Below are positions 1 through 64,000 of a stretch of DNA of 64,000 nt, piece by piece. The first letter of the stretch is position 1. Each line of letters begins with the position of its first letter. The notes beneath the pieces are model-generated. The model saw only the letters and a program-made list of their open reading frames with translations, was not told the DNA's origin and ran no database searches. The position numbers were made by a program, and so were the translations under genes. The DNA is from Saprospiraceae bacterium (lineage in GTDB: Bacteria; Bacteroidota; Bacteroidia; Chitinophagales; Saprospiraceae), in the NCBI GenBank assembly GCA_027080725.1, contig JALWRC010000080.1, forward strand, positions 62,001 through 126,000, in the 5' to 3' direction.

Positions 1-501
1 ACGACGGCTTCCAATGCGGGATTGAATGTCATAGGAGCGTTAAAGGAGCGTTACCCGGATTTAACCATAGGATTTTCAGACCATAGCGGAGAGATATATG
101 CCGGGTTGGCTGCAGTGAGCATGGGAGCGGAGATACTGGAGTTCCACACGGTCTTTGACAAGCGACAATTTGGCCCGGATACCCTTTCGTCTTTGACCAT
201 AGACGAGATAAAGTACATGGTAAAGGGGATAAGATATATTGACGAAGCCATCAACCATCCTGTCGATAAAAAGGACAATACTTCATTTGCCGGCTTGAAG
301 TCCATCTTTGAGAAGTCATTGGCGATTTCAAGGGATATGAAAAAGGGAGAAGTGCTGAAATTTGAGGATTTGGAGGCAAAGAAGCCCGCAGGAAAAGGGA
401 TTTCTGCCCGGCAATACAAACGGCTTATCGGAAAGCGATTGGCGAGGGACATGGAGCAATATAGTTTTATAAATGAAGAAGACATAGATGGGAAAACGTA
501 A
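1..501 (+). CDS. neuB: Nonulosonic acid (N-acetylneuraminate-type) synthase, C-terminal part
   Basis: The 5' end lies outside the window; the frame is open from base 1. NeuB-type enzymes condense phosphoenolpyruvate with an N-acetylmannosamine-type sugar to give a nine-carbon nonulosonic acid in the cytoplasm. The visible part holds the end of the TIM barrel (GFSDHSGEIYAGLAAVSMGA, then EFHTVFDKRQFGPD with the family's H-T-x-D/N region) and a C-terminal SAF/antifreeze-like domain over the last 55 residues or so (SLAISRDMKKGEVL, GKGISARQYKRLIGKRL). The stop overlaps the start of neuC by 14 bases, which implies translational coupling. Sequence alone does not separate sialic from legionaminic acid synthase. 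Confidence 0.93.
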   Translation, partial: TTASNAGLNVIGALKERYPDLTIGFSDHSGEIYAGLAAVSMGAEILEFHTVFDKRQFGPDTLSSLTIDEIKYMVKGIRYIDEAINHPVDKKDNTSFAGLKSIFEKSLAISRDMKKGEVLKFEDLEAKKPAGKGISARQYKRLIGKRLARDMEQYSFINEEDIDGKT

Positions 502-1645
502 AGTATGTGTCGTGGTGACGGCCCGGCCGAGCTACAGCAGAGTTCGTACGGCATTAACTGCGATTAAGAATCATCCGAAACTCGAGTTGCAATTGGTCTT
601 GGCTGCTTCGGCGTTATTGGACAGGTATGGCTCGGCTATTGACTATATTGAAGAGGATGGGTTTGAGATTGAGGCCAAGGTGTTCAATGTCCTCGAGGGG
701 GAAAACCTTACGGCCATGGCCAAGACTACAGGGTTGGGTATCCAAGAACTGGCTATGGTGTTTGAGCGGTTAAATCCCGATATGGTAGTGACGATAGCGG
801 ATCGTTTTGAGACGATGTCCACCGCCATTGCAGCGAGCTATATGAATATACCCTTAGTGCACATTCAAGGTGGGGAAGTGACGGGCAATATCGATGAAAA
901 GGTGCGTCATGCTATCACAAAATTGGCTGACATTCACCTTGTCGCATCACAAAAAGCAAAGGAGCGTGTGATAAAAATGGGCGAAGAATCGGAGACGGTA
1001 TTCCAAACGGGGTGCCCTTCTATCGACCTCGCTAAGGAAGTACGTGACTTGCAAGACAATAGTATTAATCCATTTGAAAAGTACGGTGGGGTAGGACCGG
1101 TTATCAACTACCAATCCGGCTATATCGTCGTCATGCAACACCCGGTCACCACCGAGTACGAAGAATCGAGAGCCCATATCGAAGAGACCCTGTATGCAAT
1201 AAAAGACTTGGGTATCCCGACGTTTTGGTTTTGGCCCAATGTCGATGCCGGATCAGATGGTACTTCCAAGGGTATCCGCTCTTTCAGGGAGCGCTTTGAC
1301 CTCCCCAATATCCATTTTTTTAAAAATATGAAACCCACGGATTTTCTCAAACTACTCATCAACGCAAAGTGCCTCGTGGGCAATTCGAGCGTGGGTATCC
1401 GGGAAAGTGCCTATATGGGAGTGCCGGTGGTCAATATCGGGTCGCGCCAAAACGGTCGCGAAAGGGGCAAAAATGTGGTAGATGTGGATTATGAAAGAGA
1501 CGCCATTGCTGAGGCTATCAGGGCACAGATACACCATGGGTTTTATTCGCCGGATGATATTTATGGGGATGGAAAGGCCGGTGAGCGCATCGCAGAACTC
1601 TTGACCACCGTACCCCTAAGGATCGAAAAGAGATTGGTGTATTGA
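488..1645 (+). CDS. neuC: UDP-N-acetylglucosamine 2-epimerase, hydrolysing type
   Basis: This 385-residue GT-B-fold enzyme of the NeuC class releases N-acetylmannosamine (or a 2,4-diacetamido analogue) from UDP-GlcNAc (or UDP-diNAc-bacillosamine), the substrate for the synthase encoded just upstream. Visible motifs are the N-terminal TARPSYSRVRTAL, ADRFETMSTAIAA near residue 105, HIQGGEVTGNIDEKVRHA near 125-142, and the UDP-binding GNSSVGIRE near residue 300. Length and motifs fit NeuC/LegG rather than the non-hydrolysing WecB, which this locus encodes separately at 28084. The start overlaps neuB. No legionaminic-specific aminotransferase or dehydratase is visible, but the operon extends out of view to the left. 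Confidence 0.94.
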   Translation: MGKRKVCVVVTARPSYSRVRTALTAIKNHPKLELQLVLAASALLDRYGSAIDYIEEDGFEIEAKVFNVLEGENLTAMAKTTGLGIQELAMVFERLNPDMVVTIADRFETMSTAIAASYMNIPLVHIQGGEVTGNIDEKVRHAITKLADIHLVASQKAKERVIKMGEESETVFQTGCPSIDLAKEVRDLQDNSINPFEKYGGVGPVINYQSGYIVVMQHPVTTEYEESRAHIEETLYAIKDLGIPTFWFWPNVDAGSDGTSKGIRSFRERFDLPNIHFFKNMKPTDFLKLLINAKCLVGNSSVGIRESAYMGVPVVNIGSRQNGRERGKNVVDVDYERDAIAEAIRAQIHHGFYSPDDIYGDGKAGERIAELLTTVPLRIEKRLVY

Positions 1646-1668
1646 TGAGAGAAGGGGAGAAAAGAAAA

Positions 1669-2616
1669 ATGAAGTTGTTTCTGGCAGAAAGTGAAGATTT
1701 TGATTCCGGCGTTCTGCAATTATTGCGAGACAACTTCGACCTTACGATAGCTGAAGATTCGTCCTGGAAGGTAAGTGACATATTGAAAGAATACGACATC
1801 TTTTGGTTTCGCTTGAAATACCAAATCGATAAGGAGGCTTTGGCGGGGGATATAAGGTGCCAGTTTCTAGTCTCTCCGGTCACAGGGATTGACCACATCG
1901 ACGAGGCTCTTTGCGCACAAAAAGGCATCCGGATCGTTTGCCTGAGGGGAGAGCGGGAATTTCTCAAAGAAGTACGCGCAACAGCCGAGATGACCATCGG
2001 GTTGACGATTGCCTTGATGCGCAAGATTGTCCCGGCCTACCAAGATGTCTGTGCCGGCAACTGGCGCAGGGATTTGTTTAGGGGGCATGAAATATACAAA
2101 AAAACGGTGGGAATTGTTGGAGTAGGGAGATTGGGAGAAATAGTCGGAAGTTATTTTTTAACAATGGGCGCTTCGGTCTTGGCCTATGATCCATATAGGG
2201 AGACAAAAATTCACGATATCCGGCAAGTAAAGCATTTAGAACAGCTTATTAGTGCCTCGGACATCATAAGTTTACATGTCAACCTGACGGATGAATCAAG
2301 GGGATTTTTCGATAGACAATGCTTTCAAAAAATAAAACCGGGAGCCGTTTTGATTAACACATCGAGAGGAGGGTTGTTGGATGAAGAGGCATTGTTGGAC
2401 GCCTTGGAGTCGGGTAAGTTGAGAGGAGCGGCATTGGATGTAATCACCAATGAACACCATATAGATCGGGACCACCCTCTTATAACCTACGCTCAAGAGA
2501 ATGACAACTTACTTATCGTACCCCATATCGGGGGGAATACGTATGAGTCTTTTGAAAAGACAGAAAGATTTATTGCACACAAATTGCTGAGGGCTGTCCG
2601 GGATGTCGCTTCGTAA
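1669..2616 (+). CDS. D-isomer-specific 2-hydroxyacid dehydrogenase (phosphoglycerate dehydrogenase-like)
   Basis: This NAD-dependent dehydrogenase of the SerA/2-hydroxyacid family has about 315 residues. Visible are the Rossmann motif GIVGVGRLGE, the substrate/catalytic Arg region INTSRGGLLDEEALLDAL, and the His motif VPHIGGNTYES near the C terminus. The ATG at 1669 was chosen because a strong Shine-Dalgarno-like run (GAAGGGGAG, 1651-1659) precedes it; TTG/ATG at 1642/1645 overlap the neuC stop but lack such a site. It sits between neuC and the flippase inside the nonulosonic acid genes. Its substrate is unknown. It could make a 2-hydroxy or 2-keto acid used as an acyl decoration, or supply serine or glycerate precursors. 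There is no ACT domain, so it is shorter than typical SerA. Confidence 0.85.
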   Translation: MKLFLAESEDFDSGVLQLLRDNFDLTIAEDSSWKVSDILKEYDIFWFRLKYQIDKEALAGDIRCQFLVSPVTGIDHIDEALCAQKGIRIVCLRGEREFLKEVRATAEMTIGLTIALMRKIVPAYQDVCAGNWRRDLFRGHEIYKKTVGIVGVGRLGEIVGSYFLTMGASVLAYDPYRETKIHDIRQVKHLEQLISASDIISLHVNLTDESRGFFDRQCFQKIKPGAVLINTSRGGLLDEEALLDALESGKLRGAALDVITNEHHIDRDHPLITYAQENDNLLIVPHIGGNTYESFEKTERFIAHKLLRAVRDVAS

Positions 2617-4045
2617 AAAGTCTCTGTTAGCCATTGTGTGGAACTCTGCCGGAGGAGTGACCAATATCGTCATTACTTTTCTGATATCGGTTGTTCTATC
2701 GAGACTCCTCGGGCCTTCAGAGTTTGGATTACTTTCTCTGGCAATGTCTTTTATCGCCCTTTCAGAGGGGATGGTGGTGATGGGATTTCACACTTCCATC
2801 ATTCGCCATGAGCATTTGGAGGATATCGATATATCTTCCATTTTTATACTCAATCTAGTTTTAGGAGCGCTATTCACCGTAGTCTTTTTTGTCAGTGCAC
2901 CGTGGATAGCGCATTGGTACGGCAAGGAAGCCCTATCCCCTATACTAAAAGTACTCTCTTTTATCTTTATTATCAATGGTTCTACCTTGGTCCATAGAGC
3001 TTATATGGAACGCAATTTAAACTATAAGTGGCTCAATATTGCACGTGTTACGGCACTTATTATTTCAGGTGTGATAGGCATTGGTATGGCTTATGAAGGT
3101 TATGGGGTATGGAGTTTGGTTTTTTCGACGATAAGTGTGTCTATCGTTTCCGCCATCATCTTATGGAGCAAATCCGGCTGGCGGCTATCCTTCAAGTGGA
3201 ATTTGAATACGATCAAGGAACACTGGAATTTTAGCTTGAATGTATTTGGAGCCAATCTGATAGCGTCGGTTACGAGCAGGTTGGATGTATTATTATTGGG
3301 GAAGTTTCAAACGGCAAGCACACTCGGTTTGTTCAACAGAGGAAAGTCACTCAATGATATGGGTACACGTATTCCCGCACAATTTATACTCAAGCCTTTG
3401 TTCTCTTCCCTTTCGAAAATACAAAATGACAAAGCCAATATGCGGGACAAGACCCGGAGCATTTACCGCATCATTAGCTTCTTGTTTATCCCTGCATTTA
3501 TCTTTGGAATAGGATTTGCGCCGGAGGTAATCCGGTTTCTTTACGGAGAGAAATGGATGGGAACCGTACCGTTTTTAAGAGTTTTTTTAGCTATCGGCAT
3601 CTTGCATATCATGCGTATCCCCAATAATTATATCCTTTTGGCCAGGGGAAAATCCAATAAGGTTTTTCGCCTCGAATTGGTGCTGAATGTAGTTAGGATT
3701 GTACTCATAGCGTTGATAGCACCCATTGATATAATGGCTTTACTCTATGCTTTACTTGTTTTGAAAATCGCAGAATACATATTATACATCAGCCAATCTT
3801 CCGCTGAGATATCTGCCGACCCTGTCAAAATGACTCTTATTTGGGGACAGTATCTATTGATGAGCGTTGGAGTATTGTTACCATTGCGGTGGGGACTGAA
3901 TACGGTGACCGGTGTCCCACTGAGATTGTTTATGGGTTTGATATTGTTTGGAGGTTGCTATTTCATATATCATTATTACGCTCGCTCCAAAGCGTGGACA
4001 TTGGTCAAAACATTTGCAGATGACTTTAGAACAGCAAGGGGCTAA
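2603..4045 (+). CDS. wzx: Polysaccharide flippase, Wzx/MOP superfamily
   Basis: This 480-residue integral membrane protein has about 12-14 hydrophobic segments. The N terminus is typical of polysaccharide biosynthesis flippases (SLLAIVWNSAGGVTNIVITF, then VVLSRLLGPSEFGLLSLAMS). A mid-protein segment, ASVTSRLDVLLLGKF, is the usual start of the second half. Members move undecaprenyl-linked repeat units across the inner membrane before Wzy polymerisation. The start overlaps the preceding dehydrogenase by 14 bases and the end overlaps neuA by 26 bases, so it lies inside the nonulosonic acid genes. Confidence 0.92.
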   Translation: MSLRKKSLLAIVWNSAGGVTNIVITFLISVVLSRLLGPSEFGLLSLAMSFIALSEGMVVMGFHTSIIRHEHLEDIDISSIFILNLVLGALFTVVFFVSAPWIAHWYGKEALSPILKVLSFIFIINGSTLVHRAYMERNLNYKWLNIARVTALIISGVIGIGMAYEGYGVWSLVFSTISVSIVSAIILWSKSGWRLSFKWNLNTIKEHWNFSLNVFGANLIASVTSRLDVLLLGKFQTASTLGLFNRGKSLNDMGTRIPAQFILKPLFSSLSKIQNDKANMRDKTRSIYRIISFLFIPAFIFGIGFAPEVIRFLYGEKWMGTVPFLRVFLAIGILHIMRIPNNYILLARGKSNKVFRLELVLNVVRIVLIALIAPIDIMALLYALLVLKIAEYILYISQSSAEISADPVKMTLIWGQYLLMSVGVLLPLRWGLNTVTGVPLRLFMGLILFGGCYFIYHYYARSKAWTLVKTFADDFRTARG

Positions 4046-4742
4046 AAAGGTACTTGCGATTATCCCCGCGCGGGGAGGATCAAAGGGTATCCCCGGTAAA
4101 AATCTCAAGAAGATCGAAGGGCGCTCCCTCATCGAGCATGCATTTGATTGTGCCCGGGAAGCCAAATCCCCACTGACGGTTGTATTGAGTACGGATGATG
4201 CGGAGATACTCGAACACGGACGACAAATGGGCATAGAACTCGTGGAGCGTCCCGCTGAGCTTGCCACAGATCAAGCCAAAGTCATCGATGCCATTAAACA
4301 TTGTCTTCATCAGATGGAAAGCAGAAAGGGGGGCAGGTATGAAATTGTTGTCCTCCTGCAACCGACTTCCCCTATCAGAAACGGTGAAGACCTGGACGCA
4401 GTAATAAGACTTTTTGACCGGCCTGAGGTCGAAAGCGTGATTAGTGTCGTCAGTGCCAATGAAGTACATCCCGCCCGGATGTATGAAATGGCGGATAATA
4501 AATTGGTGCCTCTAAACAAGCGTTATGAGACCGCTAACCGGCAAAGCATACGTCCTGTGTACTATCGCAATGGTTGCTTCTATGCTATCCGCCGGGAGAC
4601 TATGTTGAGAGAGAATACATTGATGCCTCAAAATAAAACGCCCTATGTCATGCCGGCATCCCGGCTATGCAATATCGACGAACCTGTGGATTTGATTATA
4701 GCAAAAGCCCTGGTGAAGGCATGGAAAGAGGGGAAGATATAA
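4020..4742 (+). CDS. neuA: CMP-nonulosonic acid (CMP-N-acetylneuraminate) cytidylyltransferase
   Basis: This enzyme of about 240 residues activates the nonulosonic acid with CTP. The N-terminal nucleotide-binding signature IIPARGGSKGIPGKNLKKI is diagnostic. VLSTDDAEI, LLQPTSPIRNGEDLDAVIRL and NIDEPVDL follow in the usual order. The ATG at 4020 lies inside the end of the flippase gene and starts a few codons before the conserved core; an upstream ATG at 3948 would add a non-homologous tail read from within the flippase gene. With neuB and neuC it completes a CMP-sugar pathway, although no obvious sialyltransferase of known fold was recognised nearby. Confidence 0.93.
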   Translation: MTLEQQGAKKVLAIIPARGGSKGIPGKNLKKIEGRSLIEHAFDCAREAKSPLTVVLSTDDAEILEHGRQMGIELVERPAELATDQAKVIDAIKHCLHQMESRKGGRYEIVVLLQPTSPIRNGEDLDAVIRLFDRPEVESVISVVSANEVHPARMYEMADNKLVPLNKRYETANRQSIRPVYYRNGCFYAIRRETMLRENTLMPQNKTPYVMPASRLCNIDEPVDLIIAKALVKAWKEGKI

Positions 4743-4755
4743 AAAGCAAAACCTT

Positions 4756-5760
4756 ATGATATTTAAGAATAGTCCATACAGAACACGCATTATTCGCAGA
4801 AAAAGATGCCGGACACTCGTAGCTGATCTGATGAAAGAAGTCCGTCTTACTACGGTCTCCGAATGCAATATTTGTGGCTCTAAATCAAAGACCATTTTGT
4901 CGAATGAGGACCGCTATGGCATTCCGGTTCGCACAGCTATGTGTGACCAATGCGGATTGGTTTATTTGTTGGATCGCCCGGGGCGGGATGGTTATGAGAC
5001 GATATATGCCAAGTACTATAGACCATTGGTAAGTGCTTATTGGGGACGTAAAGTGGACAACAAGCATCTGGTCCAACACCAAGCGGGATTTACGGACAAA
5101 TTGCTAAGAATGTTTGATGGAATACTGGATTTGCAGAATGCCGGCACCCTCTTGGATATAGGCGGGAGCACAGGGATGATCGCACACAAGTTGGCTTCAA
5201 CTTACGGATTGGAAGCAACTGTCTTAGACCCTTCGGACGAAGAACTGGCAGTGGCAAGGCAAAAGGGACTAAAAACAGTGTGTGGTTTTATAGAGGATTA
5301 TCAAACATCTGATACATTTGATCTCATATTGTTTTTACAAACTATTGATCACGTTTACGATTTGAAGGCGACGTTAGGGCACATATCACAGTTGTTAAAG
5401 GAAGATGGTTATTTTGTGATTGATACCGTCAATTTACCTTCAGTGATAGCAGACAATACCGGAGTAGATCAGTTTTTTAAGATCGACCATTGTTACTACT
5501 TTACACCCCAATTTGCACGGGCGGTTTTGGAAGCTTCCGGATTTGAGATTGTGAGCTCTGATATTGCATCATGGCCCGGTCATGAGATGTTTATTTGTAG
5601 AAAAAAGGGACCATTTCAAGCAGAAAAAACACATGTTGACACGGATATGGCTAGATTTAGGTTTATTGAAATGGTCGAACATCAGTTTTATCTCGAAACT
5701 ACCGCAAAGGATAAGATTATTGGTATGCTTGCACGGCTGAAAAGGAAGTTGTTACGGTAA
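4756..5760 (+). CDS. Class I SAM-dependent methyltransferase with N-terminal zinc-finger-like region
   Basis: The 334-residue protein has an N-terminal Cys cluster (CNICGSKSKT near residue 35, then CDQCGLVYLLDRP near 65). A Rossmann-like methyltransferase domain follows, with motif I TLLDIGGSTGMIAHKLA near residues 130-147, motif post-I ATVLDPSDEEL, and DLILFLQTIDHVYDL. This layout matches sugar C- or O-methyltransferases and related enzymes in glycan loci. It lies 13 bases after neuA and its stop overlaps the asnB start by one base (TAATG). An internal ATG at 4831, just before the Cys cluster, is an alternative start. The methyl acceptor is unknown. Confidence 0.86.
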   Translation: MIFKNSPYRTRIIRRKRCRTLVADLMKEVRLTTVSECNICGSKSKTILSNEDRYGIPVRTAMCDQCGLVYLLDRPGRDGYETIYAKYYRPLVSAYWGRKVDNKHLVQHQAGFTDKLLRMFDGILDLQNAGTLLDIGGSTGMIAHKLASTYGLEATVLDPSDEELAVARQKGLKTVCGFIEDYQTSDTFDLILFLQTIDHVYDLKATLGHISQLLKEDGYFVIDTVNLPSVIADNTGVDQFFKIDHCYYFTPQFARAVLEASGFEIVSSDIASWPGHEMFICRKKGPFQAEKTHVDTDMARFRFIEMVEHQFYLETTAKDKIIGMLARLKRKLLR

Positions 5761-7499
5761 TGTGCGGTATCGCTGTCATCTTCACTAAGAAAAGGAGGGA
5801 AGAAGCTCCAATCGAGGCTATGGTGCGCTCGTTAGAACACCGTGGGCCCGACCATCTTGATACCGTAAATGCCGGCAATCAAATAGCTCTTGGCCATACC
5901 CGCTTGAAGATATTGGACCTGTCCGACAGAGCCAACCAACCCGTTTATTCTCCGGATGGACGCTATGTGATGGTGTTTAACGGAGAGGTTTATAATTATA
6001 TCGAACTCAGGGAGCAACTCATAGGGTACGATTTTAAGACAAGCAGTGATACGGAGGTTGTTCTGGCGGCTTATATTCGATGGGGAAAGGCGGCTTTGGA
6101 CAAATTCAATGGGATGTTCAGTTTTGTGGTTTGGGACACTGAGACCAAAACGCTTTTTGCAGCGAGGGACCGGTTTGGGGTAAAGCCGTTGTTTTACGCT
6201 TTTCATCAAGGAGATTTGTACATCGCTAGTGAGATAAAAGCACTGTTTGAAGCGGGGGTGCCTCGAAGAGAAAATGAAGCAGTGTGGGCAGAATACCTAT
6301 GCTTTGGCACTTATCCCGATCCGGACAGGAGTTTTTGGGAAGGCATACAGCCCTTGGCAGGAGGGCATTATATGGTAGCGGATACGGAGCATTTCGGTGT
6401 GGAAAGATGGTATGATTTTGTGCAAGGAGTCAACACAGTTAAGGCTTATAATTGGACGGACGAACAATGGCAAGAGCAATACGAGGCATTATTGGATGAG
6501 ACCGTCAGGTTGCGTTTTCGATCGGATGTCCCGGTCGGTATCAATTTGAGCGGTGGTTTGGATTCGGGCCTGTTGCTCGGTCTGATAAAGCGGCAAAACA
6601 GGGATATTGGTGGCCTGGATGCCTTTACATTTATCTCGGGGGATGCCCGGTATGACGAATTGCCTTGGGTCGAGCAGATGATTAGTCACACACAGTGCCG
6701 TTTGACCCCGGTAGCCTTGACACCTGAAGATATTCCGGGGTTGGCTATAGAGGTTCAGCGCGCACAGGACGAGCCGTTTGGAGGCTTCCCGACGCTAGCA
6801 TACTCCAACCTCTTTCGGCGGGCACATCAAAAAGGGATTACCGTTATTCTGGATGGACAGGGATTGGACGAGCAATGGGCAGGCTACAGTTATTATCGCA
6901 ATATTGACCCTTCAAAATTTCATATCGGACCGGTACAAGGGAGTATTTCTTCTCCGGTACGGCCATCGGTCTTGAAAGAAGACTTTAGGAAAATGGCCCA
7001 ACCGAGGACCTTCCCCCGGCCATTCGGGGATGCCCTGTGCGATTTGCAGTACAGGGACATATTTTATACCAAGATACCGCGTGCCTTGCGCTTCAATGAC
7101 AGGATATCCATGATGTACAGCACCGAATTGAGAGAACCCTTTCTCGATTATCGTATGGTAGAGATGGGCGTAGCAGCACCCGGACGACTCAAGATAAGAG
7201 AAGGGGAGCAGAAATGGCTGCTCCGGCGTATTGGTGAACACATCATCCCCAAGGGGGTGGCTCAAGCCCCTAAAAGACCGGTCCAAACACCACAGAGAGA
7301 GTGGTTGAAGGGCGCTTTAAAAGGATGGGCAGAGGAAATGATAGAAGTGGCACTCGAGGGATTTGGTGGTACATGGCTGGATCCTGCCCTATTGCAAGCG
7401 GAATGGAGAGCCTATCAAAATAAAGAAATGGACAATAGCTTTTTTATATGGCAGTGGATAAACATAGGACTATGGCTAAAGAAAAAAAACAATAAATGA
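5760..7499 (+). CDS. asnB: Asparagine synthase (glutamine-hydrolysing) family amidotransferase, copy 1
   Basis: This is a full-length 579-residue AsnB. Cys2 follows the initiator Met (MCGIAVIF) as the class II glutaminase nucleophile. HRGPDHLDT, FNGEVYNYIELRE and RDRFGVKPLFYA mark the glutaminase domain. The ATP-pyrophosphatase loop is NLSGGLDSGLL near residues 261-271, and LDGQGLDEQWAGY lies further on. In surface-glycan operons such proteins are thought to amidate uronic acid carboxyls rather than make free asparagine; that role is an inference from context. ATGA overlap couples it to the next gene. A second, divergent copy is encoded at 15210. Confidence 0.93.
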   Translation: MCGIAVIFTKKRREEAPIEAMVRSLEHRGPDHLDTVNAGNQIALGHTRLKILDLSDRANQPVYSPDGRYVMVFNGEVYNYIELREQLIGYDFKTSSDTEVVLAAYIRWGKAALDKFNGMFSFVVWDTETKTLFAARDRFGVKPLFYAFHQGDLYIASEIKALFEAGVPRRENEAVWAEYLCFGTYPDPDRSFWEGIQPLAGGHYMVADTEHFGVERWYDFVQGVNTVKAYNWTDEQWQEQYEALLDETVRLRFRSDVPVGINLSGGLDSGLLLGLIKRQNRDIGGLDAFTFISGDARYDELPWVEQMISHTQCRLTPVALTPEDIPGLAIEVQRAQDEPFGGFPTLAYSNLFRRAHQKGITVILDGQGLDEQWAGYSYYRNIDPSKFHIGPVQGSISSPVRPSVLKEDFRKMAQPRTFPRPFGDALCDLQYRDIFYTKIPRALRFNDRISMMYSTELREPFLDYRMVEMGVAAPGRLKIREGEQKWLLRRIGEHIIPKGVAQAPKRPVQTPQREWLKGALKGWAEEMIEVALEGFGGTWLDPALLQAEWRAYQNKEMDNSFFIWQWINIGLWLKKKNNK

Positions 7500-8773
7500 A
7501 TATCTTTTTCACATTTCCTATATGTCAATCGATACGCGATCATATACACCTTGGGACCATTAGAGCATTGAGGGAACTAATGCCTGAGCTGAATATTATT
7601 GCATTATCACCGGCGTATAATGTGCCAGAGTTTATCGCATTATGCGAAAAATACAAGTTGATCCCGAGGAGATCCGAGAATACAACCAGCGCAAGAGAAA
7701 ATGAGCGATTGGTTCGGTTGAGAAGGAAGATGGGCAAAAGGTGGGTGAACAGATTATCCTTGAAGATAGAATCTTGGAGGTACAACCTCCCAAATTATAC
7801 TAAAGAGGTGTTTGAAGCGTTTTCGCCGGCCCTCGTCGTTTTGAATCATCCGATGACTTCCCATGATTATGCTGTTTTTATAGCGGCCAAAAAATATGGA
7901 GTACCCACCCTGGGCATAGTCAATAGTTGGGATAATTTGCGCAAGCGACTTACTCAGTGGACAGACCGAATATCCGTGTGGAACGAAATTAACTACAGGG
8001 AAGCAGTGGCGATGAACGCCTATAAAGAGGAAGAAGTGACCATTAACGGCCCTGTAAGTTTTGATCCCTTCTTTGATGAAAATTGGTGGGATGACCGTCA
8101 AACAACGGGTCAAAAACTCGATTTGAATCCGGATAAAAAGTGGATTACCTATGCGACTTCCGGAGTCTATAATCTGGAGTATTACGGAAGAGATGAAACC
8201 TGGTTGGTGCATGAATTGATACAATGGATGAATAAGAATCCATCCTTTCGAGACACTCAATTGTTGATTCGTTTGCATCCTTTAAGTCGCCTCATTGACT
8301 TTTTGCATTTGCAAGAGCGATATCCTGATATTCGTTTCTCACATGGAGGATACATGCCGGGTATCGGATGGTACACAAGTGAGGAGGATTACAGATTGCA
8401 GGTGAATATTCTTAAGCATTCGGATGTTATTGTAACGCCCGGGTCTTCGTGGACGATTGAAGCAGCGATTTTTGACACTCCTGTTGTCGTACCGGTTTAC
8501 TCGACGTTACAGCCGGAGCATGCGGCTGCACAATTTGACAGGTTTACGCTGGCGAGACATTTTAAACCTATTCTTGAAAACGGATGGGTACCAATAACGC
8601 GTAGCCCGGAAGAGACCGAAAGGGAGATGGCTGCTTTTTTGGAATCCCCCGGCAAAGGACGGGACAGGAGAAAACAACTCGTGGACAACTACGTGCATTT
8701 CCGGGATGGAAAATCAGCCCAAAGAGTTGCCCGGTGGATAGCCAATAGCATAAAATCGCTAAATTCCCATTAA
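7496..8773 (+). CDS. Putative GT-B-like transferase of a glycan locus, unassigned family
   Basis: The 425-residue soluble protein is coupled to asnB by an ATGA overlap. The N terminus (MNIFFTFPICQSIRDHI) has a hydrophobic first strand typical of GT-B folds. A C-terminal segment, DVIVTPGSSWTIEAAIFDTP, followed by VVVPVYSTLQPEH, resembles the donor-binding half of CDP-glycerol glycerophosphotransferase or UDP-glycosyltransferase-like proteins. No EX7E motif of GT4 is present. I do not recognise a named family. The position between AsnB and other transferases supports a role in repeat-unit assembly or modification. Confidence 0.6.
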   Translation: MNIFFTFPICQSIRDHIHLGTIRALRELMPELNIIALSPAYNVPEFIALCEKYKLIPRRSENTTSARENERLVRLRRKMGKRWVNRLSLKIESWRYNLPNYTKEVFEAFSPALVVLNHPMTSHDYAVFIAAKKYGVPTLGIVNSWDNLRKRLTQWTDRISVWNEINYREAVAMNAYKEEEVTINGPVSFDPFFDENWWDDRQTTGQKLDLNPDKKWITYATSGVYNLEYYGRDETWLVHELIQWMNKNPSFRDTQLLIRLHPLSRLIDFLHLQERYPDIRFSHGGYMPGIGWYTSEEDYRLQVNILKHSDVIVTPGSSWTIEAAIFDTPVVVPVYSTLQPEHAAAQFDRFTLARHFKPILENGWVPITRSPEETEREMAAFLESPGKGRDRRKQLVDNYVHFRDGKSAQRVARWIANSIKSLNSH

Positions 8774-8847
8774 AATGGCGGGTCCAACCGCTAAATTCAT
8801 TTGATTTTAGCGGTCATGGTCGCTATATTTGTATTAATTTAGCGGTT
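8757..8847. promoter_or_regulatory. Array of CGCTAAATT / AATTTAGCG half-sites around the ATPase promoter
   Basis: Two direct copies of CGCTAAATTC lie at 8757-8766 and 8789-8798. Inverted copies are TTTTAGCGGT at 8805-8814 and AATTTAGCGGTT at 8836-8847. The segment 8786-8797 is an exact 12-base inverted repeat of 8836-8847. Successive same-direction copies are about 32 bases apart, close to three helical turns. The array overlaps the promoter at 8801-8831, which suggests an operator for a dimeric regulator, possibly autoregulation. Confidence 0.55.
8801..8831 (+). promoter_or_regulatory. Bacteroidota-type promoter for the first AAA_14 ATPase gene
   Basis: The -33 element TTG (8801-8803) is followed after 20 bases by TATATTTG (8824-8831), an exact match to the TAnnTTTG -7 consensus. 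It lies about 30 bases upstream of the ATPase start, so this gene can be transcribed on its own inside the glycan operon. Confidence 0.7.
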
Positions 8848-8860
8848 CAAATATTGTTTA

Positions 8861-9994
8861 ATGATACCACGAATTCAAAACAAACGGATATTGAGTCGCT
8901 TGCATAAGGGAAAAGCGGTGATTTTGCTTGGACCGAGGCAAGTGGGTAAAACAACCTTGTTAAGACAAATTGCCGGGACATTGAATGATGTACTGTGGAT
9001 GAATGCCGATACCTTAGAAATTCAAAACCTTTGGGACACAACTTCCAAGAGTCGCCTGGCTGCAATGATTGGAAAACATGACACTATTATCATTGACGAG
9101 GCTCAAAATATTCCAAAGATTGGAGCTAAACTAAAAATAATCATAGATGAGTTTAAAGCGGTACAGGTGATTGCTACAGGCTCCTCAGCTTTCGAATTGG
9201 CAGATGTATTAAGTGAGCCGTTAACCGGCAGGAAGTATGCTTTAAGGCTCTTTCCTGTATCATTTGAGGAAATGGTCCGGCACCAAGGATTTATTGAAGA
9301 GATAAGTGCCATGGAATTGCGATTGATCTACGGTAGTTATCCGGATATCTTGATGCACCCGGGTGAAAAAGTAGAGCTACTCAAAGAGCTGGTGAACAGT
9401 TACTTATACAGGGATGTACTCATCTACGGGAATGTAAAAAAGCCTCATAAGCTCGTTCATCTTCTTCAGGCTTTGGCATTTCAAGTCGGAAGCGAAGTGT
9501 CCTATACTTCATTAGGGAATATGCTTAAGATGGACAATGAGACCATAGAGCGGTATATGGATTTGCTAGAAAAGTCATTTGTTATCTATCGTCTGGGAGC
9601 ATTGCGCCGCAATTTGAGAAATGAGATTAAGAAGGGGAAAAAGGTGTATTTTTATGATAATGGAATTAGAAATGCTTTAATCAATCAATTCAATCCATTA
9701 AATCTGCGCAATGATATAGGTGCATTGTGGGAAAATTATCTAATGAGTGAAAGGATGAAATATCTGGAGTATCACGGGATATATGCCAACCGGTATTTTT
9801 GGAGAACACATACACAGCAAGAAGTAGATTATATCGAGGAGATTAATGGAAGAATGCATGCTTATGAGTTCAAGTGGAGTACAACAAAAAAAGTCTCTCT
9901 TCCTAAAAACTTTATAGCTGCCTATCCGGATAGTATTTTTAAGGTCATCACTCCAAAGAATATAGAGGAATTTTTGTTGCCTGCCACATTATGA
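8861..9994 (+). CDS. AAA_14 / DUF4143 family ATPase, copy 1
   Basis: This 377-residue ATP-binding protein has Walker A VILLGPRQVGKTTLL near residues 20-35 and Walker B TIIIDEAQNIPK near 78. The sensor-like segment VIATGSSAFEL comes next, followed by LFPVSFEEM and a C-terminal DUF4143 domain with a nuclease-like tail (YFWRTHTQQEVDYIE, then AYEFKWS). Members are common, often in several copies per genome, and their function is not settled. Proposals include toxin-antitoxin-like or defence roles. It has its own promoter and half-site array, and an ATGA overlap with the next glycosyltransferase. It has no evident part in glycan synthesis and looks like an insertion into the operon. Confidence 0.87.
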   Translation: MIPRIQNKRILSRLHKGKAVILLGPRQVGKTTLLRQIAGTLNDVLWMNADTLEIQNLWDTTSKSRLAAMIGKHDTIIIDEAQNIPKIGAKLKIIIDEFKAVQVIATGSSAFELADVLSEPLTGRKYALRLFPVSFEEMVRHQGFIEEISAMELRLIYGSYPDILMHPGEKVELLKELVNSYLYRDVLIYGNVKKPHKLVHLLQALAFQVGSEVSYTSLGNMLKMDNETIERYMDLLEKSFVIYRLGALRRNLRNEIKKGKKVYFYDNGIRNALINQFNPLNLRNDIGALWENYLMSERMKYLEYHGIYANRYFWRTHTQQEVDYIEEINGRMHAYEFKWSTTKKVSLPKNFIAAYPDSIFKVITPKNIEEFLLPATL

Positions 9995-11139
9995 CACGCC
10001 GACCAAAAGTACTTTATATCCCTTTATGGTATCCCTCCGAGCACACGAAGGGCGTATCCGGTGTGTTCAACCGCGAACACGTAATGGCTATGAAGCCCTA
10101 CGTAGATGTGACGGTGCTCCATTTTATGACGGATTACGACCGAAAAGGATTGAGTTTGGGTATGAGGTCTTTTGAAGATGAGGGGGTCTTGACCTATGAA
10201 ATTACAACGGGATTGTCTCCCATCCCCAAAACATCAATATTCACCTGGGCCTATAATCTGTATAGGGCCATCAAAATGGTAATTGCAGAGATCGGCCGGC
10301 CTGATCTCCTGCATGCACAAGACGACAATAGTTGGGTGGTGGGCAAATATGCCAGGAAACATGGAATACCCTATGTGATATCACAACACTGGTCAAAGAT
10401 ATTGAGAGGAAATCTAAAATGGTATGAAAAGGAACTATTTAAAAAATCTTTCAAACATGCTTACGCTGTGTTACCTGCTCAACATAACTCAAAAGAAGCA
10501 TATAAGAAGTTTGGGTTGGAAGTTAATGTATTTTGGCTTCCTAACACTTATAGCCCTGATATTTTTTATGTGTGGGAAGTAGTGAGAGAAGATATTTTAG
10601 TGCATGTATCAGGTATGACCCATCAAAAGAGAGTCTATGATATAGTGAGAGCATTTGGAAAAATTGAAAAACGATATCCGGAAACAAAACTAATATTGGT
10701 AGGGGATGGCCCCAATAAAAAGGATATTGTTACATTTGTTCGGGAAAATGGTTTACAAGATAAAATCATTTTTACCGGATTTTTGCCTAAATCTGAAGTT
10801 GCTCGATGGATGCAAAAAGCCAAAGGGTTTATTTTCCCCAGCTCCTACGAGACCTTTGGGTGTGTGCTGATGGAGGCGATGGCTTGTGGTACTCCGGTAT
10901 TGACTACGCGTGTCGGTGGCATCCCGGGAGTTGTTCCGGATGAAACACATGGCATCTTAGTTGAAGTAGGTGATATCGGGGCGATTGCAGAGGGCATGGC
11001 AAGTATGATCGAGGACAAACACCAATTGGATACGCTACAGATAGCAGAGGAGATGAAGGAACGCTTTTCTATGTCAGCGGTGGGGCAAAGAATAGCAGAA
11101 ATCTATCACCAATGTATAAACGGTTCGCCCGGAAAATAG
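9991..11139 (+). CDS. Glycosyltransferase family 4 protein
   Basis: The 382-residue GT-B transferase is most similar to retaining GT4 enzymes. The N-terminal half has VLYIPLWYPSEHTKGVSG and an HAQDDNSWVVGKYA strand. The C-terminal donor domain has ILVGDGPNKKDI, GFLPKSEVARWM and the EX7E motif in YETFGCVLMEAMACGTPVL near residues 287-300, followed by GGIPGVVPDETHGILV. The start overlaps the ATPase stop (ATGA). Donor and acceptor sugars cannot be inferred. Confidence 0.9.
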   Translation: MTRRPKVLYIPLWYPSEHTKGVSGVFNREHVMAMKPYVDVTVLHFMTDYDRKGLSLGMRSFEDEGVLTYEITTGLSPIPKTSIFTWAYNLYRAIKMVIAEIGRPDLLHAQDDNSWVVGKYARKHGIPYVISQHWSKILRGNLKWYEKELFKKSFKHAYAVLPAQHNSKEAYKKFGLEVNVFWLPNTYSPDIFYVWEVVREDILVHVSGMTHQKRVYDIVRAFGKIEKRYPETKLILVGDGPNKKDIVTFVRENGLQDKIIFTGFLPKSEVARWMQKAKGFIFPSSYETFGCVLMEAMACGTPVLTTRVGGIPGVVPDETHGILVEVGDIGAIAEGMASMIEDKHQLDTLQIAEEMKERFSMSAVGQRIAEIYHQCINGSPGK

Positions 11140-11152
11140 ATCTACGTTATTC

Positions 11153-12388
11153 ATGGTCCAGCATAAAAAAAACATTCTTTTCCTTCAACCCACTTATGAT
11201 ATTGATTTGCCGAGAAATATAAGAACGGACAATATTGTTTCTTTTTTGGACAAGCAATTTGATATTACGATACAGTGTTTTAATGTAGGGAAACATCGAT
11301 CCCCTAAAGGAGAAGTGAAATTTATCAGGTCTGAATTTAGCTTATTAGGAAAATATGTTTTTAACAAAAGTGCAAGTGGAGCCACTTTAAAAGGAATTGG
11401 AAGATTTGTTTCCAGGGTGGGGAATCTTATCTTTAACAGATTTTTATTCCCTGATAGTTATGTCATTGAACATTCAAGAGTAATTAAAAAGATATCACAA
11501 GAACAACCGGATATTGATGTCATAATAGCGAGCATTGTGCCTTTTTCTAATATCACTTTGGCGTATAAACTAAGAAAAAAGTTATATCCGAAAAGTAAAA
11601 TAATCTTGGATATAGGAGATCCATTGACAAACAATCCTGCTCATAACAGTACTCTTTTAAAAAGGGTAAGTACCTATATTCCTTTTTTAGGTTATCTAAA
11701 ATCAAGATTTGAGAGGAAGTATTTGCCTCAGGCGGATATGATTGTCGTTACCAATGAATTGATTCGAAAATATTACGTGGACCGATATGCAGTAAATAGT
11801 GATAAAATAACAGTTATACCACAAGGCGTTGATATCAACACTTTTAATGAATTAAAAGTGCCGGAGGCAGATAAAATACGTATGATATACGCAGGAGCCT
11901 TTTACCCGGGATATAGAGATCCTGGTATTTTTTTTAAAGCGTTGGATGAAATGGATGATTCGACGGTTTTGGTTAGGCTGATAGGAGTTGGCAGCCATTA
12001 TGACAAGGATATAAAATCTTCCGGAGTTGAGATTCTTGATAGAATGGCGCAAGATCGATTGGCTGCTGAGTATGCCAAAGCCAATTGTTTATTATTTTTT
12101 GATAATCCTCCCGGGCTACAAACATCCGGAAAAATATATGAACTAATGGCATTAAAAAAAGCGGTTCTGTTTATTTATCATTCTGCCAAGTCACCGGTTT
12201 ACCAATGGGTTAAAGCTTATCCCAATATCGTATTCTGTGAAAATGAAGTGGGTTCTATTAAAGAAGGGGTTACAAAAATCAAATCACTAATTCACCAAAG
12301 ATTTAACTATAATGTAGCTCATTTTTCATGGCAAAAAAGAAGTGCTGACTTCGAAAAACTCATCAACGAATTGTCAGTAATAGAGTAG
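11153..12388 (+). CDS. Glycosyltransferase, GT4-like (GT-B fold)
   Basis: The 411-residue protein is AT-richer than its neighbours. Features of GT4-like transferases are ILFLQPTYDIDLPRNIRTDN at the N terminus, MIVVTNELIRKYY, the linker ITVIPQGVDINTF near residue 225, and a donor-site segment GLQTSGKIYELMALKKAVL near residue 325. It lacks a canonical EX7E, so donor binding may differ from the neighbouring GT4 enzymes. It sits between a GT4 gene and the polymerase gene, 13 and 10 bases away. Confidence 0.82.
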   Translation: MVQHKKNILFLQPTYDIDLPRNIRTDNIVSFLDKQFDITIQCFNVGKHRSPKGEVKFIRSEFSLLGKYVFNKSASGATLKGIGRFVSRVGNLIFNRFLFPDSYVIEHSRVIKKISQEQPDIDVIIASIVPFSNITLAYKLRKKLYPKSKIILDIGDPLTNNPAHNSTLLKRVSTYIPFLGYLKSRFERKYLPQADMIVVTNELIRKYYVDRYAVNSDKITVIPQGVDINTFNELKVPEADKIRMIYAGAFYPGYRDPGIFFKALDEMDDSTVLVRLIGVGSHYDKDIKSSGVEILDRMAQDRLAAEYAKANCLLFFDNPPGLQTSGKIYELMALKKAVLFIYHSAKSPVYQWVKAYPNIVFCENEVGSIKEGVTKIKSLIHQRFNYNVAHFSWQKRSADFEKLINELSVIE

Positions 12389-12398
12389 GTTAAATTGT

Positions 12399-13724
12399 AT
12401 GTTTTCTGCAGAATTAATCATTCATAAATCAGGTTTTCAAAGAAAAGGTGTTCTTTTTACCTTCTTCCTCTTGCTCTCCTCCTTGGTCTTTGCCAACCTT
12501 AACGGCATATTAGAGAGCTTGACCGGAAGGGGCGAATTGGGCTCACCGCTCATTTTGTTATCGGCTTTGTCCATACTTTATTTGATACCGGTGAAAAAGG
12601 CTTACGTCAGGTCTTTTTTCCTTGTTTTCTCATTGTTGACGGGGCTTTATTTACTATTTGGATGGGCGTCGGGGATATGGTATATGGACGAGGGCAATTT
12701 CACAATGGGAGATGCTAAGTTGGGTACCCGACAGTTGATGACTTCCTATATCATTTTTTCGGCATATTACTTTTTGTTTGTTTGGGCGAAGAGGACAGGA
12801 GAGTCAGACATATTTCTGAAGACCTTGTTTTATCTGTTCCTTATCGTTCTATTGGCCGGTATTTTGGAAGACTATTTGGGTTTAAGGAAAGTGCTTTATC
12901 AAAGATATACCAATACGCGTAATCTCGGTTTTTTTGGAAACCCCAATGAGACAGGTATGCAGGCCAACCTAGCTTTTGTTTTAGTTGTATGGGCTTATTA
13001 TAAGAAATACATCCGTCCTTGGACCTTTATCATCTTGATGGGATTGTGTACTTATGGTGTTTTGTCCTCATTTAGCCGGACGGCTATTGTCACTAATGCA
13101 ATTCTTATCCTTTTTTTTCTAGGATATTTAATCTTCGGAAGTGTAGGACTATCGGGCCTCCGTTATCAACCAAAGAGGTGGTTTTTTTTCTTCTTAATCA
13201 TTGGGATAGTGGTAAGTTCTTTTCAATTTGTGGCCATACCGTTTTATAATAATCTAAAACCTAACCAACGAAAGAGAATTGATGCGGTGGGTAATGTAAT
13301 ATTCAAAAGGCAGTTTAACAATAAGACAACCGCATTGCGTGCCGGGATATTTGACGATGCGGTAAAACTAATAAAAAAGCGGCCATTAAGAGGGTACGGT
13401 TTGCATACTTTTTCGAAAGGAGGAATGTTTCCGACCAGTCCAAGCCATGGGGTTCATAATATGTATTTGAAAGTGATGGGAGAAGCCGGTATTATCCCTG
13501 GATTGCTCTATTTGTGGTTGATTTTTGTTTTTTTAGCTGGATTCTTCAGAAGTCCCGGGCCATCCGGAATGGTTATATCCATGTTTGGGCTATGTATTGC
13601 CCTATATTCATTTGCATCCCATGGAGTATTTGCACAGAAGTTTATAGCAGGACTAATTGGTGTTTTTGGTGCCTTTTTAGTCAGGCCCCATAACGGGGCG
13701 AACAATTCAACTAATATTTCATGA
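12399..13724 (+). CDS. wzy: O-antigen polymerase/ligase family membrane protein (Wzy-like)
   Basis: The 441-residue polytopic protein has about ten hydrophobic helices. The Wzy_C/O-antigen ligase signature is visible: FGNPNETGMQANLAFVL mid-protein, SSFSRTAIVTNAILILFF, a periplasmic loop, then RPLRGYGLHTF and SHGVHNMYLKVMGEAGIIPG near the C terminus. Members polymerise lipid-linked repeat units or ligate chains on the periplasmic face. As the only such protein in the locus, it is the best candidate for the polymerase partner of the flippase at 2603. It is followed by a 348-base gap that holds a repeat element. Confidence 0.87.
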   Translation: MFSAELIIHKSGFQRKGVLFTFFLLLSSLVFANLNGILESLTGRGELGSPLILLSALSILYLIPVKKAYVRSFFLVFSLLTGLYLLFGWASGIWYMDEGNFTMGDAKLGTRQLMTSYIIFSAYYFLFVWAKRTGESDIFLKTLFYLFLIVLLAGILEDYLGLRKVLYQRYTNTRNLGFFGNPNETGMQANLAFVLVVWAYYKKYIRPWTFIILMGLCTYGVLSSFSRTAIVTNAILILFFLGYLIFGSVGLSGLRYQPKRWFFFFLIIGIVVSSFQFVAIPFYNNLKPNQRKRIDAVGNVIFKRQFNNKTTALRAGIFDDAVKLIKKRPLRGYGLHTFSKGGMFPTSPSHGVHNMYLKVMGEAGIIPGLLYLWLIFVFLAGFFRSPGPSGMVISMFGLCIALYSFASHGVFAQKFIAGLIGVFGAFLVRPHNGANNSTNIS

Positions 13725-13900
13725 GAGAGGGTTTATGCTCACTTCTGCTTCAACTCTCTATCCGGGACTCTATAGCTGAACGTAGTGAAGACATAGAAGC
13801 CCGGGAGAAGGAAGTTAGCTTGACATTAACAGTCACTTTAGACTTACTTCAGCTTCAAAGTCGCTTCGCGCTTTTGAGTCTGAAGCTCGATTTTGGCTGT
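13725..13900. other. Non-coding spacer after wzy
   Basis: No credible gene is seen. The stretch contains partial inverted repeats (ATCCGGGA near 13759 against CCCGGGAG near 13800; AGCTTCAAAG near 13850 against a TCTGAAGCT arm near 13880) and runs directly into the palindromic repeat element. A 61-codon open frame starting at 13721 has no recognisable protein features and is not called. Confidence 0.4.
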
Positions 13901-14070
13901 AATTAGTGCCTGCAAGAAAACCCTTCAAAATTAGAAATGTATCTTTTGGCGATCTTTTTATTTTTCTCAACTCACTGATACCCATGCATCACTTCGTCTC
14001 GAAAAACGAAAAATCTCATCCAAAATCTATCATTTCATAAAATTTGATAGTTTTCTGGCAAGCACTAATT
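13901..14070. repeat. Full-length 170-bp palindromic repeat element (two arms)
   Basis: The ends are exact 9-base inverted repeats (AATTAGTGC and GCACTAATT), extended imperfectly over both arms (AGTGCCTGCAAGAAAAC against the complement of GTTTTCTGGCAAGCACT). The whole unit can therefore fold into one long hairpin. The left arm recurs at 38303-38382 with 2 differences in 80 bases, and the right arm at 62797-62876 with 5 differences in 80. A shorter, diverged relative lies at 39399-39467. There is no coding capacity, so it is MITE- or REP-like. It ends two bases before the next gene. Confidence 0.8.
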
Positions 14071-14072
14071 AG

Positions 14073-15203
14073 ATGAAAAAGGTTCTATTGGTCATCGACA
14101 ATCTTGGTTCGGGAGGGGCACAGAATCAATTAACCCTTCTGGCAAAGGGCTTGCAAAAGAGCGGGCACACAGTCCATGTTTTTACCTATTTTGGGCAAGA
14201 TTTCTTTAAAAAAAGATTAGAGGAATCCAATATAAAGTTGATTTACCAACCAAAAAAAACTAAGCTTGGATTGGGGGTTATTAAGGCTCTTAAGACGCTG
14301 TATCAAACAGAGAAATACGATACTATCATTTCTTTTTTAGATACGCCCAATTTTTATGCTGTTGCTGCCAAAAAACTTAGCAGGCATAAACCTCCAGTCA
14401 TCATATCCTACCGGTCCATGACGGATTTCGGAACCTTATCACTCTGGAGTCTATGGCTAAAAAAATGGGTTAACCGCCAAGCGGATTGGATTGTTTCAAA
14501 TTCGTATCATGAGCAGGAAAGATGGTGGCAAAAGTTTCCATGGTTAAAATATAAATGGAGTGTAATTTATAATGCTGTCTCCTTCAAGCGGTCGATAGAA
14601 TACCGCACTTCTGTTAAGCCACCAATAAGGTTGTTAGTTGTTGGGAGCATAAGTTCATACAAGAATGGTTTACGAGTTATCGAAGAGCTGAAAATCCTTC
14701 GGGAAAGGGGAATTGATTTTATACTCAATTGGGTCGGTGCACAACAAAATTCCAAAGAGCGATTAAATTATCGACGAAGGATGGAGAACTTGATAGATGA
14801 GAATGATTTGCGCAGGAATTGGCAATGGACTGAACCGAAAGCAGACATTCAGGCCATTTATGCACGACATGATGTTTTAGTTTTGGCGTCAGAAATCGAA
14901 GGCTTACCCAATGTAGTATGCGAAGCGATGTACAGTGGATTGATATGTGTATTAAGTAATACTTTAGAACATCCTAAGTTGATAGGACATGACAGAGGTT
15001 TTTTATTTGATCTTGACAGAATGGGTTCTATGGCGGAGAGTATTCAACGAATCCTTGTACTTTCTCAAGAAGAAAGAGAAAGGATAAAAGAGAATGCAAT
15101 GCAATATGCAAAACGTGAATTTTCCTTAGAAAAATTTACAGAATCTTATTTGGAGCTTATCGATAAGCTAACTTCTTCTGATACTGACTCATCAAAGCGT
15201 TAG
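14073..15203 (+). CDS. Glycosyltransferase family 4 protein
   Basis: The 376-residue GT-B enzyme starts KVLLVIDNLGSGGAQNQLTL, the typical GT4 acceptor-domain start with the glycine-rich loop. The donor domain has LLVVGSISSYKNGLRVIEEL and the EX7E motif in SEIEGLPNVVCEAMYSG near residue 285. The ATG lies immediately after the 170-bp repeat, so the repeat occupies its whole leader. Seven bases separate it from the second asnB. Confidence 0.89.
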   Translation: MKKVLLVIDNLGSGGAQNQLTLLAKGLQKSGHTVHVFTYFGQDFFKKRLEESNIKLIYQPKKTKLGLGVIKALKTLYQTEKYDTIISFLDTPNFYAVAAKKLSRHKPPVIISYRSMTDFGTLSLWSLWLKKWVNRQADWIVSNSYHEQERWWQKFPWLKYKWSVIYNAVSFKRSIEYRTSVKPPIRLLVVGSISSYKNGLRVIEELKILRERGIDFILNWVGAQQNSKERLNYRRRMENLIDENDLRRNWQWTEPKADIQAIYARHDVLVLASEIEGLPNVVCEAMYSGLICVLSNTLEHPKLIGHDRGFLFDLDRMGSMAESIQRILVLSQEERERIKENAMQYAKREFSLEKFTESYLELIDKLTSSDTDSSKR

Positions 15204-15209
15204 GTTATA

Positions 15210-17102
15210 ATGTGTGGGATTAACGGAATAATTGGGAATAAGGGCGTTCCCAAAGGGGAATTGAAAGAGGGCATTCTTCGAATGAATGCATTGCTTTCTC
15301 ATCGTGGCCCGGATCATCAAGACATTTATGTGTCCGATAAGGTAGGCTTAGGACATACCCGTTTGAGTATTCTGGATTTGACGGATGCGGGACATCAGCC
15401 CATGAAAACGCCTGACGAACGGTATGCTATTGTCCTCAATGGGGAAATATACAATCACCTCGAGATAAGACAAACATTGGAAGAGTTGGGATATCACTTT
15501 AGGGGGCATTCGGATACGGAAACCGTCCTTTATGGATTTGCCCAATGGGGGGAGGCCATTTTCCAAAAATTAAATGGAATATTTGCAGTAGGCATTTACG
15601 ATCAACAAAAAAAGGAGGTATATCTCGCAAGAGACCGGTTTGGCGTCAAACCATTATACTACTTCAAGGATCAAAGCAAACTGATTTTTAGCTCGGAGAT
15701 AAAATCCATTTTGGCAAGCGGAGTTTACCCAAAGCTCTCCTATAAGTCCTTGCACGAATTTTTATACTACGGTTACCCCTTAGGCGATCGAACGATGTTG
15801 GAAGGTATTAAGAAGGTATTGCCCGGTTATTATTTGAAAATCAGTCAACCATTTCATACCAAAAAATGCTGTTTTTGGAAGCCTGAAAATCTGCTTGAAC
15901 TGTCCCCCTTTGCTGATTCTGAAGAGGAAGCTATCAAGAAAACGAGAGCATTACTTGAAAAGGCGGTGCGCAGGCAATTGATGAGCGATGTACCGGTGGG
16001 GGTTTTTCTGAGTGGAGGTATTGATTCTTCCGCTATAACCGCCTTTGCTTCCAGGCATTTTCCCGGTAAGTTGAAGACCTATTCGACAGGGTTTGATTTT
16101 GATGAGGGTCATAATGAATTGCCCTTGGCGGCTGAAATAGCCAAGACCTTTGGTACAGAGCACCATGAGATGATGATTAGAGGTGCAGACTTGCCGGACA
16201 TTATAGAAAAACTGGTTGGGCAACACGATGCTCCTTTTAGTGATGCGGCCAATATTCCGCTATATCTCATGACTCGAGCATTGGGGGGTGACCCAAAAGT
16301 AATTCTGCAAGGGGATGGCGGAGATGAGTTGTTTGGAGGATATTCGCGTTATCATTTGATGACTAAATACAGACCGTATCGTACCATCTTAAACATCCTC
16401 AAGCCATTAAAGGGTATCCTTCCAAGTGCAAAACTACGGGCGAGAGTAGAGCGCTTTTACCCCGTATTTTCGGAGCGTGAAGATGGCAGGATGTTTGCAA
16501 AATTATTAACTTTAGAAACAGAAGAAAAAAGTCCGCTTCAAACATTGTCCATTCCATTTCATGAGAAAGCCAAATCTCATGACCCATTCGAGTATTATAC
16601 GGAGGTTGCTACTCGCTTCAACGGGCTCTCAGACCGCATACAGAAGTTGTTATGGCTGGATACTCAAATTATCTTGCCGGATCAGTTTCTTGAAAAAGTG
16701 GATAAAAGTACAATGGCCAATAGCATCGAAGTGCGAGTACCTTTTCTGGACAATGAACTGGCGGAATATGCCATGCGAATGCCTGCAAAGTACAAGCTTA
16801 AAGGTGGAATAAAAAAGTATATTCTCAAAAAAGCATTGGAAGGCATCGTTCCCGACAAGGTATTATACGGCCCCAAAAAAGGTTTCGGGGTGCCTTATGA
16901 AAATTGGTTAAAAGGCCCTCTTTCCGGATATTTAAAGGAGCGATTATTTTCAAGTGATTTTGCCAAATCAGGCATGATGGATAAGCGATATGTCAAAAGT
17001 CTCTTATCCAATCATTTATCTTCAAAACAAAACAATGGATTCATCCTTTGGAAATTGCTCAACCTGAGCATATGGTTGGAGAAGTATAAGGTAGAGATTT
17101 GA
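15210..17102 (+). CDS. asnB: Asparagine synthase (glutamine-hydrolysing) family amidotransferase, copy 2
   Basis: The 630-residue protein has the catalytic Cys2 (MCGINGIIGN), HRGPDHQDI, LNGEIYNHLEIRQ and RDRFGVKPLYYF in the glutaminase domain. The PP-loop FLSGGIDSSAIT lies near residues 266-277 and LQGDGGDELFGGYSRY further on. It is longer than copy 1 and clearly divergent from it, so the two are unlikely to be a recent duplication. Its neighbours are glycosyltransferases, so amidation of a sugar acid or an aminoacyl group on the polysaccharide is the likely role. One exact copy of the window's 13-bp word lies inside it at 15848-15860. Confidence 0.93.
   Translation: MCGINGIIGNKGVPKGELKEGILRMNALLSHRGPDHQDIYVSDKVGLGHTRLSILDLTDAGHQPMKTPDERYAIVLNGEIYNHLEIRQTLEELGYHFRGHSDTETVLYGFAQWGEAIFQKLNGIFAVGIYDQQKKEVYLARDRFGVKPLYYFKDQSKLIFSSEIKSILASGVYPKLSYKSLHEFLYYGYPLGDRTMLEGIKKVLPGYYLKISQPFHTKKCCFWKPENLLELSPFADSEEEAIKKTRALLEKAVRRQLMSDVPVGVFLSGGIDSSAITAFASRHFPGKLKTYSTGFDFDEGHNELPLAAEIAKTFGTEHHEMMIRGADLPDIIEKLVGQHDAPFSDAANIPLYLMTRALGGDPKVILQGDGGDELFGGYSRYHLMTKYRPYRTILNILKPLKGILPSAKLRARVERFYPVFSEREDGRMFAKLLTLETEEKSPLQTLSIPFHEKAKSHDPFEYYTEVATRFNGLSDRIQKLLWLDTQIILPDQFLEKVDKSTMANSIEVRVPFLDNELAEYAMRMPAKYKLKGGIKKYILKKALEGIVPDKVLYGPKKGFGVPYENWLKGPLSGYLKERLFSSDFAKSGMMDKRYVKSLLSNHLSSKQNNGFILWKLLNLSIWLEKYKVEI
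15848..15860 (+). repeat. 13-bp word ACCATTTCATACC inside asnB copy 2
   Basis: Exact copy, read as Gln-Pro-Phe-His-Thr codons in this gene. Other exact copies lie at 30395, 43601, 47325 (reverse), 48465, 58236 (reverse) and 58249. Confidence 0.75.
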
Positions 17103-18193
17103 AGGAGGGTAACAAAGCCAAAGTTCTATTTGTCGGCGCTTTTAAGACGGCCAAAGAAGCCGGCCATGCAGGGGGACAAATGTATGCCTGCACTTCTCTT
17201 ATTCAATCAGATATTCGAAAGCAGTTTTCATTTGTTTTATTGGACTCTACCGCGACGACCAATTTGAAAAGACCCTTGTACAACCGTTTATATTTCGCAA
17301 TTCTGCGAGTCGTTAAATTTCTTTGGCTGTTGCTCTTAAAACGCATTGATATAGTATTGGCTTTTAGCTCATATGGGGCAGGCTTTTTGGAGAAGGGAGG
17401 GATGATAGTTTTGGGTAAATGGATGGGAAAACGCACGGTGCTTGCTCCACGATCCGGCTTTTTATTGGACCATCTTGAGGCGTCCAACACCTTCAGAAAG
17501 GCGGCATCATATATTTTGAAGCATTGTGATGTCATCGTCTGTCAAGGTCAGTTTTGGAAGGAGTATTTCAATGAAAGAATGGGTGTTCCGAAGGACAGAT
17601 TGGAGGTGATACATAATTGGATAGATATAAGTCAATATGACAATAGTCCGAAAAAGAACGACACCACCTTACGGGTTCTTTTCCTTGGTTGGGTCGAAGA
17701 GAACAAAGGCATTTTTGATTTGATACAGGTCATTTATTCTTTAAAGGATAAAAACATCCATTGGTCGATAGCAGGAGAGGGGAAAGATTTTGAAATGGTC
17801 AAACAGTCTCTTTATCAAACAATGCAGGAGCAAAAAGTAGCTCTTTTGGGTTGGGTGACGGGTGAGCAAAAAAGGCGATTATTGCACGAATCCGACGTGA
17901 TTGTCATACCGTCTTACCGGGAGGGGTTGCCCAATGCCCTATTAGAAGGGATTGCCTCGCGGTGTGGTGTTATCGCGACAGATGTGGGGGCTATTCCGGA
18001 TGTCATAGAGGATGGGGTCAACGGTTTTTTAATTGAACCGGGTGATAGAAACGGGTTAAAAGAAAGCCTTTTAAGGTATTACAGAGACAGGCATTTGTTA
18101 AAGAAGCATATCGAGTTGTCTTTTATGAAATTGCAGAAGAATCATTCTTTGAAAGGAGCAGAAATCAAATTCTCAAAAATATTGCAAGTTTGA
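17099..18193 (+). CDS. Glycosyltransferase family 4 protein, TTG start
   Basis: The 364-residue GT-B enzyme has AKVLFVGAFKTAKEAGHAGG at the N terminus. The donor domain contains RVLFLGWVEENKGIFDLIQV, the EX7E motif in YREGLPNALLEGIASRCGV near residue 280, then DVGAIPDVIEDGVNGFLIEP. No ATG precedes the conserved first strand. The only workable start is TTG at 17099, overlapping the asnB stop as TTTGA. The next gene uses the same arrangement. Confidence 0.88.
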   Translation: MKEGNKAKVLFVGAFKTAKEAGHAGGQMYACTSLIQSDIRKQFSFVLLDSTATTNLKRPLYNRLYFAILRVVKFLWLLLLKRIDIVLAFSSYGAGFLEKGGMIVLGKWMGKRTVLAPRSGFLLDHLEASNTFRKAASYILKHCDVIVCQGQFWKEYFNERMGVPKDRLEVIHNWIDISQYDNSPKKNDTTLRVLFLGWVEENKGIFDLIQVIYSLKDKNIHWSIAGEGKDFEMVKQSLYQTMQEQKVALLGWVTGEQKRRLLHESDVIVIPSYREGLPNALLEGIASRCGVIATDVGAIPDVIEDGVNGFLIEPGDRNGLKESLLRYYRDRHLLKKHIELSFMKLQKNHSLKGAEIKFSKILQV

Positions 18194-19644
18194 AAAATAG
18201 ACTTTTCATCGGGATCATTAGTACGATATTTTGTATTGTAATGTTTTCATGTGCCACAAAGACACCATTTATCAATACAAGTCGTAGGTATACGGATATT
18301 CACCATTTTGGCGCATACGGTGATGGGCAGCACAATGACCAACCGGCCATACAAAGGGCATTCCGGTCGGGGGCAAATCTGTACTTTCCAAAAGGGCGTT
18401 ATTTGCTGAAGACAAAGACCGACCAACAATCCCTATTACTCATCACAGAGCGAGGGACACCGCGAAATATCACATTTGCAGAGGGGGCCATACTGGTCGT
18501 CTCACCGGATCAGCCGAAGGATTATTTCAAACCGGCAGTCATCCGGGTAGTAGCGTTAAAAAGAGATATCCCGTATATCCGGATTGAGGGTTTAACCATA
18601 GAGGGCAACAGGAACAAACATTCGATTAAAAATCCGGGATTGGTCGTGGTGGACAAACCGGGGACCCGTGTCGGGAAACTGATTTTGCGGAATGTGACGC
18701 TATGGAACTTAGGAGGCGGTGGAGTGCATACCCAGGCGATGGTCAACAATTTCAAGCACATAAACTGCCGGAATAACGGCATGCACGATATCGGAATCAT
18801 CAATTACGGACATCAGTTTGAAGTCGGGACTTTTTACCTCAAAGACCTAACCTCGATAGACAACGATGCTTATTCAATAGATTTCAGCGGTCCCAAAGAC
18901 AAAAACGGCAAACCCTATCCGGGATTTGCCTGGCGCGGGTCAGTGAAAAAAGTATATTCTCAGGGTGCTAAATACGGCATAAAGACGGCGGGAAATTGGG
19001 ATTTGAAGATGGAGGATGTTACCGTCGAAGGTTCAGACAACCACGGTTTTTTTATCAACGTCGATGCCAAAGGTCACAAGATCGAAGCCAAGCATATGAT
19101 ACTCAAAAACAATAAAGGCAATGCACTAAATCTTCGGGGAATTACCGATTTTGAAGGGGAGGATATATATATCGAGAACTGCGGCAAAGGGATACTCGAC
19201 AACCAAACCAATATCGTCATTCGTGATTTGACAATTAAAGCCGGGCCTCTGAGTAGGCTGGGCATTCAAATCGGTGGGGGCGTGCATTCGGCTGTAATTG
19301 ACGGCTTCCAACTGTCCGGATTCAAACCACCGGTACAGTATCCTGTCCGCATCAAAGGCAAGCATGTAGTATTGAAAAACGGGGTTTTAAAAAACAACCA
19401 ATCCGTATATGAATTCTTAGTCTACCCCGAAGCAGGCAAAGTGGTGTTGGACGATATCAAGTTCGAAGGCCATACCAATCCGGCGATTATTACCAATGGC
19501 GTAAGAACCCTTCAGGAAGGTGGGATGCTCACCCTTGAGCATGTGGATTTTAGGAGGCTCACCGGCATTGCAGTGCGAGGTGATAAGGAGAAGATTACGG
19601 TCGTAGCTCCCAGGGGGCTCCATCCGGACACGATAAAGAAGTGA
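18190..19644 (+). CDS. Secreted parallel beta-helix lipoprotein, pectate-lyase-3-like
   Basis: The 484-residue protein starts at TTG 18190, overlapping the previous stop. That start gives a proper lipoprotein signal (KNRLFIGIISTIFCIVMFSC) with the lipobox Cys near residue 21. HFGAYGDGQHNDQPAIQRAF is the standard opening of Pectate_lyase_3/right-handed beta-helix proteins. Irregular 20-25-residue helical rungs follow to the end (many N-x-x-I/V/L repeats). Such proteins in glycan loci are usually lyases, epimerases or hydrolases acting on the polysaccharide in the periplasm or outer membrane. The catalytic residues cannot be assigned. Confidence 0.84.
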   Translation: MKNRLFIGIISTIFCIVMFSCATKTPFINTSRRYTDIHHFGAYGDGQHNDQPAIQRAFRSGANLYFPKGRYLLKTKTDQQSLLLITERGTPRNITFAEGAILVVSPDQPKDYFKPAVIRVVALKRDIPYIRIEGLTIEGNRNKHSIKNPGLVVVDKPGTRVGKLILRNVTLWNLGGGGVHTQAMVNNFKHINCRNNGMHDIGIINYGHQFEVGTFYLKDLTSIDNDAYSIDFSGPKDKNGKPYPGFAWRGSVKKVYSQGAKYGIKTAGNWDLKMEDVTVEGSDNHGFFINVDAKGHKIEAKHMILKNNKGNALNLRGITDFEGEDIYIENCGKGILDNQTNIVIRDLTIKAGPLSRLGIQIGGGVHSAVIDGFQLSGFKPPVQYPVRIKGKHVVLKNGVLKNNQSVYEFLVYPEAGKVVLDDIKFEGHTNPAIITNGVRTLQEGGMLTLEHVDFRRLTGIAVRGDKEKITVVAPRGLHPDTIKK

Positions 19645-19687
19645 GGAGAAAAATGGATACAGATTAACGGAAGAAGAAGATGCAAAT

Positions 19688-21799
19688 ATGAAGCAAATCA
19701 TACAAGATTTAAGGTCGGGAGATACGATGTTGGTCGAAGTACCCGCACCCGTAGTACTACCCGGCCATGTGCTGATTCGAACCCAATATACTTTGGTGTC
19801 GAGGGGAACGGAGCGTATGTTGGTGGACTTTGGACGTGCAGGATGGATTGACAAAGCGCGTCAACAACCGGAAAAGGTCAAACAAGTCTTGCAAAAAGTG
19901 AAGACGGATGGCTTGATGCCTACTGTCCAAACGGTCATGCGCAAGCTCAATCAACCGATTCCTCTCGGGTACTCCAATGCAGGGACAGTCATGGCTGTTG
20001 GGAAAGGGGTCACACATGTTAAGCCCGGGGACCGCGTTGCCTCCAACGGGCCACATGCCGGGGTCGTCTTGGTGCCCAAGCACCTCGTAGCTAAAATACC
20101 GGATGAGGTAACGATGCAAGAAGGGGTATTTACGGTCATTGGCGCCATCGCCTTGCAAGGCATCCGGTTGGTCAAACCTGAACTGGGAGAGACTGTTGTC
20201 GTAACGGGACTCGGCCTGATAGGGCTGGTCGCCGGTCAGTTGCTGAAGGCGCACGGATGTAAGGTTATAGGGATAGAACCCGATGCTGGAAAAAGAAAAC
20301 TCGCCGAAGCCTTGGGTATCCATTCTGTCGATCCCGTGGTTTCAGATCCTGTCAACATGGTGATGCAAGCGACTCAAGCAGGAGCAGATGCCGTCCTTAT
20401 TACAGCCTCTTCCCGTAGTAATGACATCATTTCCCAAGCGGCCCGGATGTCGAGAAAGCGTGGAAGAATCGTTCTGACGGGAGTCATAGGTTTGGACATT
20501 AACCGAAGCGATTTTTATGAGAAGGAATTGAGTTTTCAAGTGTCCTGTTCCTACGGTCCGGGGCGGTATGATCCCGAGTATGAGGAGAAGGGAAATGATT
20601 ATCCGATAGGGTATGTCCGGTGGACGGAACAACGCAATTTTGAAGCGGTATTGGACAGCATGGCTTCCGGGATGCTCGATGTAAAAGCACTTATCAGCGA
20701 GATTAAAGACATAGACGCATTTGCGGAAATATACGGAAGTCTGGATGCTAGTGATAAAATCGCCTCCCTGCTGCATTACACCGAAGAAGCAACGGTGGAT
20801 AACAAAAAAATCCGGTTGTCAACCGGTACTTCAAGGGCAATAGACGGGGATATCGGCATCATTGGAGCCGGAAATTATACAAGCGCTATGATCTTGCCTG
20901 TACTCTCAAAGCTGAATGCAGGTATTTCGACTATTTGCAGTGCGCGCGGATTGTCCGCCACCCAACTCGCAAAAAAATACCACATCCCTGTTGTAATGAC
21001 GGATGCCTCAGAGCTGATGGAAGATAATAAAATACAGGCTGTCATCATCGCTACGAGACACGATGCGCATGCTCCGATGGTCGTAGAGGCCCTTAAACAG
21101 GATAAACAAGTGTTTGTCGAAAAGCCATTGGCGATACGACTCCGGGAGTTGGATGCCATCCAAGAGGAACTTTTCCATACGGAGGGCAGCTTGACAGTAG
21201 GGTTCAACCGGCGTTTTTCGCCGCATTCGAGGGCAGCCAAAAAGCTCCTCAGCACCTCAGGACCGGTCAATATCACCGCCACCATGAATGCGGGTTTTAT
21301 ACCCCGGGAGCACTGGATTCAAGATCCGGATATAGGCGGCGGACGCATCATTGGAGAGGCCTGTCATCTGATCGACCTATTGGTGTATTTGACCGGAAGT
21401 AAAGTGCAATCGGTCATGATGAATACCCTCCATCCGGGAACACCCGAAAGCGGGGATAACGCCTCTATTCTTCTACGCTTCGAAAATGGATCGAACGGAA
21501 CCATCCATTACTTTTCCAATGGACATAAATCCTATCCCAAGGAGCGCATAGAGGTATATGCTGAGGGTCGAACCCTCGTTATCGATAATTTCAGACGTTC
21601 ACACTATTTTGGCTTCAAAAAGTCCGGAATGAAGACCAAGCAAGATAAAGGGCAGTATGAAATGTTTAAAACATTGCTGGCACAATGGAAAAAGGGGGGC
21701 AGTCCAATCATCCCCGTCGATGAAATAATAAATGTATCAAGAACCTCTATTCTGGCGTTGGAAAGTGTGAAGAGCGGTGGCTGGGTGGAGGTGAAATGA
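19688..21799 (+). CDS. Bi-domain oxidoreductase: zinc-type alcohol dehydrogenase fused to Gfo/Idh/MocA
   Basis: The 703-residue fusion protein has an MDR-type dehydrogenase in residues 1 to about 350 (PLGYSNAGTVMAVGKGVTHV, GDRVASNGPHAGV, Rossmann VVTGLGLIGLVAGQLL). A Gfo/Idh/MocA dehydrogenase fills residues from about 375 to 700 (GDIGIIGAGNYTSAMILPVL, QVFVEKPLAIRLREL, GRIIGEACHLIDLL). The fusion is a known architecture in surface-glycan loci, usually next to heparinase-like proteins as here. It is expected to oxidise or reduce a nucleotide sugar or a glycan-linked sugar. The 43-base gap upstream contains a purine-rich ribosome-binding region. Confidence 0.91.
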   Translation: MKQIIQDLRSGDTMLVEVPAPVVLPGHVLIRTQYTLVSRGTERMLVDFGRAGWIDKARQQPEKVKQVLQKVKTDGLMPTVQTVMRKLNQPIPLGYSNAGTVMAVGKGVTHVKPGDRVASNGPHAGVVLVPKHLVAKIPDEVTMQEGVFTVIGAIALQGIRLVKPELGETVVVTGLGLIGLVAGQLLKAHGCKVIGIEPDAGKRKLAEALGIHSVDPVVSDPVNMVMQATQAGADAVLITASSRSNDIISQAARMSRKRGRIVLTGVIGLDINRSDFYEKELSFQVSCSYGPGRYDPEYEEKGNDYPIGYVRWTEQRNFEAVLDSMASGMLDVKALISEIKDIDAFAEIYGSLDASDKIASLLHYTEEATVDNKKIRLSTGTSRAIDGDIGIIGAGNYTSAMILPVLSKLNAGISTICSARGLSATQLAKKYHIPVVMTDASELMEDNKIQAVIIATRHDAHAPMVVEALKQDKQVFVEKPLAIRLRELDAIQEELFHTEGSLTVGFNRRFSPHSRAAKKLLSTSGPVNITATMNAGFIPREHWIQDPDIGGGRIIGEACHLIDLLVYLTGSKVQSVMMNTLHPGTPESGDNASILLRFENGSNGTIHYFSNGHKSYPKERIEVYAEGRTLVIDNFRRSHYFGFKKSGMKTKQDKGQYEMFKTLLAQWKKGGSPIIPVDEIINVSRTSILALESVKSGGWVEVK

Positions 21800-21817
21800 C
21801 AAAAGGGAGGAACACCT

Positions 21818-21839
21818 TGCACCTCATTCGACTATTTCA
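21818..21839 (+). repeat. Left 22-bp direct repeat flanking the second ATPase cassette
   Basis: This 22-base stretch is identical to 23200-23221. Here it is read from TTG at 21817 with a good Shine-Dalgarno (GGGAGG, 21805-21810) in front. It encodes the same first residues (x-HLIRLF) as the true heparinase start, so it looks like the original 5' end of that gene, stranded by an insertion. Confidence 0.75.
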
Positions 21840-23199
21840 GATCTTATATTACCTCAAAGCAAATTACTTCACGTTGTTACACGTAAATTACAATATTGAT
21901 AGTTTATTGGTATTTGGAGATAACAATATGTATATTATTTTGTTACCTTTGTGTGACAGGTATGTGCCTGGGAGACCAAAATAGGTAGGGTATGGAAAGC
22001 TTAATATTAAAATCTGAAAGAAAAATACGACTGGTATCAACTGAAATAAAGAGGTATATATTTGAAAGGATAAATCTTCAAAACCGGTTAACTATTATAA
22101 AAGGTGCGAGGGGAGTAGGCAAAACTACCCTCTTATTGCAATACGCAAAAGAAGTAAGAAGTGCAGATAAAAAAGTATTATATGTAGCACTGGATGATTT
22201 GTTTTTTCAGGGCAATAGATTATATGAGCTGGCTGAGGAATTTGTATTAAATAATGGGTATTTATTGTTATTGGATGAGATTCATAAATATCCGGGTTGG
22301 TCCAGAGAATTGAAGTTGATATATGATGATTTTCCTCAATTAAAACTAATTGTTACTTCTTCATCGCTATTAGAAATCTATAGATCAGGGGCGGATTTAA
22401 GCCGGAGAGCCATTTCTTTAACATTAAAAGAACTATCATTCAGAGAGTTTTTAGTGTTTAAAAGGGGATTATTTTTCGATAAAGTAGATGTGGATGATTT
22501 GATGGATAACCACCTTGAGTTGAGTTATGAGATAACATCCAAAATAAAGCCGGTTTTTGAGTTTAAAGAATATGTAGCATCAGGGATGTATCCATTCTAT
22601 TGGGAGAATCCCGATAGTTTTTATGATAAGCTATTTCAAGTGATTAATCTCGTATTAGAGGTTGATTTGCCTGCTATTGAGTCTTTAGATTATAATCACA
22701 TAGTTAAAATAAAAAAGTTGCTGTTTGCCATTGCGACAAGTGAACCGTTTACTCCCAATATCACCAAATTAAGTGAGCGGGTAGGGATGTCAAGGCCTGC
22801 ATTGATAAAGGCTTTGCACTATCTCGAAAGGGCGCGACTGATTATTTTACTCAATAAACCCAACAAGGGTTTATCTGCATTGAGCAAGCCGGATAAGGTG
22901 TTTTTAAACAACCCGAATATCCATTATGCCATTGATTCGAAAAATCCTTTGATTGGGACTGTCAGAGAAAGTTTTTTTGTAAACCAACTGAGTGGCTTGT
23001 ACGATGTTCATTTAGCCGGAAAGGGTGATTTTATCATAAATAATAAATACACGTTGGAAATTGGAGGAAAAAATAAGACGGGAAAGCAAACGAAGGGAAT
23101 TAAAAATGCACATATTGTAAAGGATAATATCGAAAACGGCACAGAGGGGGTCATCCCTTTGTGGATGTTTGGCTTCTTGTATTAACCATGATTCTTCCA
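21840..23199 (+). mobile_element. Putative inserted ATPase cassette between 22-bp direct repeats
   Basis: About 1.36 kb carrying one AAA_14 ATPase gene separates two copies of the heparinase 5' end. No transposase, integrase or terminal inverted repeat is visible, so the mechanism is unknown. The 22-bp duplication could be a target-site duplication or a by-product of recombination. The sequence after the left repeat is still weakly similar to the real heparinase continuation, which argues for caution. Confidence 0.4.
21992..23185 (+). CDS. AAA_14 family ATPase, copy 2
   Basis: The 397-residue AT-rich gene has codon use unlike the flanking glycan genes. Walker A is IKGARGVGKTTLLLQY near residues 37-52 and Walker B LLLLDEIHKYPGW near 92-104. 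LIVTSSSLLEI follows, then a DUF4143-like middle region (LSERVGMSRPALIKALHYLE, winged-helix-like, near residue 260) and a nuclease-like tail (KYTLEIGGKNKTGKQTKG). It is only distantly related to copy 1. It lies within the putative insertion cassette and ends 13 bases before the heparinase ATG. Its role is unknown. Confidence 0.84.
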   Translation: MESLILKSERKIRLVSTEIKRYIFERINLQNRLTIIKGARGVGKTTLLLQYAKEVRSADKKVLYVALDDLFFQGNRLYELAEEFVLNNGYLLLLDEIHKYPGWSRELKLIYDDFPQLKLIVTSSSLLEIYRSGADLSRRAISLTLKELSFREFLVFKRGLFFDKVDVDDLMDNHLELSYEITSKIKPVFEFKEYVASGMYPFYWENPDSFYDKLFQVINLVLEVDLPAIESLDYNHIVKIKKLLFAIATSEPFTPNITKLSERVGMSRPALIKALHYLERARLIILLNKPNKGLSALSKPDKVFLNNPNIHYAIDSKNPLIGTVRESFFVNQLSGLYDVHLAGKGDFIINNKYTLEIGGKNKTGKQTKGIKNAHIVKDNIENGTEGVIPLWMFGFLY

Positions 23200-24800
23200 T
23201 GCACCTCATTCGACTATTTCATACCGTAAGACACCTGAAAAGAAAACAGCTGGTCTATCGGATAAAATACGAGGTACTGCGGCGTTGGAGCGCTACATCC
23301 GGAATGCATTTTGAGGAGCTGGCCCTTCCGGTTATTCCCCGGATGCAATCCACCATTTCAAGCCCTCAAAGATACATCCATCCCGGCCGGTTCGAATTGC
23401 TGAATATCCGGGTGGAATATCCCGCGGGGAAGATCAACTGGAACGATGGACGGCAGGGGAAGTTGTGGCTGTATCATCTGTGCGCGATGGAGTATCTGAT
23501 GCATGAGGAGATGGGGAGAGATGCCGGGTTGGAGTTGATACGGGACATCATGCGTTTCGAGGGGCTGAGGGATGGTCTGGAGCCTTGGCCCATGTCCCTT
23601 CGCCTGATGAATACGATTCGTTTTTTGGTTCGGCATGGGGTGAATGACGGGGAAATAAACGGATGGTTGAAAGAACAGGCTCGTCGTCTGTCTTACCGGC
23701 TCGAATGGCATCTGATGGCCAATCATCTGTTGGAAAATCTCTTTGCATTGGTGATAACCGGGCTTTTTCTGGGAGACAAGTCCGCCGTAAAGCGTTTTGG
23801 TCCCCTTTTGGAGAAGCAACTGGCGGAACAGATATTGGAAGATGGCGGACACTTCGAGCGTAGCCCGATGTACCATGCGGTAATGCTCCAAAGAGTGCTC
23901 GATGTGTACCATATTCAGCAAGGGGTGCCGGGGACAATACAGGCCGTCCAACAGGAGAGATTGGCCAATTTGGCCGGCAGTATGTTGGCTTGGTTACAGG
24001 AAATGACGATGCCGGATGGACGGTGGGCGCACTTCAATGACAGTACGGAGGGGATAGCCCCTTCAACAGGACAGTTGGCCACTTACGCTAAAGCCCTTGG
24101 GATCGCAGCTGAGGAGGGAATACTTAACGCTTCAGGCTATAGGAGATATAGGCGGAATGGATATGAACTGGTGGTGGATGTAGGCGATATCGGGCCGGAT
24201 TATCAGCCCGGTCATGCACACTGTGACACCTTTAGTTTTGTACTGTATGCAGGGGCGCATCCCTTCATTGTGGACACGGGTATTTCGACCTATGAGCGCG
24301 GAGAAAAGAGGAATTCAGAACGTTCGACCGCCGCTCACAACACGGTCCGGGTAGCCGGAGTCGAACAGTCGGATATCTGGGCTGCATTCCGCGTAGGAAG
24401 CAGGGCAAAAATCATTAGGGTCGAAGACAGGGATACCGGGGTTGTAGCCGCGCATGATGGATATCGCCGATTGGGAGTAACGCATGAGCGAAGCATAGAG
24501 TGCCCCCCCGGAAAAGTGGTGATCAAAGATCGTCTGAGCGGTAAAAAACCGGTAGGAGCGCCGGAAGCCTTCTTTCATTTTAGTCCGGAAGTGGAACTCA
24601 TACAAGTTACAGAGAAAGAAGTTTCCACTTCATTGGGGAGTCTGATGTTCGTAGGGGCATCGGGGATAGAAATGCTTGAATATGAAATGGGAGCGGGTTT
24701 TAACCGAAGAGAAAAGGCTCTAGGTGTGAAGGTGATTTTTGAAGACCGGTTGACGACTCATATTGTGATGAAAGACGGGTCCGGAGGGGGATTAAAGTAA
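23199..24800 (+). CDS. Heparinase II/III-like protein (alginate-lyase fold)
   Basis: The protein has about 533 residues. Its N-terminal helical toroid starts HLIRLFHTVRHLKRKQLVYR and includes HLMANHLLENLFALVITGLF. The C-terminal beta-sandwich has the Hepar_II_III signature QPGHAHCDTFSFVLYAG, then DTGISTYERGEKRNSERSTA and AAHNTVRVAGVEQ. Known members cleave uronic-acid polysaccharides by beta-elimination. Biosynthetic-locus members next to a bi-domain oxidoreductase are common, and their reaction is less certain. The ATG at 23199 lies at the right copy of the 22-bp repeat and lacks a clear Shine-Dalgarno, which fits a start displaced by the upstream insertion. Confidence 0.88.
   Translation: MHLIRLFHTVRHLKRKQLVYRIKYEVLRRWSATSGMHFEELALPVIPRMQSTISSPQRYIHPGRFELLNIRVEYPAGKINWNDGRQGKLWLYHLCAMEYLMHEEMGRDAGLELIRDIMRFEGLRDGLEPWPMSLRLMNTIRFLVRHGVNDGEINGWLKEQARRLSYRLEWHLMANHLLENLFALVITGLFLGDKSAVKRFGPLLEKQLAEQILEDGGHFERSPMYHAVMLQRVLDVYHIQQGVPGTIQAVQQERLANLAGSMLAWLQEMTMPDGRWAHFNDSTEGIAPSTGQLATYAKALGIAAEEGILNASGYRRYRRNGYELVVDVGDIGPDYQPGHAHCDTFSFVLYAGAHPFIVDTGISTYERGEKRNSERSTAAHNTVRVAGVEQSDIWAAFRVGSRAKIIRVEDRDTGVVAAHDGYRRLGVTHERSIECPPGKVVIKDRLSGKKPVGAPEAFFHFSPEVELIQVTEKEVSTSLGSLMFVGASGIEMLEYEMGAGFNRREKALGVKVIFEDRLTTHIVMKDGSGGGLK
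23200..23221 (+). repeat. Right 22-bp direct repeat at the heparinase start
   Basis: Second copy of the repeat at 21818-21839. It spans the start codon (ATG, 23199-23201) and the first seven codons of the present heparinase gene. Its last bases also form a 12-of-13 match to the window's 13-bp word (23213-23225). Confidence 0.75.
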
Positions 24801-24812
24801 GTTATACCTTCT

Positions 24813-24882
24813 GCAACCTCTCTGAGGTCGAAGTAGCAACTTTTCGTTGAATGCTAACTGGCATTGACCTCGTAGAGGGCAA
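24813..24882 (+). ncRNA. Possible structured RNA element between heparinase and epimerase genes
   Basis: An outer stem pairs 24817-24829 with 24866-24878 (11 of 13 positions). Inside it are two small hairpins: CAAC/GTTG at 24837-24849 and AATGC/GCATT at 24850-24865. The result is a three-way-junction shape. There is no U-run, so it is not a classic terminator. It could be an attenuator, a processing site or a degenerate repeat. Confidence 0.3.
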
Positions 24883-24963
24883 GAAAGTGAGTGTAATAAA
24901 CTGCAGTTATTTCTTTCGTGATACATTAGAGATCATACGAAGTTTACCACATAAAAATAAAAA

Positions 24964-26001
24964 ATGCATAAAAAACTATACAACAGCAAGGTGCTTGTGA
25001 CGGGTGGAGCCGGATTTATCGGCTCCAATCTCATCGAATACTTTTTGTCCAACAACAACGAGGTGATTTGTCTGGACAATCTCAGTACCGGGCATAAGCG
25101 CAATATCGCTCCTTTTTTTGATCACCCCAACTTCCAATTTGTAGAGGGAGATATTCGCAATATGAGCGATTGTAAAAAGGCGGTCAGGGATTGTGAGTAC
25201 GTCTTTCACGAAGCGGCGCTGGGAAGTGTTCCGCGTTCGATAAAAGACCCGGTGACGACCAATGCGGTCAACATCGATGGATTTCTCAATGTATTGACTG
25301 CGGCGAGGGACGAAGAGGTCAAGCGTTTTATTTACGCAGCGAGTTCATCGACATACGGAGATTCGAAAGAGATCCCCAAGGTCGAGTCCCGTATCGGGCG
25401 CCCTTTGAGTCCCTACGCCATCACAAAGGTTGTCAATGAGTATTTTGCAAAGGTTTTCAGTGACCTTTACGGTATGGAGACCATCGGGTTGCGCTATTTC
25501 AATGTATTTGGCAAAAATCAAGACCCCAACGGGGCTTATGCCGCCGTCATTCCGCTATGGGTGAAGTCCTTTATCCGGCATGAATCCCCGAGAATTAACG
25601 GGGATGGAACTTATAGCCGGGACTTCACCTATATCGACAATGTGATATTGGCCAACGAGTTGGCGGCCACTACTTCAAAAGAAGCCATACTGGAAAGAAT
25701 GCACCAATATTATCCCGAAGAGTGTAGCGGTCATATTATCCTTTCGGAGGTTTTTAACGTCGCATATGGCCAAAGACTCACCCTCAATGCGCTCTTTGAG
25801 TCCTTACGCAAACACCTCGCGCAGCTCGACCCGGAGATCGCGGATATTCCTGCCGAGTATGGTCCTGTCCGCCCCGGCGATGTACCTCATTCGCTGGCAT
25901 CCATCGAAAAGGGACAAAGAGTACTCGGCTATCGTCCGCCGGTTAGCCCTGATGAGGGTTTTGCCAAAGTCGCCCAATGGTATTTCGAGCATCTAAAGTG
26001 A
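24964..26001 (+). CDS. UDP-N-acetylhexosamine C4-epimerase, WbpP/TviC-like SDR
   Basis: This 345-residue extended short-chain dehydrogenase has the NAD site VTGGAGFIGSNLIEYFL at the N terminus. ALGSVPRSIKDPVTTNAVN is characteristic of the WbpP/TviC group. The catalytic SSSTYGD and YAITK (Tyr-x-x-x-Lys) follow near residues 120-150, then RYFNVFGKNQDPNGAYAAVI. Members interconvert UDP-GlcNAc and UDP-GalNAc or their uronic acids. It would supply a GalNAc-type donor to this locus. It starts after a 163-base spacer containing a possible structured RNA. Confidence 0.9.
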   Translation: MHKKLYNSKVLVTGGAGFIGSNLIEYFLSNNNEVICLDNLSTGHKRNIAPFFDHPNFQFVEGDIRNMSDCKKAVRDCEYVFHEAALGSVPRSIKDPVTTNAVNIDGFLNVLTAARDEEVKRFIYAASSSTYGDSKEIPKVESRIGRPLSPYAITKVVNEYFAKVFSDLYGMETIGLRYFNVFGKNQDPNGAYAAVIPLWVKSFIRHESPRINGDGTYSRDFTYIDNVILANELAATTSKEAILERMHQYYPEECSGHIILSEVFNVAYGQRLTLNALFESLRKHLAQLDPEIADIPAEYGPVRPGDVPHSLASIEKGQRVLGYRPPVSPDEGFAKVAQWYFEHLK

Positions 26002-26022
26002 GGGTGGAGTTTTGCTGAGCGT

Positions 26023-27231
26023 ATGAAAATCTTATTTCTAACAGACAATTTTCCACCGGAAGTCAATGCGCCTGCTATCCGTACTTTTGAGCATTGTAAG
26101 GAGTGGGTGAGACAGGGTGCGGAAGTGACGGTTATCACTTGTTTTCCCAATTTTCCGGGGGGTAAAATCTTTGCCGGATACAAGAATCGGCTCTATCAAA
26201 AAGAAGAGATGGAGGGCATTAAAGTCCTTCGGATCTGGTCATACATCGCCCCAAATCGCGGAACAGCCCGGCGGATATTGGATTTTTTAAGTTTCGGGAT
26301 CGGAGCGGTCATAGCCGGTTTATTGGTTCGACGGCCCGATATCATCATTGCGACATCTCCACAGTTTCTTACCGCCACAGCAGGACGTGCCTTGTCTTTG
26401 GTGCGGAGGCGACCGTGGGTGATGGAAGTCCGGGACCTGTGGCCCGAGTCCATCGAGGCGGTAGGAGCTATCCGGTCAAAAAGACTATTGAGCTGGCTTG
26501 AAATGGTTGAACTTCACCTATATATGAATGCCCGGCACCTCATCGTAGTCACCGATACGTTCAAAGAGCGGATACAACAAAAAGGCATAGCGGCAGATAA
26601 AATATCCGTTATCAAAAACGGGGTGAGCAAAGAGAAGTTCTATAAACGCCCCAAAGACAAAACGCTTTTGGAGAAATATGGATTGCAGGGGAAATTTGTA
26701 GTGGGATATATCGGCACCCACGGCATGGCACATGGCTTGGATATTTTTGTAAAAGAGGCAGAGCAAATGCCGGAAGGGACCCACCTGTTATTGATAGGTG
26801 ATGGCGCGGAGAAAGAGCAAATCCGGCAAATGGTAAAGCTGTCCGGAACCCAACGGATTACATTGTTGGATCCGGTCAGCAGAGAGGATATCGCCCGTTA
26901 CCTATCTTTGGCAGATGTCGCATTGGTACCACTGCGACGAAGAGATACCTTCAAGACGGTTATCCCATCCAAGATTTTTGAAGCTGCTGCAATGGAAATC
27001 CCGATTTTACTCGGTGTGGAGGGCGAATCAGCTCGGATGGTCAAAACATATCAGGCCGGGTTGTGTTTTACCCCGGAAGACTGGTCCGACTACCTCGCAA
27101 AGCTAATGCTGTTGCAGACGGACCCATCGCTATATAACCGGTGCAGGGAGGGAGGAAGAAGATTGGCAGAGGACTTTTCTCGACCGGTGTTGGCTCGGAA
27201 GATGCTAGAAATTCTTAGACGAATCAATTGA
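26023..27231 (+). CDS. Glycosyltransferase family 4, WbuB-like
   Basis: The 402-residue protein has the N-terminal signature MKILFLTDNFPPEVNAPAIR, then TVITCFPNFPGGKIFAGYK and RDLWPESIEAVGAI, all typical of WbuB/WcaI-type GT4 enzymes, some of which transfer N-acetylfucosamine. The linker ISVIKNGVSKEKFYK and donor segment IPSKIFEAAAMEIPILLG are in the usual places. The start at 26023 follows the epimerase by 21 bases. Confidence 0.89.
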   Translation: MKILFLTDNFPPEVNAPAIRTFEHCKEWVRQGAEVTVITCFPNFPGGKIFAGYKNRLYQKEEMEGIKVLRIWSYIAPNRGTARRILDFLSFGIGAVIAGLLVRRPDIIIATSPQFLTATAGRALSLVRRRPWVMEVRDLWPESIEAVGAIRSKRLLSWLEMVELHLYMNARHLIVVTDTFKERIQQKGIAADKISVIKNGVSKEKFYKRPKDKTLLEKYGLQGKFVVGYIGTHGMAHGLDIFVKEAEQMPEGTHLLLIGDGAEKEQIRQMVKLSGTQRITLLDPVSREDIARYLSLADVALVPLRRRDTFKTVIPSKIFEAAAMEIPILLGVEGESARMVKTYQAGLCFTPEDWSDYLAKLMLLQTDPSLYNRCREGGRRLAEDFSRPVLARKMLEILRRIN

Positions 27232-27235
27232 GTTA

Positions 27236-28075
27236 ATGGCTGTTCTTAAGACACTATTATTTAAAGTTGCACCATGGTTGTTGGGGGTATATCTCCTGGC
27301 TATGATTGTCTTATATTTCAAGCAAACTTCCTTCTTGTTTCATCCTAAGCGCAGCCCGAATCATATCCGCTATGACTTTCACAACAACTACGAAGAGATC
27401 TATGTGCCAACTGCACATGGAGAAGATTCGCTTCACACCGTACTTTTTAAAACCAATCGTCATTCGAAGGGAGTCATTTTCTTCCTGCATGGCAATATGC
27501 GATCTATGGAGCGTTGGGGGAAGCTGTCTGAGGTGTTCAATCCAATGGGTTATGATTTTTGGGTAGTGGATTACCGTGGTTATGGCAAAAGCGAAGGGAA
27601 GCTTAGCGGAGAAGAGCAATTGCACGATGATATGGAGCGGGTTTTTCATGTCGTAAGGGAGCGTTATGGCGATAAGATTACCCTCATGGGGTTCTCCATT
27701 GGTACCGGACCAACAGCTCGATTGGGCAGTGAGTACGATATCCAACAAATGATCTTAATGGCCCCCTATTTTAGTGTACGTCAATTGGTGCAAGAGCGTG
27801 TCCCTTTGGCTCCGGCCTTCTTGGTAAAATTTCCTTTAAAAACCTACGAATGGCTGCCGAAAGTAAAGGCCCCCATCTTGATTATCCATGGCGATAAGGA
27901 TAAAGTTATTCCCTTCCGGCATGGCGTAGAATTGAGCAGATTGCTCAAGCCGGGAGACCGCTTTATTCGCATACCCGGTCAGGGGCATCATGAGATGCTC
28001 AAAAATAAAAAGGTAGTAGAAGCCATTCGGGATTTTTTGGATGTTCAACCTATTAACGATTTAAATCATACATAA
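27236..28075 (+). CDS. Membrane-anchored alpha/beta hydrolase
   Basis: The 279-residue protein has one N-terminal membrane segment (PWLLGVYLLAMIVLYF, about residues 13-28) and an alpha/beta-hydrolase domain facing the periplasm. The oxyanion region is FFLHGNMRSMERWG. The nucleophile elbow GFSIGTG has Ser near residue 152. The acid residue is in IHGDKDKVIPF and the His in GQGHHEML. It resembles BEM46/YfhR-like hydrolases. In this locus it might remove or transfer acyl groups on the glycan, but the substrate is unknown. Confidence 0.82.
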   Translation: MAVLKTLLFKVAPWLLGVYLLAMIVLYFKQTSFLFHPKRSPNHIRYDFHNNYEEIYVPTAHGEDSLHTVLFKTNRHSKGVIFFLHGNMRSMERWGKLSEVFNPMGYDFWVVDYRGYGKSEGKLSGEEQLHDDMERVFHVVRERYGDKITLMGFSIGTGPTARLGSEYDIQQMILMAPYFSVRQLVQERVPLAPAFLVKFPLKTYEWLPKVKAPILIIHGDKDKVIPFRHGVELSRLLKPGDRFIRIPGQGHHEMLKNKKVVEAIRDFLDVQPINDLNHT

Positions 28076-28083
28076 CTAAAATT

Positions 28084-29190
28084 ATGCTTGTAGATATTAT
28101 CGCCGGAGCGCGCCCCAATTTTATGAAGATAGCCCCGATTATTGAGGCTATCCGTCAGTCATCCGCACAGGGAGGAAACCTGGAGTACCGCCTTATTCAT
28201 ACGGGGCAGCATTATGACCGCAATATGAGCGGAAGCTTTTTTGAAGAGTTGGGTATACCCGATCCGGATTACAATCTCGAAGTGGGGTCGGGCACTCAGG
28301 CAAGCCAAACGGCGAAAATTATGGAGCGATACGAGGCGCTATTGGCAGAACATCCCTCCGATCTTTGTATGGTAGTCGGAGATGTCAACTCCACGATGGC
28401 CTGCTCGATAACGGCCAAAAAGATGAACATCCCTGTCGCCCACGTCGAGGGGGGGATCCGCTCCTACGATTTGACCATGCCGGAGGAGATCAATCGAATG
28501 GTGACCGATGCCATCGCAGATTTGTTTTATACCACTTCCCATACAGCCAACAGGATACTCAAGCAAGAGGGACATAGCGAAGATAAGATTATCTTTGTCG
28601 GAAATACCATGATCGATACCTTGCTCAAAAATCAAGAGAGACTTCAAAAGCCCGGGTTATGGGATGAGATCGGTATAGAGCCTAAAAAGTATTTCGTCAT
28701 GACCCTGCATCGTCCGGCCAATGTGGACGAAGAGCGAAAACTACAAGAGCTGATGGCAGAGATCATCCGCAATGCAGCAGGGTATCCGATAGTGTTTCCC
28801 GTCCATCCCCGCACCAGAAAGGTCCTCGAAGGGCTTCATATCAGTGCCCCCAATCTACATTACGTAGAGCCATTGGGCTATCTCTCCTTCAACTATCTCG
28901 TCAAGCACGCCTTTGCTGTGATTACGGATTCCGGAGGTATAACAGAGGAGACCACAGTGATGGGCGTCCCGTGTCTAACCTTGCGGGACAATACAGAGCG
29001 CCCCGAGACCATTGATATCGGAACCAACGAACTCATCGGTACGGACCCCAAAAATATCTCCCCGGCCATGCGGCAACTCTTCGACGGAAAGTGGAAGAAA
29101 GGGGCGATTCCCGAACTCTGGGACGGCAAGACGGCACCGCGCATCGTCCGGCATTTGGAAGGATGGCTAAGTTCACTAAAAGGTATATAA
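28084..29190 (+). CDS. wecB: UDP-N-acetylglucosamine 2-epimerase, non-hydrolysing
   Basis: The 368-residue enzyme interconverts UDP-GlcNAc and UDP-ManNAc. Motifs are GARPNFMKIAPIIEAI at the N terminus, HTGQHYDRNMSGSFF, VVGDVNSTMACSITA, HVEGGIRSYDLTMPEEINR, FVGNTMIDTLLK, LHRPANVDEE and DSGGITEETTVMGVPCLTLR. It is distinct from the hydrolysing NeuC at 488, so the locus makes both free ManNAc-type sugar and UDP-ManNAc. It lies 8 bases after the hydrolase gene and 1 base before manC. Confidence 0.95.
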   Translation: MLVDIIAGARPNFMKIAPIIEAIRQSSAQGGNLEYRLIHTGQHYDRNMSGSFFEELGIPDPDYNLEVGSGTQASQTAKIMERYEALLAEHPSDLCMVVGDVNSTMACSITAKKMNIPVAHVEGGIRSYDLTMPEEINRMVTDAIADLFYTTSHTANRILKQEGHSEDKIIFVGNTMIDTLLKNQERLQKPGLWDEIGIEPKKYFVMTLHRPANVDEERKLQELMAEIIRNAAGYPIVFPVHPRTRKVLEGLHISAPNLHYVEPLGYLSFNYLVKHAFAVITDSGGITEETTVMGVPCLTLRDNTERPETIDIGTNELIGTDPKNISPAMRQLFDGKWKKGAIPELWDGKTAPRIVRHLEGWLSSLKGI

Positions 29191-29191
29191 T

Positions 29192-30247
29192 ATGTCCAAC
29201 AACACGTATATCACCATCATGGCCGGAGGCATCGGCTCCCGGTTTTGGCCGGCGAGTACGGCAGAGCATCCCAAGCAGTTTCTCGATATTCTGGGCATTG
29301 GCAAGTCTTTGCTGCAGATGACTTACGAACGCTTTTTGCCACTGACCACTCCCGAACATGTCCTCATACTTACCAATGAGCGATACAAGCAACTCATAGC
29401 AAAACAACTCCCCGATGTGCCGGAAGAGAATATACTCTGCGAGCCATCAATGAACAACACAGCGCCGGCGATAGCCTATGCAGCGCTTAGGCTGAAGGCA
29501 ATGGACCCGGATGGGGTTTTCGTCGTGGCTCCTTCGGACCACGTCATTCTAAAAGAGGAAAGATTCAGACAAAAAATACAACAGGCATTGAATTACGCAG
29601 CCGGTCAAAATGCATTGCTGACCTTGGGTATTCGGCCGAAACGTCCTGCAACCGGTTATGGATATATCGAGCGCGGAAATGAGGTAAAAGCGGATATATA
29701 TTCAGTACTTCGTTTCGTCGAAAAACCGGATAAAGAGACCGCTATGGCTTACCTCAGTGCCCAAAGATACCTTTGGAATGCGGGCATCTTTATCTGGAGT
29801 GTGCAAAGTATCTTGTCTGCTTTCCGGAAATTTTCTCCCGGTATTCTGGAGACCTTAGAGGCGGATATTTATAACACAGTAGCAGAATCAGAATTTATCA
29901 AGAAGCACTATCCCCAGACGGAGAAAATCTCTATCGATTACGCCATATTAGAACGCGCTGACAATGTATTTACGATCCCTGCAGACATCGGATGGTCTGA
30001 TCTCGGCACCTGGAATGCCCTCTACGAGTTCTCTGACAAAGATAACACGCAAAACGCCCTTTTTGCGGAGAAGGCCTGGCTCAAGGACAGCAGAGAAAAC
30101 CTGATTCGGTTGCCCAAAGGCAAGCGACTAATCGCTAAGGGACTACAAGGGATGATTGTAGTGGACGAAGGGGATACTTTACTCATATATCCCCGGGAAG
30201 ATGAGCAGGAAATCAAAGAAGTCAGAAAGGAAGTGGTGGGAGATTAG
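29192..30247 (+). CDS. manC: Mannose-1-phosphate guanylyltransferase
   Basis: The 351-residue nucleotidyltransferase makes GDP-mannose from GTP and mannose-1-phosphate. The signature IMAGGIGSRFWPASTAEHPK at the N terminus, then CEPSMNNTAPAIAYAAL, VAPSDHVI, FVEKPDKETA near residue 175, WNAGIFIW and IPADIGWSDLGTWNALYEF are all present. It lacks a C-terminal phosphomannose isomerase domain, as is usual in Bacteroidota. It is the last gene of the glycan operon, closed by a terminator 58 bases downstream. Confidence 0.94.
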   Translation: MSNNTYITIMAGGIGSRFWPASTAEHPKQFLDILGIGKSLLQMTYERFLPLTTPEHVLILTNERYKQLIAKQLPDVPEENILCEPSMNNTAPAIAYAALRLKAMDPDGVFVVAPSDHVILKEERFRQKIQQALNYAAGQNALLTLGIRPKRPATGYGYIERGNEVKADIYSVLRFVEKPDKETAMAYLSAQRYLWNAGIFIWSVQSILSAFRKFSPGILETLEADIYNTVAESEFIKKHYPQTEKISIDYAILERADNVFTIPADIGWSDLGTWNALYEFSDKDNTQNALFAEKAWLKDSRENLIRLPKGKRLIAKGLQGMIVVDEGDTLLIYPREDEQEIKEVRKEVVGD

Positions 30248-30305
30248 CAAACAGAAATACCCAATAAACCCACAAGCGTAAATCCGTATTTTCGGATATG
30301 AAAAG

Positions 30306-30340
30306 AAAAAAGGGTGGACAATTATCGTCCACCCTTTTTT
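30306..30340 (+). terminator. Intrinsic terminator of the glycan operon
   Basis: A 14-bp perfect stem (arms 30306-30319 and 30327-30340, core AGGGTGGAC) closes a 7-base loop. The right arm ends in a run of six T. It is symmetrical enough to act on both strands. Confidence 0.9.
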
Positions 30341-30587
30341 AGTTTCCTCAAGTTATTTTAACTTCAATATTGTAATTTGGAGCGGGTCCAATCTACCATT
30401 TCATACCTACAAGAAGTAGATACTTCCCATAGAATGCGGGGACTGCCGATTATTACTGTCTGCCCTGAGACAGTTCATAGAAGTATTCGATACCATTGAT
30501 TTCTAATGTCTTACTGCTGACATTCTACTATGTGGGGAGCCTGTAGATTTGCAGCATAAATCAATTTTATCACCAAAAATTAATAGT
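30341..30587. other. Leader region of the T9SS-exported protein gene
   Basis: No gene is seen. The region holds one exact 13-bp word (30395-30407), a small hairpin (CTGTCT/AGACAG near 30456-30475) and a TAGATTTG (30544-30551) that matches the TAnnTTTG -7 consensus 36 bases before the chosen start. No TTG lies at the correct spacing upstream of it, so the promoter is weakly supported. Confidence 0.4.
30395..30407 (+). repeat. 13-bp word ACCATTTCATACC, intergenic copy
   Basis: Exact copy in the spacer between the glycan operon terminator and the T9SS cargo gene, so the word is not dependent on protein coding. Confidence 0.75.
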
Positions 30588-32771
30588 ATGAAATATTTAT
30601 TTACAATCACAACAATGGTAATGAGCATGATGTATGCCCAATGCGGGATGGCTCAGCTTCACATTACCAACACCACAGATTACCGCACTATGCAACAGTT
30701 GTTTCTCGCCAATGAAATCAACGAGAGTGGAGAACCCTTTGCCGAATCATTGGGTTATGACTTGGACGAATTGGATCCAATGGTGGCGAATATGCCGGAT
30801 TCTACCTCTTACACGCTGGGCATTGAGAATTATGAGTATTCGAGGTATCAACTCGGTACGATAGTATCCAGATCCGGCATGGGATTACACATCATGTGGG
30901 GCCCTGCAATTCGACAGATGGCAGCAGCACAGGATAGCACCTTTGACGGAAGCATCACAGGCAAACCCAATGGATTTAATGAAGATGACGTACTGATGAA
31001 GACCATCAGAAGTTTTGGTATGCATGCGCATATGAAACCCTTTGCCAACGCATGGCCGCAATTTGCCGAATTTATCTCAGGAGATCCACATCTTCCTCAG
31101 AAGGTAGCTCCTGACTTTGCTACCAATTTCAAGACCCTTCGATGGGATCGATCCAAGATGGTCAAAGTGCTCAATCCGGGTGCATTGGGACAATCTATGA
31201 TGAAGCAATATTTGTGGGCACAAGATATGCTCAGTGGATTTCACGATGCGGATGAAGAGGAAGTAGCGGTACAGGACGGCAATCCGGACCATGCTGATGG
31301 CACTTTTGACCCGACTAACAACGTATTTTATGGGGGAGATAACGCTGATGGTTTTATCGGGCAGGTCTTAACAGCTGAGGCGATTAACAAGGCGATGTTT
31401 CTAATCGGAAAACTCGCGTACGATGGCAAGAATTTTATTCCGGTTTCTCCTGCGATGTACAATCCGATGAATGGCATCCGGTATTTTCCTCATATGATAG
31501 CGGTGGAAGAGTCCATGGTCGCTCCTATGATGCCACCTCGCCTGTCCAAATTAACAGTGACGGATGGGGACAGTTATCTATGGGACCAGTTGTCTATTTT
31601 GTGGGGCTCTGTCAGCTTTGCCAACATGATGAATCCCACAGATACCTCGGATGATGCACACAAAGTATATAAGTATGTGTTTGATGGAGATCCATTTCCT
31701 CCGGCAGCTGCCATTTCAGGAAAGCCCGGACCTTATGATTTGATGAAGGGATTGAGCAAGGTGGTTATCCTGAATCTTATGGCCATGCACAGAAACATGA
31801 CCATGGGTTCATTCGTGGATAAAGCATCGCTGGACACCAATGGTCATGTGGTTCAAGGGAATAGAATATCAGCAGTCAACGCCGGATACTTGCTAATGGA
31901 GATGAGTTTAGTCGCAAACGAATTGGCCGGGACTCCTTTGCAGCAGGCGGCATTAGGAGCAATCAATATGCAAGCCAATTTCGTACTGACCAAAATGAAA
32001 GACCCCAATGGTGGATTTGCCAATTTTGTCACATTTGGCGTGGGTCCGGACAAGGGGGCAAAGAAAGCCATGGCTCAAGCCGCTATCGCACGAGGACTGT
32101 ATGCAGCCTTCGAAGCAACCGGCAACCAGGCATATTTTGATGGTGCCGAGGCCGCATACAAATACCTTATGACCTTTTACCGACCGGACCTCATGGCATT
32201 TAGCATGAAAGAAGGTGTCAAAATAGCCAAATACAACCCATTTAACCTGGCGATATTGGCAGGTGGATTGCGAGCGGCCACACTGACCGGTAAACACCAG
32301 GAGGCCGCTATGATTTATACCCGATTTTTCAAAAAGGTAATCAATAAAATGCAGCTTTCAGAAGCAGGGGCTACCGGTGAGACAGGTGGAGATTCTGACC
32401 ATGATGGTATTCCCTTTATCCCGGAGCAGCCTGAAAATTTACCTCCCGTATTGGCCCCACAAGCAGAATGGGACCTCACTACCGGCACTTCGGAGGTAAA
32501 TCCGGACCATCTCAAGCGATTGAGTATTCGTCCTAATCCCGTTCGTACCTCAGCTGAAATTCGCTTTAACCTCAAAGAAAGTGCGGATGTGAGTATTCGT
32601 CTCTATAATGCTACGGGTAAGCAACTTCAGGCTATTTTTGACGGTCATCTCAAGGCAGGAGACCAGTCCATCACCTGGAGACCTCGGGTTCCCCGCTCTG
32701 GTGCGTATTTTTATCAGATTTATGTTGATGGAGCACATAGCCAATCGGGAATGGTAGAGGTGTTGAAATAG
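30588..32771 (+). CDS. Secreted alpha-helical protein with T9SS type A sorting domain
   Basis: The protein has about 727 residues from the ATG at 30588, which gives a clear signal peptide (MKYLFTITTMVMSMMYAQCG); a TTG at 30549 would only add a tail. The large middle part is mostly helical and might form an alpha/alpha toroid (AALGAINMQANFVLTKMKDP, NQAYFDGAEAAYKYLMTFY), but I recognise no enzyme family. A short acidic linker (GDSDHDGIPFIPEQPENLPP) leads to an 80-residue C-terminal sorting domain (LSIRPNPVRTSAEIRFNL, DVSIRLYNATGKQL, GAYFYQIYVDG), which sends proteins through the type IX system. It is followed by a hairpin terminator. Confidence 0.83.
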   Translation: MKYLFTITTMVMSMMYAQCGMAQLHITNTTDYRTMQQLFLANEINESGEPFAESLGYDLDELDPMVANMPDSTSYTLGIENYEYSRYQLGTIVSRSGMGLHIMWGPAIRQMAAAQDSTFDGSITGKPNGFNEDDVLMKTIRSFGMHAHMKPFANAWPQFAEFISGDPHLPQKVAPDFATNFKTLRWDRSKMVKVLNPGALGQSMMKQYLWAQDMLSGFHDADEEEVAVQDGNPDHADGTFDPTNNVFYGGDNADGFIGQVLTAEAINKAMFLIGKLAYDGKNFIPVSPAMYNPMNGIRYFPHMIAVEESMVAPMMPPRLSKLTVTDGDSYLWDQLSILWGSVSFANMMNPTDTSDDAHKVYKYVFDGDPFPPAAAISGKPGPYDLMKGLSKVVILNLMAMHRNMTMGSFVDKASLDTNGHVVQGNRISAVNAGYLLMEMSLVANELAGTPLQQAALGAINMQANFVLTKMKDPNGGFANFVTFGVGPDKGAKKAMAQAAIARGLYAAFEATGNQAYFDGAEAAYKYLMTFYRPDLMAFSMKEGVKIAKYNPFNLAILAGGLRAATLTGKHQEAAMIYTRFFKKVINKMQLSEAGATGETGGDSDHDGIPFIPEQPENLPPVLAPQAEWDLTTGTSEVNPDHLKRLSIRPNPVRTSAEIRFNLKESADVSIRLYNATGKQLQAIFDGHLKAGDQSITWRPRVPRSGAYFYQIYVDGAHSQSGMVEVLK

Positions 32772-32823
32772 ATAGTGAGGCTCATGGCGTCATAGAATTA
32801 TAGCGTAATTTAGATAAGTGAGG

Positions 32824-32852
32824 CAGAGGCCGGGCAGATTGTCCGGCCTCTG
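32824..32852 (+). terminator. Hairpin downstream of the T9SS cargo gene
   Basis: Ten-base perfect arms (CAGAGGCCGG and its complement, 32824-32833 and 32843-32852) flank a 9-base loop. The following TTAGTTATT is only partly T-rich, so termination may be inefficient. Confidence 0.6.
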
Positions 32853-32999
32853 TTAGTTATTAATACATCTCGCTACGTGGAAGTGGTCAGTCAAAATATA
32901 AAGAGGTGGTATGTTTGAGTATTTTTTTACGTCTGAATAAGGTAAAAACGTAGGTATAGTCATTAGCACTCTTCGGAGAAAAAACTTCCCATATAACCT
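32853..32999. other. Spacer between terminator and repeat module B1
   Basis: Nothing coding is seen. A TAGCACT/AGTGCTA pair (32964-33005) joins it to the repeat module that follows. Confidence 0.35.
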
Positions 33000-33130
33000 A
33001 GTGCTACAGGAACAAAATAAATACAGTATAGAGTGTACAGACGCAATGCATTGCGTCTTCTATCTTCCTCTGACTCTTTGTTCTTTAAAAAGTCACTATA
33101 CTACGGCATAGCTCCTGTTCGAACGCCTCG
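33000..33130 (+). repeat. Dispersed repeat module B, copy 1
   Basis: A 131-base intergenic repeat running from AGTGCT to CGCCTCG. It recurs in reverse at 38439-38569 and, lacking a central segment, at 62615-62722. It contains a perfect 20-base palindrome centred on GCAATGCATTGC (33039-33058), also present in the second copy but absent from the third. Confidence 0.75.
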
Positions 33131-33183
33131 ATCCAGCGAGATATAATTTTGATTAAAATTGGATCAACTTAACTCTTGTAGTG

Positions 33184-33510
33184 CTAGACATAGTAATTGA
33201 GTATGTCATTCGTCTTTTCTGTCAGAATGCTAATCAATTCTTCATCCATGTAATCGTATAGATCTTCTATTCCTAAAACCTCCACATCGGGAATATCGAG
33301 GTGTCTGTACAACTTCGTTAACCTCTTCGAATGTTCGTATTCCATTACTAGGATTAAATCAGCCCATTTAATGAATTTAGCAGATATTTTCACAGGGCTT
33401 TTGTTACTAAACCCAACTGATTTTACATAGATTCTTTGGTCGTTCGAGAATATTTTCTCTGCTGTTCGACTTCTTCTTTTATTGCGGCTACAAACAAATA
33501 GTACATTCAT
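33184..33510 (-). CDS. Low-molecular-weight protein-tyrosine-phosphatase-like protein
   Basis: This 108-residue protein is of the small LMW-PTP-like type. The active-site loop CSRNKRRS near residues 7-14 fits C-x5-R-S, with VLFVCSRN in front. WADLILVMEYEHSKRL and the short acidic C-terminal part (EVLGIEDLYDYMDEEL) match the small branch of the family. The ATG at 33510 is preferred over TTG at 33513. The gene is distinctly AT-rich and stands alone on the minus strand between a repeat module and the next operon, which suggests transfer. The substrate is unknown; no tyrosine kinase of the Wzc type is visible. Confidence 0.82.
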   Translation of the reverse strand: MNVLFVCSRNKRRSRTAEKIFSNDQRIYVKSVGFSNKSPVKISAKFIKWADLILVMEYEHSKRLTKLYRHLDIPDVEVLGIEDLYDYMDEELISILTEKTNDILNYYV

Positions 33511-33758
33511 CAAATTTGTATTGGATTTACAATAGAGTTCAATTTAATTGCGGCAGAACCTGCTTTTTAATAAGAACGCATAAGACTTCTACATAAGTGT
33601 TCGTTAGAATTATGTTTGGCAAAGCCAATGGAGGAACTAAACCATGGGCAAGAAGGCCGGGATGGGAACTGTATTCTGACGCAAACAAAGGCACTATTTC
33701 TCTGGCCAATCGAATCACTTTTTAATCCCAAATGCATTTTGTTCAGAGAGCACCTGAG
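33511..33758. other. Divergent spacer between phosphatase and DUF4105 genes
   Basis: No gene is called. An in-frame ATG at 33732 would extend the DUF4105 protein by 29 residues but lies upstream of the best promoter. Small inverted repeats are present (GTTTGGC near 33614, GTTTAG complement near 33640), but there is no clear terminator. Confidence 0.35.
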
Positions 33759-33786
33759 TTGGACCCTGTATTATATTCTATCTTTG
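33759..33786 (+). promoter_or_regulatory. Promoter for the DUF4105 gene
   Basis: TTG (33759-33761), a 17-base spacer, then TATCTTTG (33779-33786), an exact TAnnTTTG. It lies 33 bases before the start at 33819 and supports that start over the upstream ATG. Confidence 0.65.
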
Positions 33787-33818
33787 TGAAAATATTCTCA
33801 GATAGACAGGTATTAGAT

Positions 33819-35006
33819 ATGTGTGATATTAGTATATGGTTCCGGTTTTTTATATTATTTGCTTTGGTGGAAGGTATAGCATCAGGTACGAATGCGTCTA
33901 AGCCATTTGAACAGATCAAAATCTCTTTGGTTATTGAGTCTCCGGGTAATGAGCTGTATTCAGTGTATGGCCATGCGGGTTTTCGCATTCGGGAGAAAGA
34001 GCCGGCCAAAGACTATTTTTTTCATTATGGGTTGTTCAATTTTAGTGCTCCCGGATTCTATACCCATTTTTTGCAAGGGTTGTTGTTGTACAAGATGGGT
34101 GGACAGTATTTTTCTGCGCTCTACAAAGAGGCAGAATTGGAGGGAAGAGGTTTATATGAGTTGTCGCTTGATCTGGATTCGGCTCAAACGATGCAACTGT
34201 ACCAGCTCTTGCACACCAACTACAAAAAGGAAAATCGACCGTACTACTATGATTTTTTATATGACAACTGTGCCACCAAACCTCGGGATTTACTGGAAAA
34301 GGTACTCGGAGATAAATTAATGTATGCCGATACATTTCCCAAGAAGACCTATCGCCAATTGCTTAGTGAGCACCAACGTGTATTACCTTGGATTGACTAT
34401 GGTATTGATCTTATTATCGGATCGGAAGTGGATCAATCCATCGGAATCCGGGACCAGGCTTTCTTACCGGTATATTTGCGGAAAGCATTCGTTAGTGCAT
34501 TGGTACAGGGCAAGCCGGTAGTTGTGGAAGAGCGCACCATGATCGCGCCCCATGTACGACCCAATCTGTATTTTTATCAACGTCCGGTCTTCGTGTTTCT
34601 CCTTTTATTTGTGCTGGAACTCTTTCTCTTTGTCTACGCTCTGCGTAACGGTGTAAGCCGTTGGATACATCGATACGATTTGTTCTTTTACAGTTTGGTC
34701 GCTTTGATGTCCGCATTTATTTTGCTGTTGTGGTTAGGGACCAATCACCATATCACCAAAAACAATTGGAACATTCTTTGGCTCAATCCTCTATTCATAC
34801 TCTTAGTAATTGCAGGATGGTGGGGTAAAAAGGGGCTATACAACCCGATGCGGAAAGTCTTATTCGCACTAATGGTTTTGGTGTTTGTCATAGGGTTAAT
34901 AAAGGTGTTGCCTCAACCATTTCATATTGCCTCCTTTGTATTAATGGCCATTCTGGTATTGAAGTTGGGAAGAGACACGCTATTGAAAATTGCTCATTGC
35001 AAGTGA
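33819..35006 (+). CDS. DUF4105 (Lnb N-terminal periplasmic domain) membrane protein
   Basis: The protein has about 395 residues. A signal/anchor segment (IWFRFFILFALVEGIASG) is followed by a DUF4105 domain with ELYSVYGHAGFRIRE, DYFFHYGLFNFSAPGFYTHF and YYYDFLYDNCATKPRDLLEK, where the conserved His and Cys suggest a cysteine-peptidase-like or acyltransferase site. The last third has about five membrane helices, starting VFVFLLLFVLELFLFVYAL. Members are common in Bacteroidota and their exact function is not established. The stop is 62 bases before the ECF sigma gene. Confidence 0.85.
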   Translation: MCDISIWFRFFILFALVEGIASGTNASKPFEQIKISLVIESPGNELYSVYGHAGFRIREKEPAKDYFFHYGLFNFSAPGFYTHFLQGLLLYKMGGQYFSALYKEAELEGRGLYELSLDLDSAQTMQLYQLLHTNYKKENRPYYYDFLYDNCATKPRDLLEKVLGDKLMYADTFPKKTYRQLLSEHQRVLPWIDYGIDLIIGSEVDQSIGIRDQAFLPVYLRKAFVSALVQGKPVVVEERTMIAPHVRPNLYFYQRPVFVFLLLFVLELFLFVYALRNGVSRWIHRYDLFFYSLVALMSAFILLLWLGTNHHITKNNWNILWLNPLFILLVIAGWWGKKGLYNPMRKVLFALMVLVFVIGLIKVLPQPFHIASFVLMAILVLKLGRDTLLKIAHCK

Positions 35007-35068
35007 TATTTTATATGTGGTTTAAACCATTCAGGATTCCCACCGTCCAACCAGTGTAATTTGAAATT

Positions 35069-35626
35069 ATGCAAGCGATAAATGATGAAGACATATTACA
35101 ATGGCTAAAGACGCCAGGCAGCCAGGAAAAAGGGTTCCGGGCCCTGGTAGCTAAATACAGCGAACGTCTGTACTGGCACATCCGCAAGATGGTGGTCGAT
35201 CATGAAGATGCCAATGATGTACTGCAAAATACGTTCATAAAGACCTATCGAGGGATTGGTAATTTTAAGGGGGATTCGGCATTGTATACTTGGCTTTATC
35301 GCATAGCTTCCAATGAGGGGTTAACCCATCTTAAAAAGAAGCAACGTAAGCAGACAATGGATATCGATGATGAAACACTTCATCTCGATAATCGGCTGAA
35401 ATCCTCCACCTATTTCGAAGGAGATCAAGTGCAACATGTTCTGCAATTGGCCATTGCCACGCTCCCGGAAAAGCAAAGGGTAGTCTTCAACTTGCGTTAT
35501 TTTGAAAATATGAAATACGATGATATGTCGGAGGTATTGGAGACCTCCGTGGGGGCTCTTAAAGCTTCTTATCATCATGCTAAGAGCAAAATTGAGACAT
35601 TTGTAAAGAATAATGTTCAATGGTAA
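35069..35626 (+). CDS. RNA polymerase ECF sigma factor (sigma-70 family)
   Basis: The 185-residue protein has region 2 (LVAKYSERLYWHIRKMVVDH, then EDANDVLQNTFIKTYRGIGN and SALYTWLYRIASNEGLTHLK) and region 4 (LPEKQRVVFNLRYFENMKYD, then DMSEVLETSVGALKASYHHA). These are the two conserved parts of an extracytoplasmic-function sigma factor. The two genes downstream encode a single-pass membrane protein and a small exported protein, a typical sigma/anti-sigma/periplasmic-sensor layout in Bacteroidota. No self-promoter could be recognised. Confidence 0.93.
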   Translation: MQAINDEDILQWLKTPGSQEKGFRALVAKYSERLYWHIRKMVVDHEDANDVLQNTFIKTYRGIGNFKGDSALYTWLYRIASNEGLTHLKKKQRKQTMDIDDETLHLDNRLKSSTYFEGDQVQHVLQLAIATLPEKQRVVFNLRYFENMKYDDMSEVLETSVGALKASYHHAKSKIETFVKNNVQW

Positions 35627-35671
35627 TCCTCCCTTCATTGGGAGTTGTCATAGGCATAAAATATAAGAGTC

Positions 35672-36133
35672 ATGAAAGAAAAATTAGAAAAAGATGAAGT
35701 ACCATTCTTCCACGATAAGATCGAAGGAAAGCACGGATTTACCGTGCCTGATGGTTACTTCGAGTCTTTACCGGACCTCTTGGTGGAAAGATTAAGGGAT
35801 GAATTGGACATTATGCCCAAGAAGACAAAGGTCGTATCCCTTTGGTCTCATACCGGGCTCCTGCGATGGACCGCTGTAGTAGCCCTCTTGGTCGTCATCG
35901 GTGGTTTTTATCTTCTGCAAAAAACTTCGCCGGCATCAATAGCATTTGCAAACAATGAGACCATCGTGGAATACCTTTTGTCTGATGAGGTTACGTTGGA
36001 TGAGGATGATTTGGCTATTCTTCCCATCTCCGATGTGGACATCGAGCTAGACATTCCGGAGGAGTCCATAGATGCCTTGTTGGAGGACGTTAATGATGGA
36101 GAATTGGAAGGTATTTTACAAGAAACACTTTAA
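35672..36133 (+). CDS. Putative anti-sigma factor, single-pass membrane protein
   Basis: The 153-residue protein has the N-terminal cytoplasmic motif FTVPDGYFESLPDLLVERL, often found in proteins encoded directly after Bacteroidota ECF sigma factors. One membrane helix follows (WTAVVALLVVIGGFYLL, about residues 67-83), then an acidic periplasmic tail rich in Asp/Glu (DEVTLDEDDLAILPISDVDI). No zinc-binding anti-sigma motif is present. The anti-sigma role is inferred from position and topology. Confidence 0.68.
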   Translation: MKEKLEKDEVPFFHDKIEGKHGFTVPDGYFESLPDLLVERLRDELDIMPKKTKVVSLWSHTGLLRWTAVVALLVVIGGFYLLQKTSPASIAFANNETIVEYLLSDEVTLDEDDLAILPISDVDIELDIPEESIDALLEDVNDGELEGILQETL

Positions 36134-36186
36134 ACTACACGATGTAGTACTTATCAAATTTAATTACTTTTTTAAAATAGCTAATT

Positions 36187-36624
36187 ATGAAAATGCAATT
36201 ATTGAACCTTGCGATGGTGATAATGATAGCGACCGGAATCTATGGACAGAAGCCCGGTAAACGCGAGAAAATTGAGGCAATGAAGGTGGCGTTTATTACC
36301 AATGAACTCCAACTGACGCCTGAAGAGTCTCAAAGTTTTTGGCCACTGTACAATAATTTCAAAAAGGAGTTGGAGGCATTGAGACCGATCCCAACCAAAC
36401 GTCCGGACTTGGACAATATCTCGGACGAGCAGGCACAAGCTATGTTGAATACCATGATGGAACGCGAGGCGAAAATGCTCGATGTCAAACAGCGATATAT
36501 ACAAAAGGCTTCACAAGTGCTACCTCCGTCGAAAGTATTGAAGCTCTTTATTGCGGAGAAAAAGTTTAAGCGGCGATTGATACAGCATTTGGCAAAGACT
36601 AAGCGAAATAGAAAGAGAAAATAA
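36187..36624 (+). CDS. Small exported Spy/CpxP-like helical protein
   Basis: The 145-residue protein has a signal peptide (MKMQLLNLAMVIMIATGIYG) and a basic, all-helical mature part. FITNELQLTPEESQSFWPLY is the usual LTPEE motif of Spy/CpxP-like or DUF3106-type sensors, and the C terminus is strongly basic (KRLIQHLAKTKRNRKRK). As third gene of the ECF module it is likely a periplasmic sensor or chaperone that feeds the anti-sigma factor. That role is inferred. Confidence 0.75.
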   Translation: MKMQLLNLAMVIMIATGIYGQKPGKREKIEAMKVAFITNELQLTPEESQSFWPLYNNFKKELEALRPIPTKRPDLDNISDEQAQAMLNTMMEREAKMLDVKQRYIQKASQVLPPSKVLKLFIAEKKFKRRLIQHLAKTKRNRKRK

Positions 36625-36781
36625 TTCTTTCTTCATATAATTGACAGAATGAAGCAAGGTTAAGATTATCATTATCGCAACTGGATGAGGAGGTGACCCA
36701 AGGGGTTGCCTCTTCATGTTTTATGCCCATTGGTTGTAGAGCATTATACTGACGAATAGTTCGCAGTTGTAATTACAAAAT

Positions 36782-36817
36782 AAAAGCCCTTTTATTGCAA
36801 GCAATGAAAGGGCTTTT
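36782..36817. terminator. Bidirectional intrinsic terminator
   Basis: Two 17-base arms (36782-36798 and 36801-36817) pair with a single G-U wobble around a 2-base loop. The core is AAAAGCCCTTT. A-runs on the left and T-runs on the right serve both the ECF operon and the convergent AT-hook gene. Confidence 0.88.
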
Positions 36818-36842
36818 ATTCCAATTATAAAGGAGAAAAATC

Positions 36843-37874
36843 CTATTTCTTATCTGTTGTTGTTGTCGTCGTTTTTCTCGGTCTACCCCTTTTGGCAGTA
36901 GTAGTTGTTTTTGCCGCGGTAGTGGCCGTTGTAGATTTTTTAGGTCTACCCCTTTTGGCTGTAGTAGTTGTTTTTGCAGCAGTAGAGGCGGTAGTAGATT
37001 TTTTGGGTCTACCCCTTTTGGCAGTAGTAGTTGTTTTTGTAGCGGTAGTAGCCGCAGTAGATTTTTTGGGTCTACCTCTTTTGGCCGTAGTAGTTGTTTT
37101 CGCCGCGGTAGTGGCCGTAGTAGATTTTTTGGGTCTACCTCTTTTGGCCGTAGTAGTTGTTTTTGTAGCGGTAGTAGCCGTAGTAGATTTTTTGGGTCTA
37201 CCCCTTTTGGCCGTAGTAGTTGTTTTCGCCGCGGTAGTGGCCGTAGTAGATTTTTTGGGTCTACCCCTTTTGGCCGTAGTAGTTGTTTTTGTAGTGGTAG
37301 TAGCCGTAGTAGATTTTTTGGGTCTACCTCTTTTGGCCGTAGTAGTTGTTTTTGTAGCGGTAGTAGCCGTAGTAGATTTTTTGGGTCTACCTCTTTTGGC
37401 CGTAGTAGTTGTTTTCGCCGCGGTAGTGGCCGTAGTAGATTTTTTAGGTCTACCCCTTTTGGCCGTAGTAGTTGTTTTTGTAGCAGTTGAGGCGGTAGTA
37501 GATTTTTTGGGTCTACCTCTTTTGGCTGTAGTAGTTGTTTTTGAAGCGGTAGTGGCCGTTGTAGATTTTTTAGGTCTACCTCTTTTGGCTGTAGTAGTCG
37601 TCTTTTTTGTAGCGGTAGTGGCTTTCTTCTTTGTAGTGGCTTTCTTTGCTGTAGTCTTTTTGGCCGGTTGCTTCTTAGCAGTGGCTTTTACAGATTTTTT
37701 CTTCGTCTTCTTTGAAGATTTTTTCTTCGATTTTTTTGCAGCTTTAGCCTTGAGGGACTTTATTTTCTTTTTGGCTGCCTTTAATTTTTTCTTCAAAGTT
37801 TCAACGGAATCTTCGAGTAATAAAATTTCTACCGATTGCTTGTCTAACAATTCGATGAGTTCCTTTTTTTTCAT
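36843..37874 (-). CDS. AT-hook repeat, histone H1-like DNA-binding protein
   Basis: The 343-residue, very basic Lys/Thr/Ala-rich protein begins with a short helical head (ELIELLDKQSVEILLLEDSV, residues 5-24). A Lys/Ala-rich H1-like stretch follows to residue 91. Then come 12 tandem 21-residue units, each with the AT-hook core KRGRPKK (KRGRPRK in the last) joined by Thr/Ala linkers. Proteins of this kind bind the minor groove of AT-rich DNA and act in nucleoid packing. Twelve hooks is a high count. The gene has an exact promoter (37931-37961) and shares a bidirectional terminator. Copy number is likely variable between strains because the units are nearly identical at DNA level. Confidence 0.88.
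   Translation of the reverse strand: MKKKELIELLDKQSVEILLLEDSVETLKKKLKAAKKKIKSLKAKAAKKSKKKSSKKTKKKSVKATAKKQPAKKTTAKKATTKKKATTATKKTTTTAKRGRPKKSTTATTASKTTTTAKRGRPKKSTTASTATKTTTTAKRGRPKKSTTATTAAKTTTTAKRGRPKKSTTATTATKTTTTAKRGRPKKSTTATTTTKTTTTAKRGRPKKSTTATTAAKTTTTAKRGRPKKSTTATTATKTTTTAKRGRPKKSTTATTAAKTTTTAKRGRPKKSTAATTATKTTTTAKRGRPKKSTTASTAAKTTTTAKRGRPKKSTTATTAAKTTTTAKRGRPRKTTTTTTDKK
36846..37601 (-). repeat. Twelve 63-bp tandem repeats inside the AT-hook gene
   Basis: Twelve in-frame 63-base units encode the 21-residue AT-hook repeat. Several neighbouring units alternate between two versions (Ala-Ala-Lys and Ala-Thr-Lys ends), hinting at expansion in 126-base pairs of units. The opposite strand is open too, but only as a mirror of the repeat. 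Confidence 0.9.
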
Positions 37875-37930
37875 TTTGCGTAAATTAATTGATTAAAATA
37901 AATACAACTCTCAAGCTAAAAATAATGGCG

Positions 37931-37961
37931 CAAAGATATTCGCATAATTCATATGTAACAA
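37931..37961 (-). promoter_or_regulatory. Promoter of the AT-hook gene
   Basis: On the minus strand TTG (37961-37959) is followed after 20 bases by TATCTTTG (37938-37931). This is an exact Bacteroidota consensus, giving a leader of roughly 50 bases to the ATG at 37874. Confidence 0.75.
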
Positions 37962-38128
37962 TGATTAATTGCAATAATTGTTCAGTTCTTTGCGAGAAAC
38001 TGCATTTAATAAAGGGAAAGGCACTATTTTGTTAATAAAATGACAAAAAGAGACGCAAATAAACAAAAAGAAGTATTTGCATTCTTTGAGAAATAAGTTT
38101 ATCTGTTGACCGTGATCTTATTTTGACT
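37962..38128. other. Spacer upstream of the repeat mosaic
   Basis: AT-rich stretch with nothing coding or clearly regulatory beyond the promoter to its left. Confidence 0.35.
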
Positions 38129-38569
38129 AGTGCTCCGCGCAATAAATAAATATACATAGCAACCGAAGCTATTTTTCTCTGAATGTAGTGCCCCACATAA
38201 AAAATAACTAAACATCTATGCTCGTCCTTTTATATTTATACTTCGTTGAAGAACCTCGTAAATAGCTAAGGCTATTCTCGAGAACCTTCGCCTCGTCTAA
38301 ATAGTGTCTGCAAGAAAACTCTTCAAAATTAGAAATGTATCTTTTGGCGATCTTTTTATTTTTCTCAACTCACTGATACCCAAGTGCTCCGTGTATGAAA
38401 TAAATACCCTTAGCAACCGAAGCAGTTTTTTGCTGAATCGAGGCGCTCAAACAGGAGTTATGCCATAGCATACTGACTGTTTGAGCAACGAAGAGTCAGG
38501 GGAAGATAGAAGACGCAATGCATTGCGTCTGTACACTTTATACTGTAGTTATTTTCTGCGCGGAGCACT
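38129..38569. repeat. Mosaic of dispersed intergenic repeats
   Basis: At least five modules lie side by side, most bounded by AGTGC. Module D1 (38129-38191) and the similar D2 (38383-38446) share GCAACCGAAGC. Module C (38187-38245) recurs in reverse at 62740-62795. The left arm of the 170-bp element (38303-38382) matches 13905-13984 with 2 differences in 80. Module B (38439-38569) is the reverse of 33000-33130, including its 20-base palindrome (38511-38530). No gene is present. Confidence 0.75.
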
Positions 38570-38576
38570 ATAGCAT

Positions 38577-39287
38577 TTAATGCCAGGAATCCGATTTAAT
38601 CCGGTATTCGATGCGTATTGCACCGGATAGATAGAGCGTGGAAATAAACTGATTGCTATATTTTTCCATCTCTTTGGACGAGCTGATGACGGCATTGGCC
38701 AATAACTCCGGGGTAATGGTTAGTTCGGGGGAAATTCCAATATCCAAACCGGCTCCGGCTCCAATTTGAGAAACAATCAACTTATCTGTCACCGTATGTA
38801 AATCGGGTCCCAAATCGTATTTATCCACTATTTGTACAAAGGTGATTTGCGGTAGTAAAACGAGATAAAATCCACGTTTAAAAAAGGGATTTTCACGTCT
38901 AAAAGTAGGGCAATTACAATCTCCTTTGATGTTGAGTGGATAGAGGCTTAGGCGTACTCCTGTGGTCCAAAAGCTGGACCTTTTAGAGAGCTGTTGTTCT
39001 ATATTGCTTTTTGAAAACGAACGTTGGTATCCTTGCCAACTTATTTCTGGTGCATAATAAAACCGGTAAGTAGGGTGTTTGAATTTGTAATCAAAACCCA
39101 TCCCTATTCGATTGTAAAGTGCGGATTGGGTAACATCAAAACCTTCTGCATTCTTAAGTCCATTGGTATTGTAGGAGAGCAATACTCCTGGTTGTGCAAA
39201 AGCCGGAAGACAGGATATACAGATAAATACAAAGGCGACCATTTTGTATATTCCCTCATTCGTTGATTTCTGTAGTAGATTTTTCAT
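38577..39287 (-). CDS. Putative outer-membrane beta-barrel protein
   Basis: The protein has about 236 residues from the ATG at 39287; an upstream ATG at 39332 would add a non-signal tail. The signal segment MVAFVFICISCLPAFA precedes a beta-rich part with alternating residues (GVLLSYNTNGLKNAEGFDV, RFYYAPEISWQGYQRSF, GVRLSLYPLNIKGDC, YLVLLPQITFVQIV). It ends LSGAIRIEYRIKSDSWH. The pattern fits small outer-membrane barrels of the PorT/OmpW type, but no family is recognised. It is flanked on both sides by repeat modules. Confidence 0.65.
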   Translation of the reverse strand: MKNLLQKSTNEGIYKMVAFVFICISCLPAFAQPGVLLSYNTNGLKNAEGFDVTQSALYNRIGMGFDYKFKHPTYRFYYAPEISWQGYQRSFSKSNIEQQLSKRSSFWTTGVRLSLYPLNIKGDCNCPTFRRENPFFKRGFYLVLLPQITFVQIVDKYDLGPDLHTVTDKLIVSQIGAGAGLDIGISPELTITPELLANAVISSSKEMEKYSNQFISTLYLSGAIRIEYRIKSDSWH

Positions 39288-39398
39288 TTTATGTATTTTA
39301 TTTCCGGCACGAATACTGATATCCGAAGACACAAAGGATGAACACCGAAGAACAACCGGGATGCAACTTCCAACACCGACGATGATTTTACTTTGTTA

Positions 39399-39467
39399 AA
39401 ATAGTGTTTTTGAATTGGCAGAAAGCTGCATTTCTAATTATGAAGCATTTTCTTGCATACACTATTT
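39399..39467 (-). repeat. Short diverged copy of the palindromic repeat
   Basis: 69 bases with exact 9-base inverted ends (AAATAGTGT and ACACTATTT). Read on the minus strand, its TGCAAGAAAATGCTTC and AATTAGAAATG segments follow the left arm of the 170-bp element at 13901. It lies in the 373-base divergent spacer between the beta-barrel gene and rimO. The rest of that spacer shows nothing coding. Confidence 0.6.
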
Positions 39468-39648
39468 AACCTTTGGTGGGCGCAAATATTGTATTAGGAT
39501 TGGATTTTTTGATATTGCAAGTGCTCCGGAATGTGCGTGCTGTTACGGGTTACCTCTTTTTGGATACAACAAGGATTTAATTTTTGGTGCGAGGCATTTA
39601 ATAGTTGCAATTTTTCTGCGATTTCATACCTCAAACAAACAACAACTG

Positions 39649-39656
39649 TATCTTTG
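39649..39656 (+). promoter_or_regulatory. -7 element abutting the rimO start
   Basis: TATCTTTG lies only 4 bases before the rimO ATG. With a usual start point a few bases downstream, the transcript would begin at or next to the start codon, i.e. leaderless. A clear -33 TTG at the right distance is missing. Confidence 0.45.
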
Positions 39657-39660
39657 TGCG

Positions 39661-40965
39661 ATGGAGGAAAAACCGGTAAAAATAAGTGTAATTACTTTGG
39701 GGTGCTCGAAGAATACCGTGGATTCGGAGCGCCTCATTGCCCAATTAAAGCACCAAAACCTCGATGTGGTACACGACGATTATGACGGATCGGCGGATAA
39801 GGTCATCATCAATACTTGCGGGTTTATCGGTGATGCAAAAGAGGAATCGATTGATACGATTTTGTCCTTTTTAGAGGAAAAGCGGAAGGGCCATGTCCGG
39901 GATGTTATTGTCATGGGGTGTCTTTCAGAGCGTTATAAGGAGGATTTGCTTCAAGAGTTGCCTGAAGTGTCGGCCATTTATGGTTCGGATGAGATTCCCA
40001 ACATCGTCAGTGACTTGCAATTGCGTTATCAGGACCACCTGTATGGGGAACGGGAGACGACGACCCCTCCGCATTACGCCTATCTCAAAATTTCGGAAGG
40101 CTGTAACCGCACCTGTGCTTTTTGTGCTATTCCGCTGATGAGGGGCCGGCACCGATCCTTGTCCATAGAGTCATTGGTCGGGGAAGCAAAACATCTGGCA
40201 AGTCGAGGGGTCAAAGAATTGATACTGATTGCGCAGGAATTGACGTATTACGGTATTGATTTATATAAAAAAAGAGCACTGCCGGAATTGCTGGAGGCTC
40301 TTTCGGGTGTGCCGGGTATCGAGTGGATCAGGCTGCATTATGCCTACCCTTCGAAGTTTCCCATGGAGATTCTGGAAGTGATGGCTCGAAGCCCGAAAAT
40401 TTGCCAATACCTCGACATTCCATTTCAGCACGCTTCTGACCGGGTGCTGCATTTGATGAAGCGAAATACCACCTCAGAGGATATGTTGCGCGTGATACAA
40501 AGGGCCCGCGAGCTGATGCCCGATATTAGCATAAGGACGACGATGTTGGTCGGCTTTCCGGGAGAAACGGAAGCGGATTTTGACGTTTTGAAGGCCTTTG
40601 TCCGGGAGCACCGGTTTGACCGGCTTGGGGTATTTCAGTATTCGCACGAGGAGGATACGGCCGCGTATGAAATGGTGGACGATGTGCCCCCGAAGGTAAA
40701 GGAAAGGCGGGCGAATGAACTCATGGAGCTACAAGCACCTATCTCCCATGAGAAGAATATCGCAAAAATCGGCAGGACATTCCGCGTACTTATAGATGCG
40801 GAGACAGAGACGCATTACATAGGCCGGACAGAAGGGGATTCTCCCGAAATCGACAATGAAGTGCTCGTATCAAAGGACAAAAAATTGAACATCGGGGCGT
40901 TTTATGACGTTGAAATTACCAATGCAGAGGTCTTCGAACTCGTAGGGAGGGTTGGAGCGTTGTAA
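39661..40965 (+). CDS. rimO: Ribosomal protein S12 methylthiotransferase
   Basis: The radical-SAM enzyme has about 434 residues and adds a methylthio group to an Asp of ribosomal protein S12. The N-terminal cluster Cys residues are in TLGCSKNTVDSERL, INTCGFIGDAKEE and VMGCLSERY. The radical-SAM motif is CNRTCAFCAIP near residues 144-154, and a C-terminal TRAM-like domain follows (FRVLIDAETETHYIGRTEGD). The ATG at 39661 begins just before the conserved core; the frame stays open upstream to 39415, but that stretch is non-homologous and contains the promoter. Confidence 0.95.
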   Translation: MEEKPVKISVITLGCSKNTVDSERLIAQLKHQNLDVVHDDYDGSADKVIINTCGFIGDAKEESIDTILSFLEEKRKGHVRDVIVMGCLSERYKEDLLQELPEVSAIYGSDEIPNIVSDLQLRYQDHLYGERETTTPPHYAYLKISEGCNRTCAFCAIPLMRGRHRSLSIESLVGEAKHLASRGVKELILIAQELTYYGIDLYKKRALPELLEALSGVPGIEWIRLHYAYPSKFPMEILEVMARSPKICQYLDIPFQHASDRVLHLMKRNTTSEDMLRVIQRARELMPDISIRTTMLVGFPGETEADFDVLKAFVREHRFDRLGVFQYSHEEDTAAYEMVDDVPPKVKERRANELMELQAPISHEKNIAKIGRTFRVLIDAETETHYIGRTEGDSPEIDNEVLVSKDKKLNIGAFYDVEITNAEVFELVGRVGAL

Positions 40966-41028
40966 ATCCAGGAATATTAGTAGTGTTGCCTCCGGAATCA
41001 GCAATCATAAAATGATGATATATATTGT

Positions 41029-41583
41029 ATGAAATATTCAAGTCTAATCTTACTATTGGTTTTATTGTCCACTCTGTCATCCTGTGGGCAAAAGACGGTC
41101 AAGAGCTCTGAAGCAAACAAATCCAGTATGTCTAAAAAATATAAAGTTGAAATCCCGGAAGAGGTGGTCCCCATCGTAAAAGACGAGAGCGAATGGAAGA
41201 ATGAATTGGGCGATTTTCGCTACAACGTGATGCGTCAAGGGGGGACCGAGCGCGCCTTCACCGGAACGTATTGGGATAATCACAAACCGGGAACGTATGT
41301 ATGTGCCGCCTGTGGTTTGCCTATTTTTAGTTCGAAAACCAAATTCAATTCCGGCACAGGATGGCCGAGTTTTTATGCTCCGCTCGATCCCAAATACATC
41401 CAAGAAAAAGTGGATGACAGCTATGGCATGCATAGGACGGAGGTGCGGTGCCCGAGATGTGGCGGCCACCTTGGACATGTGTTCAATGACGGACCCAAGC
41501 CCACCGGAATGCGTTATTGCATCAATTCGATTTCTTTGGAGTTTGTCCCCAAATCCGACACCACCCACCGGAAAGGCAAGTAG
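41029..41583 (+). CDS. msrB: Peptide-methionine (R)-S-oxide reductase, lipoprotein form
   Basis: The 184-residue protein has a lipoprotein signal ([16 protein letters not shown], lipobox Cys near residue 19) followed by a complete MsrB domain. The zinc ligands are CAACG and [40 protein letters not shown] and the catalytic Cys in RYCINS follow. It repairs R-methionine sulfoxide in envelope proteins, so it acts outside the cytoplasm. It lies 63 bases after rimO. Confidence 0.95.
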
Positions 41584-41623
41584 AAATACCTTTTTCGAAT
41601 CGCTACAAATCAATTACTAAAGC

Positions 41624-42109
41624 ATGGATAAAGATCAAAAAATCCCCGAGCCGGAAGCCCTCAACGGGGTACGGGCTTTTCACGAACTCTTTGAAATGCC
41701 GGTTCTGGACGAACCTCAAATTCCAGGCCTGGAGCGATGTGCCCTTCGGGTATCGCTACTGCAGGAGGAGCTCAATGAGTTGAAGCAGGCGATAGAGGAC
41801 AAGGACTTGACGGAAGTCGCTGATGCCTTGGCAGATTTGCAGTATGTGCTTTCGGGAGCTGTACTCGAGTTTGGACTGGGGAGCAGGTTTAAAGCCTTAT
41901 TCGATGAAGTGCAACGCTCCAATATGAGTAAGGCCTGTCACACCATGGAGGAAGCAGAGAATACACGCGCTTATTATAAAAAGGAGCGCAGGGTGGACTC
42001 CTTCATTCGACAAAAGGGGGACCAATACCTCGTATTTCGCGCAGGAGATTCTAAAGTGCTTAAATCGGTCAACTATTCTCCGGCAAACCTGAAAAAGATT
42101 ATTTCTTAG
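41624..42109 (+). CDS. MazG/HisE-like nucleotide pyrophosphohydrolase
   Basis: This 161-residue all-alpha NTP pyrophosphohydrolase has the metal-binding EExxE...ExxD pattern in LLQEELNELKQAIEDKDLTE and VADALADLQYVLSGAVLEF near residues 45-85. VQRSNMSKACHTMEEAE is typical of the phosphoribosyl-ATP pyrophosphatase-like group used in nucleotide clean-up rather than histidine synthesis. It ends in an 11-base convergent overlap with the lipoprotein gene on the other strand. Confidence 0.82.
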   Translation: MDKDQKIPEPEALNGVRAFHELFEMPVLDEPQIPGLERCALRVSLLQEELNELKQAIEDKDLTEVADALADLQYVLSGAVLEFGLGSRFKALFDEVQRSNMSKACHTMEEAENTRAYYKKERRVDSFIRQKGDQYLVFRAGDSKVLKSVNYSPANLKKIIS

Positions 42110-42599
42110 GAGTCAAAGGACGATCCGGATGAATCTTAATCGTCGTCTCAAAATGAACCGGATATTCGTGGATGGCTTGCGCAGTGTCCCATAGGACCTG
42201 AGAGACACCGTCTCCTACAATGTGCAGTTCGTCATTGAATGCCTTATTGCGCATGTCTGTTTGGACCTTGAGGTCGGGATAAAAATAATCGAGATTCAGG
42301 TACGAGATGTACGGCACTTCAAATTTCTGATTGGGGCCAAAGCTCGTATGAATATCGTAACTTTCATTCACATTGGTGACTTTGTGCCCATTGACCGTTA
42401 AGGTGATTTTGTGTCCCATGTGAGTGCCGGATTGGTCAGTGGGGTTGCCGTACCAGATGTCTCCCTCTATCAGAATCGAACTGATAGATATGCTCGATAC
42501 TGCTGTGTCCTTTTCCCCAATCATGTAGAAGTCCTTATGTTGATTGCAGGCGGTGAGGAGGATTGCGGCCAGGAGGAGCAGGAATATATTGCGTTGCAT
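42099..42599 (-). CDS. Hypothetical lipoprotein
   Basis: The 166-residue protein has a lipoprotein signal, IFLLLLAAILLTAC, with Cys near residue 18. The mature part is beta-rich with no recognised domain (GHKITLTVNGHKVTNVNESY, KFEVPYISYLNLDYFYPDL). It is the only minus-strand gene in this stretch and overlaps the MazG-like gene by 11 bases at its 3' end. Confidence 0.72.
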   Translation of the reverse strand: MQRNIFLLLLAAILLTACNQHKDFYMIGEKDTAVSSISISSILIEGDIWYGNPTDQSGTHMGHKITLTVNGHKVTNVNESYDIHTSFGPNQKFEVPYISYLNLDYFYPDLKVQTDMRNKAFNDELHIVGDGVSQVLWDTAQAIHEYPVHFETTIKIHPDRPLTPKK

Positions 42600-42679
42600 A
42601 TGGTATGTATATTGATTTGAGCGGGCAAATTTACATCTTTTAATCCAGCCCGTTTTATTTTAAAGTAGAAATGTGTGTA

Positions 42680-42738
42680 TTACAAATTGCAATAAAATGT
42701 GCCAATGCATTGTTCTGTCACGATTATTGCATTTGTAA
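42680..42738. repeat. Imperfect inverted repeat in the spacer
   Basis: Arms 42680-42695 and 42724-42738 (TTACAAATTGCAATAA and TTATTGCATTTGTAA) pair with one unpaired base and enclose 28 bases. It lies upstream of the lipoprotein gene on its strand, so it could be a leader structure. A 72-codon frame across this region (42671-42889) has no protein-like features. Confidence 0.4.
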
Positions 42739-42834
42739 CCATATAGAGATTAGTGGAGATCAACCCCGGGAGCGGGGATGGATTTATGCTATTCCCGGAG
42801 GAATAATGAGCGGCCTTCCTTGCCCTGAATTAAA

Positions 42835-42868
42835 ACAAAAAAGTCCCGGGGTGATAACCACGGGACTT
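42835..42868 (-). terminator. Intrinsic terminator of the putative minigene
   Basis: Arms AAGTCCCG (42841-42848) and CGGGACTT (42861-42868) extend inward by GGT/ACC. On the minus strand the hairpin is followed by six T (42840-42835). Confidence 0.8.
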
Positions 42869-42896
42869 TCTCTTAGCATGTTCCTATAGCACTTCC

Positions 42897-42968
42897 TTAG
42901 AATTGTCTTGAAAGTGGTGCGTTAGGAGCGTGCACAGTGTAATTTCTGCGAAACTTTCTCTTTAACAT
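42897..42968 (-). CDS. Putative 23-residue basic microprotein
   Basis: ATG at 42968 opens a 23-codon frame encoding a Lys/Arg-rich head (MLKRKFRRNY) and a neutral tail (TVHAPNAPLSRQF). It overlaps a preceding 4-codon frame (Met-Lys-Leu-Cys-stop). A consensus promoter (43015-43042) and a strong terminator (42835-42868) bracket it, defining a minus-strand transcript of about 170 bases with nothing else in it. No family is recognised. It could equally be a small RNA whose short frame is incidental. Confidence 0.45.
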   Translation of the reverse strand: MLKRKFRRNYTVHAPNAPLSRQF

Positions 42969-43014
42969 AACTTCATTTTTTATTTTGTGATTTAATATTT
43001 TTCAAAAGGAGCTG

Positions 43015-43042
43015 CAAAGATAGCAACTTTCCCGTACAACAA
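43015..43042 (-). promoter_or_regulatory. Promoter for the putative minigene
   Basis: On the minus strand TTG (43042-43040), a 17-base spacer, then TATCTTTG (43022-43015). This gives a leader of roughly 40 bases before the 23-codon frame. Confidence 0.6.
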
Positions 43043-43523
43043 AATTATAATCGTAAAAGTTTCATAAAAATTATATAAATTTTGCAGAAAGACATAAAAA
43101 TACTGCTAAACAGAATAAAATACTGTTATAGTTAAATTTGCTTGTCTTCTTTTCTGCCCATTTTCCCTCCTCAATATTTAATTGCTTCAAAGCCCCATTT
43201 GATAGTGCTTAATGCTTGGTAGATTTTTCTATATGTTGCTGTAGGGTTTTTGGAGGGTCTGGTAAAGAAAACAGATATTGAATATCATAATATGTTCTTC
43301 ACAGCTAACCAATGTATTGCCATGGGGTGGCCTGTTGTCATTTTTTTGCGAACGATCTGTGCACATTTTATTTTTTCTACGCATTAGAGTGATTTGGATT
43401 ACAAAAACCGTTATCTTGCAGGGTGATTGAGCTTATTCTGAGAGGAATAAGCAGCCGGGGTTAAGAATAAAATGGTATCCTTCACTACTCTATTGACGCT
43501 TTACATTAAATGAAATTATTCTA
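43043..43523. other. Long AT-rich leader of the Asp-box protein gene
   Basis: No gene is seen over this 480-base stretch. It holds a perfect 8-bp hairpin (GCTTATTC / GAATAAGC, 43431-43452) about 70 bases before the start codon. A candidate -7 (TATCTTGC near 43412) is a poor consensus match. Confidence 0.35.
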
Positions 43524-46079
43524 ATGAAGAAAGTATATCCTATTGCAATAGCCGCTATTCTGGGTTCCACCTTATTGTTTTTTGGAGGGGGCTTTGTTCG
43601 ACCATTTCATACCTCGACTTCTTATGACCTCTCAATATTTCGTCCTGTAGACGAGGAAGAAAATCCCGGAGAGAACTGGATGTTCACTCAGCGCGCCTAC
43701 CCGGTTGGGGCGATTCCTCCCGATGCGCGATACCGGGCAAAACGCCATATCAAAAAGCATTTTTTGAGTTTGCGCTCCGGAGAAATGGCAAAGCAAATCG
43801 GACCCCGGAATATCGGTGGGAGGATAACGGATATCGAAATATTGGACGATACTGATACTTCGATTTATCTCGGCACTGCATCTGGTGGCGTCTTTCTCTC
43901 GAAGGACATGGGCGGGCACTGGCGACCTATTTTTGACAAAACCCTTACTTTGGCGATTGGAGATATAGCCATCGCCCCGTCCAATAGCAAGCGCATCTAC
44001 GTCGGCACCGGTGAACCCAACGGGGGAGGCGGCTCCATCGCCTACGAAGGCAGCGGGGTCTTCACCAGTCAAGATGGTGGAGAGACATGGAAACGCGCCG
44101 GTCTGCGCAGAAGTGGAAGTATCGGTCAAATTGCCGTTGACCCACGGGATGAAAACCGTCTTTTTGCAGCAGCTATGGGCCCCCTTTATCGCAAGGGGGA
44201 ACAACGCGGGCTGTACCGGTCCGAAGATGCAGGCAAGTCATGGGAACGCTTGCTCTACGTGAATGATTCTACCGGTATCATTCAGGTACTAATAGATCCT
44301 CTGCATCCGGATACCATGTATGCGGTGGCATGGGAGCGGTTTAAGACCACTACTCGCCGGGACTACGGTGGACCTGCTTCCGGAATATACAAATCGACCG
44401 ACGGGGGAGATCATTGGGACAAATTAATGCAGGACTTGCCGGATGAACCCGGGGGATTCAACCGGATTAGCATCGCCATCTCTCCTCAAAAGACCAATAT
44501 CCTTTATGCGCTATTCCTCGACAGAGTTGGACACCTCTACGGATTGTATCGCTCGGAAGATTACGGCGAGCATTGGAAGCAGCTGCAGCGATGGCGACAA
44601 GGAGGCCCCTCCTATGGATATTGGTTTGGCGGACTCCGGGTTTCGCCCGATGATCCGGACTTGTTGTATTATTTGGGATTTTTCTTTATGCATTCGGTTG
44701 ATGGTGGCAAAAGTTGGAACAGTAACGAAAGCATCCACGTGGACCAACATGCCATGGCCTTTTTTCCCGGTAGAAAAGGCTCCTTTTTGGTCGGCAACGA
44801 TGGAGGATTGTATTTGACGGACAATGGAGGAAAGTCGTTTACACACTATAAAAACTTGCCCATCACGCAATACTACAAAATACATGTAGATGCCTCTGAT
44901 GAAAATCGTATCTACTGTGGAGCGCAAGATAATAATACGACCCGCACGATCAACGGCTCTCCGGACCATTTCAGTTTTATTCTCGGCGGAGATGGCTTTA
45001 AAGCCACGGTACACCCCACTCGACCCAACAGAATTTATGCGGAATATCAATACGGCAATCTCTTTCGATCCGATGACGATGGAAAGAATTTTGCCCGTGT
45101 TATTACGGGATTAGAAGGAAGGGAGCCTTACAACTGGAACTTCCCCTATGTCCTTTCGCCCCAACACCCGGATACGATGTACTGTGGCTCCAATCGCATT
45201 TACATGAGTGAAAACGGAGGGGACTTGTGGGTTCCCATTAGTCCCAGGTTGACCCGGCGAAACTATTCCGGCAATCAGACGTTTGGTACGGTCACAACCA
45301 TCGATGTCTCCCGGCTCGATGACCAACTCATCTACGCCGGGACGGATGACGGCAAGGTGTGGGGCTCCCGGGATCAAGGAGAGAACTGGACAGACCTCTC
45401 TGCCGGATTGCCCAATCGCTGGGTCACCAAGGTGTTGGCATCCCGCCGGCACTCCTCCTGGGTTTGGGTGGCTTTCTCGGGGTACCGGCATGGCCCCAAT
45501 GACGGTCATGTTTTTCTTTCTAAGGATTACGGCGAAACCTGGCAAAATGTAACCGGCAACCTGGCGGATATGCCGGTCAACGATCTCGAAGAGGATGCGG
45601 GGGGCCGGATTTACGCCGCCACGGATATGGGCTTGTACATGAATTCCGTCGAAATGCCCGCTTTGACATGGTCCGTTTTCGGAGACAATCTATTGCCGTT
45701 GATTGTTATGGATTTACAATATTATCCGCCTCATTTCTTGTATGCAGGCACTTATGGACGCTCGGGATATCGCATCAAGACACCTCCCCCCCTCTCGTCT
45801 AAAACTCCGGACTCTGTTCTTGCCCTGTGGGACATCCGGACCGTACGTGTCCGCCCGGGAGTTTTGGAATTACAACTGCAAGGGCAAAATATGCCCCGGA
45901 ACCTGAAGGCCCGCATCTCGGATTTGAATGGACAAGCGTTAACGGAATTTTCCCTTTCCAAATCAAAGACTGACACGAAGTACCGCACTCCTTTGCCTTC
46001 ATTGCCGGCAGGTATGTGTTGGCTCACTGTCCGGGGGAATAATGAAATCCGAAGCCGTAAGTTTGTTTTGACCCGGTAA
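43524..46079 (+). CDS. Exported Asp-box (BNR/sortilin-like) beta-propeller protein with T9SS-like tail
   Basis: The 851-residue protein has a signal segment (PIAIAAILGSTLLFFGGGF). At least ten Asp-box repeats of the S-x-D-x-G-x-x-W type follow (SKDMGGHWRPI, SQDGGETWKRA, SEDAGKSWERL, STDGGDHWDKL, SEDYGEHWKQL, SVDGGKSWNS, SKDYGETWQNV), spaced as in two stacked propellers of the VPS10/xyloglucanase-like kind. The last 80 residues (LKARISDLNGQALTEF, LPAGMCWLTVRGNNE) look like a T9SS type A sorting domain. No catalytic residues are recognised; glycan binding or protein interaction at the cell surface is likely. Confidence 0.82.
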   Translation: MKKVYPIAIAAILGSTLLFFGGGFVRPFHTSTSYDLSIFRPVDEEENPGENWMFTQRAYPVGAIPPDARYRAKRHIKKHFLSLRSGEMAKQIGPRNIGGRITDIEILDDTDTSIYLGTASGGVFLSKDMGGHWRPIFDKTLTLAIGDIAIAPSNSKRIYVGTGEPNGGGGSIAYEGSGVFTSQDGGETWKRAGLRRSGSIGQIAVDPRDENRLFAAAMGPLYRKGEQRGLYRSEDAGKSWERLLYVNDSTGIIQVLIDPLHPDTMYAVAWERFKTTTRRDYGGPASGIYKSTDGGDHWDKLMQDLPDEPGGFNRISIAISPQKTNILYALFLDRVGHLYGLYRSEDYGEHWKQLQRWRQGGPSYGYWFGGLRVSPDDPDLLYYLGFFFMHSVDGGKSWNSNESIHVDQHAMAFFPGRKGSFLVGNDGGLYLTDNGGKSFTHYKNLPITQYYKIHVDASDENRIYCGAQDNNTTRTINGSPDHFSFILGGDGFKATVHPTRPNRIYAEYQYGNLFRSDDDGKNFARVITGLEGREPYNWNFPYVLSPQHPDTMYCGSNRIYMSENGGDLWVPISPRLTRRNYSGNQTFGTVTTIDVSRLDDQLIYAGTDDGKVWGSRDQGENWTDLSAGLPNRWVTKVLASRRHSSWVWVAFSGYRHGPNDGHVFLSKDYGETWQNVTGNLADMPVNDLEEDAGGRIYAATDMGLYMNSVEMPALTWSVFGDNLLPLIVMDLQYYPPHFLYAGTYGRSGYRIKTPPPLSSKTPDSVLALWDIRTVRVRPGVLELQLQGQNMPRNLKARISDLNGQALTEFSLSKSKTDTKYRTPLPSLPAGMCWLTVRGNNEIRSRKFVLTR
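43601..43613 (+). repeat. 13-bp word ACCATTTCATACC in the Asp-box gene
   Basis: Exact copy, in the codon region just after the signal peptide (Arg-Pro-Phe-His-Thr). Confidence 0.75.
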
Positions 46080-46134
46080 CGTCTTTGAATTGGACCATTG
46101 AGACAAAGGGCCGCATTGCCTAATAATTCCCACA

Positions 46135-47733
46135 CTACCTGGCATCGTAATCCTTGCCATCTTCCAGGATGCGCTTGCGATGGATATCAAATCCTGGGTG
46201 GACAAAGCTCCTCTCCGGGACAAAAAACGGGGTTTTGACCCCACTCAAGTCGATGAGGGCATGAAACAGATCATCCGTCACTACCGGCCGCCGTCGAATA
46301 GAATCGCTAATCCGGCCATACAGAAAGTCCCTTCCTTCCGGAGTCCACAGAAGAAGGGGAATCTCTACATTGCAGCGCGGCAAAACACCGGAATAATCGT
46401 GCCCTACTCTGTCCCCTTCGTCATAGACGTTCTCCCCATGATCGGAGAGGTACAACGCAAGAACCTCCTCCCTCGGATGGCGGGCGGTATACCCACTCAG
46501 CACAGAAAAAACACGGTCCACCACATAATCATTGTACAAGACACTGTTGTCGTATTGGGCGATGAGGTGCGCTTTGGAATTGTGACCGGAGAAGTGACTA
46601 AAAGCGCCCGGGTAACGCTTTGCATAAGCCGTGTGGTTGCCCATGAGATGAAGGACAATAAACTTTTTACCGGCCGTATCTCCTAGGGCCTTTTGTAGCG
46701 GGACGAAGAGATTTTCGTCATATGCCGCTTGATTAGTAGCTTCAAAGGAAGAAGAGCTGCTCGTGTTGATGAAGCGGACGACATCCGATTTGCGTCCCAT
46801 CGCACTCACCATGTTATCCCAGACACCGACAGGGGGTTGGTTGGACAACCAAAAGGTCTTAAATCCGGCAGAATGCAGCACATCGATGATATCCACCGTT
46901 CGATTGACGGGTTGCCGGTTGTCGAGATTGGAGGAGGAGAGCATCGCCAAAACGCTGCTCATCGTATTGGAGTACGGGGCCACAGCATCGGTAAACACGG
47001 CAATATCCCGGCGTTTATCCAGCCGTGGGGTGGTCTTCCGGCTGTATCCATAGAGCGACATATGGTTGCGATTGGCCGACTCCCCGATGACCAATACCAG
47101 TGTACAGGGCTCCGGAAGTGCACTCGTGGCTTGCACTTTCTTCGGGCGCACTTTTTTTAAAAAATCACGGTAGGTTTGAATCTGACTTGTCAATTGTCGT
47201 GCGACCTTGACCGTGTGGGGTACGCCCTTTCTGAAGAACCTGTGATGCAGTATGTTTTCACCGATAAAAAGAAGGGAGAAGGTCAGGACCAGAAGTGATA
47301 TCCGGGAGAGGTGTTTTGTTTTTTGGTATGAAATGGTAGAGCGCAGGGCTCGGATAAAAATCCAGACGTAAGGCAAGACGATTAGCAAACCCATTCCCGA
47401 TTTGAGTTGGATAAAATCTATTGATTCATCCAAATTGGTGTTGGCTATAACCAGTAAGGAGGTGGTGCTCAAAGGGCCACGCAAGATGACCCAATGGATG
47501 ATTTCGACCAATCCCATGAGGAAGAAGAGGATACAAGCCAACCGGTAAACCATCGGTCTTCGCAGCCAGAGAGCGGGAAGGGTAAAAAGCGGAATCCACG
47601 CAAGGGCGATCGCCAATTGGCGGCTATCCGACAAAGGATACCGGATCGCGACTCCGGCCAACCAAGGAGCCCAAGCCAACAAAAGGAGCCAGGGAGGATA
47701 AATTTGAAAAAGGGCAGATCGTATGCGTTTCAT
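46135..47733 (-). CDS. Phosphoethanolamine transferase-like sulfatase-fold membrane protein
   Basis: The 532-residue protein has about five N-terminal membrane helices (WLLLLAWAPWLAGVAI, LACILFFLMGLVEIIHWVI, LLIVLPYVWIFIRAL, ISLLVLTFSLLFIGENIL). The periplasmic alkaline-phosphatase/sulfatase domain has VLVIGESANRNHMSLYGYSR (Ser in place of the usual Thr nucleophile), FIVLHLMGNHTAYAKRYP and ALYLSDHGENVYDEGDRVGH, carrying the zinc ligands. EptA/CptA-type enzymes move phosphoethanolamine to lipid A or core sugars. The substrate here is inferred only from the family. It is first of a minus-strand group with the CopD-like gene 13 bases upstream. Confidence 0.86.
   Translation of the reverse strand: MKRIRSALFQIYPPWLLLLAWAPWLAGVAIRYPLSDSRQLAIALAWIPLFTLPALWLRRPMVYRLACILFFLMGLVEIIHWVILRGPLSTTSLLVIANTNLDESIDFIQLKSGMGLLIVLPYVWIFIRALRSTISYQKTKHLSRISLLVLTFSLLFIGENILHHRFFRKGVPHTVKVARQLTSQIQTYRDFLKKVRPKKVQATSALPEPCTLVLVIGESANRNHMSLYGYSRKTTPRLDKRRDIAVFTDAVAPYSNTMSSVLAMLSSSNLDNRQPVNRTVDIIDVLHSAGFKTFWLSNQPPVGVWDNMVSAMGRKSDVVRFINTSSSSSFEATNQAAYDENLFVPLQKALGDTAGKKFIVLHLMGNHTAYAKRYPGAFSHFSGHNSKAHLIAQYDNSVLYNDYVVDRVFSVLSGYTARHPREEVLALYLSDHGENVYDEGDRVGHDYSGVLPRCNVEIPLLLWTPEGRDFLYGRISDSIRRRPVVTDDLFHALIDLSGVKTPFFVPERSFVHPGFDIHRKRILEDGKDYDAR
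47325..47337 (-). repeat. 13-bp word, reverse copy, in the phosphoethanolamine transferase-like gene
   Basis: GGTATGAAATGGT on the plus strand. Here it encodes Thr-Ile-Ser-Tyr at the end of a membrane helix, in a different reading frame from the copies in asnB and the Asp-box gene. Confidence 0.75.
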
Positions 47734-47746
47734 GCTGTATCCCCGG

Positions 47747-48229
47747 TTAATTCACCCAAAACCATCCGTGGGCACCGGCCATCGCCCCCGCAATCGTCAG
47801 TAAGCTGAGCAGCAACAACACCCAGTGAAAACGCTGAATGATGCGAAAGGTGCGCTCCGGGGCTTTTTCTCCCATTTTCTGAAACCATGCATGGAGGACG
47901 TAAGGTTCGAGGATAAATATGACTACGGTGAAGAGGAGCCACACCAAGGTCATGGCATGTATCCACCAATAGCGCAATTGGAGGTATCGATCCCAGGCGT
48001 CCAGCCTATACAGCATATAGAATCCCGTCAATCCGGCGAGAAGGGTCATCCACTTGGCTTGAAGAGAAAATCGCCCCTCCAATTCCTCAAACATAGCGAG
48101 CATTTCGCCCTTGTTCTTCATCCTGCGTACTGCAGGAATAATAACAGACGTAACCATAGCGACCCCGCCAATCCACACAACAACGGCTAAGATATGAAGC
48201 ACTCTTGCTATGGTCAAGTCTTGTGGCAT
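47747..48229 (-). CDS. CopD-like four-helix membrane protein
   Basis: The 160-residue integral membrane protein has four helices. The first, LTIARVLHILAVVVWIGGVA, carries the His and the W-x-G-G motif of CopD/HemJ-like membrane proteins. The others are WMTLLAGLTGFYMLYRL, WIHAMTLVWLLFTVVIFIL and FHWVLLLLSLLTIAGAMAG. Members have been linked with copper uptake or haem handling; the family is loosely defined. The sequence cannot decide the ligand. Confidence 0.7.
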   Translation of the reverse strand: MPQDLTIARVLHILAVVVWIGGVAMVTSVIIPAVRRMKNKGEMLAMFEELEGRFSLQAKWMTLLAGLTGFYMLYRLDAWDRYLQLRYWWIHAMTLVWLLFTVVIFILEPYVLHAWFQKMGEKAPERTFRIIQRFHWVLLLLSLLTIAGAMAGAHGWFWVN

Positions 48230-48253
48230 TACGGTATGATTTTATTAATAAGG

Positions 48254-49471
48254 CTATCGTCCGGTAATCTTAAACGATTGAACACCGGAGTCGGTTCGGA
48301 TACGCAGAAGGTAAAAGCAATTATCAGGTAGAGGATAAGTTATCAAGTGGGTCTCAGAATTGCTTTGTACGATGCGGAAGGGAATGGCGCGGCCACTCAA
48401 ATCACAAAGGAAGAGGGCTCGTTCGGGCAGATAGCCCGGAATCCGGAGCTGCAGCCTGTGGTCCACCATTTCATACCTGATAGAGCGCTTGAATCCGGTC
48501 ATAGGATACAAACCGGTTGAAGGGCCAAGCTCAAAGGCTTTTGTGTCGATTAGCCGGTCATTGCGGTAAAGGGCGACTTTCCATAGACCCCATTGAGGGG
48601 CGGCGGGAAAGTCAATATACGAGGCGTAGTAATAGTACCACCAATCTTTCAAAATAGTGCCGGTGTATTCAAACCACAACGTGCCGGAAGGAGTAGTCCA
48701 ACGGATCGTCAGCTCATCCCCTTTGCGCAGGCCATACATCAGAGACCAGAAAGCGATGACCGAATCCGACGGGGTAAACCGGGTCCGGTCCATGACCCGG
48801 AAACGCATGGAGTCCAGCGGGGGTAAAAAATTCATCATCCCGTCGTCCCATACATGAAAAGTTGTGTCATAGGGTAGCGCAGAAATCCACCGGGATTTGG
48901 GATTGCCACAAGGACCCGCGAAAGGATCTACCAAACTCAAAGAGTCATACCATGTCTCGAAGTGCAAGTGCGGGTCGGTCGAATTGCCGGAACTACCGAC
49001 TTGTGCGATGCGCTGTCCGGCGGAGACATGATCCCCGACCTGTACCAGCATGCTGTTTTTCTTGAGATGGGCATAATAGCTGTACATCTTATTGGGATGC
49101 CGTACAGCGATGTAATTGCCAAAACCTTTGGACTTGTCCGATACGGTATTTTTATCGTATTCTCCATCGTGAATGAATGTGACGATACCGGTATCGGCAG
49201 CGAGTACAAACACCCCGGAATCCATCTGCGGAAAACTCCGGAGGACGATATCGGTCCCTTGGTGTCCCTCATAGGTTTTGGTGCCACACATATGGTCCTT
49301 GATGCCGCCCCAATCCACATAATTGACGATGATATAATCCTCACCGTAAGACCCTTCAATAGGGGTGACAAATTGGGGGTTTTGCCCGGAGGTGAATGTA
49401 CTCATCAGCAGGTATATCCCTACTATACAAGTGCTCATAATTGCATTGGTTCGAGAGAGCCTAATATTCAT
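48254..49471 (-). CDS. M23-family metallopeptidase with T9SS-type tail
   Basis: The 405-residue exported protein has a signal (IMSTCIVGIYLLMSTFTSG). The LytM/M23 domain carries zinc ligands in YEGHQGTDIVL (His-x3-Asp) and DPHLHFETWYD (His-x-His), with GNYIAVRHPNKMYSYYAHL between them. A beta-sandwich middle part is followed by a C-terminal sorting-like domain (LFLCDLSGRAIPFRIV, PDNCFYLLRIRTDSG). M23 enzymes cut peptidoglycan cross-links; a T9SS tail suggests a secreted form acting on other cells or on the surface. One exact 13-bp word lies within it (48465-48477). Confidence 0.87.
   Translation of the reverse strand: MNIRLSRTNAIMSTCIVGIYLLMSTFTSGQNPQFVTPIEGSYGEDYIIVNYVDWGGIKDHMCGTKTYEGHQGTDIVLRSFPQMDSGVFVLAADTGIVTFIHDGEYDKNTVSDKSKGFGNYIAVRHPNKMYSYYAHLKKNSMLVQVGDHVSAGQRIAQVGSSGNSTDPHLHFETWYDSLSLVDPFAGPCGNPKSRWISALPYDTTFHVWDDGMMNFLPPLDSMRFRVMDRTRFTPSDSVIAFWSLMYGLRKGDELTIRWTTPSGTLWFEYTGTILKDWWYYYYASYIDFPAAPQWGLWKVALYRNDRLIDTKAFELGPSTGLYPMTGFKRSIRYEMVDHRLQLRIPGYLPERALFLCDLSGRAIPFRIVQSNSETHLITYPLPDNCFYLLRIRTDSGVQSFKITGR
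48465..48477 (+). repeat. 13-bp word ACCATTTCATACC in the M23 gene
   Basis: Exact copy on the plus strand within a minus-strand gene. It is read there as Arg-Tyr-Glu-Met-Val, unlike the plus-strand gene copies. Confidence 0.75.
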
Positions 49472-49481
49472 ATTATTAAAT

Positions 49482-50696
49482 TTATTTTAATAGTCCTCTT
49501 CGCTTCATCTCCTGTCGAATATACCTGAGTTCCCTGCCGAGTTCACCTGTAATAGAAGTGTTTTCTTCTGCCCTCCGTATGAGATAGGGAAGCACCTCTT
49601 TGACAGGGCCATAAGGGAGGTATTTAGCGACATTATATCCCTCCTTTGCGAGATTGAAGGTAATGTAATCCGCCATGCCGTAGAGCTGTGAAAAGTTGAG
49701 GTGTGCGTGATTCTTGACAATGTCCCGTTGGTGAATGAGTTGTGCCTGGTAGGCGTTGGAATATAAATTATGAGAAGCATTGCAGGAGGCGAGATTTTCG
49801 TAGTGTTCCACACAAAAAAGTATGGCATCGTTGTATGCCTTGTCCGTGGCGGCTTTGTCCGGATGAATAGGCGATGGGTAGCCCATGTCTTTGGCGCGTT
49901 CTCGTTCTTTATCCATATACGCTCCCCGCACCAGTTTGCATCCGAAGAAGCATCCGTTGTCGGTGATATCCTTGTAGTCCATTTTCAATCGCCCCAACGC
50001 ATCTACGCGATACATTTGATAGGTGGTGTAAACGACCGCTTTGTTTTGGTTGTACTTGCGCATCATCTCGAGGACAATCTCGTCGATGGGCTCCTGCAAC
50101 CAGGATTCTTCTGCATCGACAAAAACCCCGACCTTGTATTCTTTCGCCGCAGCGCAAATGGCGTCAAAACGTTGGCGAAATCGTTCCCATTTATACATTT
50201 CCTGTTCGGTAAAAGTCTCTCCTTTTTGCTTTTTTTCCAATAGGAGGTTGTCGACCAACCCTGTGAGTTTCATGCTGACGACGGGAACCGAATCGCTGGA
50301 AGCGGCAAAGGTGATGGTCCGGAGTATATGCTCCTGCGTGTGATTCAAATCATCTTCTTCCGTTTTGCCTTCGGCGCCATAATCCAGGATACTCAACGTG
50401 TCGTACTGCATCAGTTTCTGGATGGTACGGGTGCATTCCATCAGGGATACCCCTCCGGTAAATTGCTTGAATATCGTGCGCTTAACAATCGTGGCAAACA
50501 AAGGCAAATGAAGTCGATTAGCCAGCAAAGCCAATTTGCTACCAAGCGCCACCAACCAAGGATGGCTCATCATCTTAAACAATCGATACATCCTTCGCAA
50601 CTCTCTGTCAGATAACTGTTGGAAGGCGATTTCGGTATTGGAAAAATCTACCGGCCCCGGAAGGGGATCACTAGGAGGATCTGTTTCTTTCTTCAT
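49482..50696 (-). CDS. Proline dehydrogenase
   Basis: This 404-residue FAD-dependent TIM-barrel enzyme oxidises proline to pyrroline-5-carboxylate. Family features are LMQYDTLSILDYGAEGK, VPVVSMKLTGLVDNLLLEKK, VGVFVDAEESWLQEPIDEI, CKLVRGAYMDKERERA (substrate-binding Arg) and the C-terminal YLPYGPVKEVLPYLIRRAEE. It is the usual monofunctional Bacteroidota form. A TATTTTTG -7-like element (minus strand, 50727-50720) lies about 24 bases before the start. The M23 gene follows 10 bases downstream. Confidence 0.93.
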   Translation of the reverse strand: MKKETDPPSDPLPGPVDFSNTEIAFQQLSDRELRRMYRLFKMMSHPWLVALGSKLALLANRLHLPLFATIVKRTIFKQFTGGVSLMECTRTIQKLMQYDTLSILDYGAEGKTEEDDLNHTQEHILRTITFAASSDSVPVVSMKLTGLVDNLLLEKKQKGETFTEQEMYKWERFRQRFDAICAAAKEYKVGVFVDAEESWLQEPIDEIVLEMMRKYNQNKAVVYTTYQMYRVDALGRLKMDYKDITDNGCFFGCKLVRGAYMDKERERAKDMGYPSPIHPDKAATDKAYNDAILFCVEHYENLASCNASHNLYSNAYQAQLIHQRDIVKNHAHLNFSQLYGMADYITFNLAKEGYNVAKYLPYGPVKEVLPYLIRRAEENTSITGELGRELRYIRQEMKRRGLLK

Positions 50697-51017
50697 GCAA
50701 TATGATGACTATTACGGGACAAAAATAGTAGAGTTTGGGATATTGGGGATAATATTCGCAAAGTATTTTACATTGATTTTTGCAGAGCACTACAATGGCA
50801 GAATAGCTTAACAATCCTCTCTTTGGGTGGTATTTCTACATTTCATCCTCATAATATGACAACTCATCCATTCCCTTTGCTTTCGCTCTACCTTTCCGAT
50901 TCATCTTTGTATTGTCATTCAATAAAACAATTGGGTACAACCGAAAGACGCGTTTTGTACAATCAATTATTCTATTGAAAATTCTATTTTCAACCAAACA
51001 TTAAATTGGCTTACGCT

Positions 51018-51689
51018 ATGAAAAAAATATCTATATTAATGATTGCTTTATCAGGCATGTTTTCAATGGCCTGTTCTCCAAAATCTTCACCTGAACAGTC
51101 CGTTTCCAATAAGGATAATGCAGCCTACGAAAAAAGCATGGGGGAAGCCTTTTCCTTGTTCAAACAGGGAAAATTGGAACGAGCGTCATTGGTTTTTGAA
51201 CGCATTGCCCAAGTGGAGAAAGGCAACTGGATCCCTTCCTATTATGCGGCTCATACCAACATCCTGCAGGTGTTTGCTACTACAGATAAGTCAAAAGGAG
51301 AAGAACTTCTACAAAGAGCTGAGAAATATCTTAAGCAAGCACAAAGTATCGCACCTCGTAACTCTGAAGTCGAGACCTTACAAGGTGTTTATTATACAGC
51401 AAAGATTGTCTTAGATCCGATGGTCAATGGTATGAAATTCTCTGCCCCGGCATTGTCTGCATTTGAAAAGGCCAAGCAATTGGACCCCTCCAATCCGCGT
51501 CCTGTATATCTTGCGGCACAATTTCAGATCAATGCATCTAAGTTCATGGGAGGAGATCCGGCTTCGTATTGTGCCGAAATAAAACGAGTGATTCCCATGT
51601 TTGATGCTTTCTCTCCCAAGCAAAAATTCGCCCCGAGATGGGGAAAAGAGCAGGCTTTAAAGGTATTAAGGTCGAGTCCATGCAAATAG
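51018..51689 (+). CDS. TPR-type lipoprotein
   Basis: The protein has about 223 residues from the ATG at 51018; a TTG at 51006 would break the signal. The lipoprotein signal is KISILMIALSGMFSMAC, with Cys near residue 19. The rest is made of helical hairpins of TPR kind (SMGEAFSLFKQGKLERASLV, EELLQRAEKYLKQAQSIAPR, ALSAFEKAKQLDPSNPRPVY). It lies 77 bases upstream of a TonB-dependent receptor gene, so the two may be co-transcribed. Function is unknown. Confidence 0.78.
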   Translation: MKKISILMIALSGMFSMACSPKSSPEQSVSNKDNAAYEKSMGEAFSLFKQGKLERASLVFERIAQVEKGNWIPSYYAAHTNILQVFATTDKSKGEELLQRAEKYLKQAQSIAPRNSEVETLQGVYYTAKIVLDPMVNGMKFSAPALSAFEKAKQLDPSNPRPVYLAAQFQINASKFMGGDPASYCAEIKRVIPMFDAFSPKQKFAPRWGKEQALKVLRSSPCK

Positions 51690-51742
51690 CATCAGCAGAA
51701 TAGGTGCAGGTAGCATACAAGGTGATAATTAGTATTTAATTA

Positions 51743-51755
51743 ACCATTTCATACA
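51743..51755 (+). repeat. Near-copy (12 of 13) of the 13-bp word before the TonB receptor gene
   Basis: ACCATTTCATACA, 12 bases before the start codon. It is intergenic and sits where a ribosome-binding or regulatory site would be expected. Confidence 0.5.
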
Positions 51756-51766
51756 AAAAGAGAATC

Positions 51767-54115
51767 ATGAAAAAACAGATGATTATTTTAGTGATGTATT
51801 TTATCTCTATCGTACTTTTATCCGGGCAAAGCACGGAGACCGGGGTCGTCAGAGGGACCATCCTCGACAAGGAGACAGAGCTTCCGATTATCGGTGCGGA
51901 GGTCGTTGTATTGGGAAGTGACCCAATGATCGGGAGCATAACAGATTTGGACGGAAGGTTTAGATTGACGGGGGTTCCCTTGGGCAGGTTCAACCTGCGG
52001 GTGACCTACTTGGGATACAAGCCTGCCGTATTGCGCAATCTGCAAGTGGTTAAGGGGAAGCAAACAGTGTTGCAAATTCCCTTGGAAGAACAAGTGCATA
52101 GCCTTAAGGCGGTCGTCGTCACCGCCCGGCAAAACAAGGCCAAGGTTTCCAACGAAATGGCAGCGGTCAGTGCCCGCACTTTTACCATCGAAGAGACGGA
52201 AAAGTATGCCGGAAGTTTGGGGGATCCATCGCGTATGGCAGCCAACTTTGCCGGGGTTTCTTCGGTGGCAGATCAGCGAAACGACATTGTTATTCGCGGC
52301 AATGCCCCTACGGGATTGCTTTGGCGATTGGACGGGATTGACATCCCCAATCCCAATCACTTTGGCGCTTCCGGGTCGACAGGAGGGCCGGTAAGTATGC
52401 TCAACAACAATGTCCTGGCCAATTCAGAATTTTATACGAGTGCCTTTCCCGCCCAATATGGCAATGCTCTTTCGGGAGTGTTTGACCTCAAAATGCGCAA
52501 TGGAAACAACGAAAAGCACGAGTTTTTGGGACAAGTAGGGTTTAATGGTTTCGAACTCGGTGCCGAAGGACCCATAGGAAAAGGACGTGCATCCTATTTG
52601 GTCAATGCGCGGTATTCGACCCTCGAAGTACTCCAAAAGCTCCATTTGGATGTGAGTACCGGTCAAGCCGTGCCCCAATACAAAGACCTCGTCTTCCGGG
52701 TCAATGTTCCTGTCGGCAAGTACGACCGTTTCTCCCTATTTGGCATGGGAGGATTGAGTTATATCGAACTGTTTGACAGTGGTAAGGAACACACGAGTTT
52801 CGGTTTTGGTGGGGTCGATATCACTTTCGGATCTGACATGGGAGTTACAGGAGCAAATTACACCCATTATTTCGATAAGAACACCCGTTTGAACACCCAT
52901 TTTGCCGTGTTGGGTTCGAAGGTGTCTACACGATTGGACTCGTTGGATAAAGAGTACAAGCCAAATTTCCTCTACTACCAATCCGGAATCAAAGAGACGC
53001 GATACAATCTCGGACTTGATTTGCACAGAAGGCTAAGTACACAAAACAGCTTCGTAACCGGATGGAATGTCAAGCGGATTCATATAAACTACAGAGACTC
53101 TGTCCTTTTGAGTGGGGAGTATATTCCTCAGTTGGACATCAACAAATCGGTGCACTTGCTTCAGGCATATGGTCAGTATAAATACAAAATGACCGACGCT
53201 GTTTCCTTTACAGGCGGACTCTATGGACAGTATTTGGATTTCAATAAGACCTATGCTGTGGAGCCCAGATTGGGCATGAAATGGCACCTTCAAGAAGATC
53301 AAATCATCAGCGTGGGGGCCGGTTTTCACAGTCAGATGCAGGTATTGGGATTTTACTTTATCAAGAATAACGACGGAGCGACAACCAACGAAGATCTCGA
53401 CTTCACAAAGGCCGCACACGCAGTCGTATCGTATGATTGGAATATCAACAGCGATTTCAGGTTTAAGGTAGAATCGTATTATCAACATCTGTATCAAGTG
53501 CCTGTTACAGACCAAAGGCCGGAGTTCTCTTTGCTCAACATTGGAGATGATTTTGCTTCGTTTGCCTATGACAATATGGTCAATGAGGGAGAAGGGCAAA
53601 ATTATGGACTGGAGTTTACCGTAGAAAAATTCTTGAGCAAAGGGTATTATTTTCTCAGTACGGTCTCTCTTTTTGAGTCGAAATACAAGGGGTATGACGG
53701 GATAGAACGCAACACCAAATTCAATGGTAATTTTGTCGTCAACCTCCTCGGAGGATATGAATATAAGGTGTCGAAGCATGGTGTTTTGGGCTTGGATGTC
53801 AAGACGGTTTACGCCGGGGGTAAGCGATATGTTCCGATTGATGTTGCCAAGAGCAAGCAGCAGCATCGCGAGGTTTTGGATTGGGCACATGCCTACGAAG
53901 ACCGGTTGGATGACTATTTTAGGCTTAATGCACGTATTTCCTTCCGGCTCAACTCGAAGAGAAGAAACTTCAGTCAGGAATGGGCGTTGGATCTTCTGAA
54001 TCTCACCAATCATGACAATATTTACTCGAGAAAGTGGGATGCTGCATCCAATGCTATTCGCACAGATTATCAACAGAAGTTCTTCCCGATGTTTACTTAC
54101 CGGATTTATTTTTAA
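51767..54115 (+). CDS. TonB-dependent receptor with carboxypeptidase-regulatory-like domain
   Basis: The 782-residue outer-membrane protein has a signal peptide (MIILVMYFISIVLLSG). An N-terminal CarboxypepD_reg-like domain follows (VVRGTILDKETELPIIGAEV, DLDGRFRLTGVPLGRFNLRV), then a plug domain (NDIVIRGNAPTGLLWRLDG, GNALSGVFDLKMRNGN) and a 22-strand barrel to the C-terminal Phe (MFTYRIYF). There is no adjacent SusD-like gene, so it is not a canonical SusCD pair. The ligand is unknown. It is followed by a LytS-type kinase gene 45 bases downstream. Confidence 0.9.
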   Translation: MKKQMIILVMYFISIVLLSGQSTETGVVRGTILDKETELPIIGAEVVVLGSDPMIGSITDLDGRFRLTGVPLGRFNLRVTYLGYKPAVLRNLQVVKGKQTVLQIPLEEQVHSLKAVVVTARQNKAKVSNEMAAVSARTFTIEETEKYAGSLGDPSRMAANFAGVSSVADQRNDIVIRGNAPTGLLWRLDGIDIPNPNHFGASGSTGGPVSMLNNNVLANSEFYTSAFPAQYGNALSGVFDLKMRNGNNEKHEFLGQVGFNGFELGAEGPIGKGRASYLVNARYSTLEVLQKLHLDVSTGQAVPQYKDLVFRVNVPVGKYDRFSLFGMGGLSYIELFDSGKEHTSFGFGGVDITFGSDMGVTGANYTHYFDKNTRLNTHFAVLGSKVSTRLDSLDKEYKPNFLYYQSGIKETRYNLGLDLHRRLSTQNSFVTGWNVKRIHINYRDSVLLSGEYIPQLDINKSVHLLQAYGQYKYKMTDAVSFTGGLYGQYLDFNKTYAVEPRLGMKWHLQEDQIISVGAGFHSQMQVLGFYFIKNNDGATTNEDLDFTKAAHAVVSYDWNINSDFRFKVESYYQHLYQVPVTDQRPEFSLLNIGDDFASFAYDNMVNEGEGQNYGLEFTVEKFLSKGYYFLSTVSLFESKYKGYDGIERNTKFNGNFVVNLLGGYEYKVSKHGVLGLDVKTVYAGGKRYVPIDVAKSKQQHREVLDWAHAYEDRLDDYFRLNARISFRLNSKRRNFSQEWALDLLNLTNHDNIYSRKWDAASNAIRTDYQQKFFPMFTYRIYF

Positions 54116-54160
54116 TTTGCAATCTTAAATCAAAAGTCGCGGATAATATACCGTAAGAAA

Positions 54161-55240
54161 ATGAAGGCAAATAGCTTGACAAAATCGGACTCCATCCCGT
54201 GGAGGAGGCACTTGAAAGGAGCCTTTATCAGCGGTGTCATTGTCTATATAATCCTTCAGATAGCATGGGTGTATGTGGGGCAACCACTTACCTGGAAGTA
54301 CTTGTTGCTCAACTTTACCCTTACGATGCTCTACAATGTGAGCATCTATATGGCCAACATCGCATTTGCGGTTTATCTGGCGGATTTGCTGGAAAAGCAG
54401 CTTCCAAAGAGTTTTTCCGTTGTCACCAAGTTTATCATTGGAGTCATGCTCTCATTGGTTATCACGACCATTACGGTCGTGGTAATCAATGTCGCTTTGG
54501 GACTTTTAGTGTGGGGGCAGACGGTTTGGGAGGCAATAGTGTCCTTCGGGTTTGAGTTTTGGCTGATTTACTGGGGGATTACCTTGATTATTGCCCTCTT
54601 TGTGCATGGGATTGAAATGGTTAAGCAACTTCAAGCATCCGAAGAGCGGGAAAAGCAACTCCTCACGGATTATCACAATGCCCGGTACAAGGCGATAAAA
54701 GGCCAACTCAATCCGCACTTTCTCTTTAATAGCCTGAGCGTGCTCTCTTCTCTGATAGAGGAGTCTCCTGAGAATGCTCAGTCTTTCATACAGGGATTGT
54801 CCCGGATATACCGGTATGTCCTCGAACATCATGAAAAAGATTGGGTACCTTTGAGTATCGAACTCCGTTTTGCCAAGGACTATCTCCAACTGCTCAAGAT
54901 GCGCTTTGAAGAGGGGTTCGAGTACCGGATTGACATCCGGGAGTCAGAAGCGGAAACGATGTATGTTATTCCGCTTTCGCTTCAAATACTTTTGGAGAAT
55001 GTCGTCAAGCACAATGTCATCCAACCGCAAAAACCCGTCACGATCCATATCCGACACATTGGATCGCACATCATCGTCTCTAATACCTATCAACCGAAGT
55101 CCACAACACTGAAAAGCACTAAGATCGGACTCCAAAATATCAGAAAGCGGTATCAGCAACTTACCGGACAGGATATCACGGTTACGACAGAAAACGGGAT
55201 GTTCTCTGTGCAACTTCCGCTTAGAAAGGATGCGGATTAG
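54161..55240 (+). CDS. LytS-type sensor histidine kinase, orphan
   Basis: The 359-residue protein has four N-terminal membrane helices (GVIVYIILQIAWVYVG, LTMLYNVSIYMANIAFAVYL, FIIGVMLSLVITTITVVVIN, FEFWLIYWGITLIIALFV). The His_kinase domain has GQLNPHFLFNSLSVLSSLI, with the phospho-acceptor His near residue 186. The ATPase region has IPLSLQILLENVVKHNV and TKIGLQNIRKRY. Most such kinases are encoded next to a LytTR response regulator. None is present here, so the partner must be elsewhere. The preceding TonB receptor gene may be the physiological context. Confidence 0.9.
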   Translation: MKANSLTKSDSIPWRRHLKGAFISGVIVYIILQIAWVYVGQPLTWKYLLLNFTLTMLYNVSIYMANIAFAVYLADLLEKQLPKSFSVVTKFIIGVMLSLVITTITVVVINVALGLLVWGQTVWEAIVSFGFEFWLIYWGITLIIALFVHGIEMVKQLQASEEREKQLLTDYHNARYKAIKGQLNPHFLFNSLSVLSSLIEESPENAQSFIQGLSRIYRYVLEHHEKDWVPLSIELRFAKDYLQLLKMRFEEGFEYRIDIRESEAETMYVIPLSLQILLENVVKHNVIQPQKPVTIHIRHIGSHIIVSNTYQPKSTTLKSTKIGLQNIRKRYQQLTGQDITVTTENGMFSVQLPLRKDAD

Positions 55241-55730
55241 TGTCTTTACACTCGAAAATACAATGGCAGTCTTGTTTCGGTGGGCCTAAATACCATATAG
55301 GGAGAGGATAGTTGTTTTCTGCGTGGTGTAATAGATAAGCCTTGCACTTCGCTATCGCTCGTACAGGGCTACAAAGATGGCATCCCTACGGGATTATTTC
55401 AGTTTCTCAAAGCACAAATGTGCAGTTTATAATACACACCAAAACAATGCATCTGCTCTTTTTTGTGCATTTTTTAGTACACACTGAGGAAAACACTCAT
55501 ATAGCACTTTTCTTTACATTTTTACAATTTCACATCTGTAAAAACCAAGCATCCAAATGATATAAAAAAACATCCTAATACCTCAAAACCGGACATATTA
55601 TTACTAATCCATATGGTATCGTTTTTGCAATACTGAGGATGTGCAAAACTCACAATTAGCACAGATTTTTTAAGGCGGACGCTCCTTTACCGGAGTATAT
55701 CTTCATTTAGTAACCAAAACTCACTTTCTT
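55241..55730. other. 490-base spacer with small hairpins
   Basis: No gene over 35 codons is credible. There is an ATCCC-TAC-GGGAT hairpin near 55382, which resembles repeat-type intergenic sequence, and a CTCC/GGAG hairpin near 55683-55696 just before a microprotein frame. No TAnnTTTG element at proper distance was found. Confidence 0.35.
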
Positions 55731-55838
55731 ATGGAAAGAGACTCTACTACTATTACGCGCGATGTGCGTTTCTGGATTGTTTTATTGATGTTTTTCTTCT
55801 TTCTGTTATTGCTACTGGTCAGTGCTCCTGCGGTTTGA
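55731..55838 (+). CDS. Putative 35-residue single-pass membrane microprotein
   Basis: ATG at 55731 opens a 35-codon frame with a charged head (MERDSTTITRDVR), a strongly hydrophobic helix (FWIVLLMFFFFLLLLLV) and a short polar tail (SAPAV). The positive-inside rule predicts the N terminus in the cytoplasm. An 8-bp perfect hairpin (CTTTGCGA/TCGCAAAG, 55854-55861 and 55890-55897) follows. There is no homology claim. Small membrane proteins of this size are often regulators or parts of larger complexes. The gene stands alone between the LytS kinase and a minus-strand gene. Confidence 0.45.
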   Translation: MERDSTTITRDVRFWIVLLMFFFFLLLLLVSAPAV

Positions 55839-55922
55839 GAGGGTCAACAGATGCTTTGCGATGGGTTCCTGACAGGGGTTGCAACACCTTCGCAAAGTGC
55901 AATCCGGTGAACAGAATATCGA

Positions 55923-56576
55923 CTACTCTATTTCCAATCTTTCGGCCACCGTTTGGATATTTTCCGGACTGACGTCCATCACCTCGGCAATCTCTTCATT
56001 GGTCAAATGTCCCAATAGACGCAGTTCTACTATGGTAGCGGTCAACGCTCCGGGGCGGCCTTTGATTTGTCCCTTTGCAAGGGTCTTGTCATACTGTTCC
56101 AAGTCGGCTTTTATCTCTTCTATGGTATGGTCATCCATCAAATAAATCTTCTCCTTATCTTCTTCAAGATGGTAGGAAATATCCGGCAATTCCTCTTCGA
56201 GTACCAAGTCTCCATCGCCATCAGCTGTAGGCTTTTCTTCCAGAGAGCGGAGTTCATCTCCAAGCAATTTTTCGACGGGTATTTGCCCCTTAAAGATGGA
56301 CTCCCGTTGCATTAAAGTATTCATTTTATTCACTGCATTTCTAAAGAGGGACACCTTGGGGTTAAAGCCTTCCGGATGCTCACCCAGATCATCAAACGCC
56401 ATCAGATATATCTCATCCAATATCCCTTGTACCGAATAAAATCCCTTCTTTATGTGCTTGTCACGGATGGCGAGGTGCAAGACCCGCCCGATGTAGTTGG
56501 TCAACTTACCTCTTAATTCTTCAAATGTTTTATTGAGGGCTAACAACTGTTGCCTGTTGATATTATCTTTATTCAT
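55923..56576 (-). CDS. Sigma-70-like regulatory protein of unknown type
   Basis: The 217-residue acidic protein has an N-terminal part (LRGKLTNYIGRVLHLAIRDK, GILDEIYLMAFDDLGE) that resembles the helical region 2 of sigma factors. An acidic middle linker follows (EEELPDISYHLEEDKEKIYL). The C-terminal helix-turn-helix (VELRLLGHLTNEEIAEVMDV, residues about 183-202) is like sigma region 4. It is too divergent to call a true sigma factor. It might be an anti-sigma, an atypical ECF or a distant phage-type regulator. It stands alone on the minus strand with a poly-T-rich upstream stretch. Confidence 0.55.
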   Translation of the reverse strand: MNKDNINRQQLLALNKTFEELRGKLTNYIGRVLHLAIRDKHIKKGFYSVQGILDEIYLMAFDDLGEHPEGFNPKVSLFRNAVNKMNTLMQRESIFKGQIPVEKLLGDELRSLEEKPTADGDGDLVLEEELPDISYHLEEDKEKIYLMDDHTIEEIKADLEQYDKTLAKGQIKGRPGALTATIVELRLLGHLTNEEIAEVMDVSPENIQTVAERLEIE

Positions 56577-56711
56577 GAGTTTGTTTTTTTTGTTATAAAA
56601 TAGCAGAACTTCACCTTATTTCCATCAATGGTTGTTCCAAAGCGCAATATTTGCCAAGTTGGCAGCCTGACGGGATTCCTTTGCGCCTTTTTGTCCTTTT
56701 CCACCTCCGAT

Positions 56712-57533
56712 TTATTTCTCGCGGCCTCTTTCCTTCCGCCAAATGATGCCGCCGGACAGGGTGTTGCCCAATAACGGATGCCGCTCTGCGGACAATTGTA
56801 AATAGAGATGCCGGATCGTCTTTTGTTGTAAGCCAAAGCCAAATCTCCCGGAGATGGGATAGACGACAAAGCTCAACCCGGACCCTTTCTTTTGCAATCC
56901 CAATCCGGCGACCGCCTCATACCGGCCGCGGCGATTGAGGGACATCCCGGCCATCCCTCCCAAGCGGTCGTTGAGCCAATAATACGCCCTAATAATGAGT
57001 TGTGAGGAAGGTGATATACCGGCTTTCGAGCTCGAAGGCCAAAGGTTTTCAAGGCTGCTGGTGATATAAAGATGCGCTTTTACTCTGAGGGCCAGATGTA
57101 CCGAAACATTGGCCCGGGGAATGAAGCGCTCCCCGGTGATTCCGGATTGGAGATACGACAAAGTGATTCCCCCTTGCAAAACCGGCGTCAAGGTCCTCGC
57201 TACTGCGATCCGGCAATGCCAATACCGCCAAGTATCATACCCGAAATAATGTAAATCAACGGAGGCGGAAGATCGAAAGAATGCAGACATCCGCCCTCCT
57301 ACGGACAATTGGCTTAACGTGTGGACGCTATATGGTTTTAAGCCTGTAAGATACCATTCATCCTTAGGGTTAAAGTGCATGAGGGCTACATTAGGCCTTG
57401 AAATAGTGTAGCTACCGTTTTTTTCCAAAGAGAGCAACTGCATCAATGTAATCTGTTGTGCCGGAAGGGTGCCAAGGGGTATCCAAAGAAAAACGAGGAA
57501 CCACCAACCCCAATTGGATTTGGTCTGTCTCAT
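56712..57533 (-). CDS. Hypothetical exported protein, probable outer-membrane barrel
   Basis: The protein has about 273 residues from the ATG at 57533, which gives a signal (WGWWFLVFLWIPLGTLPAQ). An ATG at 57680 would add 49 unrelated residues that overlap the divergent gene's leader. The mature part is beta-rich (GGRMSAFFRSSASVDLHYFG, VLQGGITLSYLQSGI, RYEAVAGLGLQKKGSGLSFV, RFGFGLQQKTIRHLYLQL) and similar in pattern to PorP/SprF-like membrane-localised partners of T9SS, but much shorter than that family's usual gldJ-linked forms. The call is tentative. Confidence 0.55.
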   Translation of the reverse strand: MRQTKSNWGWWFLVFLWIPLGTLPAQQITLMQLLSLEKNGSYTISRPNVALMHFNPKDEWYLTGLKPYSVHTLSQLSVGGRMSAFFRSSASVDLHYFGYDTWRYWHCRIAVARTLTPVLQGGITLSYLQSGITGERFIPRANVSVHLALRVKAHLYITSSLENLWPSSSKAGISPSSQLIIRAYYWLNDRLGGMAGMSLNRRGRYEAVAGLGLQKKGSGLSFVVYPISGRFGFGLQQKTIRHLYLQLSAERHPLLGNTLSGGIIWRKERGREK

Positions 57534-57554
57534 AGTGTGTGATGTTGTTCGACA

Positions 57555-57562
57555 CAAAAATA
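57555..57562 (-). promoter_or_regulatory. Candidate -7 element for the minus-strand exported protein gene
   Basis: TATTTTTG on the minus strand, 22 bases before the start at 57533. No TTG is present at 17-23 bases, so support is limited. Confidence 0.35.
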
Positions 57563-57630
57563 AACAAAACATTTTAATCCATGGTACCGTTTTAGCTTGT
57601 AATTTGACTAACTGTTCTAATATTTTGACT

Positions 57631-58218
57631 ATGCGCATAAAAACGATTGCTTTGCTTGGCCTTTTGCTATTAATTTTCACTTCTCAAGCAGAGGCTCAAC
57701 GACGGAGACATAAAAAAAAGGAGCCAAAACCGGCCTACTACTTTAAGGACCACCTCTGGTATGGCGGAGGATTTTCGCTTGGGTTTGCCGGGCAAAGTGG
57801 TGCAAGTGTATTCAATTTTGGTTTGAGCCCTATTGTCGGATACAAATTTGGCAAGATCTTTTCGGCGGGGCCGCGTGTCGATATCAATGTAACCACCGGC
57901 AGGGCACAGACCTTTAGCGGCGTGGATGCCTTTACCTATGCCGATTACGGGGTGGGGATTTTTACCCGCGCCAAGTTTCTGCCCTATCTTTTTGCGCACT
58001 TGGAAGCCGGATATAAAAATTATGGCATCCCCGTGGTGGGGTCCGAGGTGGAAATCCTCAGATATGACCGCGATGTCCTGCAATTGGGGCTCGGATATAC
58101 CAATGGCGGAGAGGGCCAACTCGGCGTGGAGTATCTCTTGCTGTACGACTTCCTGTTCCCCAAAGATTCCCCGCAGCTACCCATTGAGTTTCGTATCGGA
58201 TTGAATTATAACTTTTAA
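57631..58218 (+). CDS. Small outer-membrane beta-barrel protein
   Basis: The protein has about 195 residues from the ATG at 57631; the upstream open frame from 57469 lacks a signal and overlaps the divergent gene. The signal peptide is RIKTIALLGLLLLIFTSQAE. A Lys/Arg-rich patch (RRRHKKKEPKPAYYF) is followed by an eight-stranded-barrel-like pattern (WYGGGFSLGFAGQSG, GLSPIVGYKFGKIFSAGPRV, YLFAHLEAGYKNYGI, FRIGLNYNF ending in Phe). It is divergent from the preceding minus-strand gene and upstream of the bamD block. Confidence 0.72.
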   Translation: MRIKTIALLGLLLLIFTSQAEAQRRRHKKKEPKPAYYFKDHLWYGGGFSLGFAGQSGASVFNFGLSPIVGYKFGKIFSAGPRVDINVTTGRAQTFSGVDAFTYADYGVGIFTRAKFLPYLFAHLEAGYKNYGIPVVGSEVEILRYDRDVLQLGLGYTNGGEGQLGVEYLLLYDFLFPKDSPQLPIEFRIGLNYNF

Positions 58219-58235
58219 CACATCGTTATTTTTGT

Positions 58236-58261
58236 GGTATGAAATGGTACCATTTCATACC
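58236..58261. repeat. Perfect 26-bp palindrome made of two head-to-head 13-bp words
   Basis: GGTATGAAATGGT (58236-58248) is joined directly to ACCATTTCATACC (58249-58261), giving perfect dyad symmetry. It lies in the 214-base spacer between the outer-membrane protein gene and bamD, about 110 bases before the bamD -7 element. It could serve as a regulator-binding site, a cruciform or a terminator-like hairpin without a U-run. Confidence 0.8.
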
Positions 58262-58371
58262 CGAATAACATCCCGGCATCTAATTGACAAAAAAGAACAG
58301 AACAGAGCTACCTTGGCAGCATAGTCCATCATACTATTGGAAAAAAGGGTGGGTAAGTCGTTAGAATTGTG

Positions 58372-58379
58372 TAACTTTG
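58372..58379 (+). promoter_or_regulatory. Candidate -7 element of the bamD operon
   Basis: TAACTTTG matches TAnnTTTG and lies 53 bases before the bamD ATG. No properly spaced TTG was found upstream. Confidence 0.5.
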
Positions 58380-58432
58380 CGCGCTTTTTAGAGGTGCGGA
58401 AGATGCAGGCAGATTAAAATTAACTACTCAAT

Positions 58433-59227
58433 ATGAATAAAATACTTTTTGCGATTTCGCTTGTTGGGATTTTCGCGCTTACGAGTTGCAAGACGGAGTA
58501 CGAGAAAGTAAGGACGAGCGGTGACCCGGATCGCATCTACAAAAAGGCTTTGGAATACTACGAGGAAGAGGATTACCTCAAAGCCCAGACGTTGATGGAA
58601 GCCGCCTTACCGTTTTTTAGAGGAAGAGCGGAAGCGGAGGATTTGTATTTTAAGACCGCCTATACCTACTATAGGCTGAAGGATTATTTACTGGCGGCAC
58701 ATTATTTCGAAAATTTCGGCCGCACCTTCCTCAACAGCAAGTACCGGGAGGAAGCCGATTTCATGGCAGCCAATAGCTATTACCGGAGTTCGCCGAGTTA
58801 TATGCTCGACCAAGCGTACACCAAGAAAGCCATCGAGTATTTCCAAATTTTTGCCAACCGCTACCCGCAGAGCAAACGCATCGGAGAAGTCAATCGCTTG
58901 ATTGACCTTTTGCGCGGCAAGTTGGAAAAGAAAGCCTTTTACGATGCAAAGCTGTATTATGATATGGAAGATTATCTCGCCGCCAATACAGCATTTAAAG
59001 ATATCCTGGTCTCCTTTCCGGACATCGACAATGTCGAGGAAGTGCGATATTTGTTGGTCAAATCGCATTACAATCTCGCCATCAACAGTGTTTATTCCAA
59101 GCAAGATGAGCGCATGAAAGGTGCCCTTGAAGAGGGTGTGAAATTTCTCAAGCGGTATCCGAAAACCAAGTATCGAAAGGAAGTAAAATCCTACATAAAA
59201 ACGCTAAAATCAAAGTTAAAATCCTAA
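58433..59227 (+). CDS. bamD: Outer-membrane assembly lipoprotein BamD
   Basis: The 264-residue lipoprotein (LFAISLVGIFALTSCK, Cys near residue 19) has five TPR-like hairpins: RIYKKALEYYEEEDYLKAQT, AEDLYFKTAYTYYRLKDYLL, KAIEYFQIFANRYPQSKRIG, FYDAKLYYDMEDYLAANTAF and EGVKFLKRYPKTKYRKE. It is a component of the BAM complex that inserts beta-barrel proteins into the outer membrane. Its position directly before the omega subunit and coaBC is the usual Bacteroidota order. Confidence 0.93.
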   Translation: MNKILFAISLVGIFALTSCKTEYEKVRTSGDPDRIYKKALEYYEEEDYLKAQTLMEAALPFFRGRAEAEDLYFKTAYTYYRLKDYLLAAHYFENFGRTFLNSKYREEADFMAANSYYRSSPSYMLDQAYTKKAIEYFQIFANRYPQSKRIGEVNRLIDLLRGKLEKKAFYDAKLYYDMEDYLAANTAFKDILVSFPDIDNVEEVRYLLVKSHYNLAINSVYSKQDERMKGALEEGVKFLKRYPKTKYRKEVKSYIKTLKSKLKS

Positions 59228-59231
59228 ATTT

Positions 59232-59579
59232 ATGAATGATCTCAAACAACGCGTACAAAAATACGATCCAAACTTGAAGGCGCTCAACCTCAACGAAATT
59301 TCCGAGAAAACCAATGGAAATATTTATGAGGCATTGGCGGTCATGGCAAAACGTGCCAACCAACTCACGGTCTTACTCAAAGAGGAACTTCAGCACAAAC
59401 TCGAAGAGTTCTCCGTGCAATACGAAACAATCGAAGAGATCATGGAAAACACGGAGCAATTGGAAATTTCCCGATTTTATGAGAAATTGCCCAATCCCGC
59501 ACTGATCGCATTGCATGAATTCATGGAAGACAAGTTGGGTTACGAATACCGCAATCTCGACGAAGAGATAGACGAGTGA
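59232..59579 (+). CDS. rpoZ: RNA polymerase omega/Rpb6-like subunit
   Basis: The 115-residue protein starts 4 bases after bamD. NGNIYEALAVMAKRANQLTV near residues 29-48 matches the conserved core of omega/Rpb6 (family pattern x-x-x-x-A-K-R-A-x-Q-L). The C terminus is acidic and extended. In Bacteroidota this gene sits between bamD and coaBC, which strengthens the call. It is longer than E. coli omega, as is common in the phylum. Confidence 0.78.
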   Translation: MNDLKQRVQKYDPNLKALNLNEISEKTNGNIYEALAVMAKRANQLTVLLKEELQHKLEEFSVQYETIEEIMENTEQLEISRFYEKLPNPALIALHEFMEDKLGYEYRNLDEEIDE

Positions 59580-59792
59580 TCCGTCAAGCCTAAATGGACG
59601 GATATTTTTGGCGTCTTTTGCATCTGCGCTTCGTTAAAAATACTCGCCGTAGCATTGGCTCCCGACGTATCGCGGGACAAGTTATGCCTGTGTTTTTTGC
59701 CTCGTCCACACGCAAATTACGCTCAAATCTACCTCGACACCTAAGCCTTGACAGACCACGAGCAATGGTCCTCCATTAAGCAAGAAATCAGA
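59580..59792. other. Spacer between omega and coaBC
   Basis: 213 bases, with no gene called. A 61-codon frame at 59594 lacks protein-like features. The stretch contains TCCCGACG/CGCGGGA-type inverted bases near 59660, but no clear terminator. Confidence 0.35.
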
Positions 59793-61013
59793 ATGAACGG
59801 AGTGCTCCAAAATAAAAAAATTCTATTGGCCGTAACGGGCAGTATTGCAGCATACAAGTCTGCTTTGCTCGCCCGGATGCTGCAGCGTCACGGAGCCGAG
59901 GTCCGTATCGTGATGACACCCTCCGCTGCATCCTTTGTCACTCCATTGACCTTCTCGACTCTAACGGACCACCCGGTCTCCGTACATATGATGGAGGGGG
60001 ACCAATGGAATAACCACGTGGAGTTAGGCCTTTGGGCTGACCTCCTGCTCATCGCTCCTCTGACGGCCAATACCATGGCCAAGATGGCTTCCGGATTGGC
60101 AGACAATATGGTCGGAGCGGTATACCTCTCTGCCAAATGCCCTGTGTTTGTAGCTCCGGCGATGGATTTGGATATGTGGAAGCATCCTGCCACTCAGCGC
60201 AACTTAGTCCAACTCCAACGCGATGGCGTCACCTATATCCCTGTAGAACACGGACTCCTGGCCAGTGGATTATCGGGCGATGGCCGGATGGCGGAGCCCC
60301 AACATATTGTCGATTTTCTCATCCGGCATTTTAGTGAGGAGCCGGCTCTAATCGGTAAGAAAATTCTCCTCACCGCCGGCCCCACAAAAGAGCCTATCGA
60401 CCCCGTGCGTTTCCTTTCCAATCACTCTACCGGCACTATGGGTAAGGCACTCGCCCACGCCCTTCTCCAAAAAGGAGCTGAAGTGCATCTGGTCCTTGGA
60501 CCGGTTTGTGACCGCACAGCGATAGCACCACAAATTAACACGTATCCGGTCAGCACCGCACAAGAGATGTTCGAACAAGCCACCTTCCTGTTTCCTTCGA
60601 TGGATGCCGCCATCATGGCTGCTGCAGTGGCAGATTATACCCCCGCACGCTATTCAGACGCTAAGATTAAAAAAGCCGGTGATGACCTGCAACTCCCCCT
60701 CCAACGCACCAAAGATATCGCGGCCGCCCTCGGTAAAGCCAAGAAAAAGGGACAATACCTCGTGGGGTTTGCCCTGGAGACGGAAGAAGAAGAAAAGAAT
60801 GCACGTACCAAACTGCATAAGAAAAACATGGACTTAATCGTTTTAAACTCGTTGAGGGAAGAAGGTGCCGGGTTTGGAACTTCCACTAACAAAGTCACGC
60901 TTTTGTATCCCGATGGAACGCAAAAGAATATACCGCTTAAATCCAAGCGGGAGATAGCCGTCGATATCGTCGATGCCCTGCTTGCGTTGACAGATTGGGG
61001 GACAGCCGAGTGA
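59793..61013 (+). CDS. coaBC: Bifunctional phosphopantothenoylcysteine decarboxylase/synthase
   Basis: This enzyme of about 406 residues makes 4'-phosphopantetheine in CoA synthesis. The N-terminal flavoprotein half (CoaC) has ILLAVTGSIAAYKSALLARM, NHVELGLWADLLLIAPLTAN (catalytic His) and ASGLSGDGRMAEP, where E. coli has a Cys before the Gly. The C-terminal half (CoaB) has ILLTAGPTKEPIDPVRFLSN and NSLREEGAGFGTSTNKVTLL. The ATG at 59793 fits the conserved start; an ATG at 59748 would add a tail. Confidence 0.94.
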   Translation: MNGVLQNKKILLAVTGSIAAYKSALLARMLQRHGAEVRIVMTPSAASFVTPLTFSTLTDHPVSVHMMEGDQWNNHVELGLWADLLLIAPLTANTMAKMASGLADNMVGAVYLSAKCPVFVAPAMDLDMWKHPATQRNLVQLQRDGVTYIPVEHGLLASGLSGDGRMAEPQHIVDFLIRHFSEEPALIGKKILLTAGPTKEPIDPVRFLSNHSTGTMGKALAHALLQKGAEVHLVLGPVCDRTAIAPQINTYPVSTAQEMFEQATFLFPSMDAAIMAAAVADYTPARYSDAKIKKAGDDLQLPLQRTKDIAAALGKAKKKGQYLVGFALETEEEEKNARTKLHKKNMDLIVLNSLREEGAGFGTSTNKVTLLYPDGTQKNIPLKSKREIAVDIVDALLALTDWGTAE

Positions 61014-61072
61014 ACTTTAACCGGAAAAGGAACTCGAGACTTCTTTTGAATGGATTATAAACAACATTACAG

Positions 61073-61990
61073 ATGATAAAAACATTTTTCAGATCGGTCG
61101 TACTCCTATTGATGCTTTTTGGAACACAGCAGATCTTCGGGCAGGAGTTCTTATCCGAAGTAAAGGTCAATGCATCCACTCTAACCATCAACTCGCGCAA
61201 TACCATTGACAATTTGCAAAAGAAGATAGAAGAGTTTATTAACCGGACCAAGTGGACAGAGGACGAGTTTGAAGAGGTCGAGCGGATAAAATGCAGCTTT
61301 CATTTCAATATCACCCAAGAATTGGGGACCAACAGTTTTACCGCCAATGTAAGTATCAAAGCTTCGAGACCCGTATATGGAAGCGATTATGAAACACCCC
61401 TCTTTGCGATTATCGATAAAAATGTCCCCATCAACTTCGATCAGTTTGCCCCTCTCGAAAAGACACAAGACAATTTTAACGACAACCTGTCCTCCTTCAT
61501 CAGCTTTTATCTCTACATCATCCTCGGACTCGATTACGACAGCTTTGGGGAGAAGTCCGGCACTCCATTCTTTGACATAGCGTGGAAAATTGTCAATTCC
61601 CTACCGCCCTCTGTAGCCAAAGGCGATCCGGGTTGGGCGATTGGCTCTAAGCGCTATACGAGATATTGGCTGATCGAAAACTACCTGCAGCCCAAGTTTA
61701 ATTCGTTTAGGACAGGGTATTATCACTATCACCGGCTTGGCTTGGACTTGATGTCTGATGACGTCGTCAAGGGACGCGCAGGAATATTGAAAGCATTAAA
61801 CCTGGTAAAAACGACCAGCAAGCTCTACCTAAGCGCCTACGCCATACAGGTCTTTGCCAACACCAAAAAAGAAGAAATCATAGATATTTTCACCCCGGCC
61901 CCCTTCGAAGAGCGCAATGAAGTATATCAAATCATGACCGCTATTGATCCTTCCAATTCCTTTAAATATCAAGCGCTGATCAGTAATTAA
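61073..61990 (+). CDS. DUF4835 family exported protein
   Basis: The 305-residue protein has a signal peptide (FRSVVLLLMLFGTQQIFG). The family pattern is clear: QEFLSEVKVNASTLTINSRN, INRTKWTEDEFEEVERIKCS, NDNLSSFISFYLYIILGLDY, DSFGEKSGTPFF and RYWLIENYLQPKFNSFRTGY. It lies 59 bases after coaBC in the conserved Bacteroidota order. Some databases name this family T9SS protein PorD; from memory that is likely but was not verified. Its role in envelope biogenesis is otherwise not defined. Confidence 0.85.
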   Translation: MIKTFFRSVVLLLMLFGTQQIFGQEFLSEVKVNASTLTINSRNTIDNLQKKIEEFINRTKWTEDEFEEVERIKCSFHFNITQELGTNSFTANVSIKASRPVYGSDYETPLFAIIDKNVPINFDQFAPLEKTQDNFNDNLSSFISFYLYIILGLDYDSFGEKSGTPFFDIAWKIVNSLPPSVAKGDPGWAIGSKRYTRYWLIENYLQPKFNSFRTGYYHYHRLGLDLMSDDVVKGRAGILKALNLVKTTSKLYLSAYAIQVFANTKKEEIIDIFTPAPFEERNEVYQIMTAIDPSNSFKYQALISN

Positions 61991-61992
61991 TT

Positions 61993-62571
61993 ATGAACAT
62001 AGCCATTTTTGCCTCCGGCGGAGGAAGCAATGCCGCTGCCATTCTCAAGCATTTCGAAGGACATGACTGCATCCGGGTCGCTTTGATGGTCACCAATAAC
62101 CCCAATGCAGGGGCGCTCGATGTAGCTTCCAATTATGGGATAGAAACCCTCGTTGTCAACCGCGAGATGCTCTATCGTTCGCAGGAGGTATTAGACCTGT
62201 TGGAAGATAGGCAAATAGCATTTATCGCCTTAGCCGGATTTCTGTGGAGGATACCAAACGATATGCTCAATAAATATCCCTCCCGGATCGTCAACATACA
62301 CCCGTCATTACTCCCTAAATACGGAGGCAAAGGCATGTACGGTCATCATGTTCACAATGCAGTCAAAGCTTCCGGCGATCGCTTCAGCGGATTGACCATA
62401 CATTACGTCTCTGAAGAATACGATGCCGGACAGATCATCATCCAACTCAAATGTCCGGTGTATCCATCCGACTCCGCTGAAGACATCGCGGCGCGTGTCT
62501 TGCGCTTCGAACACGCCACCTACCCGGTCGCCATCCAAGATTTGGTGGAGCGATTAATGCTACGGGAATAG
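61993..62571 (+). CDS. purN: Phosphoribosylglycinamide formyltransferase
   Basis: This 192-residue GART enzyme of purine synthesis has the phosphate loop IAIFASGGGSNAAAILKHF and the catalytic Asn-His in VNIHPSLLPKYGGKGMYGHH. The Asp lies in YVSEEYDAGQIIIQLKCPVY. It starts 2 bases after the DUF4835 stop. It is the last gene of the block; a repeat patch follows immediately. Confidence 0.95.
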   Translation: MNIAIFASGGGSNAAAILKHFEGHDCIRVALMVTNNPNAGALDVASNYGIETLVVNREMLYRSQEVLDLLEDRQIAFIALAGFLWRIPNDMLNKYPSRIVNIHPSLLPKYGGKGMYGHHVHNAVKASGDRFSGLTIHYVSEEYDAGQIIIQLKCPVYPSDSAEDIAARVLRFEHATYPVAIQDLVERLMLRE

Positions 62572-62584
62572 AATAATGGGCTAT

Positions 62585-62876
62585 TAACCGAAGCTATTTT
62601 GCTCCTAAAGCACTAGTGCTTCAGGAACAAAATAATTACAGTATAAACTTGCTCTTTTCCTCCGACTCTTCGTTCCTCAAACAGTCACAATACTACGGTA
62701 TAGCTCCTGTTCGAGCGCCTCGTGCCCCATGCAAGAAGTAAGTAAATATAAAAGGACGAGCATAGATGTGTAGTTGTTTTTTGCTTGACGCACTAACATC
62801 ACTTCATCTCGAAAAATGAAAAAGCTCATCCAAAATCTTTCATTTCATAAAATTTGACAGTTTTCTGGCAAGCACT
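62585..62876. repeat. Second mosaic of dispersed intergenic repeats
   Basis: Contents in order: an ACCGAAGCTATTTT fragment shared with module D (62588-62601); module B lacking its palindromic centre (62615-62722); module C in reverse (62740-62795, matching 38187-38245); and the right arm of the 170-bp element (62797-62876, matching 13987-14066 with 5 differences in 80). No gene is present. Confidence 0.75.
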
Positions 62877-62946
62877 ACATAAAACCCTCAACACATTACC
62901 ATCTCATATTTTCACCCTACATTAGCACCACCAAAACTCATCAAAG
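62877..62946. other. Leader of the FAD-linked oxidase gene
   Basis: A short spacer without a consensus -7 element. The gene's ATG at 62947 is followed four bases later by an out-of-frame ATG. Confidence 0.35.
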
Positions 62947-64000
62947 ATGAATGCGACGGCCCATCAGCAATTATACCACTCCCTTTCCGCCAAAATGTCC
63001 GGAGAAGTGCATATGGACAGGATGCGCAGAGCCATCTACGCGACCGATGCTTCGGTATATGAGCAAGTGCCGCTTATCGTCTGCTATCCAAAAAACAAGG
63101 AGGATCTGAAGATTTTGATTGAAATGGCCGGCCAGTTTGGAGTCTCCATCACCCCACGTTCCGCCGGCACCTCTCTCGCCGGGCAGGCGATTGGAGACGG
63201 GATTATTGCAGATATGTCCCGTCATTTTACGGATATTCTCGACATCCGCCCTGAAGACCAATGCGTCACGGTTCAACCCGGCGTCATCCGCGACGTCCTC
63301 AACGCTCGTCTCCGGCCCTACGGACTGTTTTTCGGGCCCAATACTTCCACCTCCAACCGCTGTATGATCGGCGGCATGGTGGCCAACAACTCCAGTGGGA
63401 CCACCTCCGTCAAATACGGCGTCACCAGAGACCATATCAGGCGAATTAAAGGACTGCTTTCCGACGGCAGCGAAGTGGAGTTTGCCCCCCTCACCAATCA
63501 ACAATTTCATGCCAAATGCAAACTGCCCACCCTCGAAGGGCAGCTCTACCGGCACATCCGTCAGCTCCTCTCAGATGCCGAAGTCCGGAAAACCGTCATC
63601 GACTCCTACCCTAAGCAGGGTATAGGCCGGCGCAATACCGGCTATGCGCTCGATACCCTTGTCACTATGCAACCATTCGAGGATGATGGTCCTCTCTTCA
63701 ACTTCTCCAAGCTCATCGCCGGCTCCGAAGGTACACTTATGCTTATCACCGAAGTCGAACTCGGAGTATCGCCCCTTCCGCCTGCTGAAGTGGCGCTCAT
63801 CTGCCCTCATTACGACAATCTAGAAAAGGCCCTTTCGGCCGTCCCCGGATTGATGCGATTCAAGCCCTATGCACTGGAGATGATGGATCGAAAAATACTC
63901 CGATGCACCATCGGTCATCCTCGATTTGAGCGCCTCCGCTCATGGGTCGAAGGCGATCCGTATGCCGTGCTGATGATGGAACTTCGTGCGGAGACGAGGC
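62947..64000 (+). CDS. FAD-linked oxidase (GlcD/D-lactate dehydrogenase type), truncated by the window end
   Basis: The frame is open from the ATG at 62947 to the end of the window, about 351 residues. The FAD-binding PCMH domain has PRSAGTSLAGQAIGDGIIAD near residues 82-101, TVQPGVIRDVLNARLRPYGL, FFGPNTSTSNRCMIGGMVAN and NSSGTTSVKYGVTRDHI. KLIAGSEGTLMLITEVEL follows, then the start of the substrate domain. Long relatives carry an added C-terminal iron-sulfur domain; whether this one does is beyond the window. It would oxidise a 2-hydroxy acid such as D-lactate or glycolate at the membrane. Confidence 0.9.
   Translation, partial: MNATAHQQLYHSLSAKMSGEVHMDRMRRAIYATDASVYEQVPLIVCYPKNKEDLKILIEMAGQFGVSITPRSAGTSLAGQAIGDGIIADMSRHFTDILDIRPEDQCVTVQPGVIRDVLNARLRPYGLFFGPNTSTSNRCMIGGMVANNSSGTTSVKYGVTRDHIRRIKGLLSDGSEVEFAPLTNQQFHAKCKLPTLEGQLYRHIRQLLSDAEVRKTVIDSYPKQGIGRRNTGYALDTLVTMQPFEDDGPLFNFSKLIAGSEGTLMLITEVELGVSPLPPAEVALICPHYDNLEKALSAVPGLMRFKPYALEMMDRKILRCTIGHPRFERLRSWVEGDPYAVLMMELRAETR

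What the first reader, a model, noticed from the sequence alone, without database searches (positions are those of the whole stretch)
15848..58261. A 13-bp word, ACCATTTCATACC, is strongly over-represented across unrelated genes and spacers
Exact copies are at 15848, 30395, 43601, 47325 (reverse), 48465, 58236 (reverse) and 58249. One chosen 13-mer is expected about 0.002 times in 64 kb on both strands at equal base use. Near-copies (12 of 13) occur at 23213, 40664 (reverse) and 51743. The 10-base core is also at 4336, 39621 and 51429. The copies are read in different frames and strands and also lie between genes, so selection must act on DNA. Candidates are an uptake or recombination signal, a chromosome-organisation site, or a widespread regulator site.
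Basis: seen in the sequence. Interest (0 to 1): 0.72.

Follow-up and report, generated by a model that had tools for sequence, protein, structure and literature searches.

The report
Genome-wide DNA-uptake-like word in Saprospiraceae
Two groups of uncultured Saprospiraceae bacteria carry hundreds of copies of one 13-letter DNA word with most of the sequence hallmarks of a self-DNA recognition tag for DNA uptake, a tag so far described in two families of quite different bacteria that use type IV pili, whose motor protein was not found here.

Summary
The window holds 7 exact copies of ACCATTTCATACC. Its genome (3.80 Mb) holds 383 (192 + 191 by strand; reversed control 0). A same-genus genome holds 237. 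A second genus of the family holds a looser dialect (773-833 copies with up to 2 mismatches, control 49-51). The other 394 of 398 family genomes have 0-3.

The word matches most of the printed signature of Haemophilus USS and Neisseria DUS: no strand bias, coding and (enriched) non-coding copies, outward inverted pairs, an almost invariant core (ATTTCAT), steep fall of excess with mismatches, A-rich 3' flank, dialects. Not met or open: density is lower, spacing is not clearly even, and perfect copies only about equal singly mismatched ones. Some copies persist in diverged orthologues; more have turned over.

Both genomes have ComEC, DprA, a triple-HhH protein and an outer-membrane barrel plus DUF5689 lipoprotein like the pair essential for transformation in Riemerella, but no PilB/PilT-type ATPase was found.

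Best reading: a DNA uptake sequence outside Neisseriaceae and Pasteurellaceae, probably read without type IV pili. Uptake and receptor are inferred; many relatives with the same genes lack the word.

The parts
15848..15860 (+). exact word, inside the asparagine-synthase-like gene 15210-17102
30395..30407 (+). exact word, intergenic
43601..43613 (+). exact word, near the 5' end of the BNR/Vps10-like gene 43524-46079
47325..47337 (-). exact word, inside the sulfatase gene 46135-47733 (-)
48465..48477 (+). exact word, antisense inside the M23 peptidase gene 48254-49471 (-); 13/13 in the aligned G001 orthologue at local identity 0.38
58236..58248 (-). exact word, left arm of a perfect 26-bp palindrome, intergenic
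58249..58261 (+). exact word, right arm of the same palindrome; no terminator-like site is called there
4336..4348 (-). near copy ACAATTTCATACC (12/13), core intact
4480..4492 (-). near copy GCCATTTCATACA (11/13), core intact
21654..21666 (-). near copy AACATTTCATACT (11/13), core intact
23213..23225 (+). near copy ACTATTTCATACC (12/13), core intact; the related segment 21815-21863 lacks the end of the word
34916..34928 (+). near copy ACCATTTCATATT (11/13), core intact
39618..39630 (+). near copy GCGATTTCATACC (11/13), core intact
40664..40676 (-). near copy ACCATTTCATACG (12/13), core intact
51429..51441 (-). near copy AGAATTTCATACC (11/13), core intact
51743..51755 (+). near copy ACCATTTCATACA (12/13), core intact, 11 bases before the ORF start at 51767
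53273..53285 (-). near copy GCCATTTCATGCC (11/13), core intact
63501..63513 (+). near copy ACAATTTCATGCC (11/13), core intact

Best explanation
ACCATTTCATACC, with preferred flank T(C/G)N before it and an A-rich tract at +3 to +7 after it, is a DNA uptake sequence: a self-recognition tag that an outer-membrane DNA receptor binds during natural transformation, so that DNA carrying the tag is taken up and recombined preferentially and tagged alleles accumulate. Shown: over-representation, strict core, extended flank, placement, partial conservation and phylogenetic range. Inferred: that it acts in uptake. Inferred with less confidence: that the receptor is the outer-membrane barrel plus DUF5689 lipoprotein pair, like the pair essential for transformation in Riemerella anatipestifer, followed by HhH protein, ComEC and DprA, with no type IV pilus. 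The confidence given is for the uptake-sequence claim; the receptor part is scored in the section on the most novel reading.
For: 383 exact and 779 up-to-one-mismatch copies in G000, 237 and 637 in G001; controls 0 and 0 for exact, 7 and 8 for one mismatch. Obs/exp by mismatch load 2943, 60, 6.2, 1.6, 1.1 in G000, the kind of fall printed for Haemophilus and Neisseria (PMC1939737, passages). 0 of 67 single-mismatch copies touch the core ATTTCAT in the G000 sample, 1 of 43 in 360 kb of G001. No strand bias (192:191) and none against GC skew (39:38, 34:30; 9 and 2 copies in low-skew stretches dropped). 48 of 86 copies outside called genes, with 17.5% of bases outside them. Outward-facing inverted pairs. 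T at -3, C at -2 and A-rich +3..+7, in coding copies too. Dialect in a second genus. In-gene orthologous copies 13/13 in 3 of 9, 12/13 in 1 of 9. ComEC, DprA, triple HhH next to ComEC, DUF5689x2 lipoprotein after a barrel gene, no T2SSE-family ATPase found. Most of these are the USS/DUS marks listed in PMC1626085 (passages). Essentiality of the Riemerella pair is from PMC8459023 (passages); tonB mutants there transform less, which those authors put down partly to iron (PMC8383284, passages).
Against: No uptake assay; uncultured MAGs. Density is about 1 exact copy per 10 kb (1 per 5 kb at one mismatch), below the roughly 1 per kb printed for USS/DUS. [quoted passage not shown] here they are about equal (383:396 and 237:400 for the 13-mer; 119:121 and 153:122 for CCATTTCATAC in the samples). 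More even spacing than random is not established (P 0.02 to 0.54 by set). ComEC and DUF5689 are common in relatives (27 and 25 of 30 genomes), yet 394 of 398 family genomes lack the word, so the machinery does not predict the tag. 5 of 9 in-gene copies are not kept in G001, and for intergenic copies only 2 of 16 copy-by-flanking-gene comparisons found an exact word near the same gene end (both the arms of one palindrome), 1 of 8 from the G001 side. The barrel fragment has no Pfam match. The DUF5689 lipoproteins are net acidic.
Confidence: 0.68

Rival explanations
1. A chromosome-organisation or nucleoid-protein site (matS-, Noc-, KOPS- or Chi-like): a cytoplasmic DNA-binding protein reads the word across the chromosome.
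For: Genome-wide, both strands, coding and non-coding, DNA-level constraint. Contigs are unordered, so a regional pattern cannot be fully excluded.
Against: No strand bias and none against GC skew, unlike KOPS or Chi (recalled). Exact copies occur in 37 of 41 sampled G000 stretches, 0-5 per 20-kb stretch, with no sign of a single macrodomain. A 13-bp asymmetric word with an almost invariant core and outward inverted pairs is not usual for such sites (recalled). 5 of 9 in-gene sites turned over between congeners.
Confidence: 0.15
2. A site for a widespread transcription regulator or an RNA-level signal (terminator, processing site).
For: 3.2-fold enrichment outside called genes; the window's inverted pair folds into a hairpin on either strand.
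Against: 38 of 86 copies are inside genes, 21 sense and 17 antisense. No fixed distance to gene starts in the list. Convergent gaps are not enriched (0.25 and 0.24 per kb against 0.25-0.49 elsewhere). The flank after the word is A-rich rather than T-rich, and no terminator-like site is called at the window palindrome. Regulator sites are said to have a more relaxed consensus (PMC1626085, passage).
Confidence: 0.07
3. A tiny mobile or copied element (REP/MITE-like) that inserts the word.
For: Near-identity of copies; a 25-bp tandem array carrying the word in G001; dispersed longer repeats also exist in the window.
Against: No shared flank beyond a few weighted positions. 13 bp is not a multiple of three, yet copies sit in open genes. 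Orthologues lacking the word align without a gap at the word in 4 of 5 cases, though at local identity of only 0.35-0.56.
Confidence: 0.04
4. A sub-reading of the best explanation: an uptake sequence, but read by a receptor other than the barrel/DUF5689 pair, or by a pilus-like machine that the T2SSE search missed.
For: The word is absent from most relatives although DUF5689 is common among those searched; no direct link between word and receptor was shown.
Against: No PF00437 match in G000 or G001, while 14 of 14 control genomes ring, 13 over the cut-off. The Riemerella pair is the only adjacent outer-membrane/surface pair essential for transformation in the phylum that my searches found (PMC8459023, passages).
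Confidence: 0.3

Closest known systems
Haemophilus/Pasteurellaceae uptake signal sequence (USS)
   Same: Short strict core, AT-rich tract 3' of the core, both strands equal, non-coding enrichment, inverted pairs, subclade dialects, evolution by substitution rather than insertion (PMC1626085, passages).
   Different: Different phylum; 13-bp word rather than a 9-bp core; about one tenth the density; perfect copies about equal singly mismatched ones; no T2SSE ATPase found, so no type IV pilus machine detected.
Neisseria DNA uptake sequence (DUS) and ComP
   Same: 10-13 nt word, strict consensus, relatives share it, inverted pairs (PMC1626085 and PMC12616744, passages).
   Different: DUS has no flanking motifs; inverted DUS pairs can act as terminators (recalled) whereas here the outer flank is A-rich; ComP is a type IV minor pilin.
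Riemerella anatipestifer/columbina transformation
   Same: Bacteroidota; outer-membrane protein plus DUF5689/DUF5017 lipoprotein, HhH, ComEC, DprA (PMC8459023, passages); R. columbina DNA competes with its own uptake better than foreign DNA does (PMC7965970, section 16).
   Different: The published k-mer table for Riemerella lists only A/T-rich words and leaves their function open (PMC7965970, section 16); no specific tag is described there.

Membership tests
DNA uptake sequences (USS/DUS) | Strong genome-wide over-representation of one word | tested here: met
   383 in G000, 237 in G001, control 0
DNA uptake sequences (USS/DUS) | Density near one copy per kb | tested here: not met
   0.10 exact per kb in G000; 0.20 per kb with up to one mismatch; about 0.3 per kb with up to two mismatches in genus g84
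DNA uptake sequences (USS/DUS) | No orientation bias | tested here: met
   192:191 in G000, 123:114 in G001; 39:38 and 34:30 against GC skew. In g84 exact copies are 16:30 and 14:17, up to two mismatches 404:429 and 372:401
DNA uptake sequences (USS/DUS) | Enriched in non-coding DNA, many copies in genes | tested here: met
   48 of 86 outside called genes, 38 inside; P 1.5e-15, and 1.4e-12 without the 6 copies in stretches picked for pairs; G001 37 of 66
DNA uptake sequences (USS/DUS) | Closely spaced, oppositely oriented pairs | tested here: met
   7 outward pairs with a gap of at most 30 bp in G000, 5 of them abutting; in the samples 9 of 11 pairs with starts at most 80 bp apart face outward, 2 are direct, 0 inward
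DNA uptake sequences (USS/DUS) | Spacing more regular than random | tested here: inconclusive
   P 0.0185 and 0.19; 0.076, 0.065 and 0.54
[quoted passage not shown]
   about equal: 383:396 and 237:400 for the 13-mer, 119:121 and 153:122 for CCATTTCATAC in the samples, where chance gives about 0.5:15-16. Within the core ATTTCAT the consensus is very strong: 0 of 67 and 1 of 43 single-mismatch copies hit it
DNA uptake sequences (USS/DUS) | Present in other members of the genus or family, with dialects | tested here: met
   genus g1 2 of 2; genus g84 2 of 2 with a looser form
DNA uptake sequences (USS/DUS) | Bearer is naturally competent and takes up word-bearing DNA preferentially | not testable with these tools
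   needs a culture
DNA uptake sequences (USS/DUS) | Type IV pilus machinery with a word-binding minor pilin | tested here: not met
   no PF00437 match in G000 (100% complete) or G001 (94%); other pilus families were not searched; a property of the known cases rather than of the tag itself
Riemerella-type transformation apparatus | Outer-membrane barrel gene followed by DUF5689/DUF5017 lipoprotein | tested here: met
   G000:C64 and G001:C65; DUF5017 just under its cut-off; NCBIfam lipo_M949_1556 at E 1.9e-70 but below its cut-off, a gene name that occurs in R. anatipestifer papers (listing only); the barrel itself is recognised by position and pattern, not by a Pfam match
Riemerella-type transformation apparatus | ComEC, DprA and a HhH protein | tested here: met
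   HhH triplet about 0.9 kb after ComEC's domain in G000; whether it is the orthologue of RA0C_RS02645 was not tested
Riemerella-type transformation apparatus | DUF1343 protein, ComF and TonB dependence | not tested

The most novel reading that the evidence does not exclude
A DNA uptake sequence read by a pilus-free, TonB-receptor-type DNA importer (outer-membrane barrel plus tandem-DUF5689 surface lipoprotein) in Bacteroidota: self-recognition in transformation has arisen a third time, with an unrelated receptor, and is diversifying into genus dialects.
Probability: 0.42. Interest if true: 0.92.

Novelty: new variant of a known kind. Interest (0 to 1): 0.83.

Why it matters
[quoted passage not shown] A third, independent case in another phylum would test why such tags evolve (drive by a biased receptor versus selection for self-DNA). 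It would point to a receptor in the poorly understood transformation machinery of Bacteroidota and predict high recombination in an uncultured group.

Tried and rejected
Looked for comparable words in six other family genera (G002, G003, G005, G008, G013, G014) and one genome of another family, G027 (7-71 kb each). No word with unrelated flanks reached a comparable excess. G014 had 12-mers with 4 copies in 32 kb, but the two families whose flanks I could see or infer share their flanks, so a longer dispersed repeat; other top words were local repeats, G+C-rich coding words or low-complexity. G005 and G027 had too little sequence (14 and 7 kb) to judge. A dialect at lower density in these genera is not excluded.

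The second record found by the palindrome pattern (CALGJS01) has only 3 copies in its genome, all within 60 bp beside a hairpin, so it is not a bearer.

The paired pattern found nothing in viral contigs. No solved-structure relative by sequence for either receptor candidate at E up to 1. Paper searches listed no paper that from its title or abstract describes an uptake sequence in Bacteroidota, apart from the open k-mer table in PMC7965970; one search listed 25 of 130 hits, and most subscription papers and preprints are not held.

Sampling caveats: the G000 contigs were chosen because one search listed words on them at high coordinates (long contigs). The stretches on C47, C61 and C110 were taken partly because they held inverted pairs (3 pairs, 6 copies). 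The G001 contigs were picked because they held the word; those went by number. Sampled densities and pair counts are therefore somewhat high; whole-genome counts are not affected. Gene calls are my own ORF caller. In one search copies in stretches with GC skew under 0.5% were dropped (9 of 86 and 2 of 66); G-rich strand is only a proxy for replication direction. In one search the alignment at window 48465 may be partly anchored by the peptide the word encodes. Flank preferences are weaker in G001 (T at -3 in its intergenic copies P 0.07; T-rich -19..-16 P 0.02).
Full report
OBSERVATION. The reported copies are present. With up to two mismatches the window has 23 matches, against a mean of 1.92 in shuffles. 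The window lies in a 3,803,690-base genome of 110 contigs (G000, contig C80, 62001-126000). That genome has 192 forward and 191 reverse exact copies and none of the reversed control; with one mismatch allowed, 380 + 399 against a control of 2 + 5. A 782,358-base sample has 86 exact copies where an order-4 Markov model expects 0.10.

WHO HAS IT. The congener G001 has 123 + 114 exact copies. Its contig C121 agrees in length, places and genome-wide counts with JALSTN010000121.1, titled a Saprospiraceae MAG, so I take the window to be from Saprospiraceae (Bacteroidota). Among 398 genomes drawn from the family only genus g1 (383, 237) and genus g84 (G086 16 + 30, G178 14 + 17 exact, in about 2.5 and 2.4 Mb) are enriched; the other 394 have 0-3. 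With up to two mismatches the g84 genomes have 833 and 773 copies against controls of 51 and 49. The list for G086 is capped; of its 54 listed single-mismatch copies, 28 change position 13, 17 position 3, 6 position 8, and 1 each positions 1, 11 and 12 (counted by hand). The g84 form is therefore a looser dialect, roughly ACNATTT(C/T)ATACN.

ANATOMY. In the G000 sample all 67 single-mismatch copies differ at positions 1, 2, 3, 11, 12 or 13; none touch ATTTCAT. In 360 kb of G001, 1 of 43 does. The excess falls with mismatch load as 2943, 60, 6.2, 1.6, 1.1-fold in G000 and 2174, 86, 5.2, 1.4, 1.05 in G001. For comparison, the drops printed for H. influenzae and N. gonorrhoeae are 92- and 82-fold from load 0 to 1, then 9- and 7-fold (PMC1939737, passages); here they are 49- and 9.7-fold (G000) and 25- and 16.6-fold (G001). 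Perfect and singly mismatched copies are about equal (383:396, 237:400; 119:121 and 153:122 for the 11-mer CCATTTCATAC), whereas USS and DUS have many more perfect ones. The flanks prefer T at -3 (71%), C at -2 (63%) and A at +3 to +7 (52% against 28% background, P 4e-25) in G000. The same features appear more weakly in G001 (52%, 43%, 47%), and they hold for copies inside genes. Close pairs face outward with the A-rich side out: 9 of 11 pairs with starts within 80 bp in the samples, 2 direct, 0 inward. Genome-wide, 7 outward pairs have a gap of at most 30 bp in G000, 5 of them abutting as a perfect 26-bp palindrome, as at window 58236-58261. The window palindrome folds into a hairpin but no terminator-like site is called there.

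PLACEMENT. 48 of 86 sampled copies are outside called genes, which cover 82% of the sample; 37 of 66 in G001. Inside genes the word lies sense (21) and antisense (17), in every frame except the antisense one that would give TGA. There is no bias toward the G-rich strand (39:38; 34:30, after dropping 9 and 2 copies in low-skew stretches). Exact copies occur in 37 of 41 sampled G000 stretches; the four without are two of 20 kb, one of 10 kb and one of 4 kb. Spacing is at most slightly more even than random (P 0.0185 and 0.19; 0.076, 0.065 and 0.54), so this is inconclusive.

CONSERVATION. G000 and G001 are far apart: 69.5% identity over 91,760 alignable bases, with only 272 of 17,161 control 13-mers identical; 2 of 4 G000 words in those alignments are identical and a third is 12/13. 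Of 9 G000 in-gene copies whose orthologue was also sampled (these include those), 3 are identical, 1 is 12/13 and 5 have 3-8 matches; of 5 G001 in-gene copies, 3 are identical (the same three) and 2 have 7-8. One of the identical ones is the window copy at 48465, where flanking identity is 0.38; that alignment may be partly anchored by the word itself. In 4 of the 5 lost cases the orthologue aligns without a gap at the word, at low local identity, so words appear to come and go by substitution rather than insertion. Intergenic copies turn over more: only 2 of 16 copy-by-flanking-gene comparisons found an exact word within 100 bp of the same gene end in G001 (the two arms of one palindrome against one word), two more found one beyond 600 bp, and 1 of 8 from the G001 side.

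MACHINERY. ComEC is present in both genomes and DprA in both. A protein with three HhH motifs lies about 0.9 kb after the ComEC domain (G000:C64:97077-97703; same contig in G001, C64). G000:C64:77760-79022 holds a two-copy DUF5689 lipoprotein with a weak C-terminal DUF5017 and a choice-of-anchor J domain, directly after the C-terminal part of an outer-membrane-barrel-like protein, 16 kb from ComEC. The two-gene order holds in all 12 loci held of the 25 genomes with a DUF5689 match. In R. anatipestifer markerless mutants of such a pair (RA0C_RS04915, carboxypeptidase-regulatory outer-membrane protein; RA0C_RS04920, DUF5689/DUF5017) could not be transformed, and ComEC, DprA and a HhH protein are also essential (PMC8459023, passages). 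The barrel fragment here matched no Pfam family and only weakly a TonB-siderophore model (E 0.071), so its identity rests on gene order and pattern. No PF00437 ATPase (PilB/PilT type) was found in G000 or G001, while 14 of 14 control genomes ring, 13 over the cut-off; other pilus families were not searched. Competence genes of g84 were not searched.

INTERPRETATION. [quoted passage not shown] Met here: orientation, opposed pairs, placement, presence in relatives with a dialect, A-rich 3' flank. Not met: density. Open: regular spacing, and the perfect-to-mismatched ratio (strict in the core, about even for the whole word). I judge this a DNA uptake sequence (0.68). That it is read by the barrel/DUF5689 pair without pili is the bolder step (0.42): the pair is common in relatives but the word is not, so the link is by analogy with Riemerella only. 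R. columbina prefers its own DNA, but its published k-mer table lists only A/T-rich words (PMC7965970, section 16).

NOVELTY. A 2025 paper calls Neisseriaceae and Pasteurellaceae the only families known to have such discrimination (PMC12616744, passage). Searches listed no uptake sequence established in Bacteroidota in the held library. It works like a USS/DUS; full membership needs an uptake assay.

Noticed in passing
window 36873-37622: Tandem array of about 12 copies of a 63-bp unit (21 codons), 90% matches, inside overlapping ORFs on both strands.
   Followed up: no
window 13900-14067, 38298-38382, 62797-62877: Dispersed repeats of 81-85 bp, 94-96% identical, that look like pieces of one longer element.
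   Followed up: no
window 32998-33130 and 62613-62722: Second dispersed repeat family (33 + 71 bp, 86-94% identical) 29.6 kb apart.
   Followed up: no
window 21815-21863 and 23197-23245: Two related segments, only one of which carries a near-perfect word; a possible local gain or loss of a word.
   Followed up: no
L087 about 15410-15540 (G001): Tandem array of 25-bp units, five of them with CCATTTCATAC on the minus strand: a minisatellite built from the word.
   Followed up: partly
L036 1597-1656: In a genome otherwise lacking the word, three copies flank a GAGACAAGGCATGCCTTGTCTC hairpin.
   Followed up: partly
L183 and L186: DUF5689 open frames of the word-bearing genus are less acidic (net -18 and -13) than the seven other Saprospiraceae ones counted (-20 to -78); one from another family is +5; L184 and L188 were not counted.
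   Followed up: no
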